Assembly (NCBI GenBank): GCA_018970165.1
Contig: JAGWWZ010000014.1
Span: 1-44,289 of the forward strand
Length of the DNA: 44,289 nt
Direction of reading: 5' to 3'
DNA from: Planctomycetota bacterium
GTDB lineage: Bacteria; Planctomycetota; Planctomycetia; Pirellulales; Pirellulaceae
Numbering within the stretch: position 1 is the first letter of the stretch; every line of letters starts with the position of its first letter. Below, one piece after another: positions 1 to 44,289 of this stretch. The position numbers and the translations under genes were made by a program. The notes beneath the pieces are model-generated. The model saw nothing but the letters and a program-made list of their open reading frames with translations. It did not search any database and was not told the DNA's origin.

Positions 1-3000
1 CCTGGGTCAATGACGAGGGACCCATCCTGGCGAGCGCGATTCAGTACGGTCAATCCACCGGTTTGCAGTGCGCCGGGCAGTTTCACGTTATTGTCCGTGA
101 AGGACCTGTCGTCGCGATTGAGAACGACGACTAATTCAAAGGGAGTCGTTGGGGAGCTGCGGCGATAGATCTTGCGCGAGACGTAATCGATCGTTGCAGC
201 AGGGATATTTCGCAAACGCACCGAGCTGGTTTGACCAGCTGGCACACGGATCTGCGTGCTCGCACTGGGAAGGCTCTCTTGGCCGAACCGATCTACGTAT
301 GTGACCAAATACTCTAAATCCAAATCTGCAACTGGAGCGGAAAACCCAGTTCCGGGCACAAGCTCCACGATCATCAGCGTGGTATTCGGCCCAGCGATTT
401 CGTTCAGTGGTCCGCCGGGCGTTCCAGCAATCACGAAGTTTTCGCCGAAGACGATGCTGACCTCGGTATCGTCGATGCGAGCATGCGTGGTCAACGTCTT
501 CAGTGGCTGACCTGGGAGGGTGTCCACACGCATGAACAGACCATTGATGGTATTTCCCGTGATCCTGTTGTTGTAGATCGCGGGTCCAACACGTCGATAG
601 TCGGGAACAAAGCCACGACCGTTTTGATAGCGTGGCTCGGTGAATAGGGTCTCCTCGAAGCTGTTTGGATCGGCGCTGATAGCGGAGTCGGCGCTTTGAG
701 TAATGGTATTCCCTAAAATCAATGGGCGAGACTCGGCTAACTCAATCGGGCTGGTTACCTTGGCCTGTGCACCCGCACCGACCAAACCACCACCGAATGT
801 CATTTCAGCGTTCGAGATCGTGTTCAAGAAGACACCTTCCCGTTCCCAATCGAAACGACCTTGAGAACGATCGAAGTCGTTACGAATCTCGATGCCCCCC
901 CAATCGCCCGGCTTCGGAACGGTAATCAGAACATTGGTATCTTCGCCGAGAGACTGATCGGTGTAGGAAGTGAAGTAGACCGGCAGTTGCGGAGTTCCAA
1001 GCACTTGAACGGCTGCCCCCGAACGATCCACCGTCCCATCGCTACCGACAAGGAGACGGGAGTTTCCAAACTTCAGAATGGAGCCAGCGTCGATCATCAA
1101 GGTGACGTCCTTCGGGACTTCCAATCGATCTCCGTCGGACAGCACACCGAAATCGCCTGTTCCAATTTCATAGGCCTTAACGGAGGTCGGGTTGGTCTTC
1201 GCTGCCTCAACCCCAGTCAGTCGAATGATGTCGCCGCCAGCAGCCTTGCTGATGGCTTCGGAGATGGTCTTGAAGGGCTGCTGAAGTGTGCCGTCGCTGG
1301 TCAATCCCGTGTAAGACTTATCAACAACCAGAGTACGCGGAGATGCCGACATCTCACCGTAACCGCTTACAGCGCGGAACCAGAAGTTGAAATCACCACC
1401 CGCGATACCATCTCCGTCACCGTCGAGCGCAGAACCGATAGCGTTGGAAGTGGAGGTCTGTTCGGCGATGCCTCTGGCGTTGGTCGCCTTGAATTCAAAA
1501 CGGAGTTGATAACGCCCTTGGCTTGTCGCGCCACTGCCGGTATCCAGAACTCTCGGGTTGTTATCTTCGTTCCCCTTGCCGGTGACCGAGACGAAATACT
1601 CGCCCGAAGTGAGAGGAACATCGATGAACGAGTCTTGGCTGAAATAGTTGTTGTTCGCAGCCACAATCGACAGCTCGCCCGTCGCGGCATCACGTCGGAG
1701 GAGTGTCAGGTGGGTGTCGAGATTGCTCGAATCGTTGAGTCTCTCTGCGACGGTTTCCAAGCGAACTTGCCCACTGGTGTTCGGTGCGATCACAAACCGA
1801 TAGAGGTCGACGTCTCGATTGTCCGGCCTCAAAAGATGCTGGCCATGAATCTGGTCGATGGTCCCTGGGAAGATCTGCTCGAGCGGATTCGAGGGGGAAT
1901 TCAGTCGCGTACCGACGATGCCACCGGCGGCATTGGTAGTACCCCCGTTGCTGTCGCTTCCCATGATCGTACCGGCTGGCAGATCAAACGTATGGTCGAA
2001 TCCGAGCAAATGCCCGATCTCGTGCATCGCGGTATTGAAGAAGCTGAATGGGCCTTGTTGGGCTGCTCCTGAGGGTACCGTTTCCGCACCGAGCGGCTTT
2101 TGGGAGACCCCAAACCCGAACGCGTTGTCCCAAGGTTCGCTGTTGTCGAGGATCACCATATCCCATAATTGCATGGGCATATCGGGATTGGGAACCTGGC
2201 CAGCAGCTCCGAGAACATCACCCGGACCACTGATCAAAGTTCGAATCGGGATCATATCGCCGACGACGATGTTGAAAATCCCCGGTGCAGTTGGGCCAGT
2301 GTACTCTTGGAAATCGACACCGAGATACCTGGAATAGAACTCAAAAATCTCCCGCACTCTTTGCTTCTGTTCACTGTTGATCGAGGTGAACAAACGCCGT
2401 CCGTTGGAGTCAACCCCGTAGGACTGATTCTCCATGAAGTTGTATCTGATCGTACGAATTTCTGGGTCGCCATCGGGTAGGAAATTGGGATCCCCCCAAA
2501 TCTGGTCTGGGCTCCGCAGCGAACGGTCTTCCTGAATGTCGCGATGCCCCGGTTCCTGACTGCTGCCAGGGAAATTCAAAAGAAGCGGGTCGGACACAGT
2601 ACGAATTTCCTCTTCGAAAATCGTAGAGAAACTGCCCGTGATCGCGCCAGCGCTCATATCTATCGCGCCCGCTAGGAATCCCGCTGGTTCGGCAGGCACC
2701 ACGGGATTGAGCGTTGCACTGTAGGCGGCTCCGTTGAGCTCCGAACCGATGCGCAGTCGATACGTGCCATCCCCGCCAAGCATGTGAATATCCCTTGCGA
2801 AAGTCAGAGTGACTTTGGCCGGGACACGGGGAGTCGCAGCAGGATTGCCTGGGTTGAACGATATGCCTGTTGGATTGAAGATAATATCATCAAAAGGCGT
2901 CGTGCTATTGCCCGTGAAGATCAAGTTGTAGAACTGAGGATCGACGACCGAAGGATTGCTGGTCGACATCGGATCGTACACAACGGGGCGATCATAGAGT

Positions 3001-3650
3001 TCACCGTCGTTGAAGTAGACATCGATGGTATCACGTGCTTGAGACAGTGTCCCATCCACCGCACGAGTGATGGGTTGCGGAACGATCGCAGAGATCTTCG
3101 AACCAAGTTCGAGATTGAATGAGTAGGTATCCCGATCGGTGAGAGTCCGACGGGGTACGAGAGGATCGTTATTTACATTCCGAACGGCATTTGCCTGCCC
3201 AACACCAAGTATCTCGACTCGGTACAAATCGTCGGGAAGGGTCTCGGGAAACCGAGCGACCACAACTCTTCGGTTGGACGGATCCTCGAAATCCAGATAC
3301 GCGGGCGTAACAATGACGTCGGTCAAACCACCCGGCCCGAATACACCATCACCCCCCGATCGAGAGATCACGATACCGTTCCGGAGCGTCGACTGACGTA
3401 CATCGGCTCCACCGGCGAACCGGAAGATCAACTCCCTAGGAGCCTCGTTAAGAGTATTCGACCGGGTTGTCGAGAGAATCTCGCCCGTGTTCGGGGCGAC
3501 CGACAAGAGTCGGAAGTCCGTATCGAGCACACTGCCGGCCATCACCTCTCGACGTTCCAAGTTTTCGCAGAGGAGGTTGCGGAACCCCTTGCGTCGCTTT
3601 GCCTTGAACGAACGACTTCGGTGAAGCGATCTTGATTCATCAATTCCCAT
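1..3650 (-). CDS. Giant secreted matrixin-like surface protein, paralogue 2 (partial, C-terminus outside the window)
   Basis: The frame is open from the ATG at 3650 to the left edge, giving 1216 codons with no stop. The N-terminus is basic and carries the LEPR-XLL-like motif LCENLERREVMA, matching that of the neighbouring giant gene. A beta-sandwich-like region follows. An intact metzincin zinc site, HEIGHLLGFDH, lies at residues 543-553 and suggests an extracellular protease. After it come a pre-peptidase C-terminal (PPC)-like segment, a DUF1565/beta-helix-like region (VDKS...GT...PFKTISEA, then VYFTSYTD and DWGGIEIRND), and a fibronectin-like module just before the edge. The ATG is preceded by CCAAGGTCCGG, and the bases around it closely resemble the start of the upstream giant gene, which supports this start. 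The gene lies 103 bases downstream of its paralogue in the same direction, so co-transcription is plausible. Surface location is inferred from the family. Confidence 0.85.
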   Translation of the reverse strand, partial: MGIDESRSLHRSRSFKAKRRKGFRNLLCENLERREVMAGSVLDTDFRLLSVAPNTGEILSTTRSNTLNEAPRELIFRFAGGADVRQSTLRNGIVISRSGGDGVFGPGGLTDVIVTPAYLDFEDPSNRRVVVARFPETLPDDLYRVEILGVGQANAVRNVNNDPLVPRRTLTDRDTYSFNLELGSKISAIVPQPITRAVDGTLSQARDTIDVYFNDGELYDRPVVYDPMSTSNPSVVDPQFYNLIFTGNSTTPFDDIIFNPTGISFNPGNPAATPRVPAKVTLTFARDIHMLGGDGTYRLRIGSELNGAAYSATLNPVVPAEPAGFLAGAIDMSAGAITGSFSTIFEEEIRTVSDPLLLNFPGSSQEPGHRDIQEDRSLRSPDQIWGDPNFLPDGDPEIRTIRYNFMENQSYGVDSNGRRLFTSINSEQKQRVREIFEFYSRYLGVDFQEYTGPTAPGIFNIVVGDMIPIRTLISGPGDVLGAAGQVPNPDMPMQLWDMVILDNSEPWDNAFGFGVSQKPLGAETVPSGAAQQGPFSFFNTAMHEIGHLLGFDHTFDLPAGTIMGSDSNGGTTNAAGGIVGTRLNSPSNPLEQIFPGTIDQIHGQHLLRPDNRDVDLYRFVIAPNTSGQVRLETVAERLNDSSNLDTHLTLLRRDAATGELSIVAANNNYFSQDSFIDVPLTSGEYFVSVTGKGNEDNNPRVLDTGSGATSQGRYQLRFEFKATNARGIAEQTSTSNAIGSALDGDGDGIAGGDFNFWFRAVSGYGEMSASPRTLVVDKSYTGLTSDGTLQQPFKTISEAISKAAGGDIIRLTGVEAAKTNPTSVKAYEIGTGDFGVLSDGDRLEVPKDVTLMIDAGSILKFGNSRLLVGSDGTVDRSGAAVQVLGTPQLPVYFTSYTDQSLGEDTNVLITVPKPGDWGGIEIRNDFDRSQGRFDWEREGVFLNTISNAEMTFGGGLVGAGAQAKVTSPIELAESRPLILGNTITQSADSAISADPNSFEETLFTEPRYQNGRGFVPDYRRVGPAIYNNRITGNTINGLFMRVDTLPGQPLKTLTTHARIDDTEVSIVFGENFVIAGTPGGPLNEIAGPNTTLMIVELVPGTGFSAPVADLDLEYLVTYVDRFGQESLPSASTQIRVPAGQTSSVRLRNIPAATIDYVSRKIYRRSSPTTPFELVVVLNRDDRSFTDNNVKLPGALQTGGLTVLNRARQDGSLVIDP

Positions 3651-3696
3651 ATTGACCGGACCTTGGAACGATAAGGTAATTTAATAAGTGTGGTCT

Positions 3697-3733
3697 ACAG
3701 GGGGCGACGAGATCTCGCGAGCGAGGTCCCTGT
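3697..3733 (-). other. Hairpin between the two giant genes
   Basis: In the 103-base gap after the TAG of the complete giant gene, ACAGGG (read on the minus strand) pairs with CCCTGT about 25 bases later. The loop contains two further perfect palindromes, CTCGCGAG and CGAGATCTCG. An AT-rich stretch (TTATTAAATT) follows, but there is no clear U-tract. It could be a partial terminator, an mRNA processing site or a protein-binding site. It is not a canonical intrinsic terminator. Confidence 0.4.
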
Positions 3734-3753
3734 CACCCTATCATCATCTACGC

Positions 3754-6700
3754 CTACTCGCCAAACAAGTCCGCGAAGACTTGATCTACGAGGTCTTGAC
3801 TGCCGCGAGTCCCGTTAGAAACGATGTCATCGGCAAGTTTGTCAAATTCGTCATCCTCGGCAGGCGTTCCGAAGTAGACCCATCGGTCGGCTTCAGAGCC
3901 TTCATCTTCTGGCAACTGAGGCCCAAAGGGCCGAGCTACCGCTGGATTGCCGACACTTCTCGCGATTCCTCGACCCGAGGCATCGTTTTCCATTGGACCA
4001 ATCATCGCTTTGCTGAGTCCGCGACCGATATCCATGGACCACCCCAACAAGCGTCCGTCGGCTGCTGGACCGCGTCCTTCTCCCTCACCTTCCGGAGATC
4101 CATTCATCCCTCCGGAGTTGAGGAAATTGATCAGGGTGAGGACATCCAGCGGATCGACAAAGTTGTTCCCGTCAACGTCCACATAGTCAGGCGGTCCGGG
4201 CAATCCCGCAACCGAACCGGATCCGCGGCTGTTGAGCAAGTTGATGATGATCAATGCATCCAATGGCGACACCCATCCGTCCGCATTGACGTCGTTCGGA
4301 TTCGCCGGATTTTGGAATCTGGCTGGGAGCCGTTGACCGAAGGTGATGGTTACGGTCGCCTCGTTGCTCACGCCACCAAATGCATCTCGAGCACGGTACC
4401 TGAACGTGTCGGTATCACCTGGCTTAACAAGATTGTTGGGATCTGGGTTTGGCGTGTAGACAAATGTTCCATTTGCGTTCACAACAACGGTTCCCTTGGT
4501 CGGAGCGACGGAGAGTTCCGCTGTCAAGGTATCTCCATCTTTGTCCGTATCGTTGACCAGAACACCGTCATCGTTGCTCGAGGTTGTCGAACCGGTTGCG
4601 TCGGTTGTCCGGAATATCTCGCCCAAAGGAGAGCTGTAGGAATCGTTGCGGGCAACCGGGTTGTCGTTGACCGAAGTCACGGTCAGCACGAACGCATCCG
4701 ATACCGAAGCGCCGGAGAGATCGCGAGCGGTGACTGAGATGTCTGTGGTTCCGAACGCATCGGGCTTGAGCGTGACAGTCAGTCTGCTTCCCGTTATCGC
4801 GACCGTGGCGACGTTGGTGTTGGAACTCGAAGCGGTGTACGTCACCACATCACCATTGATCTCATCCGGATCGAAGAAGAATTCTGGGCTCAGCTCAATA
4901 TTGAACGGTGCGGAATCCTCATTGACGGTTCTATCCGGCAAGGGCTTGACCAAGCGTGGTGCATCCGGTGCCGGAGTCACCTGAACAGTCAGCGTGTTGG
5001 TTACGAACAGTCCCGGATTGGCGGAGTCTGTAGCGCGGATCACGATCACTGCCGTTCCATTCTGGTCCGGTTTGGGCAACAGACGCAACTCACCATTCTG
5101 GATGGTGGGCTCGATCAAATTGGTGTTGTTGTTCGACACAACCGTGTAAGTCAGAACATCTCCGTTGCTGGCGACATCTGGGTCAAAGAAGTAATCCGAC
5201 AGGAGGAGAGTCCGGGCTGGAGTTTGGTCCTCCTGCATCGTAACGGTGCCGAATTCCAGCTTCTTCCTCGGGGCATCATTGACGGGACGGACCGTGACGT
5301 TGACTGTCCCTTGCGAAGATTGCGGATCGAAAACCGTACCGCTGAAACCATTGTCCGTGACGACGTAGAAGAACGTGTCGGTGCCATGGAAGTCCTCGGG
5401 AGGCGTATACCTAACTTTGCCGACGAAGAATTCAACCCTGCCGCCACGCGCACTGGTCGACACAACATTGGTGAAGGAAACCGTCTGCCCTTGGCCAGCG
5501 GGGGGTGGCAAGCGTTCGTTGTCTGGTCCAGCCGAATCGCCCGCGATAAGCACAAGCGGATCGATTTCGATCGCGACATCTTCGTCGGTGCTGGCCAACT
5601 TGGGTGTCGTAATTGGTGGATCGTTCTTGTCCGCCACGTTGATCGTGATGGTTCCTTCGGTATCTCGCGGTTCCAATACGGTACCGGTAAACACCGGCCC
5701 CGCATCCCTGATCCGATAGGTGAAACGATCCACTCCCGAGAAGTCGGGTTTGGGTTTGTAAGTGATCTTGCCTGCGTTGAACGTGATGGTTCCTCCACCG
5801 ATGGACGTTGCATCGACATCACGGATAAATACGGTTTGACCAGCGTCGATCTCATTCTGAGGACCAGGTGCAGAAACCGCAAGAATTTGAGTTTCTTGAA
5901 TATCCAGAGTGGCATCTTCGTTGATATTGAAGGTCAGCGGACTGACGATCGGCGGATCATTCACGGGTCGAACCGTAATGGTGACCGTGGACCGGGTTAA
6001 CGAATCGAAAACCGCATCTGCTGCTAGGTAAACGAACGTAGTCTCGCCGAAGAAATTATCTGCGGGAGTGAATTCGAATGTACCGTCAGCCCGGAAAACG
6101 AAAGACTTGGTAACTGCAGCAGGGGGTTCCGTGATGATCGTCGCATTGAGCGGTCGACCATTGGTATTGATATCGTTGGCGAGAACGCCGTTGTTGAATA
6201 CGGAACCGTCGTCCAATTCAGGTGGGAAATCGAGCGGATCGTTCGCATTCAAGCTCCCTGTGTCCTCGAATAGGACATAGCTGTCGTTCACACCCACCGG
6301 AGGCGTGCCCGGAACCAGGGTAACGCGGTAATCCTCGACTTCTCCATCAAGAGCTAAACCGGTTGGCAAAAGGTTGCCGGATGTCGACACGCGGAATCGT
6401 GCAAATGATGGGGTATCCACAGTGAAATTGGGGGCCGTTGCTGGAACACGAACCTGGAAGGTGCGAGTGAGATTCAACGGATCGAAATTAACGTCGGTAA
6501 AGATCTGCTCACCGGGATCTGACCAATCGCCATCGGAATTGAAGTCGATCCAACCGTTGAGTACTCCTGGAGCACTCATGGTCACCGTCACCTGTGTATC
6601 AACGTTCTTGTTGAAGATCGGAATCCCGGTGCTGCCGTAATCGTTCCGTTGGAACTTGAACGAGACGCCGTCATCGCCGCTATCTCCGTCAGCCAGCGGC

Positions 6701-9700
6701 TGCGGCTTGGCTTCCGTTTCAGGACTGATCGAGCTACCAAGTCTAAGTGAACTGCCGCTCACCACGTGCCGAGCTCCGTCGTTGCCCTTCAGGGTCGGGT
6801 AGCGTCCGGCGGTGGTACTAACAGCATCGGGAGCATCGCCGAAGTCGACGACTACGCCAGGCATCAGAATCTTGAACTGTGTCTCGTTGTTGATTCGATT
6901 GCTCTTAAGCGGGTTCCCCGCAATGTCTTGGACTCCTCGCAGGAAGAAACTGCTGATGCCGTCGCCGACGTTGATAGCGTTTTCCACGAAGAGGGTGGAT
7001 CCCGCACGAACCTTGGCTTGCAGGGTCGTCCGCCCTTCTGCAGCCGCCTTGTTAATAGCCGCAATCATCGCCTGACGCATCTGCTCAGGGGTGAAAGCGG
7101 CATCCTGTATGAACGGCACGGCTACGGATCCACCGGGAACTCCGAGCTTGCGCATCGATCGCGCATTGTCGAGCGTGTAAACAAATTCGGAGCTATCGCG
7201 CAGCTTCAGGCCTTCGGGGGTAATGTCCGAATCCAGATTCAGAACCGACGACTTGATGGTCGCCTGCATCGTTTCATACAGACGCTGTAGAGAGTCCGAA
7301 TTTACATAGCGAATCGGCGTGAACGCAGGGTTGCTGGCACTGTTGATCGTGAGATTGACGAACTCAAAGGTGACCGATCGGGTTCCATTGTTGATCACGA
7401 AGAAGTCGCCGTCCTGAGGAAGCCCTCGTTCGGTGGTCAGACGGCTGTTGAGGACGTTTACAGCACTGGTATCGAGCAATCCCAAATCGACTTTGCCGAT
7501 GCCGGACGCTTGAGCGAAAACGCTCAGTCGAGTGACCGAATTGATCGCCTGCACAATCGCCACGACCAAGTCGCTTTGACTCGATGCATTCGTGTATCGG
7601 ATGATCTCGTTGCCCGATGTTGAAGGTCCGCTGAAATTGCTGTCGAATTCAAACGTCACGGTCGTGCCATTGTTGGTGATGGTGAATACCGAGTTATCGA
7701 CGAGATCGACGCCACCGCGGGCTGGAATCGCCAACTGCAAGGTTCCAAAGACCTGAAGGACCGTATTCCCCTGAACGCCTGGTCGTCCGGACAAATCGAT
7801 CGACGGCGCACCAGCTACAGACAATCCGTCGCTAGGCAACCCACCAACGACAACACTACCATTGCCAAAGTGTTTGGGGGTCAACCCGATGCCGGCACCG
7901 GTGATCGCCGTTGCCAAGGCCTCACCGATTTCAGACTGGCTTTGGGTGTTTGTGAAAGGCACACGCACTCGGCCTGCAGCGATGGTGTTGTTATTATCAA
8001 ACTCGAATACGGTCGATTGGCTACCACCGTTACGAGTGATCGTAATGAAATCTCCATCTTGAATGGTTCGCGAAACGCCTACGACTTCCAAACGGGTGTT
8101 GATCAAATCAACACTTCCAGTGTCGGGCAATCCGAGATGAACAAGATCGTTTCCAACAACATTCGGGTTGACACGAAGACTCGACGAAGCGATCGCTGAT
8201 CGCAAGGCTTGTGCAACTTCCAGACTGGAACTCGCTGACGAGATATTAACACGCACATTGCCGGGTTGAACCTTCGCGATGGGGTCGGAATCGAACTCGA
8301 AGACCAAAGCAGTGCGACCATCGGTGACACTGAAAGTTTGGCCATCAGAAACTCCACCAACACCGCTACCTTGCGTCGGGACTCGCAGGCCAAGGGTCTG
8401 TGTAGGCTGAGTTAGTGAAGGAGCGTCAACAGTCTGAACGGAGGCTCCGAGAGAAGCCGCGATAAAGACGTCGTTCGAAGCTAACTTCCTAGCAACTACG
8501 CCGCTAGTAAATGAACTGTTGATTGCAGCTACAATCGCATCAGCTACCTGCGACTTGGTCGACAGAGAAGTGAATCGGATGATTCCTTCCGGCCGAGTGA
8601 TGAGGGTGTTGTTGTTGCTGTCAAACTCAAAATCGCGGCGTACGCCTGCCAGTTGGACGCTGAAACGTTCGCCATCGGTGACTCCGCCCGCACCACCGCC
8701 AGCAATAGGCAGATTTAGTTGCAAGCCGATCGGTAGTTGCAGCCGGAATCCGCTGTCGTACTCAAACGTCACGTTCGCGCCGGTTGAATCCCGAATCACG
8801 AACGTGTCCCCATCGTTCAATTTGTTTCCAGCAACAGCATCGATTACGAACCGATCTTTGTTGTTGATCGTGATGTCGTAGACCCGATCGTTGCGCCAAA
8901 CACCAGCCAACGGCTTGAGAACGATTTCGTTGGTTGTCGTGTTGTATGAGAAGACGTAGTCGATGCCTTCGACCAGCAGTCGATTATTCTCCGTGATGGT
9001 AATCACAGCACCAGCAGGTCGAATTCCCGATGCGCTTCCGACGACCGAACTGTCGTCGATGCCAGTGCCACCACCAAGATTGGCGGACTCGAAACCATCC
9101 TGCAGTTGAATGCGGAATTCGGGGTACACTCCGGATGTCAATTCGATGACGGACTCGGTGGGGTCAACGTCCACGCGACGAGCATCGTTGTCCACGGGGC
9201 TAACTGAAATCGCGCTAGGGCCGATGAAATCAGCGTCGTCGATCGCACCTCGATCCTTGAACACGCTATCGCCCAAACCACTCGGTGGGGCAACGTTAGG
9301 GTCGTCAGCTCGGAAGAGACTGTAGAAATCGCGATCCGGAGCCAGGACAGGGCTCGGGGCGATCCCGACGGCTCCCTTGACCGCTTCCAAGCCTTGTCGT
9401 TCCGGTAGCGAGTCGATCGAGCTATCGATGATCTGCGACTGGGCTCCCGGCAAGAAGTTGCTTCCCGGGAAGTTCACAAATAACTTCTCGCCGCCGCCAG
9501 CGATAAAGTTAAAGTCGGAACCGGTGTTCGGAACATTCGTCGGACCGACTTCGATCGTAAGTCCGAGATTCGTTACCGGGGTCGCTGGCTCCATAAACTG
9601 ATAGGTGTTGCCACCGACAACCACCGCAGAGGGACGTTCCGAAGGCATGTTGAAACTACCTCGGAAATCGGACCCAAGGAACGTCGGCCTTTCTTCGACG

Positions 9701-12700
9701 ATCGGTGTCTGGACATTCACAAACGCGTTGTTCAAAAGCGTCGGCGATGCTCCACCAGAAACCATAATCCCTGTCTCGGGAATGATCTGATTGAGACTGT
9801 TGTTGTTGGATCTTCCACCGATACGACGCCCCGTACTCGAGGTGACCGTATATGCGTTTCTTACGACGACGAACTTCTCTGAGGTACCGTTCCCCCGTGC
9901 AGTCACCGGTCGATCTATTGTTGGCAAGAAGGGCAGGGTCATTGTTCGGTCGTGGCCGAAACCTTGATTCGCGTGACCTAGGAAACTGGTGGAATGGCTA
10001 GTCACGCCATTGCCTTCACTGATAACTACCGCAAGGTCAAATGGCGACAAATCCTCATTCCAATCCGGATACCGGTTGAGCCCCGGCTGCAATTGAGCCC
10101 CGCGTTCGTTGCCCGAATTGATTCCGAAGTCGAATTGGTTGTTAGGATTAACAATACCATAGGTCGGGTCGAATCCGTTGTGACCGCCAAGTGCGATGGC
10201 GGAGACAGGCGCCAACGGACTAGCAGTGCCAAAGATCCCGTTGGGCAGCGTTTGCGTGTTGGCCATACCGGCTACGGTGATCGCGTTGGCAATCGACCTC
10301 GCCAAGTCGGGAACTCGGAATTCGGGTCCGATATAGACGGGCACGTTGGGGCCGTTGTAACCGGGGTTGCGAGTGAACTCAAATGTCCGCGCGTTCCCGG
10401 TGCCCCCCGCACCCGAATCCGAAACCTGCTGAATGGTGAAGGTCTCACCGTCCGCATAAGATGCGGGATTATCAACTACGATGACGAATTCTTCTGGTTT
10501 GAGGACCTGTACGCTCAGTGAGTAGCTGCCGCTGGTTGTACCGCGTCGACGATCAGCGAAAGAGTAGGGATCGTATTTCGTATTTCCAATCGACGAGATA
10601 GCAACGTAGTAAACGCCAGCCTTCGTCGCAGTGAAGTCGATATAAGGATCAAGCCCACTGACTTCTCCAGGAGCGCTCCGATTGTCGACTGTGGTCGGGT
10701 CGGAACCGCTGCTGATGATCTGAGGTATTCCGTTGCTATCGAACAAACGGAGGGCCGAATCGAGCGTTGATCCTCGAGACGTGTCCACGTCGATACGAAC
10801 ACGACTACCGACCTCGAGACGGAATTTATAGAAGTCGACATCGGATGAGCCAGTGAACAACGGATCAGCAAGAAGAGCGCCGTTGACAGTATACTGCAGC
10901 GGATTGACACCGATCCCTTGGAAGGTTTCTGCCGCTCCACGGATCGTATCGTTCGTGTCCGTATCCACGGTTTCAGCGTTGGCACCTGCATTGCCATCGT
11001 TGCCGATGATGGTGTTATTGAGTGCTCGCACGAATGGGGCAGCCATGAACGTCCCGACGGGGAGCGCCACGACAGCGCCAGCTCGAGGATCGATATTTTG
11101 CGGTCCCTTGACGATCATCGAGGATTCTGCCCAAAGCCAAGTTCGTCGATCGTTGGGATCACCGACTACGAAGTCATCCTGTGGTTCCAACCAGGTCGAG
11201 ATCCGCTGAGTTGTACCGTTGGTCGTCAGTACACTACCGATCATCGCATCGCGGATTGCCTTGATCACTTCGTCGGCCGCATAACCGGGCGTGGTGTTCG
11301 GAACGCGGAGGTACTGACTGCCACCGTCTTCACGGTAGTAGACCGGGATGTTATCAGCAGCCCATCCATTGCCGCCGACCACACCGCTTCCGAAGGCAGG
11401 AGCACCCGTGGGAGCGCCTGCGATGTCCTCGAATTCAAATCGAACACGCTGGCGGCCAAAGGTAACATCCATGATGTTGCCGTCGTTGATGAAGCCACCG
11501 GAATGGTCCGGTTGTTGCGGGTCCGATAGATCTGATGTTAAATCTGCACGCCCTGGGAAGGCGATCACACGCCATGTCGGCGTATCCCCTTGAATATGCA
11601 ACCCTCCAAGACCAGCACTTTCGAATATGTTGTTGACAACCACTAAACCCGGCGCCACCCCCGCTCGCTCGGCATTGACGAGCCTTGGGTCGCCTGCCGC
11701 CCCGTACGGGACCAAATTGTCGATCGGCAAATTGCGAGCGTACGATCCACCCAGGGTCGGAGCACCAACATAGTTTGGAATTTGAGTTTGAAAGAAGCCA
11801 CCGTCGACATACAGCGGCTGCTGTGCACGGCCGTCTGCATAGTACTTCTCCGCAGGCGCGGCCCAAACCGCGAAATCACGAGCCTTGGTCACGATCGAAT
11901 TGGAGATAATGAATTGTCCCTGGTCCCGATTCGAGTTCAAATCACCAAACCCGTCGAAACGCAAGATGCCCGAGGTTGCACCGACGGTGAATACGCCGGC
12001 TGTGTCGAACACTTCTACGTTTCCAAACAAATCGATAACTGTATTGCTGGTACCCGATACATTTCGATCGCGGTCTGCAGCGCGTACACCGAGCAGATTT
12101 TGCTGGAAGACTTGATTGATTGCATCGCGGAACTTCCCTGCCAAGACGGCTGGCGAGTCGGATGGCGTGATGAGCACAGGAACATTGCCAAACCCGACGC
12201 CAGGGGTCGTAGTGAATTCGAACGTCAAACGTCGTGCCCCATCGCTAACATCCACGCGGCTTCCCGAGGGGATCGTTAGACCGGGCAGGAATTCGATCGA
12301 GGTGCTGTAGGAACCTCGGAAAAATCTCGGCAGTGTCGTACCAATTTCGTCACCGACCCGGATCTCCATTTGATATGCGCCCGATCTTCGCTGCCCGGGG
12401 GCACGATCCGTGACTACGATTTGGTACGTGCCACGGCGCAATTCCGCTGTGCCGATAAAGCTTAGGAACGCATCCCCAGTTCCAACGGATCCTCGCGAAA
12501 GGTCGGTCACGTCGTTGCCGGATAACGGACTCGGAAGGTCATCGACAACAAAGGACCGATCACGGATGAGCGGATTGACTGGTATACCGGGAGTTGCCGG
12601 ATTGTTGTCGAGATCGAAGAGCACATCCACCTGAAGGGCAGCCCGATTCAATCCGTCCGCGTAATCGATATCGATCACAACAGGGAACGTCGCCGTCGGA

Positions 12701-15700
12701 GAAGATCTCCCACCCACGTAGGTCGAATTCAAATCACCCACGGTGAAGCTGTACGTTTGGGACCCATTAATGCCGCCAAACGACGGGAGTTGCCCTGCGA
12801 CGCTGATCGCCCCCTTGGAGGTCATGTGCAGAGGACCAAGATTGATAATGTCCTCCCTCGGCGCGAAGAACGGATCGGAGTCGAGCATCCCCGAATTCGC
12901 TTCTCCCGTGAGAGGTGATTGGTAGGGCAGTCCGAGGGTGTGAACACCGTTCGTCGCATAACGAATATCGGCAAACCGAACCGTGGAACCAGGAAACTCT
13001 TGCTGGTCTCGCAACCGCACTTGAACGGTGTAGGCTCCGCTGGTCAGACCCGCAACAGAGTTCTCAACGTCGACTCCCTTGCTGCGAATCCGGAAGAAAA
13101 AGGTGCTCTTGGCTCCTCGCACACCCGGCAGAACCACTCTTAAACCTGCCTCTCGAGGGTTGGATGTACCGTCATCCTTGATCAATCCAGACGCGTTGCG
13201 ACGCGAAGACGCCCGATCGCGCTGCACGACAGGATTAACCGTCTCCGGCACCAGGGATGGATCGCGAACTATCAACGTCGGATCAAGCTGTTCGGCAGTG
13301 CTGTCATCGCTACGAGCCAGAAGATCGCCGTTCGCGTTAAGGATCTCGATGATGCTGTCGAGCGACCATTCGGTATTGTCGATATCAAACCAAACCTCGG
13401 TTCCAGCCGTGCCGACGAAGCTGTAAACATCCTGATCAGCAGGTTCGCTTAGTACACCGTTGACAACCCAACCCAGTACCAAGTTCTCGTCGGAAGAGGA
13501 CGGATTGGGAGCAAGTTCACCCAGCAACTGTGCTGTGACCGTTGCATCGTTCACACCTGGGGCACTTACATTGGGGCGTTCCGATTCCAGGACGGCAATG
13601 ACATTTCGATCGTTGCTGAAGGAATCAAACACCAAGCTGCGCCAATCGCCAGGGCGAGGAACAGTCGCGATACCATCGTTGTTCGTGTCCGTTTGCGGCA
13701 ATCCATTCGGTTGCGTGCCCGCTCCTACACTGTCATCTCGGAAACTGGTGAAGACGACCGGGAAACCTGGCATACCGAGAACCTGAATCGTTCCCCCAAC
13801 ACGATCGGTGATACTGCTATATCGACCTGTTGCCGTGAAGCCGGTCCCGCGTTCATGATCAAAGTTCGAGCCTTGACCTTCCATCTTGATCACAAGAGAC
13901 TCATTAACCGCACTCTGAAGCCGTAGACCTCCAACATGCTGAAGATTGCTGACCACGATCGAGTCGAACAGGACGTGAACAATGTCCGTGTCATCCCAAA
14001 CGCTATCAGTGGTTAGGACATTGCGAGGTAGATCTCGCACCGAGAGATCCTCTTCCACGCGATTGGAGGTGGTTGAATCGGCTCGAATTTCCAATCCGTT
14101 GATGCTGTTGTTGAATAGGCGGTTGCCTCGGAACAGCGGTCCGCGATTGGCATCCAACGTAAGATCGCGATCCACCATTCCGGTCTGGCGACCACCATCC
14201 CCTCTCAGCTTCGCATCCATGGAGTTGGCATCGATGGTGATGGCGACCCCCAGATTGTTTTGGAAAACGTTGTTGAGAAACACCGGTTGTGCACCGCGAA
14301 CGAATACCGTCGAACCACGGCTACGGTTATTGACGAACGGGTAACTCGCATCGTCGGGAGGACCGTCAGGATAATTTTCGTTGGCCGGACGCCCTAAACG
14401 ATCAACCGGCCCTTGACCTCCCATGCCATTAGCATTTCCCTCGAAAACCGTATTAGCGATCCGAGCATCTGCTTGTTGAATCTCGACGGGACTGAAGGCC
14501 TTGAATGTACCCTCGATTTTGGAAATCCCACCGGAACTTGCGATCACTACGTTGTCGAGACTGATACTTGCTCCGGGAGATGCATAGATACCGCTCCAAT
14601 CGCCTGGCCGTGTATCGGTTGCCCCATTGCGTCCGTTGTTATTGGTATCAAAGGTTCCACCCGCTCCGAAGCGATCGTCTTTACGACTCGTCATCACGAT
14701 ACGGCTGCCATCGATTCCCTCGGCCAACAACTGTGTGCTATGCCCAAGCTCAATGCGGGCCCCATCCAGCTTGATAACTGCACCGGGATCGATTGCCAGA
14801 GAAGCATCCAAACGAGGACGAATGTTCCCGAAGCTCTCCAGACTCAGGGCCCGTCCGCCACTGACCGTAAAGTCGTCGGTGAACGAACGAATAGCGGGGT
14901 TGGTGATTTCAGCGACTTGGAAGAACGGCCCCGCCCCATTGTTTTGGCTGCGGTAAATTCGGAAACCGCTGTAGCCGGTCTGGATGAAAGGCAAATTGTT
15001 TAATTGCAAGGTTCGGTTCGTAAGGGTTGTTACACCGACGGCTGTTGGCGATGAAACAATTCCTTCGCGTCCCATCGAGTCGATCATCACTATTCGATAG
15101 GTGTAATTCCCCAACGGCAGAAAGCCGCCAGCGAGCGATGTAACGGTAACTGCAGATGCATCGGGCCGATCTCGCAACAACGTTCCTTGAGGATCGCTTG
15201 GATCAGCAAGCGATGCACCGCGGTCGAAGTAGTTGCTGGTTGTACCATCCAACTCCGCGACGAGAACATATGGACGATTTGGGCCATCATTTCGATACAG
15301 ACGTCTGGAAACATATCCGCTACTAACGCCTGGTAAGCCCGCGATCCTAACCGCCGTCTGACCAGATCCCAGAGTGAGTGGGGGCGTAGGATCAGAAGGA
15401 GGACTCTGATAACCGTTGCTGTCCACAAACGTGATTTTGTAGCGATAAGTGCCACCGGTTAGCGTTCCACCCGACGCTCCTTGCAATGTGATCAAATTGG
15501 CTGGAACTACGAATGTGTCCAGCAATCCGCCACCAGGATTTCCCTGGATGGAAATGTTTTCGGCGATAACGTGCACCACATCGATATCGTCGAAGCGACC
15601 AGGTACGGACAATTGTCGTGTCGTCCCCCCAGCAGGTGTGGAGACTCGAATAAACATCCCGTTGACCGAGTTGTTTACCAAGTGATTTCCATGGACCTTG

Positions 15701-18700
15701 GGACCGACTCGGTCGTAATCGGGAGTGAAAGAGCCATTGCGTTGAAAACGAGGATCACTGAAGAGCGTTTCCTCAAAGCTATCCGGGGTCGCGCTGATGG
15801 CTGAGTCAGCAGCCAACGTTATCCGGTTGAACGTAATGGTCGGCCGCATGTCGGTGATTTGGACCGAGTTGACCGTCTGCTGTACAGAGTCGATCACGAC
15901 CGAACTCGAGCCACCGTACTTCATGTCCGCAAAATTCACGTACTGTCGGAAAATCCCTTCGTCCTCGAGATCGAAACGGCCTACCGATTTATCGAGATCG
16001 CGTTTAAAGAGGATTCCGCCCCAATCTCCTGGTGCGGGGGTTGTCGTAGGCTGGTAGTTGTCGAAGCCGGTACGCTCGTCAAGCCACGAGGTGAAGAAGA
16101 CATGCCCCGTTGCGATGCTTCCATCGGTGTTGCGAATGGGATTGCCCGACGAATTGAGGAGCTTGGGTGTTCCGAGAACCTGGAGAGCGCCACCGCTCCG
16201 ATCGACACCGATGGTCGAACTTCCCACACCGATCCGTGCTCTTCGCAACTTGAAGATCGCACCGGCGTCCACCATCACCGACACACCCTTGGGCACATCC
16301 ATCGTTTGCCCGTCGGACAACACAGGTACGCCAGCCAAGCCCAATCCGATCTCGTATGCAAAGTTGTCCCCGACAGTCTCCAGTCGACCATCGTTACCGC
16401 CATTGCCAACGATGCGAACGATATCCCCCGGCATCGCCGCAGCAAAAGCGTTGGGAACACCGCTTCCGGAAATGTTGTTGAAGGGACGCAGTCGAGATCC
16501 ATCGGCGTTCGGGCCCGCAGATTTGTCAACGAAGATCGTCTTTCCTTCGATGTCGATCACCGTCAGATTCGACGACAATTGAACTAAGCGTTCTCCTTGC
16601 AGAGTTACCTTGGACAGGTTGGCTGTTGCCGTAACCCCTGTGCTGCTCGTTTGAATGTTGATTGCATTGGCCAACGCCGCTGCCAGTGCATTTGCGTCGC
16701 TGGTAAGCGAGTAGGTTATGCGGGTATTGCCTGTTCCAACCACAGGATCAGAACTAAACTCGAAACGTCGGACCTCGCTATTGGCCCCAGTGATCGTAAC
16801 GATCCGTCCTTCGAGATCCGTGGAACCTCCCGCGTTGAAACTCAGCACGCGATCAAGCGGTCGGGTATCAAACCAAAAATTGTAAACACCGCCAGGAGTG
16901 CCATCGGCATCTCCATCCAAGGGGACCGATAGATCCAAAGGCTGATTGGAAGCATCGCGGATCGTGTCTGTGCCATCGGTCTGCGCGCGGAAGGTTAAAC
17001 GCAGATCGTATTTCCCTTGAGTACGACCGCCAAATCCGGTGTCGGAAATGGTTGCATCATAGCCATCGTTCCCCGAAGCAGAGATTCCGATATAGTAACG
17101 GCCGGACTCCAAGTTCATCCGAATCAAAGAATCCTTGCTAAAGTAATCATCGTTCTGGGCGATCAGATCGATGCTCCCTCCGTTGAGTACAATCGGCGAG
17201 TAGGTGATATCCCGATTACCAAGAACTGTCGCCGGATTGCCGGACTTGAAGTTGGGGGTGACCAAGCTACTCGCCACCGGGTCGCTTGTTAGAGCGGTCA
17301 GGAAATCCTCCAAAGTCGATTCGCTTCCTGCCGTCGAATTCAGATCCACAACGATAGCGTTGGGAGGTGCGTTGGGAAATGTGAAAACGCCCGGCACTTG
17401 GCCTACACCGCGATTGCTTCGTGTGATAAACACCTGCAAGTTGTTCCCGAGTTTGCCGGGAGCTACCGCAGTGAACTCTACTTGAACTCCCCCACCAGCA
17501 CCGAGGTTGGAAACCGCCTTGGCTTGCGTTTGCTTGAACAAAGCTAAACGGGTATCGAGCGGACTGCTGTTGGATTGTCGTTCTGCAAGGGTTTCCGCAA
17601 CGAACACACCTTGCCGAGAAGCTCCCGATGCAGCAAACGCGACATCGAAACGATAGAGGTCGATATCGCTGCTTTCGGGCCGATGCAGGAAGCTGGCTCT
17701 CAGAACGTCTAAATTGCCCGGGAAGACTGGCTCAAAGTTTCTGTCCGAACCGCCGTTGATGAAACTGTTGTCGAAATTCATGAGGGTCGACGGGTCGGAG
17801 TCGCCCGCATTAGCCAACCCGAGCAGCAACCCAATACTGGCCGCCGTAGCTCTCGTGAAATTTTCTCCGTAGTTGTCATTCCAAGTATTGTCTGCGGAGA
17901 AAACCGCCAAACCATTTTGGAAGGTTGGATCGATACGAACGCCAAAGAAGTTGCTTGTTCGGATCTGCACATTCGCACCGGTGAGAACTCCCAAAGTGCC
18001 TAGCGCCATCGTTAGGCCACTGTCAGGCGTTTCCACAAACTGCACACCGATACGGTCTGACCAGAGAGAAAATGCTTCTCGGATCCTCGCCTTTTGCTTC
18101 TCCGTAATCGAATTCGACTGAGCAACCGTTCCAACGGATCCGTAATTGGTCTTGAAGTTGTAATAGACGGTTTGAATGCCGGCGACACGGTCACCGGTGA
18201 AGTTCGGATTGAGATAGTTTTCGAATGCCTCCGGCACGCGTCGGGTACCTGGATCGTTGTTGCTTCCAATCAAATCGAGCGCATGCGCCTCGGGATCGAT
18301 TTCCCCCGTCAGCATCAAGCTACTTTGGGGAATCAAAGTCGATCCAATGATGCCGAGGTTCTCAGCGGTGTCGAAACTCGAACCTCTCTCCACGACTGAC
18401 ATGTTAGCGGGTTCGGAAGGAAGTACCTCGCTGGTGCCGATGCGCAAACGGAAGCTGCTCTTGCTACCCCCCCGCCTCAGCTTGTCGATATCGTCTCCCT
18501 GGAATTTCAAGGTGACCGTATTGGCCGACGCATTGTAGGTCGCAGACAGCGGCAACAACACAAAATCGTCGGTGTTGCGAACGGTGTCCAACGTTTCGAT
18601 GAGTCGATAGAATCGAGGGTCCTCGACACTGCCGGGAACAGGAGCGCCAAACGCATCGTTTTGAACAAATATCTTCTCGTCGTCAAAATACACGACGATC

Positions 18701-20826
18701 GTATCCCGAGCTTGCTGCAATTGACCGGATGAGTTTCGCGTTACAGGTTGCGGCACCACACCGATAATCTTCGAACCCAAGTCCAAACGAAACTCGATAG
18801 TGTCTTGACGAGTATTTGGATCGCGAGGCGTAAACAAATCGCCGTCGATATTTCTCAAGCCGGTAACGCCGCGTGTCGCATCATCGAAACCAAAGATTTC
18901 CAAACGATACATATCATCTGGAAGGTTCTCTGCGAATCGGAGGGTAACCTCGTTCTCGTTCGGAGTGTCCCCGATGATCACAGCACCGGGAACGATAATC
19001 TGGTCATTGTTCGCACTCAACTGAATCGGCGAGAAGGTGGGGTTCACAGCCCCAAGCAATGTTGTTCGCAGGCCACCGTTGATACGCGCTGTCAACTTGC
19101 TGGCTACCGGAGAATTGGTAGCGTTGATCAAACCGACCAAGGCTTCCGCAGTTATCTGAGAACCCGACCTGGAATTCAGTACAATCGAAACGTCCGATCC
19201 GTTCAAGCTCAACTGAGGTCCGACACCAGCGCCTAGGTCCGCTCGAGTGACCAACACTCGCAAGGGCTCGGATGCCAACTTCGACGTCAGTTGAATGTCG
19301 ACACGACCGTTGGTTCCAAAATCGGATGCAGCGCTTGGGAGACCAAAACTTCCATCTCCCCCTGCCCGAGTCACACGGATTCCAGAAACGGTCTTAGGAT
19401 CGATGACTTGCTTGTCATCAAACCGGAAAGTCAGTTCGCGAGGAGCTACGGTGCGGATGGCACCGTTCTCGATCAATTCACTGTTGTTTGGCTGAACACC
19501 GATCAAGACTGGACCAGGTCCGGAACTCGTCCCCAACGAACCTGAACCATCAAACACCAGATCATACAGCTGGGTCTCGCCGCTGGTGCCGTTGATCCTC
19601 AGATAATAAGTTCCAGCCTTCAACGCAGGATTCGAGATGATCTCTGCAATCCCGCTTGGCTGCGATCCTGCCGTAGCGACAACCTCCCCAGACAATCGCT
19701 CAATCTGTATCGAGAGATCTCGATAGAGTCTGGAATTGACGAGGCTAACCTGCCCTCCAACTGGCCCAATCTGATACTCGAAACCCTGCGGGATCACACT
19801 TATGCTGCGGATACCGGTGTCCACCAATGTGAAGAGGAAAAGATCGGACGATTCATTGCGATCGATCGAAAGGTTACTAATCGCGGACAACCCACGGGGA
19901 ATCACCCCTAGGTTGGTTGCTGCCGCTCGCGTATCGTTGTCCTCCAAATCATCGCCGTAAAGGGTCTGAATCCCCAGTACATCATCGTGCTGAGCTCCGA
20001 GAAATCGCAGCGAGAGGAATGGCTCCAACAACTTTGTTTGATCTGTTGGAGCGGAATGATCCAACCCCAAGCTGTGACCGATTTCGTGCATCGCAACGTT
20101 GGTGAATAATCGATTCTCACCCGCAGCACCATCGGAAGCGTTGGCGTAGCTGTTGTCCGCTGTGTCGAAGACGATATCGCCAGCGATTCCGAAAGAACCG
20201 CCGCCCGCAGGCTCAAAGGCATACGCGAGAACGTTGCCATTGCCATCGACGTTTGCCCCCCCGACTCGTATGTCGCCACGAACACCCTCAATCCCGCGGT
20301 TCGCACCGCCCGAGGGAGCACCGTCGTCCTGAGGCTCGTAGCGGAACGTGAGGCCGCTCGTCGCTCCCCAATTGTCATATGCCCGTTCAATCAATGGGAA
20401 CCAAGGCCGATTGCTCAACAAACCCGGTGCGGACCCGTACAAGCCATCCATAAAGCTAATGAAGTTGCTCGGAGCAGATCCCCCATTTCGAAGCAACACG
20501 GGCGTACCATCCGGCACGATACTCCAAGTGATCGTTGCAGGGTCACCCTGATTGGGACTCGGACCGCCAACAGGAACCGTCCATCGAGTCGGGAGGAGGG
20601 AGAAATCGTTCGATCCACCACCCCCACCGTTGCGTGTTTGGGCGTCGATCGTTCGCTGAAGTCCCGCCTCGAAGTTATCGATGTACACCTGGTCCGTCCC
20701 TGGTGCGAACACCGCCATCAGATCTCTGCGTTCGAGATTCTCGCACAGAAGCGAGCGGAAACTTGCTCGGCTTTTCTTGTGACGCGACTGACTGCGGTTT
20801 TTCAACCTGTTTTCATCAATTCCCAT
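3754..20826 (-). CDS. Giant multidomain secreted protein with matrixin-like protease, beta-helix, FEFD repeats, GEVED, cadherin-like and dockerin domains
   Basis: This is a single uninterrupted frame of 5690 codons. The ATG at 20826 (MGIDENRL) was chosen over the in-frame start 29 codons upstream because AAGGTTCG precedes it and the paralogue starts identically. Order, with approximate residues: LEPR-XLL-like motif LCENLERRDLMA (30-45); matrixin-like domain with HEIGHSLGLDH (247-257); PPC-like domain (300-415); a segment homologous to the start of paralogue 2 (from 430); a second metzincin-like domain whose zinc motif is lost (ASIGLLLGLAN, 996-1006); beta-helix blocks (1430-1750, 2010-2360 and later); two fibronectin-like modules (1775-1980); further PPC-like segments; about ten FEFD-type repeats, mostly 4000-4530; a GEVED domain (4650-4840); cadherin-like repeats (4840-5490); a pair of dockerin calcium loops (about 5510-5570); and an acidic tail. 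No classical Sec peptide, LPXTG or PEP-CTERM motif is visible. The likely role is an extracellular or cell-surface protease/adhesin. Confidence 0.9.
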   Translation of the reverse strand: MGIDENRLKNRSQSRHKKSRASFRSLLCENLERRDLMAVFAPGTDQVYIDNFEAGLQRTIDAQTRNGGGGGSNDFSLLPTRWTVPVGGPSPNQGDPATITWSIVPDGTPVLLRNGGSAPSNFISFMDGLYGSAPGLLSNRPWFPLIERAYDNWGATSGLTFRYEPQDDGAPSGGANRGIEGVRGDIRVGGANVDGNGNVLAYAFEPAGGGSFGIAGDIVFDTADNSYANASDGAAGENRLFTNVAMHEIGHSLGLDHSAPTDQTKLLEPFLSLRFLGAQHDDVLGIQTLYGDDLEDNDTRAAATNLGVIPRGLSAISNLSIDRNESSDLFLFTLVDTGIRSISVIPQGFEYQIGPVGGQVSLVNSRLYRDLSIQIERLSGEVVATAGSQPSGIAEIISNPALKAGTYYLRINGTSGETQLYDLVFDGSGSLGTSSGPGPVLIGVQPNNSELIENGAIRTVAPRELTFRFDDKQVIDPKTVSGIRVTRAGGDGSFGLPSAASDFGTNGRVDIQLTSKLASEPLRVLVTRADLGAGVGPQLSLNGSDVSIVLNSRSGSQITAEALVGLINATNSPVASKLTARINGGLRTTLLGAVNPTFSPIQLSANNDQIIVPGAVIIGDTPNENEVTLRFAENLPDDMYRLEIFGFDDATRGVTGLRNIDGDLFTPRDPNTRQDTIEFRLDLGSKIIGVVPQPVTRNSSGQLQQARDTIVVYFDDEKIFVQNDAFGAPVPGSVEDPRFYRLIETLDTVRNTDDFVLLPLSATYNASANTVTLKFQGDDIDKLRRGGSKSSFRLRIGTSEVLPSEPANMSVVERGSSFDTAENLGIIGSTLIPQSSLMLTGEIDPEAHALDLIGSNNDPGTRRVPEAFENYLNPNFTGDRVAGIQTVYYNFKTNYGSVGTVAQSNSITEKQKARIREAFSLWSDRIGVQFVETPDSGLTMALGTLGVLTGANVQIRTSNFFGVRIDPTFQNGLAVFSADNTWNDNYGENFTRATAASIGLLLGLANAGDSDPSTLMNFDNSFINGGSDRNFEPVFPGNLDVLRASFLHRPESSDIDLYRFDVAFAASGASRQGVFVAETLAERQSNSSPLDTRLALFKQTQAKAVSNLGAGGGVQVEFTAVAPGKLGNNLQVFITRSNRGVGQVPGVFTFPNAPPNAIVVDLNSTAGSESTLEDFLTALTSDPVASSLVTPNFKSGNPATVLGNRDITYSPIVLNGGSIDLIAQNDDYFSKDSLIRMNLESGRYYIGISASGNDGYDATISDTGFGGRTQGKYDLRLTFRAQTDGTDTIRDASNQPLDLSVPLDGDADGTPGGVYNFWFDTRPLDRVLSFNAGGSTDLEGRIVTITGANSEVRRFEFSSDPVVGTGNTRITYSLTSDANALAAALANAINIQTSSTGVTATANLSKVTLQGERLVQLSSNLTVIDIEGKTIFVDKSAGPNADGSRLRPFNNISGSGVPNAFAAAMPGDIVRIVGNGGNDGRLETVGDNFAYEIGLGLAGVPVLSDGQTMDVPKGVSVMVDAGAIFKLRRARIGVGSSTIGVDRSGGALQVLGTPKLLNSSGNPIRNTDGSIATGHVFFTSWLDERTGFDNYQPTTTPAPGDWGGILFKRDLDKSVGRFDLEDEGIFRQYVNFADMKYGGSSSVVIDSVQQTVNSVQITDMRPTITFNRITLAADSAISATPDSFEETLFSDPRFQRNGSFTPDYDRVGPKVHGNHLVNNSVNGMFIRVSTPAGGTTRQLSVPGRFDDIDVVHVIAENISIQGNPGGGLLDTFVVPANLITLQGASGGTLTGGTYRYKITFVDSNGYQSPPSDPTPPLTLGSGQTAVRIAGLPGVSSGYVSRRLYRNDGPNRPYVLVAELDGTTSNYFDRGASLADPSDPQGTLLRDRPDASAVTVTSLAGGFLPLGNYTYRIVMIDSMGREGIVSSPTAVGVTTLTNRTLQLNNLPFIQTGYSGFRIYRSQNNGAGPFFQVAEITNPAIRSFTDDFTVSGGRALSLESFGNIRPRLDASLAIDPGAVIKLDGARIELGHSTQLLAEGIDGSRIVMTSRKDDRFGAGGTFDTNNNGRNGATDTRPGDWSGIYASPGASISLDNVVIASSGGISKIEGTFKAFSPVEIQQADARIANTVFEGNANGMGGQGPVDRLGRPANENYPDGPPDDASYPFVNNRSRGSTVFVRGAQPVFLNNVFQNNLGVAITIDANSMDAKLRGDGGRQTGMVDRDLTLDANRGPLFRGNRLFNNSINGLEIRADSTTSNRVEEDLSVRDLPRNVLTTDSVWDDTDIVHVLFDSIVVSNLQHVGGLRLQSAVNESLVIKMEGQGSNFDHERGTGFTATGRYSSITDRVGGTIQVLGMPGFPVVFTSFRDDSVGAGTQPNGLPQTDTNNDGIATVPRPGDWRSLVFDSFSNDRNVIAVLESERPNVSAPGVNDATVTAQLLGELAPNPSSSDENLVLGWVVNGVLSEPADQDVYSFVGTAGTEVWFDIDNTEWSLDSIIEILNANGDLLARSDDSTAEQLDPTLIVRDPSLVPETVNPVVQRDRASSRRNASGLIKDDGTSNPREAGLRVVLPGVRGAKSTFFFRIRSKGVDVENSVAGLTSGAYTVQVRLRDQQEFPGSTVRFADIRYATNGVHTLGLPYQSPLTGEANSGMLDSDPFFAPREDIINLGPLHMTSKGAISVAGQLPSFGGINGSQTYSFTVGDLNSTYVGGRSSPTATFPVVIDIDYADGLNRAALQVDVLFDLDNNPATPGIPVNPLIRDRSFVVDDLPSPLSGNDVTDLSRGSVGTGDAFLSFIGTAELRRGTYQIVVTDRAPGQRRSGAYQMEIRVGDEIGTTLPRFFRGSYSTSIEFLPGLTIPSGSRVDVSDGARRLTFEFTTTPGVGFGNVPVLITPSDSPAVLAGKFRDAINQVFQQNLLGVRAADRDRNVSGTSNTVIDLFGNVEVFDTAGVFTVGATSGILRFDGFGDLNSNRDQGQFIISNSIVTKARDFAVWAAPAEKYYADGRAQQPLYVDGGFFQTQIPNYVGAPTLGGSYARNLPIDNLVPYGAAGDPRLVNAERAGVAPGLVVVNNIFESAGLGGLHIQGDTPTWRVIAFPGRADLTSDLSDPQQPDHSGGFINDGNIMDVTFGRQRVRFEFEDIAGAPTGAPAFGSGVVGGNGWAADNIPVYYREDGGSQYLRVPNTTPGYAADEVIKAIRDAMIGSVLTTNGTTQRISTWLEPQDDFVVGDPNDRRTWLWAESSMIVKGPQNIDPRAGAVVALPVGTFMAAPFVRALNNTIIGNDGNAGANAETVDTDTNDTIRGAAETFQGIGVNPLQYTVNGALLADPLFTGSSDVDFYKFRLEVGSRVRIDVDTSRGSTLDSALRLFDSNGIPQIISSGSDPTTVDNRSAPGEVSGLDPYIDFTATKAGVYYVAISSIGNTKYDPYSFADRRRGTTSGSYSLSVQVLKPEEFVIVVDNPASYADGETFTIQQVSDSGAGGTGNARTFEFTRNPGYNGPNVPVYIGPEFRVPDLARSIANAITVAGMANTQTLPNGIFGTASPLAPVSAIALGGHNGFDPTYGIVNPNNQFDFGINSGNERGAQLQPGLNRYPDWNEDLSPFDLAVVISEGNGVTSHSTSFLGHANQGFGHDRTMTLPFLPTIDRPVTARGNGTSEKFVVVRNAYTVTSSTGRRIGGRSNNNSLNQIIPETGIMVSGGASPTLLNNAFVNVQTPIVEERPTFLGSDFRGSFNMPSERPSAVVVGGNTYQFMEPATPVTNLGLTIEVGPTNVPNTGSDFNFIAGGGEKLFVNFPGSNFLPGAQSQIIDSSIDSLPERQGLEAVKGAVGIAPSPVLAPDRDFYSLFRADDPNVAPPSGLGDSVFKDRGAIDDADFIGPSAISVSPVDNDARRVDVDPTESVIELTSGVYPEFRIQLQDGFESANLGGGTGIDDSSVVGSASGIRPAGAVITITENNRLLVEGIDYVFSYNTTTNEIVLKPLAGVWRNDRVYDITINNKDRFVIDAVAGNKLNDGDTFVIRDSTGANVTFEYDSGFRLQLPIGLQLNLPIAGGGAGGVTDGERFSVQLAGVRRDFEFDSNNNTLITRPEGIIRFTSLSTKSQVADAIVAAINSSFTSGVVARKLASNDVFIAASLGASVQTVDAPSLTQPTQTLGLRVPTQGSGVGGVSDGQTFSVTDGRTALVFEFDSDPIAKVQPGNVRVNISSASSSLEVAQALRSAIASSSLRVNPNVVGNDLVHLGLPDTGSVDLINTRLEVVGVSRTIQDGDFITITRNGGSQSTVFEFDNNNTIAAGRVRVPFTNTQSQSEIGEALATAITGAGIGLTPKHFGNGSVVVGGLPSDGLSVAGAPSIDLSGRPGVQGNTVLQVFGTLQLAIPARGGVDLVDNSVFTITNNGTTVTFEFDSNFSGPSTSGNEIIRYTNASSQSDLVVAIVQAINSVTRLSVFAQASGIGKVDLGLLDTSAVNVLNSRLTTERGLPQDGDFFVINNGTRSVTFEFVNLTINSASNPAFTPIRYVNSDSLQRLYETMQATIKSSVLNLDSDITPEGLKLRDSSEFVYTLDNARSMRKLGVPGGSVAVPFIQDAAFTPEQMRQAMIAAINKAAAEGRTTLQAKVRAGSTLFVENAINVGDGISSFFLRGVQDIAGNPLKSNRINNETQFKILMPGVVVDFGDAPDAVSTTAGRYPTLKGNDGARHVVSGSSLRLGSSISPETEAKPQPLADGDSGDDGVSFKFQRNDYGSTGIPIFNKNVDTQVTVTMSAPGVLNGWIDFNSDGDWSDPGEQIFTDVNFDPLNLTRTFQVRVPATAPNFTVDTPSFARFRVSTSGNLLPTGLALDGEVEDYRVTLVPGTPPVGVNDSYVLFEDTGSLNANDPLDFPPELDDGSVFNNGVLANDINTNGRPLNATIITEPPAAVTKSFVFRADGTFEFTPADNFFGETTFVYLAADAVFDSLTRSTVTITVRPVNDPPIVSPLTFNINEDATLDIQETQILAVSAPGPQNEIDAGQTVFIRDVDATSIGGGTITFNAGKITYKPKPDFSGVDRFTYRIRDAGPVFTGTVLEPRDTEGTITINVADKNDPPITTPKLASTDEDVAIEIDPLVLIAGDSAGPDNERLPPPAGQGQTVSFTNVVSTSARGGRVEFFVGKVRYTPPEDFHGTDTFFYVVTDNGFSGTVFDPQSSQGTVNVTVRPVNDAPRKKLEFGTVTMQEDQTPARTLLLSDYFFDPDVASNGDVLTYTVVSNNNTNLIEPTIQNGELRLLPKPDQNGTAVIVIRATDSANPGLFVTNTLTVQVTPAPDAPRLVKPLPDRTVNEDSAPFNIELSPEFFFDPDEINGDVVTYTASSSNTNVATVAITGSRLTVTLKPDAFGTTDISVTARDLSGASVSDAFVLTVTSVNDNPVARNDSYSSPLGEIFRTTDATGSTTSSNDDGVLVNDTDKDGDTLTAELSVAPTKGTVVVNANGTFVYTPNPDPNNLVKPGDTDTFRYRARDAFGGVSNEATVTITFGQRLPARFQNPANPNDVNADGWVSPLDALIIINLLNSRGSGSVAGLPGPPDYVDVDGNNFVDPLDVLTLINFLNSGGMNGSPEGEGEGRGPAADGRLLGWSMDIGRGLSKAMIGPMENDASGRGIARSVGNPAVARPFGPQLPEDEGSEADRWVYFGTPAEDDEFDKLADDIVSNGTRGSQDLVDQVFADLFGE
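7220..8830 (-). repeat. Tandem protein repeats with FEFD motif inside the giant gene
   Basis: Six adjacent units of roughly 75-100 residues share a pattern. Each has 'DG-x-x-F-x-I/V', then FEFD or FEYD followed by S/N-rich residues, a strand such as I-R-F or V-R-V, and an amphipathic helix ending A-x-A-I-x-x-A-I. FEFD variants include FEYDSGF, FEFDSNNN, FEFDSDP, FEFDNNN, FEFDSNF and FEFVN. Four more isolated units occur earlier in the same protein (FEFSSDP, FEFTTTP, FEFEDIA, FEFTRNP). I do not recognise a named domain family for this unit. A beta-strand-plus-helix module is inferred from the pattern. Confidence 0.7.
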
Positions 20827-21132
20827 TGCGACGAACCTTAGAACCAATTTGCTTGGCGGGTCATAATGGCGGGTTAACTGCCGTTGAGATAACAGCAATT
20901 CCCCGCGAAACACTTGAGTTCGAGTATAATTGGACCGGATCGGGATGCAAATTTGTGCGGATCAGGCAAGACAAATCGACCAAAGATCCACCTTCGCTCC
21001 GACCAACCTCTCGTCTCATTTCCAGCCATAAGCAGCGCAAAACGTCTGTTTTTGCGGTTTATGACGTCGATTTTGATGCTGCTAGACAGGATTAGTTCCC
21101 ATAGAAGGGTCTGAAAGGAAAGTGAGAAAATT
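20827..21132. other. Divergent intergenic region between the giant gene and the LigD-like gene
   Basis: These 306 bases hold the start regions of two divergent genes. A promoter-like pair for the giant gene lies at 20923-20951. A 7-bp hairpin with a 7-base loop (CGCAAAA / TTTTGCG) lies at 21036-21056. A purine-rich Shine-Dalgarno-like stretch (AAGGAAAGTGAG) ends just before the TTG start at 21133. Short frames across the region show no recognisable protein and were not called. Confidence 0.6.
20923..20951 (-). promoter_or_regulatory. Candidate sigma70-like promoter of the giant gene pair
   Basis: Read on the minus strand, TTTGCA (20951-20946) and TATACT (20928-20923) are separated by exactly 17 bases. 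Transcription would begin near 20916 and leave a leader of about 90 bases before the ATG at 20826. The -10 element is good and the -35 is only partial, so this remains a prediction. Confidence 0.4.
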
Positions 21133-21561
21133 TTGCAGAGGGCTCTTTTTCGCTTCGTGCTCCTTCACCATACCGGTTGGATTTCCAGCAACCGAGGAGA
21201 TCATTGGGACTGGATGCTCGAACCGCTGGATCTAGCACAAGAGGGATTAATCACCTTTGCTAGCACCCGGGCTCCGCAGGCAGGATGGGACGGCGAATTT
21301 CTCGAATCACTCCCCCGCCACCGAGCAGCCTACCTCGATTACCAAGGACCCGTTTCAGAACAACGCGGACATGTGAAACAAGTGGCGAAGGGCCACTTTC
21401 GATGGATCGAGATGTCGTCCGATACTCTAAGCCTGGAATTGGTCAGCATGGATTTTTTGGAGACACCTTTCACTCCTTGGCCAACAGGCCGATACTGCTT
21501 GACCCGTGAACCCGCGAACGTGTCGTCGATGTGGCAACTGAGGTTGATTACGGCCACGTGA
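21133..21561 (+). CDS. Stand-alone LigD 3'-phosphoesterase-like domain protein
   Basis: The 142-residue product resembles the N-terminal phosphoesterase domain of bacterial DNA ligase D (LigD_N, 'DNA polymerase ligase N-terminal domain'). That domain trims 3' ends during non-homologous end joining. Visible matches are HH at 12-13, HWDWMLE at 24-30 (LigD has HYDFRLE), and H63 followed by Y-L-D-Y-Q-G-P-V and G-H-V-K-Q-V-x-x-G. These align with the second catalytic histidine and the EG-V-I-P...GTV-x-x-W-D-x-G segment. The arginine of HYDFRLE is methionine here, so activity may differ. No ligase or primase domain is attached. The start is TTG, preceded by AAGGAAAGTGAG. mutS follows 85 bases downstream in the same direction, so a shared repair transcript is plausible. 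The family call is by motif reading only. Confidence 0.65.
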   Translation: MQRALFRFVLLHHTGWISSNRGDHWDWMLEPLDLAQEGLITFASTRAPQAGWDGEFLESLPRHRAAYLDYQGPVSEQRGHVKQVAKGHFRWIEMSSDTLSLELVSMDFLETPFTPWPTGRYCLTREPANVSSMWQLRLITAT

Positions 21562-21646
21562 GGTGCCATTTTCGCAAGACGTAAATCAGCCTCAATCGAG
21601 AATCCGCCAGTCATAACTCGCAACGGCCAGTGATCAGGAATAACCC

Positions 21647-24271
21647 ATGAGCCAATCCCCGATGATGCGACAATACGAAGAGGCCAAGGCCGCCAGCGGC
21701 GATGCCATCCTCTTGTTTCGCATGGGGGACTTCTACGAACTGTTTCACGAAGATGCAAAGACCGCCGCGCGCGTTTTGGGCCTGACGCTCACGAGCCGCG
21801 ATAAAGGAGAAAACCCGATCCCGATGGCAGGGTTTCCTCATCATCAATTGGATGGCTACCTAGCCAAGCTGGTTCGTCAGGGTTTCCGTGTCGCGGTGTG
21901 CGAACAAGTCGAGGACCCCGCGACCGCCAAAGGTCTCGTGCGGCGCGAGGTGCAGCGGATCGTCACCCCAGGCACCCTGACCGACGACGCGCTTCTTGAC
22001 CCGGCGACCGGCAATGTCCTTTTGTCCGTGTTCGTTCCTAAACCGGGAACGACTTCCGCAGATTCTTTCATCGGATTGGCCTGGGTCGAACTGTCGACTG
22101 GTCGCTTTGAGGCCAGCCCCTACCGCATGAACCAGTTGCAGGATCAAATCGCTCGCATCGAACCTTCGGAAATCCTGATCCGCGAGGATGATGCATCCCT
22201 CTCCTCGGACCCAAACCCGCGATGGTCGTTTACCCGTCGACCGGTCTGGCAATTCGGGCTCGACGAAGCTCGGCGATTGTTGCACGATCATTTCGGAGTG
22301 CTCGATTTGTCGGGCATGGGTTGGGAATCGGGTCCTGAAAGCGAATCGGATCCACTAGCGATTGCAGCCGCAGGTGCTGCCCTGGCCTATCTGCTGGAAA
22401 CTCAGAAGACCTCGCTCAGTCACATTCAGCAATTGATACCGGCCCGCCAGCAACGAAGCTTGGAGATCGATTCCGCGACCCGGAGATCCTTGGAACTGAC
22501 GCAAACCATTCGTTCCGCATCGCGCGAGGGGTCGCTTCTCGATGTCCTGGATCGGACGAGAACGCCTATGGGTGCGCGACGGTTAGGCCAATGGCTCGCG
22601 TCCCCGTTGGTATCTGCAACGCAAATCGAATCGCGGCTCGAAGCGGTGGAAGAGTTGGTGACCGACACGCGACTCCGCCCCACGATCCGAGATACGCTCG
22701 ACCAGGTCTATGACCTAGAGCGGCTTCTGGCGCGGGTCGCTACTGGCCGATGCAGCCCACGGGATCTTCAGCAAGTCGGAAAGACCGCGCGTCAGCTACC
22801 GAAGATCAAGGCACTGCTCGAACAGCGGTCCTCCGCCCGATTATCGCAACTGAAACATCGAATCGATCTCTGCGAATCGTTGGTGCAACAGCTAGAAGCT
22901 GCCTTGCAAGCCGAATGCCCGCTCCTGGCGAAAGCCGGAGGCTTTATCAGAGAAGGTTACGACTCGCGACTCGACGAACTCCGCGCCCTAGCGACGGGGG
23001 GCAAGGAATGGATCGCTCGCTATCAAGCAGAACAAAGTGCAGTGACCGGCATACCCAGCCTCAAAGTCGGCTTCACCTCGGTCTTCGGTTACTACATCGA
23101 AATCACCAACACCCATCGAGACCGCATTCCCGCAAACTACATCCGAAAACAAACGCTGAAGAATTGTGAACGATACATCACTCCCGAGCTAAAGGAATAC
23201 GAAGAGAAAGTTCTCACCGCCGACGAATCGTCTATGCAACTCGAATACGAACTGTTCCTCGAACTACGCGATCGAGTCCATCAAGCGACCGTCCCGCTCC
23301 AAACCAATGCCGCAATTCTCGCGGAACTCGATTGCTTGGCATGCTTGGCTGAATTGGCGGTCAAACAAGGGTACGTGCGCCCGAAAATCGTCGAGGAATC
23401 CATTCTGGAGATTTTCGAAGGGCGGCATCCGGTTTTGGATGCGATGTCCGCCAAGGGGAAGTTTGTCCCCAATGACTCGATGCTCGGCTCAGAGCACGGA
23501 CGAATCCAATTGATCACCGGTCCGAACATGGCGGGCAAGAGCACCTACATTCGCCAAACCGCCTTGATTGTGGTCCTAGCACAAATGGGTAGCTTCGTTC
23601 CCGCCAAACGAGCCACAATCGGCATCGCAGATCAACTGTTCGCACGCGTCGGTGCAAGCGATGAACTGGCACGCGGGCAAAGCACCTTCATGGTCGAAAT
23701 GGTCGAAACCGCGCGCATCCTCAACACCGCAACGGATCGCTCACTGGTGATTCTCGACGAAATTGGACGAGGCACCAGCACCTACGACGGGTTGAGCTTG
23801 GCCTGGGCAATCGTGGAGCATCTGCATGAACGAAATCGATCGAGGGTTTTGTTTGCAACCCACTATCACGAATTGGTCGAACTTCAACGAAGCCTGGAGA
23901 GCGTCAGAAACTGGAATGTGTCGGTCAAGGAATGGGACGATACGGTCGTGTTCCTGCATCGCATCGTGCCGGGGAGCGCGGACAAAAGCTACGGCATTCA
24001 TGTCGCAAGACTGGCAGGCATCCCGCGATCGGTCAATGAACGAGCCAAGGAGATCCTAGGACAACTCGAATCGAGTCGACTCAATCGGTACGACCAACCG
24101 CGTCTGGCTCCCCCACCCCCGAAGAAATCTGGGCATATCCAACTAACGCTGTTTCAATGGCAAGAGAACGAAGTCGTTGAGAAGTTGAAGGGTACTGATC
24201 TGCACAGCCTGACCCCCATCCAAGCGCTTCAGCTGCTCGAGTCGCTGCAGAAACAGGCGCTCGAATCTTGA
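21647..24271 (+). CDS. mutS: DNA mismatch repair protein MutS
   Basis: MutS recognises base mismatches and small loops and starts methyl-independent or MutL-dependent excision repair in the cytoplasm. The 874-residue length is normal for MutS1. The mismatch-reading motif GDFYELF (Phe29, Glu31) is near the N-terminus. The connector and lever/clamp regions follow. The ATPase domain has Walker A GPNMAGKST at about 625-633, Walker B with LVILDEIGRGTSTYDG near 700, and the ATHYHEL segment after it. The start ATG is preceded by AGGA with good spacing. The C-terminal tail keeps the HSLTPIQAL-type dimerisation motif. The last codons run into a palindrome and an array of 9-bp repeats that separates this gene from a convergent neighbour. 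The assignment is secure; no key residue appears missing. Confidence 0.98.
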   Translation: MSQSPMMRQYEEAKAASGDAILLFRMGDFYELFHEDAKTAARVLGLTLTSRDKGENPIPMAGFPHHQLDGYLAKLVRQGFRVAVCEQVEDPATAKGLVRREVQRIVTPGTLTDDALLDPATGNVLLSVFVPKPGTTSADSFIGLAWVELSTGRFEASPYRMNQLQDQIARIEPSEILIREDDASLSSDPNPRWSFTRRPVWQFGLDEARRLLHDHFGVLDLSGMGWESGPESESDPLAIAAAGAALAYLLETQKTSLSHIQQLIPARQQRSLEIDSATRRSLELTQTIRSASREGSLLDVLDRTRTPMGARRLGQWLASPLVSATQIESRLEAVEELVTDTRLRPTIRDTLDQVYDLERLLARVATGRCSPRDLQQVGKTARQLPKIKALLEQRSSARLSQLKHRIDLCESLVQQLEAALQAECPLLAKAGGFIREGYDSRLDELRALATGGKEWIARYQAEQSAVTGIPSLKVGFTSVFGYYIEITNTHRDRIPANYIRKQTLKNCERYITPELKEYEEKVLTADESSMQLEYELFLELRDRVHQATVPLQTNAAILAELDCLACLAELAVKQGYVRPKIVEESILEIFEGRHPVLDAMSAKGKFVPNDSMLGSEHGRIQLITGPNMAGKSTYIRQTALIVVLAQMGSFVPAKRATIGIADQLFARVGASDELARGQSTFMVEMVETARILNTATDRSLVILDEIGRGTSTYDGLSLAWAIVEHLHERNRSRVLFATHYHELVELQRSLESVRNWNVSVKEWDDTVVFLHRIVPGSADKSYGIHVARLAGIPRSVNERAKEILGQLESSRLNRYDQPRLAPPPPKKSGHIQLTLFQWQENEVVEKLKGTDLHSLTPIQALQLLESLQKQALES

Positions 24272-24290
24272 CCGATCAGTCTGATCGGTC
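24270..24290 (+). terminator. Hairpin overlapping the mutS stop
   Basis: GACCGATCA pairs perfectly with TGATCGGTC across a GTC loop, starting inside the stop codon of mutS. No T-tract follows because the 9-bp repeat array begins immediately. It may stop or slow transcription between two convergent genes, but it is not a canonical intrinsic terminator. Confidence 0.4.
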
Positions 24291-24345
24291 TGATCGGTCG
24301 GATCGGTCGGATCAGTCGGATCGGCCGGATCAGTCCGATCAGTCG
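24274..24345. repeat. Eight 9-bp tandem repeats between mutS and the toroid-protein gene
   Basis: Exactly eight units fill 72 bases with consensus GATC(A/G)GTC(G/T). Every unit keeps the GATC core. The array starts three bases after the mutS stop and runs through the last two codons and stop of the convergent gene that ends at 24339. The unit length is a multiple of three, so gain or loss of copies would leave any frame across it intact. Confidence 0.95.
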
Positions 24346-25583
24346 CGGGCGCAGCGGACGAGCGTCATCAGCGCAAATCCCGTTCCGTAGGGCTGATGGT
24401 AATTGTACAACGGGTAATCCCACCACGAACCGTCTTTCTCTTGGAGACGGATGATCACATGGGCCAGATGATCCTGCATTTCAGGTCGCACTTCTTCGGG
24501 TAACTGCTCGAGTCCTAGGGCTGCATAGTAGTGCCCGTAGTAAAAAAAATAACCTGCGACCAAGAACCAGGACTCATGCGGGACCGGCCGTTTGCGACCG
24601 ATATCAAGCCACAGGTTTCTTGCGTACAACCGCTTTGCCCAAGCCAACATGGCTGCATCGCTGACACTTTTATCGCCGTAGAGTCGAAGAACATAATTGC
24701 ATGCCTGGCTTCGCCCGACGCTTCCGCCTGGTTTGTTGACATCCATCCCCGGATTGGCCCACATGTCTTCGGAGTACAGATAGGCCAGATCAGGACGCTG
24801 CTGGCGACGGATCACTTCCAAACCGCGATCGATCAAGACCTGGGGGACTTCGGCACCGATTTCACGAGCGCGATGCAGAGCATACAAGACCGTTGCCGTG
24901 GTGAAACTGGTCGGTTCAGCGGCAGGCCGTTGCAATCCCACTTCAAAATCGTAATACCCCCATCCACCCTTGGTCGTTTCATAGCGTCGCAACAAATCGA
25001 TTTGATGCTCGATCTCATCGATCAACTGTTTCTGTTTCGCCGCATCTCCTTCGTGATAGGTGTGCAATCGGGTCAATGCCTCAATCCCGTAAGCGTGTCC
25101 CCATACGTTGTAGAGTGCGGTTTGATTAGCGCGTCTCAAGCTGTGCAAATGCTCGAGCAGCCATGCTTCTCCTTTTTCGATCAATGCATCGGACCGATAG
25201 GAGTAGTCTCTGCAGTCGACCAATGCGGCAATGCAAAGGGCCGTCGTACCAACTCGAAACGCATGGTGTGCGCCCGGAGTCGGAGCATAGATATTGAGTT
25301 CCTTGGTGCGGGTCGGTCCTCCCCATGAACCGTCGGCATTTTGGCTCTCGGCCAGAAACGCGATCCCTCGTTCGATGCAGGATTCCAGTTCCAGCTTCGA
25401 TGGGGTGCTAACCGGTGAGGGCTCTGGCCCGGTCTCTGCCAAGGGGCGCTTTGGCTCTTGCGCAACAACCATGCTCGCGGCAAAGATCGCCAAGCATCCG
25501 GCCGCGCGTATCCAACGGATTGATACCCAAGACGTTGATACCCAAAACGTTGATACCCAAGAAATGGTACGGTGGGTTTTCAT
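24339..25583 (-). CDS. Secreted alpha/alpha-toroid (prenyltransferase/squalene-cyclase-like) protein
   Basis: The 414-residue product has the repeat signature of terpenoid cyclase or prenyltransferase alpha/alpha toroids. QW-like motifs occur near both ends: SQNADGSWG at 80-88 and QEKDGSWWDYP from about 381. Additional toroid helices include TTKGGWGYYDFE. The aspartate-rich catalytic DxDD motif of squalene-hopene cyclases is not seen, so cyclase activity is doubtful and a binding or scaffold role is possible. The N-terminus has a hydrophobic segment ending AASMVVAQ, consistent with a Sec signal peptide, so the protein is probably exported. Its start overlaps the stop of the adaptor gene as TAATG, implying translational coupling. 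The leader contains three copies of a five-residue repeat (WVSTF, WVSTS, WVSIR). The substrate is unknown. Confidence 0.75.
   Translation of the reverse strand: MKTHRTISWVSTFWVSTSWVSIRWIRAAGCLAIFAASMVVAQEPKRPLAETGPEPSPVSTPSKLELESCIERGIAFLAESQNADGSWGGPTRTKELNIYAPTPGAHHAFRVGTTALCIAALVDCRDYSYRSDALIEKGEAWLLEHLHSLRRANQTALYNVWGHAYGIEALTRLHTYHEGDAAKQKQLIDEIEHQIDLLRRYETTKGGWGYYDFEVGLQRPAAEPTSFTTATVLYALHRAREIGAEVPQVLIDRGLEVIRRQQRPDLAYLYSEDMWANPGMDVNKPGGSVGRSQACNYVLRLYGDKSVSDAAMLAWAKRLYARNLWLDIGRKRPVPHESWFLVAGYFFYYGHYYAALGLEQLPEEVRPEMQDHLAHVIIRLQEKDGSWWDYPLYNYHQPYGTGFALMTLVRCARD
25520..25564 (-). repeat. Three in-frame 15-bp repeats in the leader of the toroid protein
   Basis: The unit TTGATACCCAA(G/A)ACG (plus strand) is repeated three times, the last copy ending GAAA. 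It encodes W-V-S-x-x on the minus strand at residues 9-23, just ahead of the hydrophobic core of the signal peptide. A partial degenerate copy may precede it. Confidence 0.9.
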
Positions 25584-27043
25584 TATTTCTTGGAACCGTC
25601 TGAATCGACGAGTTTGTCGTCTGTGGATAGTCCGCTGACGATCTCGGTTCGATCGCCGGAAACAATTCCCCGTTCGACGATTCGTTTCTCCGGTTTGGAC
25701 TCAGCGTTCAGGACAAAAACGTAGCTGACCTCATCGTTGTCGGCATCTTGATGCAGCAGGCGGCTTGGCACAGTGATCGCTTTGGGATTGAAATAGGCGA
25801 CCCATTTTGCGCGGCCGGTCATTCCTGCAACTGCCTTCTTCGGCGTTTCGCCTTGCAGTTCCAATTGAACCGGGAAATTGCCATCGGCCCCTGGGATAGA
25901 GGAAACGCTCTGGACTTTGGCATCCAATTTCATTTTCGGGAACGCGGTGGGAACCACACTCGCCGCGCCGCCACTGGTTGCGTATCCCAACTCGGCTTCG
26001 GGAATCGATCCAAAGAAATGAAGCGAGCCGGGGCGAACAACGGTCATGAATATCTCGTTGGGTGCAACCACTCCGTGCGGACGCAACTTAGCATTCATCT
26101 CGGCAATATTTGCAAATCGGCCATCGGTGGACTTGCCGTAGTAAACCACGCCGTCGTGGGGAGCTTCGACTCGGAACTTCTTCAAGTCCGCACGCAGTTC
26201 ATCGAGATCGCGCGATGCCTTTTCAAAATCCATGTGCTGCTTCTTGAGAGCGATGCGCCGTTTCTCAAGGATTAACGGACGAGTCATCTTGAATTGCTCG
26301 AACGCGATCTCGGCCAATCGATGTTGCGATTGCTCTTGGATCTTGGAACGAGGCAAATTGAGATCCACCGAGCGTTGATGATTGAGCTCCTCGCGTTCCA
26401 GTGCGAATCGCGATCGTTCCAAATCATCCTTAGCTCGCCTGAGCACAATCTCTTCCGACTCTTCGGTGAGGTCATCGGCGTTGTACATCTTCTCGAGTTG
26501 TCGAACTTCCTCTGCGGTGTAGTCGAGGTAGTCCTGCATCGACTTCAGCGATTGTTCAACAGACCGCTCGTTCATCGGGAATTCGCGATCGTTGAAGAAT
26601 GCGAAATCCTCGTCGGCACGATTCTTGGCCAACTCTGCAAACTCCTCATCGAGCGGATCGCGGGCTTGTGCGATTTGGTGCTCTCGCTCTGCTTCCTCCA
26701 GATTCAGTTTCTGCAGGTTGAGGGAATGCTCCATCTGTACCAGTTGTTCCTTGGCATCCTGGGCATCGAATTCGACCAGGACGTCGCCCGCTCGGACTGT
26801 GGCGCCGTGCTCTACCGCTTTGAGAACTTTGAGGTTCAAACTCGTTTTGAGCGTCACGCTCACTTCCGTCGAGGAAGCGGGAGCGAAGTAGCCAGTCATC
26901 GCGATGGTCTTTTGTATAGGACCGACTTCAGGCTGAATGCTGGTTGGCGCTGGTTCTTGGCCCAGCCCGGTCGCGGCAACAAGCAAGCATGACATTGCCG
27001 GAAGGATAACACGAAATACAAAGTGATTGAAACGTCGCAGCAT
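25583..27043 (-). CDS. HlyD/MFP-like periplasmic adaptor protein
   Basis: The 486-residue product has an N-terminal signal peptide ending near AATGLGQ. A lipoyl/barrel half follows (GTVRAGDVLVEFD-like: GATVRAGDVLVEFD), then a long charged coiled-coil of roughly residues 95-300, the returning half (RVEAPHDGVVYYGK), and a beta-barrel region. This is the architecture of membrane-fusion proteins that bridge an inner-membrane transporter to the outer membrane. No ABC or RND transporter gene lies next to it; its only partner is the coupled toroid-protein gene. A GGGGGCGG sequence precedes the ATG. An intrinsic-terminator-like hairpin ends 26 bases upstream of the start, so expression may be attenuated. 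The family call is good; the cargo and partner pump are unknown. Confidence 0.8.
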   Translation of the reverse strand: MLRRFNHFVFRVILPAMSCLLVAATGLGQEPAPTSIQPEVGPIQKTIAMTGYFAPASSTEVSVTLKTSLNLKVLKAVEHGATVRAGDVLVEFDAQDAKEQLVQMEHSLNLQKLNLEEAEREHQIAQARDPLDEEFAELAKNRADEDFAFFNDREFPMNERSVEQSLKSMQDYLDYTAEEVRQLEKMYNADDLTEESEEIVLRRAKDDLERSRFALEREELNHQRSVDLNLPRSKIQEQSQHRLAEIAFEQFKMTRPLILEKRRIALKKQHMDFEKASRDLDELRADLKKFRVEAPHDGVVYYGKSTDGRFANIAEMNAKLRPHGVVAPNEIFMTVVRPGSLHFFGSIPEAELGYATSGGAASVVPTAFPKMKLDAKVQSVSSIPGADGNFPVQLELQGETPKKAVAGMTGRAKWVAYFNPKAITVPSRLLHQDADNDEVSYVFVLNAESKPEKRIVERGIVSGDRTEIVSGLSTDDKLVDSDGSKK

Positions 27044-27069
27044 TGAACCGCCCCCACAATCGTTCGATG

Positions 27070-27099
27070 AAAAAAAGACTCGAGGTTTGGGAAACCTCG
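27070..27099 (-). terminator. Intrinsic-terminator-like hairpin in the leader of the adaptor gene
   Basis: On the minus strand CGAGGTTT-CCC-AAACCTCG forms a perfect 8-bp stem with a 3-base loop. AGTC and then seven Ts follow. It lies 26 bases upstream of the adaptor ATG at 27043 and is oriented so that it would stop transcription entering that gene. Because the only gene on the far side is divergent, it is more likely a leader attenuator, or the end of a short RNA, than the terminator of a coding gene. Confidence 0.7.
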
Positions 27100-27253
27100 C
27101 CCCAATCTTAGGTTAAGAGGCTGGCAGTGTGGATCTGAGGAGATCGAGCATCCCGTTTTTTTCGGATTATGCCGTTTTGTCCGTCAGATCCGGAAAGGGG
27201 TGCAACCTGTATGGGTTTCGCGTACACTGATCACAACGATTGTGCGTTTTATT

Positions 27254-27292
27254 CCCATCTCCCAATCCCATCTCCCAATCCCATCTCCCAAT
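27254..27292 (+). repeat. Three 13-bp repeats just upstream of the Tat oxidoreductase
   Basis: CCCATCTCCCAAT is repeated three times perfectly, followed by a partial CCCAC. The array ends 14 bases before the chosen ATG at 27307, in the position of the ribosome-binding region, so copy number could affect translation. The surrounding 263 bases (27044-27306) otherwise hold the leader hairpin of the divergent gene and no recognisable coding sequence. Confidence 0.9.
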
Positions 27293-27306
27293 CCCACCGT
27301 GTGACC

Positions 27307-28770
27307 ATGCATCGATCATCACGTCGCCATTTTTTGGAAACTTCCATGCTCACCACGGCTGCGATCCTGGCAGCCAAGTCTCGCGCCGTAGTGGCTAGCG
27401 AGCAAGATCCTCCCACCTCTTTTGGACCGAATGACACGATCCAGGTTGCCGTCGTTGGCGCCGGCGGTCGCGGGCAGTCGCACATCGACGGCTTTGCTGG
27501 AAAGCCCGGGACGGTTGTCACGCATATCTGTGACTGCGATGAATCCCATGGACAGCGAAGCTGCGAATCGGCTGCCGAAAAGCAAGGCGGACGCAAGCCG
27601 GTCTGGGTCAAAGACATTCGCAAGCTACTCGAGGACCCATCGATCAACGCGGTTTCGATTGCCACTCCTAATCATTGGCACGCGCTGGGCGCTATATGGG
27701 CCGTTCAAGCCGGTAAAGATGTCTACGTCGAAAAGCCGGTATCGCACAACGTACTTGAAGGTCGACGCGCAGTACAAGCCGCAAGAAAACACAATCGGAT
27801 GGTGCAAACCGGAACGCAAAGCCGTTCGAATCCCGGCATGCGAGAAGCTATGGAGTTCATTCACTCGGGTGGTATCGGGGAGGTCAAAGTCTCCAGGGGC
27901 CTGTGCTACAAGCCGAGACCCACAATCGGTCCGAAAGGAGTCTACGAAGTTCCCAAGGAAGTAGACTATGATCTTTGGTCCGGCCCCGCGCGGATTCTGC
28001 CTTTGACTCGGAAACGATTTCACTACGATTGGCACTGGCAGTGGGAGTACGGTAACGGTGATCTCGGCAACCAAGGGATCCACCAAATGGACTTGTGCCG
28101 CTGGGCGCTCGGGGAAGACCGTCTAAGCGATCGCGTATGGTCCTTCGGCGGACGATTCGGATATGAAGATGCTGGCGAAACCGCGAATACTCAAATCGTT
28201 GTACATGACTACGGTCCACGAAAACTGATCTTCGAAGTTCGAGGCTTGGAAACCCCTGAGTACAAAGGTGCCAAAGTCGGCATCATTGTCGAAGGGAGTA
28301 AGGGGTATCTGGTGATGACATCCTATGCCAGCGGAACGGCCTTCGACTTGGATGGTAAACCGATCAAGCAGTTCCAAGGCGGAGGTGATGATCGCCACTA
28401 CAAGAACTTTACCGATGCCATGCGAGCCCGCGATCACAAGATCCTCAATGCCGACATCGAAGATGGTCACTTATCGAGTGCCTTGTGCCACCTCGGCAAT
28501 ATCTCGTTGCGGTTGGGCAAGAGCATCGCTTCTCCCGATATGCCAGCAGCGTTGAGGGACGGTGGAGGAGACTCGGTGGTTGAAGACGCTTGGCTCCGAA
28601 CCGCCGAGCACCTGACCGCTAACAAGGTCGAAAATTATCAAGTACAGATGGGCTTGCCCCTGCAAGTCGATCCCATTTCCGAATCGTTCCTTGGAAACCA
28701 TCCTCCCAACGAATGGTTAACTCGCGAATACCGAGCACCTTACACCATCCCGTCCGAGTCGGCGGTCTAA
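27307..28770 (+). CDS. Tat-exported Gfo/Idh/MocA-family oxidoreductase
   Basis: Family members are NAD(P)-dependent oxidoreductases acting mainly on sugars and cyclitols. The 487-residue product begins MHRSSRRHFLETS, a twin-arginine signal (RR at 6-7) followed by a hydrophobic stretch. The Rossmann nucleotide motif VAVVGAGGRG is at about 47-56 and the family motif EKPVSHN is at 142-148. The C-terminal alpha/beta domain contains NQGIHQMDLCRW and ends in the tail typical of planctomycete homologues. ATG at 27307 was chosen because the twin-arginine motif follows at once. A longer in-frame extension to 27169 crosses the 13-bp repeats and lacks signal features. Export implies a folded, cofactor-loaded enzyme acting in the periplasm. 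rnr starts four bases after the stop. The substrate cannot be told from sequence. Confidence 0.9.
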   Translation: MHRSSRRHFLETSMLTTAAILAAKSRAVVASEQDPPTSFGPNDTIQVAVVGAGGRGQSHIDGFAGKPGTVVTHICDCDESHGQRSCESAAEKQGGRKPVWVKDIRKLLEDPSINAVSIATPNHWHALGAIWAVQAGKDVYVEKPVSHNVLEGRRAVQAARKHNRMVQTGTQSRSNPGMREAMEFIHSGGIGEVKVSRGLCYKPRPTIGPKGVYEVPKEVDYDLWSGPARILPLTRKRFHYDWHWQWEYGNGDLGNQGIHQMDLCRWALGEDRLSDRVWSFGGRFGYEDAGETANTQIVVHDYGPRKLIFEVRGLETPEYKGAKVGIIVEGSKGYLVMTSYASGTAFDLDGKPIKQFQGGGDDRHYKNFTDAMRARDHKILNADIEDGHLSSALCHLGNISLRLGKSIASPDMPAALRDGGGDSVVEDAWLRTAEHLTANKVENYQVQMGLPLQVDPISESFLGNHPPNEWLTREYRAPYTIPSESAV

Positions 28771-28774
28771 ATTG

Positions 28775-31201
28775 ATGAACAATCCATCGCTTGCTCAGCG
28801 TTTGCTGGAATGGGTGAACGACCCAAGTTATCGTCCATCCAAGCCGCGAGCGATTCAACGGGAATTGAAGCTCTCGGACGATGAGTACCGGGAGCTTCGA
28901 AGAACCATCAAATCTCTCGTGAAGGCCGGCTTGTTGGAGTTCGGCTCCAATCATCTGGTTTACGCTCCCAAGGCCGCAACGAGCCCCGTCCAGCGAACGG
29001 GCCCAACCAAGGAGATCGCTCTCTCGGAAGCTTTGTCACCCGAGGCAGCGCGGTTGGAAACATCTTCGAGGGGAGATGATTCTTCAATTTCTTCGCAGCC
29101 CATTTCTTCGCCGCCCATTTCTAACGACTCGACTTCTTCCAAGTCGAAGCGGGAATCCAACCGGATTGTAGGTATCTTCCGCAGATCATTTAGTGAGGCA
29201 TATGGCTTTGTCGAAGTCCCACGCGGAACCGGCATTGCGATGCCTGATGTCTTCATTCCTCCATCGTGCACGAAGAATGCGATGGATGGGGATACCGTCG
29301 CGGTGCGAGTTCGAGATCGAGATCGACGGGGGAAAGTCGAAGGGGAGATTGTAGAAGTCGTTGCGCGAGCTCGCCGTGAATTTACCGGAACGTTTCTCAA
29401 TGAAAACGGCAAATCATTCGTCTGGATCGATGGCGCGAAACTCGATAGCCCCGTCGAGGTTGGCGACATTCGAGGTCTACCTCTGGAGACCAACGACAAA
29501 GTGATCGTGGAGATGGTCCGTTATCCCGATGACTTTCATCCCGGCGAAGCGGTGATCTTGAAGGTGCTGGGGAGTCTCAAGAATCCGGCCGTCGACACGT
29601 TGGCAGTGATTCATCAGTACGGTCTTCCCGAAGAGTTTCCAAACGAAGTCATCGAAGACGCCAGAGCCCAAGCGGATCGCTTCAACGAAGATGTCATCCC
29701 GCCGGAGCGAAGGGATCTGACGGCCGTCCCCACGTTGACGATCGACCCGGTGGATGCGCGCGACTTCGATGATGCGATATCGCTCAGCCGTAATGAAAAA
29801 GGAAATTGGGAACTGCTCGTCCATATCGCCGATGTGGCTTTTTTCGTTCCTGTTGGCACAAAGCTCGACGACGAAGCGCAGAAACGGGGAAACAGCGTCT
29901 ATCTCCCTGATCGCGTGATCCCGATGTTGCCGGAAACGATCAGCAACCATCTCGCCTCCCTGCAGCCCGATCGACGACGATTGGCAAAGACTGTCCATAT
30001 GGAGTACTCTCCCGATGGAGTCCTGCTGCACAACGAAGTCTATAACAGCGTGATTCGCAATGCTCATCGATTCAATTACGAACAGATCGACCAGTATTTG
30101 GAAAATCGCGAACCTTGGAAAGAGCGGCTAGCCCCAGCTATTTTTGATTTGGTCGCCAACATGCACGCGCTGGCGATGGTTCTGCGCAGCAACCGCAAGC
30201 GAGATGGAAGCATCGAGTTGACGATCCCAGAGGTCAAGATCGATCTCGACCGATTGGGTAAAGTCAAAGGCGCACACGTGGTAGCTTATACGGAAAGCCA
30301 CCAGATCATCGAGGAGTTCATGCTCGCGGCAAATCAAGCCGTCGCCAAGTGGCTCGATTCTCTTCAGTTGCCTTTCCTGCGACGTGCACATGCTCCACCA
30401 GATCGCTTGAAGATGCGCCGATTGACGGAATTCATGAAGGCACTCGGGCTTTATACAGAGGACATGCAGGACCGCTTCGAGATACAGCGAGTGGTCGATA
30501 GTGTAAAAGGACAAACAACCGAGTACGCAGTGAACTTTGCGATCTTGAAGAGCATGAGCAAAGCTGTGTATCAGTGCGAATTCGAGCGGCATTACGCGCT
30601 CAACATGTCCCACTATTGTCACTTCACCAGCCCCATTCGACGCTATCCGGACTTGGTGGTCCACCGCATCGTCGAGAAACTCATTCACGGCCAAAGTGCT
30701 AAAGAAAATCCAGAGGTGCTCGAGAGACTCGGTCAGCACTGTAGCAATACCGAACAGACGGCCGAGAACGCGGAACGGGAACTGGTCCGAGTCAAGCTGC
30801 TCCATTACTTCGACAGGCGGGTTGGGGAACTTCTCACGGGCATCGTCTCGGGGGTTCGCTCAGCAGGACTAACCGTCAGGGGAGTCGAGATTCCCGTCGA
30901 TGGCCTCATCCCCGTCGAGCAATTACCGAAGGATCGATACCACTTCGATCGTGAAACACATACGCTTGAGGGGTACCGATCGGGGAATCGTTTCCGTTTG
31001 GGAGATGAGTTAATTGTCCGGATCGAGAAGGTCGACTTAGCTCGGCGGCAATTGTTCTTCCGCTTGGAAAAGATAGTGCACCACTCCATTCCGAGCATGC
31101 GAAACACAAAGCACAGAAGCAAGTCGGACGATTCGAAATCAACCGCTTCGAAATCAGCATCTCGTTGGAAAAAATCCGCTCGCAGAAAACACCGCGATTA
31201 A
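28775..31201 (+). CDS. rnr: Ribonuclease R
   Basis: RNase R is a processive 3'-5' exoribonuclease that degrades structured RNA in the cytoplasm. The 808-residue product has an N-terminal helix-turn-helix-like domain (to about 65), a Ser-rich linker (85-130), and cold-shock-type RNA-binding domains (130-290). The RNB catalytic domain carries DARDFDDA near 324-333 (catalytic aspartates), the HIADVAFFV segment, and HYCHFTSPIRRYPDL near 610. A C-terminal S1 domain spans about 684-765, and the tail is lysine/serine-rich, common in RNase R. ATG at 28775 is preferred over a TTG one codon earlier. It lies four bases after the stop of the oxidoreductase gene, with only a weak GGCGG upstream, so coupling to that gene is likely. 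The assignment is secure. Confidence 0.95.
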   Translation: MNNPSLAQRLLEWVNDPSYRPSKPRAIQRELKLSDDEYRELRRTIKSLVKAGLLEFGSNHLVYAPKAATSPVQRTGPTKEIALSEALSPEAARLETSSRGDDSSISSQPISSPPISNDSTSSKSKRESNRIVGIFRRSFSEAYGFVEVPRGTGIAMPDVFIPPSCTKNAMDGDTVAVRVRDRDRRGKVEGEIVEVVARARREFTGTFLNENGKSFVWIDGAKLDSPVEVGDIRGLPLETNDKVIVEMVRYPDDFHPGEAVILKVLGSLKNPAVDTLAVIHQYGLPEEFPNEVIEDARAQADRFNEDVIPPERRDLTAVPTLTIDPVDARDFDDAISLSRNEKGNWELLVHIADVAFFVPVGTKLDDEAQKRGNSVYLPDRVIPMLPETISNHLASLQPDRRRLAKTVHMEYSPDGVLLHNEVYNSVIRNAHRFNYEQIDQYLENREPWKERLAPAIFDLVANMHALAMVLRSNRKRDGSIELTIPEVKIDLDRLGKVKGAHVVAYTESHQIIEEFMLAANQAVAKWLDSLQLPFLRRAHAPPDRLKMRRLTEFMKALGLYTEDMQDRFEIQRVVDSVKGQTTEYAVNFAILKSMSKAVYQCEFERHYALNMSHYCHFTSPIRRYPDLVVHRIVEKLIHGQSAKENPEVLERLGQHCSNTEQTAENAERELVRVKLLHYFDRRVGELLTGIVSGVRSAGLTVRGVEIPVDGLIPVEQLPKDRYHFDRETHTLEGYRSGNRFRLGDELIVRIEKVDLARRQLFFRLEKIVHHSIPSMRNTKHRSKSDDSKSTASKSASRWKKSARRKHRD
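29085..29129 (+). repeat. 15-bp repeats in the rnr linker
   Basis: Two near-identical units, CAATTTCTTCGCAGC and CCATTTCTTCGCCGC, are followed by a diverged third starting CCATTTCT. They encode the Ser/Pro-rich linker S-S-Q-P-I-S-S-P-P-I-S between the N-terminal domain and the cold-shock domains, a place where length change should be tolerated. Confidence 0.8.
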
Positions 31202-31366
31202 CGCCTAGACGCGTCGAGCAGAGCATCCGTTTGCGTGCCGAGCGGTTCACATACCAATCTCGGAGCGTCATTTTACCTCTCCAACCGAAAAATGACAGCA
31301 ATTCGGTCGGTCATCCGACAAACTACATATCACGGGTACCCTCATCCGGGATCATAGGCAATGCTA

Positions 31367-31396
31367 TTGAAAGAGAACGGCAAGATGCCATATAAC
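31367..31396 (+). promoter_or_regulatory. Candidate promoter of the methyltransferase-glycosyltransferase cassette
   Basis: TTGAAA (31367-31372) and TATAAC (31391-31396) are separated by 18 bases in the 272-base gap after rnr. A short hairpin, GGAGAG-ATCATC-CTCTCC at 31425-31442, lies in the predicted leader. The gap holds no coding sequence I can support. Confidence 0.45.
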
Positions 31397-31473
31397 GCGG
31401 AGCCTAGGATAGCTGGCGAATCTAGGAGAGATCATCCTCTCCGCAGTGATTGACGAAGCAGGGAGGGCTTTGT

Positions 31474-32262
31474 GTGAGCATTCGAAAATTCGTAGACAAG
31501 TGGCACCGGTCCATCGCCAAGAGGGTACCAGGAATCCATCCGCCGGTTGCGACTGGTAATCGGCGCATCGAGAAGCCGCACAAGGTTCGTTTCTCATTGC
31601 CTACTCTGAGTCTTTCCGAAATCTTTTCGGGATGCGACAACGAGGAAGTTGCTTTTTTGCCTCGACTGATTCGTACGCACAAGTGGGCCATGCCCGAGCA
31701 TGAACTCATTACTCTGGGAGCTATCACGAAGGTATTACAACCCAGGCTCGTCGTAGAATTCGGGACATTTCTGGGTGGGTCCACCCTTGTCTTTGCATCG
31801 AATATGCCTGAGCGAAGCAAGATAATCACCTTTGACATCGATCCTTCCGCTCGAAAGACTCATATTCATGGAATGGGGGTTGGAGTCCCTGATTTCGATT
31901 TGGGATGCCTGTTTCGCGGTACGCGTTACGAACGCATGATCGAGCAACGTTATTCCAACGAATTGAATTTCTACGACAAGAATGTAGAAGGGCAAGCTGA
32001 CTTAGTGTTTGTGGATGCGGACCACACCTACGATTTCGTCAAGAAGGATACACAGCTTGCAGTCCGGTTTCTGAAGCCTGGTGGAAGCATTCTTTGGCAC
32101 GATTACACATGGGAACTAAGCAGTTCGGAATGCGTCGGTGTCACCCAGGCAGTCAACGAATTCCATAAGGAGGTTGGGGGTTGTTATCAAATCGCGGGTA
32201 CCCGATTCGCGATCTACACTCCATCCTTGGTTGCGAATCGGTCGCGAACAACAGCGGCCTAG
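31474..32262 (+). CDS. Class I SAM-dependent methyltransferase (Methyltransf_24-like)
   Basis: The 262-residue product has a Rossmann-type SAM-binding motif VVEFGTFLGGSTLVF, then IITFDIDPSA (acidic residue for the ribose) and DLVFVDADHTYDFV, followed by LKPGGSILWHDY. This pattern is typical of methyltransferases found beside glycosyltransferases in surface-polysaccharide loci. The GTG at 31474 was preferred because GGGAGGG lies 7-8 bases upstream. A TTG eight codons earlier would place that Shine-Dalgarno sequence inside the gene. The glycosyltransferase follows after 39 bases in the same direction. The acceptor is unknown; a sugar or a small surface metabolite is inferred from the neighbour. 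Confidence 0.8.
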   Translation: MSIRKFVDKWHRSIAKRVPGIHPPVATGNRRIEKPHKVRFSLPTLSLSEIFSGCDNEEVAFLPRLIRTHKWAMPEHELITLGAITKVLQPRLVVEFGTFLGGSTLVFASNMPERSKIITFDIDPSARKTHIHGMGVGVPDFDLGCLFRGTRYERMIEQRYSNELNFYDKNVEGQADLVFVDADHTYDFVKKDTQLAVRFLKPGGSILWHDYTWELSSSECVGVTQAVNEFHKEVGGCYQIAGTRFAIYTPSLVANRSRTTAA

Positions 32263-32301
32263 CACTGTTTCCTCATGATCCCACTGAGAAAGAGATTTGG
32301 A

Positions 32302-33468
32302 ATGAGACGTCGTGCATTCGTAACGGTCGCAACACGCAACTATTCTCACTTTGCTTTTGCGCTTGCGGAGTCGGCTCAGCGTCATCACCCGGAGGCGGAT
32401 TTTTTCATTTGCTTTGCTGACCCTCCTGACTTGTCTACCGTACCGACCTGTCTCAACATCAAATCCTTTCTCGCGTCGGAGTTGGCGATCAAGGAATGGC
32501 GACGATTTGTGTTTCAGTACACTCCATTCGAGCTGTCATGCGCCTTGAAACCTTTCGCGATGAAGTATCTCTGCGACTTCGGTTATGAGGAGATTCTTTA
32601 TCTCGATGCGGACGTCCGGGTTCTGTCTTCCCTTTCGGAAGTATTCTTGGCATTGACCACCGACTCGATCTTGCTGACACCGCATTTGATCAAGCCCTAT
32701 CCAGACGATGGTGGTCGACCTGGCGAAGATGCGTTTCTGATGTCTGGGATATTCAACGCAGGATTTCTGGCTATTCGTAAGGATGATGTGTCTGGCGAGT
32801 TTCTAGCGTGGTGGATGCGACGACTGCAATCGGAGTGCTTCATTGATTTCTCCAATGGCATTAACGCTGATCAGAAATGGTTGAGTTTGGTGCCAGGTCT
32901 TTTTGATCGGGTTCGGGTTCTTCGTGACCCGACAATCAATACAGGGCATTGGACATTGCCACAGTATTCTCTGTCTTTCGATGCTTGCGGACGGGCTTGC
33001 ATTGATCAGCGTCCAATTGCACTATTCCATTTCAGCGGACTTAGCCCTAACTCCCCGTTGCAGTTTGATCACGACCAAACCAGAACCTCGCTGAAGAAGG
33101 AACCAGTTTTACGAGCTTTGGTTTCCGAGTATCATGCGGCTATTCAACGCTACAACAGTATTAATTTCCAGAGTTTGGGGTGCGAATATGACTGTTTAAG
33201 TGATGGCACCATGATTCGGCCTGAATGGCGAGAAGCGATTCGTCGTCAGCACCCTCTCTTCGCGAATCTAGATGACCCTTTCGATGTTGGTTCCGTTCAA
33301 GGGCTAGTCAAGAAATACACTTCCATCGAAGCGGACGCGAGAAAATGGCGAAAGGATTGGCGGCTTAAGGGCGCGTCCAATTCGCGAGAAGTGAAAAAGC
33401 TGAAGCAAATCGAGAGAAGAATCAAATCGGTGCTCTATGCGTTAGGATTACGGAAAAAAGCTGCATGA
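32302..33468 (+). CDS. Glycosyltransferase, nucleotide-sugar (GT-A-like) type
   Basis: The 388-residue product begins MRRRAFVTVATRNY, like GT-A transferases that start directly with the nucleotide-binding strand. A DAD metal-binding motif occurs in EEILYLDADVRVL at about 102-104. The later NAGFLAIRKDD and NADQKWLSLVPGLF segments match GT8-like enzymes that use UDP-sugars with a divalent metal. The C-terminus is a lysine/arginine-rich helix that could associate with the membrane. An AAAGAGA sequence precedes the chosen ATG. An in-frame ATG nine codons upstream lacks a ribosome-binding site. The stop is one base from the stop of the convergent ceramidase-like gene. Donor and acceptor are unknown. 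Confidence 0.8.
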   Translation: MRRRAFVTVATRNYSHFAFALAESAQRHHPEADFFICFADPPDLSTVPTCLNIKSFLASELAIKEWRRFVFQYTPFELSCALKPFAMKYLCDFGYEEILYLDADVRVLSSLSEVFLALTTDSILLTPHLIKPYPDDGGRPGEDAFLMSGIFNAGFLAIRKDDVSGEFLAWWMRRLQSECFIDFSNGINADQKWLSLVPGLFDRVRVLRDPTINTGHWTLPQYSLSFDACGRACIDQRPIALFHFSGLSPNSPLQFDHDQTRTSLKKEPVLRALVSEYHAAIQRYNSINFQSLGCEYDCLSDGTMIRPEWREAIRRQHPLFANLDDPFDVGSVQGLVKKYTSIEADARKWRKDWRLKGASNSREVKKLKQIERRIKSVLYALGLRKKAA

Positions 33469-33469
33469 G

Positions 33470-34900
33470 TCACTCTCTGGCATAGAGCGCACGCAATTGC
33501 TTGATCGCCGAGTCGACCAGCATCTCGCCACTTCCCTCGGCACAACGGGCTGAGATGACTTCGTAGTTCCCCTGCGCATACGCTTGCCGCGCCGGAACGT
33601 AGCCGATCGAACCATTGGCCAGTTCATGGATCGAAGTTACGGCAAAGGGTGACCCATCTTTGATGGCCAGGCCGAGTTGGACGAAAATCTCGCCCGGCAA
33701 GGATACCCACGCCACCTCGCGCCCGAGTGTGATCACTTGAACCTCTGCATTGATATAACCATCGGTCCTCGCCTCGACATCGGCAATCCGATAGGCCTCC
33801 ACCATTTCCATGAAAGGTGGGAGCGTATTGTCGTTCATCCTCGCCAACACCCCCTTCGCCCATTGCGATCGCTCGGGAGTATGACGATAAACAGGAACAC
33901 GAACGATCTCATGCGATGCTGCGAGACGGTGGCTGTCAAGCGGCCGCAGTTGATTCCACGATCGAAGGATCGCACCAGCCAAACGTGTACCTATCCTTGC
34001 GGCCTCTTGATGCCCGCCCTGACGGTTGCCCGAACGTACATCGATGTGATTGATATCGCCGCAGGCCCCAGTGGCATACTGCAAATGTGCTTCGGGACCA
34101 AACACTTTGCAGAGGCATTCCTGGATAGTGTAGGGCATGTCGGCACTCCACTCGGTTCCTCCAACGGTGTCGAGATGGATGGCGAAGCTGCTCAGTAGGC
34201 CGGCGAGCTTCCCTGGCTCATCGTAGAACGCCACGAACGGAAGAGAATCATCTATAGGACCTGCTTCACGTACGATGTTCGGATTAAGCTTCCCAGGGTT
34301 CCAGCCTACGGACCCGTCTTTCATGAAAAAACGACGGTTGAAGGCGAGTTGCTGCTCTTCACTGATCGCATAGGAAACCGTTCGGGCTTTCAGATTGGCC
34401 GCTGCATTGAAAACGCTTTTCGCGATCCGCTCCGGCAGGCCGATCATGTATTGTTTGGCTTCGTCGGTCTGATTGCCGAACCGCCCTACAAGGATTTCAT
34501 CGGGTTCGTACAGCATCGGACCAGTATGGGAATGGGTCGCGCTAATCATGATGTGAGAGGGAGGTATTTGAAGTTTCTCTTCGATCAGCTTACGCGTTTC
34601 CCGAACCATCCACGGGTTGGTGGAGATCAGGTCAAGCGCAATGATCACTGCCCGTTGGTTGCCATCATCGAGTAAAGTCGCCTTAGCCCAAAGAGGGTCG
34701 TGCATCGCGGTTGAATACCGTACCCCGTAGTAACCCGCCATCGGTGTGGGACGTTCGGGGGTAATATCCGAGATTCCAAAGCCAACTTTTAGTGATGCAT
34801 TCGGTCCAGCTGGCGATTGACATCGCGCCGGATTGGGAGCAATCGTAATTGCAAACGTGATACCCAGAACGAAAAGTATCTGTTTGGTACGTGATGTCAT
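33470..34900 (-). CDS. Secreted neutral/alkaline ceramidase-like protein
   Basis: The 476-residue product has a Sec-type signal peptide (hydrophobic to about residue 25, C-R-C-Q-S region). The N-terminal domain is that of neutral/alkaline non-lysosomal ceramidases: GFGISDITPERP at 40-51, SATHSHTGP at 120-128 and FAIHLDT at 239-245, which correspond to zinc-ligand regions. The nucleophile motif of characterised ceramidases is GDVSPN with a catalytic serine. Here the corresponding stretch is GDINHI at 281-286, so the serine is replaced by asparagine. The immunoglobulin-like C-terminal domain of true ceramidases is also absent or very short. It is therefore probably a hydrolase of another amide or ester, or a non-catalytic relative. 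It converges on the glycosyltransferase gene. ATG at 34900 has only a weak ribosome-binding site. Confidence 0.8.
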   Translation of the reverse strand: MTSRTKQILFVLGITFAITIAPNPARCQSPAGPNASLKVGFGISDITPERPTPMAGYYGVRYSTAMHDPLWAKATLLDDGNQRAVIIALDLISTNPWMVRETRKLIEEKLQIPPSHIMISATHSHTGPMLYEPDEILVGRFGNQTDEAKQYMIGLPERIAKSVFNAAANLKARTVSYAISEEQQLAFNRRFFMKDGSVGWNPGKLNPNIVREAGPIDDSLPFVAFYDEPGKLAGLLSSFAIHLDTVGGTEWSADMPYTIQECLCKVFGPEAHLQYATGACGDINHIDVRSGNRQGGHQEAARIGTRLAGAILRSWNQLRPLDSHRLAASHEIVRVPVYRHTPERSQWAKGVLARMNDNTLPPFMEMVEAYRIADVEARTDGYINAEVQVITLGREVAWVSLPGEIFVQLGLAIKDGSPFAVTSIHELANGSIGYVPARQAYAQGNYEVISARCAEGSGEMLVDSAIKQLRALYARE

Positions 34901-35294
34901 CGTGGAACTCGCACTCGCAGCTCAGGATTAGAAACCTTGGTGATGCACCCGGAACGTTCTTGCATCTAAATAGTGTAGCGAGCGAGCGGACGTTCCGCGA
35001 AGCGAGATTCCATTGTTAGCCGAGATGTGCGAGCATCCGGGTTGAAGTGGAGACACGGTGCCATGTTTGCCTCGCATCAGACCGGACGACTTACGCCGAA
35101 CCGCTATTTTTTGAACGATCCGACCGTGGCTCGGTAAGCCGCGGCGACCATTATGGCCCTTCAGGCTTTAGCAGCCAAGAGCGCGGCAGCAAGGCCCAGC
35201 GGGCCGATAGTTTGGATGCCGGGATGACGAAGTCCCCAGTTGATGAGTCCTCGCGCCAAAGCGCCCCGGCAATTTCCACTGGGTTACCGTCGGA
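34901..35294. other. 394-base intergenic region with short hairpins
   Basis: The region separates two minus-strand genes. It holds GCGGA-CGT-TCCGC at 34986-34998 and GGCCC-AGC-GGGCC at 35193-35205. The second could help end the DUF1559 transcript but has no T-tract. A plus-strand frame of 92 codons (35047-35325) and a minus-strand frame that overlaps the DUF1559 gene show no recognisable domain and were not called as genes. The GGCCCAGCGGGCC type of palindrome might belong to a dispersed repeat, but only one copy is in this window. Confidence 0.5.
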
Positions 35295-36374
35295 CTACTC
35301 CTCGATGCCACCAGCGCGAGTGTAGAGCCGCACAAGTTCTTTGTACTCAAGCGCCTCAGATAAAAATACAACCGAACCGTCCGCCATGGCGACATTCGCA
35401 CCACCGGCATGCAACGAGTAAATGCCCCGGTCATTCGAGTAGTTGATCGTGTTCTCAAATCGGTGAAAGCTACGTGAAATACTAGTAGCAGTCTGCCATG
35501 ACTCAAAAAAATAATACCTTCCGCCATACGTGCGAGGATCAATCCAGCGAGGCTTTGCTCCCTCTTCGACTAGCAAGATCGTATTTGAGAGTCCATCGGT
35601 TACGCTGGCAAAACGACCGGGTTGAAATCCGCGAACGGCTATTCCGATCGGTTGTTCTGAGAATAATGACCAATTATGTAGTATGTTGATGTCTGCCTCC
35701 CCCCAAACTCCCCACCGAATATGTTTGATACCTGCTCTACGTTTTTCCATGTCGGGGGGATCACCCTCAATAAACCCTTTGAACGGATCATCAGCTACGA
35801 AAATGCCCAACCTCGCCTCATACTCCGAGATCGCGATGGGGTTCATATCTAGCCGATCACCCGGATATGTCGGTCCTCCGTCTCTCAGGAGTAGATCATC
35901 CCACGTCGGCCGGGGATTCGTGGGGCAAAGAAAGGTTGGTACAACGGTTGAAACGAGAGGTTCATTGACCGGCTCCCAAGGCAGAGCCGACCAATCAAAT
36001 TTTTCATGGAGTGCTCTCTGTTCCAAGAACGGGAGCAATTTCATTCTCCAAGAATACCCGCCGATGTCATAATCTCCGTCGATATATCCTTGACCCACCG
36101 ATGCGTTGTTTTTCGTAGGTCGGTCATAGAAGGCTGGTAGCGAACGATGGGCAGCTTCGAAGTTTTGACAGGCAAGTGCCATCTGCTTCAAATTGTTCTG
36201 ACACTGAGTCCTTCGTGCCGCATCCCGAACCGACTGAATCGCCGGGAGCAGAATTGACGCGAGGACACCGATAATCATCAAGGTTACTATCAGTTCGATC
36301 ATCGTAAAACCGTAACGAATCATTCTTTGACTCTCCAAGCTACGGCAATGAGTACGATCAAGACAAATCATCAT
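35295..36374 (-). CDS. DUF1559-family prepilin-like protein
   Basis: The 359-residue product carries a type IV prepilin/pseudopilin N-terminus, RYGFTMIELIVTLMIIGVLAS, with the conserved glutamate five residues after the cleavage glycine. This implies processing by a prepilin peptidase and export to the envelope. The rest is the DUF1559 domain: RRTQCQNNLKQMALACQNFE after the helix, then the C-terminal H-X9-DG motif LHAGGANVAMADGSVVF. Such proteins are numerous in planctomycetes; their role is not settled. Two starts each have a ribosome-binding site. ATG at 36374 has GGAGG six bases away and gives a long leader. ATG at 36323 (MIRYGFTM) has GGAGAG and gives a five-residue leader. I list the longer form because its ribosome-binding site is stronger. 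Confidence 0.85.
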   Translation of the reverse strand: MMICLDRTHCRSLESQRMIRYGFTMIELIVTLMIIGVLASILLPAIQSVRDAARRTQCQNNLKQMALACQNFEAAHRSLPAFYDRPTKNNASVGQGYIDGDYDIGGYSWRMKLLPFLEQRALHEKFDWSALPWEPVNEPLVSTVVPTFLCPTNPRPTWDDLLLRDGGPTYPGDRLDMNPIAISEYEARLGIFVADDPFKGFIEGDPPDMEKRRAGIKHIRWGVWGEADINILHNWSLFSEQPIGIAVRGFQPGRFASVTDGLSNTILLVEEGAKPRWIDPRTYGGRYYFFESWQTATSISRSFHRFENTINYSNDRGIYSLHAGGANVAMADGSVVFLSEALEYKELVRLYTRAGGIEE

Positions 36375-36488
36375 TAGAATCCTCCAAAAAGAGACGAAGC
36401 TACTTCACACACAGGACCCGACGGTGCGTGACAGACCGACCTAGTTCATCGCTGACTCGTTCTTTACAGCCGAAGCGATCGTTACGAG

Positions 36489-37673
36489 TTAAGGACTACC
36501 GAGTAGCACCTTGCAGTATTCGTGCACCGGATAAGAGCCTTTCCAAAGAGACTCCTCGTCCGCTGTGCGAATAACCGCTTCGCCCTCGCCAATCTTCTCG
36601 TACTCGATCAATGAGGTTGCCGACTCTGCGAAGTTCGCTGCGATGGCTTTTTCTGCGTTTTGAATCACTCGCGTTATCTCTAACTCTGCTATGGTTTTGG
36701 GAAGCGATTGTTGCTGGAAATGGTTGAGCAACGCGACTCGTGCGCTTAATAAAGCGAGTTTTATGGCAGGTGTGCGATAAACACTTTGCGGATTCCAACG
36801 ATTCGCGGCCTCCCGATTTTTCCTCGTCGACTCCTGATAAGCTTCGATTGCGAGGACGATACTGGGAGGTGTCCACCAGCCAGACGACAGACGGTCCAAA
36901 CCGGAGAAGGCTTGTAGTCGCGTCCATCGGTCCTGTTGCTCTCGATCCCAGGAAGCGGATGGGCGCTGCTTGCACAAGCGATCGACCCAGACCTCGACTT
37001 CCTGAGGGCTGAGGAGGCTCACGTCTAGGGCCCGATGCAGCAAGCAAACCAGCGGCTCGACGGAGAAGAGGTCTCCCCAATAGGTTTGGTCGATTTGATA
37101 GAAGGTCGCGAGGGCCTGATCGAATCGTTCCCGGTCCCCCGTGTGCAAACAACTTGCCGCATCGAGAAAGACGAGCTTCCTCAAACGATCAAGCGATCCC
37201 GCCCCCAAGGGTGCAAGGATAGTGGTTGGTTCATCCAGTGGCGGGCATCGCTGATAAATCGTATCGAGAAACGGGCGATTGCTCTCCGCGAATTGCGATA
37301 AGGGAATCGGATGCTCAACCCACGGAGCGGGAACGTCATTATTCTTGGATTCCAAGAGAATCGAAATTTGGGATTCGAAGTAAGGATGCTGGATCTGAGC
37401 GACGAGGTCCTGCCACTGGGCGAGCTTTTCCCGATCCGACTCGCTCGGTGCAACCGACTTGACAGGTTGAAGCCCCGCATGCTTCAAGGCCTCCTTTTGG
37501 GACGCTTGCAGTGGATTAGCCTCGGCTCGCATGGAGAGCACGACATTCCCTGCTCTCCATTCGGAGTCGATCATCTTTGCTCCGAGCATACTGACGGATC
37601 CAACGACCAACAGAGTTGCCGTTACAGCGAACACCATCCACGCTGGCCATCGGGGTTTGTTGTATCTATTCAC
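36489..37673 (-). CDS. Membrane-anchored protein of unknown function in the ABC operon
   Basis: I do not recognise this 394-residue protein. It has one N-terminal transmembrane helix at about residues 12-33 with a positively charged start (NRYNKPRWP), so the rest is probably periplasmic. The body is mostly helical and contains many Trp and Gln residues. No catalytic motif is evident. Its GTG start overlaps the end of the permease gene by 8 bases and is preceded by AAGGGG, which strongly implies co-translation and a role linked to the transporter. A substrate-handling or accessory role is inferred from position only. Confidence 0.75.
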   Translation of the reverse strand: MNRYNKPRWPAWMVFAVTATLLVVGSVSMLGAKMIDSEWRAGNVVLSMRAEANPLQASQKEALKHAGLQPVKSVAPSESDREKLAQWQDLVAQIQHPYFESQISILLESKNNDVPAPWVEHPIPLSQFAESNRPFLDTIYQRCPPLDEPTTILAPLGAGSLDRLRKLVFLDAASCLHTGDRERFDQALATFYQIDQTYWGDLFSVEPLVCLLHRALDVSLLSPQEVEVWVDRLCKQRPSASWDREQQDRWTRLQAFSGLDRLSSGWWTPPSIVLAIEAYQESTRKNREAANRWNPQSVYRTPAIKLALLSARVALLNHFQQQSLPKTIAELEITRVIQNAEKAIAANFAESATSLIEYEKIGEGEAVIRTADEESLWKGSYPVHEYCKVLLGSP

Positions 37674-40152
37674 GATTCTGCCCCTTCGAAATCAAGTCTG
37701 CGGGGATCGTTTCCCAATCTCCCCGCCAAGTGATCGCTGGCTCATACCAATGTGTGGGTACTAGAACGACACCATCTACGACATCGCACAGATCATCGCG
37801 GCGGAGGAGGAATTGCTCTCGCTGAACCTCTCGCTTTGCCTTCGCCTCTGAAGACCCCGGCGCGGATTCCAGCAGATCCCAAAGTCTTGCTACGTAAAGA
37901 TCGCGTTCGCGAGCCAAGCGGATGCTCAGCGGGACTGCCCCCGTGAAGCGAAGGTCTTGAAGGTACCCATAATCGAGATAGTAATCACCTAACATGTTGC
38001 CGCTGCTGAACCAATCACGCGCAGCATTCACTTGGCTTTGGTCGTACCAATCCGACGCTAGCGCTTTGCGGCGGGCGTCGTCCCGAGCTTGACCGTTCGC
38101 CAGAAACTTCAATAAGGATCGGTAGAGCGACTCCCCGATCTGATCGCGAGCTTGTGGCTGAAGGCATTCCCTGAGCGCCACCAATTCAATCCGTTCTGCC
38201 AGGTCGCATGCTTTCAGTTGTCTCCTGTCTCTCAATGTTCGCACGATCTGCGGTACATGCGACAGGATGGTGCGATAATCGTCGGACCCCGAAGATGTCT
38301 CTTGTTGGGACGCTGTGGTCGCAGATGAAACTTCGCTGCGAAGTGCCGACAACTCGGCTTTGAATAACGCCAACTGGACATCAACGCCATTCCCACTCAG
38401 CCAGAAACCGACATCGCCTGCTCGGTGTGTCAATGTCCTGCGATAGGTTTGACGGACTTGCTCGTTGGAATCGAGAAGCGTCGAAACAGAGTCGTTTCCT
38501 TCAGCGACGAACTGCGGTCCTGGAACAAATGGAATCGAAGCCTTTGCTGGTGAGGCTCCCGAGGCGAATCGGACCAATTCGGTCCGCGTCGCTGACGCCA
38601 TGCTCGGTAAATTCCAGATGCCCCAGAGCCCTGGCAACCAAGGAATGGTCAAGGCAATCGCTGCGATTGCGCCGTGCTGAACGTAGTACGTCCAATCGAT
38701 CCGACGTTCCATCCACGGCTTCATCATCCACCATGTGGCTCCTAGCAGGATCGCAAAGGTGGCGATGAAGATCCACCACGGTGCGCCCATGAGAATCGCG
38801 GCAGATAAACAGTAAAGCCCCATCGCCACTGCGGCGATCGGTGCCGCGATCGCCGAGATAATCGGACTAGCAATCAGTTGTGACACCCATTGCCCGGTAA
38901 TGTAAATCGCTAACGCAATCGCCAAGCATGCGAATGTTTCGACCAAGTCCAGCGAGTTGTTTGGACGCAAACTCCAGTACCGTGCCAACCCCAAACCCAA
39001 TAGAATCGTGAGCGGAATCCAATGCCGCGTCCACCACAGCAACGAAGGGGATACCCCGCGATCGGCATAGAAGCGAACTCGCTGGGCGATGCTATCCCCT
39101 TGGTAAGCAAACACGCCCATCCAAAGAATCAAAAGCGAACCGATCATCCACAAGGGGACGCTCGAATCTCGCGAGATGACGTTGCGAGTCATGTAGTTGT
39201 CGGAATAGTCGAACAACCGTATGGGACCAGCGATCAACAACCACAGTGCGCAAAACAAAGCTACCGCTGTCCACAGCATCCAGCTTTGACGTACCATCTG
39301 CCACAGCATGCCAGTGCCCGGCGTCGTACGAGGCCAGAGCACCCAAGCCTCGGCGGTCCTCTCGCTTCGCATCGCAACCTTCAGCCCCAGCCATCCCGAA
39401 CTGGGCCGGGGTGCAGATCTGGCGGAAAGCTCGCGTTGACTTGCGATCCATCCGAGAGCCAATGCGATTACGTAACCAAGAGTAAGGCATGCCAAATACA
39501 CTCCGGAATCCAGCGACCACTCAGAGACGGAATCCCTTACCAGTTTCGAGAGAAAATTCGCGATACCATAAGCGGTCAACCATACCGCAAGCGTGGATGG
39601 GATCAGCAACAAGAGCGATACCATCGCGGAGTGAAAATACCAAGCCAAGCCTAGACCTGCCAAGCACAAGAAGATGGAAACCGCGACCGAAGTGACAAGC
39701 ATCAATGGGAGCGATTCGCCGCCAACTAAGTAGACCGAACGCGATACGCTAGGCTCCATGCCGAGCAGATAAGCAAACAGAACCCATGCCATTAAAGTCA
39801 CGATCCATATCGCCGCGAGACTCATGAAGGCAACCGCCAATTTCGTTCGCGCAATATCGCGCGAAGAAATGGGCAAGGACTGTAACCACCGCAACGAACG
39901 AGACTCCTTCTCGGCACCTACCAACAGAATGCCAACTCCACAGGCATAAATCATTGGCACCGAAAGAAAGACGTATCGGTATTGATTAGCGTTCACGAAT
40001 GGAGGCGAGGTGAAGCTCGTCGTAACCAGAATTAACAGCAGCATCCCCAGTCCCAACGCTAACACCGTCAATGCCAGCGGGACGAGTTGGCGAAACTCTT
40101 TCCATATCAAAGCCGAACGCCATACGGCTGAATCGAGAGTTCGATCGTTCAT
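37666..40152 (-). CDS. ABC-2 type transporter permease with large C-terminal soluble region
   Basis: The 828-residue product is an ABC-2-like membrane subunit. About six membrane helices fall in residues 20-245, including the segment EKESRSLRWLQSLPISSRDI, typical of ABC-2 permeases. A second set of about six falls in residues 285-520. A soluble region of roughly 300 residues follows, rich in charged helices and ending in VVLVPTHWYEPAITW. The doubled membrane part suggests a fusion of two half-permeases, so one polypeptide might form the whole channel. The ATG overlaps the ATPase stop as ATGA, with GGAGG upstream. The gene also overlaps the next gene by 8 bases. Substrate unknown; peptide, lipid or drug export is typical for YtrA-controlled systems. 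Confidence 0.85.
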   Translation of the reverse strand: MNDRTLDSAVWRSALIWKEFRQLVPLALTVLALGLGMLLLILVTTSFTSPPFVNANQYRYVFLSVPMIYACGVGILLVGAEKESRSLRWLQSLPISSRDIARTKLAVAFMSLAAIWIVTLMAWVLFAYLLGMEPSVSRSVYLVGGESLPLMLVTSVAVSIFLCLAGLGLAWYFHSAMVSLLLLIPSTLAVWLTAYGIANFLSKLVRDSVSEWSLDSGVYLACLTLGYVIALALGWIASQRELSARSAPRPSSGWLGLKVAMRSERTAEAWVLWPRTTPGTGMLWQMVRQSWMLWTAVALFCALWLLIAGPIRLFDYSDNYMTRNVISRDSSVPLWMIGSLLILWMGVFAYQGDSIAQRVRFYADRGVSPSLLWWTRHWIPLTILLGLGLARYWSLRPNNSLDLVETFACLAIALAIYITGQWVSQLIASPIISAIAAPIAAVAMGLYCLSAAILMGAPWWIFIATFAILLGATWWMMKPWMERRIDWTYYVQHGAIAAIALTIPWLPGLWGIWNLPSMASATRTELVRFASGASPAKASIPFVPGPQFVAEGNDSVSTLLDSNEQVRQTYRRTLTHRAGDVGFWLSGNGVDVQLALFKAELSALRSEVSSATTASQQETSSGSDDYRTILSHVPQIVRTLRDRRQLKACDLAERIELVALRECLQPQARDQIGESLYRSLLKFLANGQARDDARRKALASDWYDQSQVNAARDWFSSGNMLGDYYLDYGYLQDLRFTGAVPLSIRLARERDLYVARLWDLLESAPGSSEAKAKREVQREQFLLRRDDLCDVVDGVVLVPTHWYEPAITWRGDWETIPADLISKGQNRE

Positions 40153-41117
40153 GATCGGTTAGCCTCCATCGCTGTTCGACCTTGATTGCTTCCGATTGGT
40201 TCGGTCTGCCGCTTGTAGAGGCTGTCTCCTCGCGTGCACGCTACAAACAATTCCTCCAAGGTCGCTGATCGGGATTGTGCATCGATCACTCCGGCGGAGT
40301 CTCGCCAAGCGGCTGCGGCTGCCTGGCCATCTCCCTGGACAATCAATTGCTTCTGTCTCCCCTCCGTTATTTCCGCGAGGATCTTGTTCGTTGGTGGTGG
40401 ATCCGCAATCGCGATGAGCGGATCTTGGAGCGATACGGTCACCATCGCGATTGATTCCTTGAGATCCGCCAGTGGTCCGACCAGTTGCACCCGTCCCTTG
40501 TGAAGGATCGCGATCGTGTCGGCCACCCGTTCGATCTCGGAGATCTGATGGCTCGAGAGGAATACCGTTCGGCCCGTCGCCGCGACAGCAATCATGCTTT
40601 CAAGAAACTCGCGACGCACGATCGGGTCCAAGCCCGAGGTCGGCTCATCGAGGATCAGCAGTTCCGGATCGTGGGCTAGAGCAAGCGACAGGGCAACTTT
40701 TGCCCGCTGGCCTTTGCTCAAGTGTTTGATTTTCCGGCCAGCCGGAAGCTCGTAGCGATCGATGAATTCTTTGTACGATTCCTTGAACCCGTCAGCATAG
40801 AACGAGGCCGCAAACCATCCGATCTCGCCGACCGTCATCCAATCGTAGAGGGCCGGTGCATCGCTGACGTAGCCGATCCTTCGACGAAGCGCGAGCGACT
40901 GGTCGCTGCGCGTCGGGTCGAGATCCAACACACGCACTTGGCCGGTCGATGGACGCTGGAATCCAGTCAGAATACGGATCAGAGTCGTTTTGCCCGCCCC
41001 ATTTTCACCCAGTAGGGCGAAGACCGTCCCGGGTTCGATCCGCAGATCGATTCCTCGCAATGCATCGCAGCCTTTGTAATGCATCTCGACACCTTGGATA
41101 GAGATCGCATCGCTCAT
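40149..41117 (-). CDS. ABC transporter ATP-binding protein
   Basis: The 322-residue protein is the nucleotide-binding subunit of the exporter formed with the downstream permease. Walker A is GENGAGKTT at 37-45. The signature is HLSKGQRAKVAL near 133 (LSKGQ in place of LSGGQ). Walker B is LLILDEPTSGLDP near 155, with the switch histidine in FLSSHQISEIE. The C-terminal extension of about 110 residues is typical of CcmA/NatA/YtrB-like ATPases that pair with ABC-2 permeases. AGAGG precedes the ATG. It lies 78 bases downstream of the GntR regulator and overlaps the permease by four bases, forming a tight operon. Confidence 0.95.
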   Translation of the reverse strand: MSDAISIQGVEMHYKGCDALRGIDLRIEPGTVFALLGENGAGKTTLIRILTGFQRPSTGQVRVLDLDPTRSDQSLALRRRIGYVSDAPALYDWMTVGEIGWFAASFYADGFKESYKEFIDRYELPAGRKIKHLSKGQRAKVALSLALAHDPELLILDEPTSGLDPIVRREFLESMIAVAATGRTVFLSSHQISEIERVADTIAILHKGRVQLVGPLADLKESIAMVTVSLQDPLIAIADPPPTNKILAEITEGRQKQLIVQGDGQAAAAAWRDSAGVIDAQSRSATLEELFVACTRGDSLYKRQTEPIGSNQGRTAMEANRS

Positions 41118-41195
41118 GGTAGAAACCTCTGCTTTTCAATCTTGGTCGCCAAAAATTAACAAATAGGTGCGCCGAAGTGTAAATCGCTTCTGGGC

Positions 41196-41621
41196 TTAGA
41201 CCGGTTCGGTTTCCTCGAGGGGACTTGAAACGGTCGTCACATTGCCATCCAGTTCCTGAATTTGATCGAGGACCAGTCGTCGAACTTCCTTGGCGCTCAG
41301 TCCTCCATGAAGAGCCTCGGTAATCGCAGTTCGAATCCGATCTTCGAGAATTTCGCGACGGGCGACACGGCATGACTGAACCGCGTCATCGCGCACCGCC
41401 AAGCCTTTCCCGCGAAGAGGTACGACCACTCCCTCGGATTGCAGTTGCTGAAATGCCTTAGCAACCGTGTTGGGGTTGATCGCCAACTTGACCGCCAGAG
41501 CCCGGACGCTCGGCAGAAGCTGCCCCGGGACCAAGACACCGTTGGCGACTGCAAACTTGACTTGCCTGACGATCTGTTCGTAGATCGCGATGCCATTGTC
41601 TGCGTCAATCGAAAAGAACAT
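41196..41621 (-). CDS. GntR-family repressor, YtrA-like
   Basis: The 141-residue protein has an N-terminal winged-helix domain (YEQIVRQVKFAVANGVLVPGQLLPSVRALAVKL-type pattern, with NPNTVAKAFQQLQSEG as the recognition region) and a short helical C-terminus. This size and fold match the YtrA subfamily of GntR regulators. These lack a large ligand domain and usually repress an ABC transporter operon beginning with themselves. That is the arrangement here. ATG at 41621 is chosen for GAGGGTGAG upstream; a GTG 15 codons earlier has no ribosome-binding site. A long perfect palindrome over the promoter is the likely operator. The inducer is unknown. Confidence 0.9.
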   Translation of the reverse strand: MFFSIDADNGIAIYEQIVRQVKFAVANGVLVPGQLLPSVRALAVKLAINPNTVAKAFQQLQSEGVVVPLRGKGLAVRDDAVQSCRVARREILEDRIRTAITEALHGGLSAKEVRRLVLDQIQELDGNVTTVSSPLEETEPV

Positions 41622-41688
41622 GCTCACCCTCGCTTGATGTTCCGCCTCCACATGTTCCGTCTTCACCAGAGCGCCGGAATCCCGTGTT

Positions 41689-41716
41689 CTTGTGTACTAG
41701 GTAGATAGTACACAAG
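41689..41716. promoter_or_regulatory. Candidate GntR/YtrA operator
   Basis: CTTGTGTACTA and TAGTACACAAG are perfect 11-bp arms around a 6-base spacer (GGTAGA). The palindrome covers the -10 element of the operon promoter and lies 68 bases upstream of the regulator ATG. A dimeric GntR repressor binding here would block its own operon. The assignment to this regulator is inferred from position. Confidence 0.75.
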
Positions 41717-41733
41717 TACAATTGGGCCGTCAA
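41705..41733 (-). promoter_or_regulatory. Promoter of the gntR-ABC operon
   Basis: On the minus strand TTGACG (41733-41728) and TACTAT (41710-41705) are separated by 17 bases. The -10 sits inside the palindrome. Predicted initiation near 41698 gives a leader of about 77 bases. Confidence 0.65.
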
Positions 41734-42011
41734 GTGATTTTTCGAAGGTTTGTAGTTTTGCGTCGTTGGTTCCCTTGCTGACGCGTCGGGTTGTGAAAAT
41801 CCCCTGAGAAACACTGGCTGCTAGCCTCTTCAACCGCCAAAAGCTGACTGTCAAACCCGGCTCAGCGATCGTTGCCGGTTGCCATCGCCTTGCAAAGGTT
41901 GCATACAGCCTCCCCCCCGTCTCCAAACGGATGTCTTTTTGCGAAACATAGGATCTGCATGTCAGCTAAACTACTGACCCTGTGGTAGCAATCGTTCCTG
42001 AAAGGTAGACC
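41734..42011. other. Divergent intergenic region before the metalloprotease
   Basis: Between the gntR promoter and the metalloprotease ATG I see no coding sequence with recognisable features. AAAGGTAG immediately before 42012 is a usable ribosome-binding site. No convincing -35/-10 pair for the plus strand was found. Confidence 0.5.
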
Positions 42012-44289
42012 ATGATTCAAACCTCGTTTTTCCATCGGTTGTTCGCCTTGAGTTTGGCGATCCTCGTATCAACATCTTTTGCATCCGGTCAGCAACCCGG
42101 CCCACAACCCGGTCAGCAACCTGCACCACAACCCGAGTTTCCTCCCGCCGAAAAGGTGCTCGAAGGGTTTGAGAAGGTCGTCACCAAAGGAAACGTTGCG
42201 ACCATGTATACCCTTTGGCTTCGCGCCAAAGACAGTCAGTTATACGCTGAGTTGCCTCGCAACTTTGCACAGAAAAAGTACTTTATCGCGACGACAGTGG
42301 CCAGTGGCGAAGACTATGCGGGGCTTCAAGCCGGAGAGCTTTATGTCTACTGGCGACGATACGACAAACATCTCGCGTTGATTGCTCCGCAGATCGGCAT
42401 TCGTGCGAATGGTGACAAGGAAGCCGCATCGTCGGTCAGTCGACTCTTTACCGACCGTGTTCTGATGGAGGTCCCGATCGTCGCGATCGGGGCAGGTGGC
42501 GGTCCGATCATCGATCTGGATCAGATGCTCTTGAGTCCCGATTCGCGTGCGAACATCAGTCCCCGCATGTTCGATCCGAATCTGCGCATGCGAGGCATCT
42601 ATACGATCAAGACAGCGAAAGCATTCGAGAACAATATTGAGATCGCGTTTGAAGCACCGGAAATGGGAACCAATGTTCTGAAGATCTTGCACTTTTCAAT
42701 CAGCGACATTCCCGATAACACCGGCTATCAGCCCCGCGTTGCCGACAGCCGCATCGGATACTTCACGACCACCTATTCCGATCTCGCCAAGTACAACGAC
42801 CGCGAGACTCGGGTTCGGTATATCAACCGCTGGTTCTTGGAAAAAGCCGACCCGAGACTTCAAATCAGTCCCGCCAAGAACCCGATTCGGTTTTACATCG
42901 AACATACAACTCCGGTCCGATATCGACGCTGGGTGCGCGATGGCATTCTGGCTTGGAATAAAGCTTTTGAGAAAGTCGGCATCAGCAACGCCATCGAGGT
43001 TTATTATCAGGATGCCGCAACGGGTGCCCACATGGACAAGGACCCAGAGGATGTTCAATACAATTTCGTCCGATGGTTGAATAACAATGTCGGCACGGCA
43101 ATCGGCCCGAGCCGCGTGCATCCGATGACTGGCCAGATCTTAGATGCCGATATCATCCTGACCGATGGTTGGATCCGGCATTATCAGAAGCAGTATGCTG
43201 AGTCGTTGCCGAAGATCGCGATGGAGGGTTACGGCGCCGATACGCTCGCATGGTTGGTAGACCATCCCGAGTGGGATCCGAGAGTCCGACTGGCTCCTCC
43301 CTCGATGCGCAAAACCGTGATGGATCGCATCGCGGTCCAAGCATCGAAACCGTATGCAGGTCACCCGCTGGCCAACGCAGATGCTCGCATCCTGGGAGAT
43401 GACGAGTTCGACGGCCTAAATCGTCCCAGCCAAGTCAATGGAATGTGCCTCGCCGCGGAAGGGATGGGCTTTGACCTCGCAGTCATGAAAATGACCTTGG
43501 ATATGCTCAGTTGGGAGCAAGAGGTTGCGACCGACATGCTCGAAGACGACCAGGAAGAAAAGAATCTGGTCGTGGGTGATTGGAATGGAATCGTGAGCGG
43601 CATGAAGGCTGCTAACTTCCCCATCGATCAAGTCCCATTCACATTCTCCATCACCGACGATAACGGGACCTTGAAGGGGAGTCTTGCACTGGCTGGTATG
43701 GAGGTCCCGATGGAGTCGGTAACTTTCGATGGATCGACCCAAACACTGACAATTGTCGTTAAAGCCAACGACGGTCAGGTGACGGCGACGTTGACTGGGA
43801 AGCTGACCGGAGACAGTTTGGCGGGTTCGTGGGAGGCAGCGCAAAATGGAGCGACCATCCGCGGCGATTTCTCGGCGACTCGCAAATCGGCATCCCGACG
43901 CAAACGTGCCATGCAGGAGGAATCATCCGGTGGCGGACCCTCGCCTGCACCCGCTCCTGTAGAGGAACCCAAACCTGGTGACGATAAGAAGGCAGATGAA
44001 AAACCTTCCGAGGCTAAGAAACCGCAGACCAATGCAACCGGCGAGCAGATGCTCGATGGTATGCCCGAATCGTTTGTGGGCCCGTTGATCTCCTATCTTG
44101 TCGCGCATGAAGTGGGACACACCTTGGGATTGCGACACAACTTCAAGGCATCCAGCATCTACACGCTAGCGCAAATCAATAGCGATGAAGTGAAAGGCAA
44201 GAAGCAGCTCGCCGGTTCGGTCATGGATTACATCGGTACCAATATCCGAATCGATTCGGGTACTGTTCAAGGCGAATACTGCATGACGG
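42012..44289 (+). CDS. Secreted zinc metalloprotease (DUF5117/DUF4953-like) with an internal insertion (partial)
   Basis: The frame is open from ATG 42012 to the right edge (759 codons), so the C-terminus is missing. A Sec signal peptide (FFHRLFALSLAILVSTSFA) is followed by a Q/P-rich linker. The DUF5117/5118-type region comes next: YFIATTVASGEDYAGLQ, later YNFVRWLNN and GPSRVHPMTGQILDADI. The zinc motif HEVGHTLGLRHNF is at 699-711. Between them, residues about 518-675 hold an inserted beta-rich domain (VVGDWNG...LKGSL...LTGDSLAGSWE, about 520-618) and a charged Pro/Glu/Lys linker. This lengthens the normally compact distance to HExxH. AAAGGTAG precedes the start. The product is probably a periplasmic or outer-membrane-associated peptidase; its substrate is unknown. 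Confidence 0.85.
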   Translation, partial: MIQTSFFHRLFALSLAILVSTSFASGQQPGPQPGQQPAPQPEFPPAEKVLEGFEKVVTKGNVATMYTLWLRAKDSQLYAELPRNFAQKKYFIATTVASGEDYAGLQAGELYVYWRRYDKHLALIAPQIGIRANGDKEAASSVSRLFTDRVLMEVPIVAIGAGGGPIIDLDQMLLSPDSRANISPRMFDPNLRMRGIYTIKTAKAFENNIEIAFEAPEMGTNVLKILHFSISDIPDNTGYQPRVADSRIGYFTTTYSDLAKYNDRETRVRYINRWFLEKADPRLQISPAKNPIRFYIEHTTPVRYRRWVRDGILAWNKAFEKVGISNAIEVYYQDAATGAHMDKDPEDVQYNFVRWLNNNVGTAIGPSRVHPMTGQILDADIILTDGWIRHYQKQYAESLPKIAMEGYGADTLAWLVDHPEWDPRVRLAPPSMRKTVMDRIAVQASKPYAGHPLANADARILGDDEFDGLNRPSQVNGMCLAAEGMGFDLAVMKMTLDMLSWEQEVATDMLEDDQEEKNLVVGDWNGIVSGMKAANFPIDQVPFTFSITDDNGTLKGSLALAGMEVPMESVTFDGSTQTLTIVVKANDGQVTATLTGKLTGDSLAGSWEAAQNGATIRGDFSATRKSASRRKRAMQEESSGGGPSPAPAPVEEPKPGDDKKADEKPSEAKKPQTNATGEQMLDGMPESFVGPLISYLVAHEVGHTLGLRHNFKASSIYTLAQINSDEVKGKKQLAGSVMDYIGTNIRIDSGTVQGEYCMT

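Follow-up and report, generated by a model that had tools for sequence, protein, structure and literature searches.

The locus described here raises the question whether two giant genes lying side by side in a planctomycete genome belong together. Planctomycetes are known for giant genes (passages in PMC5177795, PMC2754498, PMC11573180), a familiar hallmark for which there is little explanation, and these passages list them singly. The answer that we favour, and that we hold to be about an even proposition, is that the two genes are an old paralogous pair, probably read as one transcript, exported, and building or decorating one surface structure.

The window, by which we mean the whole stretch of DNA analysed, comprises bases 1-44289 (44,289 nt) of contig C41 from an assembly of 5.2 Mb in 330 contigs. 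The original prediction had placed in it a 5690-codon gene (A) followed after 103 nt, in the same direction, by a paralogue of at least 1216 codons (B), and the open frames confirm this arrangement (Table 1). An alternative GTG start would extend the frame of A to position 20913; the ATG start is preferred because of the conserved MGIDE start. A similar AAGGT-type box was seen by eye immediately upstream of both start codons, at 20827-20850 for A and 3651-3670 for B, and also before B of other genera.

Table 1. Coordinates of the features of genes A and B within the window
Feature	Position	Strand	Basis or remark
-35-like hexamer TTTGCA before A	20946..20951	minus	TTTGCA or GTTGCA in 12/12 genus genomes tested
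-10-like hexamer TATACT before A	20923..20928	minus	12/12 genus genomes tested
Gene A	3754..20826	minus	open frame, 5690 codons; ATG at 20826, stop ending at 3754
LCENLERR motif of A	20725..20748	minus	read in A frame
Peptidase_M10 domain, N-terminal module of A	19954..20391	minus	Pfam, E 6e-20
HEIGHSLGLDH in N-terminal module of A (residue 247)	20056-20088	minus	intact zinc site
Degenerate zinc site of A, residues 996-1006	17809..17841	minus	aligned to metzincin position of B
Beta-helix core of A	15523..16542	minus	fold search run with the B copy
FEFD module array of A, about 90 residues each	6973..8814	minus	HMM built here; further copies elsewhere, e.g. 16543-16809
GEVED domain of A	6319..6561	minus	Pfam
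Tandem-95/cadherin-like Ig domains of A	4342..6210	minus	Pfam and NCBIfam
Dockerin type I domain of A	4117..4296	minus	Pfam
C-terminal tail of A, ending FADLFGE	3757..3789	minus	C77 frame ends likewise
A-B intergenic gap, 103 nt	3651..3753	minus	96-112 nt in 14/14 genus contigs measured
Gap hairpin	3702..3738	minus	not followed by a T-run (by eye)
Gene B, first 1216 codons	3..3650	minus	open frame, cut by contig start
LCENLERR motif of B	3549..3572	minus	read in B frame
HEIGHLLGFDH of B (residue 543)	1992..2024	minus	intact; Pfam M10 E 4e-5, just over cut-off
Beta-helix core of B	396..1340	minus	structure model and fold search

Likely continuation of gene B

Contig C77 of the same genome begins directly with a frame of 5290 codons, and the first 433 nt of this contig (L019:1-433) show 92% identity to positions 1-433 of the window, with both ends of the overlap exact. 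The 13 best-scoring relatives of the C77 frame in our set, itself aside, are all B proteins, and three of the four genes downstream of it match, in order, the stretch that follows B in the genome G018; the search found no match to these genes in any of 13 further relatives, although in several of them 5 kb or more of sequence follows B. It is very likely, from comparisons of this kind, that the C77 frame is the rest of B, which would then have about 6364 residues (1074 + 5290); the B frame of G013 has 6386. Since the first 1753 residues of the C77 frame are 56% identical to the B of G013 and the window part of B is 73% identical to that protein, the assembly possibly contains a mixture of strains or species. 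The overlap between C41 and C77, with its 8% difference, seems to reflect variation between strains at a point where the assembly broke.

Shared architecture and zinc sites

A blastp comparison of A and B gave colinear matches across the 1216 residues of B, the best with an E value of 1e-74, pairing A 1-45 with B 1-45 (58%), A 608-1102 with B 111-656 (31%), A 1217-1319 with B 658-758 (38%) and A 1328-1893 with B 687-1213 (36%). Provided that the C77 frame is the rest of B, the similarity goes past the N-terminal 1200 residues, this frame being matched by A 1910-2809 (38%), 3687-4103 (33%) and 4917-5690 (28%), through to the end of A. On that condition the ground named beforehand for rejecting the pair, little likeness past this N-terminal part, does not refute it. 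The start context, the LCENLERR motif and the beta-helix blocks that had been claimed for both proteins were indeed found in both, as an MGIDE start, the motif itself and a beta-helix core. The fibronectin-like modules also claimed did not hold up, no fibronectin domain being found in Pfam at E 0.01. What Pfam and NCBIfam recognise in A is Peptidase_M10, PPC, GEVED, cadherin/Big_9 (tandem-95 in NCBIfam) and Dockerin_1; in the first part of B Pfam finds M10, and the domains of the C77 frame are cadherin/Big_9, GEVED and Dockerin_1.

A metzincin domain common to the two proteins had been proposed as well, and this stands in part: each protein has an intact zinc site, but the sites are at different places, that of A being in an extra N-terminal module. 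Within the window HExxHxxGxxH is present in this module and in the core of B and absent at the core of A, where the alignment to the HEIGHLLGFDH of B shows that all three histidines and the glutamate have been lost. Where a Met-turn would be expected after the zinc site, B has TIMG, and the A of the window has LLEP where its relatives have LMEP (by eye). Across the A rows compared the core zinc site is absent in 19 of 19, 14 of them without any HExxH and five with HExxH only in the N-terminal module. For B, the core HExxHxx[GS]xxH is kept in 11 of the 14 genus proteins, those of G008, G016 and G024 being the exceptions, and it is missing in all five B rows from K23_9, CA13, Neorhodopirellula, Rubripirellula and Rhodopirellula rubra; six outgroup proteins (G025, G037, L050, L051, L113, L114) have kept it. 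The N-terminal metzincin module, of 330 residues, occurs in A of five genomes (that of the window, G001, G009, G013 and G019), in B of G024 and J080 and in a third gene of K23_9, and from this scattered presence it has moved between neighbours or between species.

These sites bear on the possibility that the giants act above all as secreted proteases or as enzymes that degrade polymers, the remainder of each protein being substrate-binding modules. Peptidase_M10 in both A and B would fit such a role, as would the model of the shared beta-helix core (about 315 residues, pLDDT 85), which resembles polysaccharide lyases and glycosidases such as 6kqs and 5olq (Foldseek, E at least 0.006). Right-handed beta-helix lyases, glycosidases and tail fibres make up most of the best PDB matches of the core of B, in the same range of E values (at least 0.006). 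However, Foldseek gave no match for the core that reached E 0.001, and a common beta-helix fold is no proof of catalysis. Moreover, both genes are kept although the core zinc site has been lost in every A row and in the five B rows from outside the genus, and we consider a mainly enzymatic role to be distinctly improbable.

The FEFD module seems to be an unnamed repeat without a clear relative in Pfam or PDB. It gave 11 matches in A, some of them partial, and seven in the C77 frame, and the A or B frames of more than 2500 codons have from 4 to 17, partials included. Its structure was modelled with a pLDDT of 95 and had no PDB match at E 0.001. At E 1e-10 the module was found in five of the 149 genomes sampled from the phylum, the window's own among them. 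Seven of 64 copies match Flagellin_IN at E up to 1 and there is a weak match to hook-associated protein 2 (E 0.017), so that a relation to flagellin-IN is a lead only.

Linkage, age and expression of the pair

Conserved linkage in related genomes, which the original prediction led one to expect, was found: the pair is present in all 14 genus contigs measured, and tandem giants occur in 26 of 51 family genomes. Of the 25 genus genomes in the set, 14 had the gap measured and three more records were read (L091, L095, L096), a large ORF ending just before B in each of the three. In nine further records, from three Rhodopirellula species, Neorhodopirellula, Rubripirellula, Aporhodopirellula, K23_9, CA13 and J080, a large ORF ends directly before B and all nine genomes have two giant frames on that contig. 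Counted from the first ATG of B, four genomes outside the genus have gaps of 65 to 110 nt, and K23_9 and J080 have gaps of about 190 nt; the order is A then B wherever it was read. No fixed upstream partner gene was found in the 14 relatives searched, in stretches of unequal length around the pair; MutS lies in the stretches of three of them.

In the family sample the core was found at E 1e-60 in 118 of 149 genomes. The 51 family genomes mentioned above are those with up to about 120 contigs, leaving out 11 matchless genomes and G216 (120 contigs, no match). Tandem giants with the core, defined as lying on the same contig and strand with less than 30 kb from core to core and not assigned individually to A or B, occur in 12 of the 26 genera of these low-contig genomes, and nine genomes have three in a row. 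Among the 25 genomes without a tandem, five have no such gene, 13 have one, and seven have two or more that are non-adjacent or on other contigs. At the level of the order, one or more such genes were found in 48 of 117 genomes (E 1e-40). In K23_9 (L119-L121) and in CA13 (L122-L125) B is followed by a third giant gene with the same orientation.

In a tree of the beta-helix core of 50 proteins, the A proteins form a clade of 19 rows (support 100/99) and the B proteins one of 18 rows (97/89), while four rows of a third type, C, whose genes lie elsewhere in the genome, group by themselves. Two of the 52 core matches (B of G001 and B of J080) were omitted as too short, J080 being represented by A only. 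Both clades include the window's genus, Rhodopirellula rubra, Neorhodopirellula pilleata, Rubripirellula obstinata, K23_9 and CA13, so that the split between A and B is older than these genera, which probably all belong to the Pirellulaceae. That the pair arose by recent duplication within this genome, or is an artefact of its assembly, could be suspected from the 330 contigs, from the break of B at a contig end and from the 8% by which the two contig ends differ. The same arrangement is nevertheless seen in the single-contig genomes G006 and K23_9, and the separate, well supported clades rule out a recent duplication, so that this hardly credible explanation is refuted. The dN/dS ratio is 0.05-0.10 in three pairs of A orthologs and 0.05-0.11 over the three A and three B pairs compared among relatives, where dS reaches about 1. 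Both genes are under strong purifying selection.

Co-transcription of A and B is likely, as judged from signals in the sequence. As expected of an operon, the genes share a strand, are separated by a short conserved gap and keep a constant order. One transcription unit is plausible given this gap of constant length, a promoter-like site that is conserved before A, and the lack in the gap of any candidate that stands out. The two hexamers before A are 17 nt apart, and the site is 93-96 nt from the start of A in the group of the window and 145-149 nt in the others; 12 genus genomes were tested, the contigs of G018 and G007 being without the start of A. Single scores of this site are weak (p 0.05-0.34), and it is credited for its conservation across the genus; it was not found in the five genomes tested outside the genus. 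In the gap, the best promoter candidates have p 0.19 or worse (14 genomes). Against one transcription unit, passages on R. baltica (PMC2754498) state that most essential pathways are not organised in operons.

The gap also holds a hairpin, at a similar place and with very different sequences among the relatives, with a mean z of -4.5 over 14 genomes; the window's own copy is weak against shuffles (z -1.07). In one set of five relatives none of 500 shuffles reached the observed number of cells paired, of cells changed on both sides, or the covariation score, and 28 and 392 of 500 reached two other measures. In the other set the covariation was not beyond shuffles, 78 to 236 of 500 reaching the observed measures. 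The sets were split by sequence similarity, and neither contained four of the 14 genomes (the window's own, G006, G019 and G024); G009 and G019 have identical gaps. The reading of the hairpin as a canonical intrinsic terminator is unsupported, there being no T-run behind it. Some 3' ends of B do show a T-run (G006, G018 and G002, by eye), and the mean z over 13 B 3' ends is -1.7. The hairpin could allow partial termination or processing, so that A and B need not share one undivided transcript.

A and B might instead be independent secreted giants that are merely neighbours, for example through mutual recombination, each with its own transcript and function. A hairpin in the gap could terminate transcription. 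The presence of the 330-residue metzincin module in A, in B or in the third gene, depending on the genome, would agree with this, as would the lack of adjacency in seven of the 33 family genomes that have two or more such genes. This reading, on the other hand, has to account for the constant short gap, for a gap in which no promoter-like site stands out and no T-run follows the hairpin (by eye), and for the order of A then B wherever it was read, and we find it somewhat unlikely.

Function and known giant proteins

We infer that A and B are located outside the cell. No hydrophobic signal peptide is evident on direct reading of the start sequence; the LCENLERR motif is LExR-like and resembles the planctomycete extracellular motif. 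The family PF07595, the planctomycete extracellular signal, gave no match to the N-terminus among the Pfam matches at E 0.01, despite this motif. Export and a role outside the cell would be in keeping with the LExR start motif and with the Ig/cadherin-like, PPC, GEVED, beta-helix and dockerin domains.

Dockerin domains were found in 13 open frames of this genome, which is 96% complete, and no cohesin match (PF00963) was found in it at E 0.001, so that the dockerin is unlikely to act through a classical cohesin. A short acidic tail with a common pattern ends 36 of 41 long frames, against a shuffle mean of 5.2 (highest 12), frames of up to 2500 codons and five named incomplete or broken rows being left out; this statistic is descriptive, as the pattern was written after the tails had been viewed and the rows are related. 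Five of ten fetched regions with other dockerins of the genome were read: three have a loosely similar stretch (L144, L146, L147), one has no tail (L143) and one is different (L139). The strongest candidates for a signal that sorts or anchors the proteins are the dockerin and the short acidic tail.

That the genes are kept side by side in many relatives suggests that their proteins work together at the cell surface. According to the old-pair reading, A and B would be transcribed together from one promoter before A, and the hairpin in the gap could set the ratio of A to B. The exported proteins would form or decorate one long surface structure for attachment or polymer capture, A being a scaffold in which the old core protease fold no longer cuts. 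B would have the same build with, in most genomes of the genus, one potentially active core metzincin, which might cut a substrate or process the assembly. A bolder proposal, which we consider rather improbable, is a giant Pirellulaceae surface structure in two parts (in some genomes three), with subunits of about 6000 residues encoded by one operon, a dead-protease scaffold and a protease subunit, and sorting by dockerin and acidic tail without cohesin; it could be the fibres or matrix seen on these budding bacteria.

The pair is of a known general kind, that of planctomycete giants, and was as such not found described. Passages on the giants of Fuerstia marisgermanicae (PMC5177795) and from a survey of huge proteins (PMC11573180) speak of genes above 5 kb and proteins above 5000 residues, and A (5690) and B (about 6360 if C77 continues it) exceed this size. 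The same passages name Big_9, Cadherin_4/5 and Dockerin_1, with the biggest contribution from Planctomycetota, and these domains are present in A and in the C77 frame. They treat single genes, domains and counts, however, and describe no tandem pair, A and B clades, lost zinc site or gap hairpin. Our literature search, which most subscription papers lay outside, found no description of this conserved giant pair.

The 'Planctosome' proposed for Nemodlikiaceae is similar, in the passages of its paper (PMC6461901), in that freshwater planctomycetes would have dockerins and metallopeptidases in a surface complex. It differs in that it needs cohesin modules, none of which were found in this genome, and its anchoring protein has 2210 residues. 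Giant1-5 of Apilactobacillus kunkeei, as PMC12863079 describes them, form a run of five genes whose extracellular products have 3000-8000 residues, several with beta-solenoid domains, and recombination takes place within and across neighbouring genes. They are from another phylum, the abstract names neither dockerin nor metzincin nor the FEFD module, and the likeness is one of description.

Kept across several genera under strong purifying selection, the pair shows which giants belong together, and one partner, A, has lost the core enzyme site and is kept for another reason. Its genome has many dockerin domains and no recognisable cohesin. The pair is a concrete target and indicates which giants to delete first.

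Frame breaks were seen in A or B of some assemblies (A and B of G019, A of G001 and A of G023; L072-L074, L061-L062, L078) and may be genuine or due to assembly errors. Rfam and tRNA scans of the window gave nothing, and at 42012-44288 there is a further metzincin-type gene (DUF4953/DUF5117), which is cut by the contig end.
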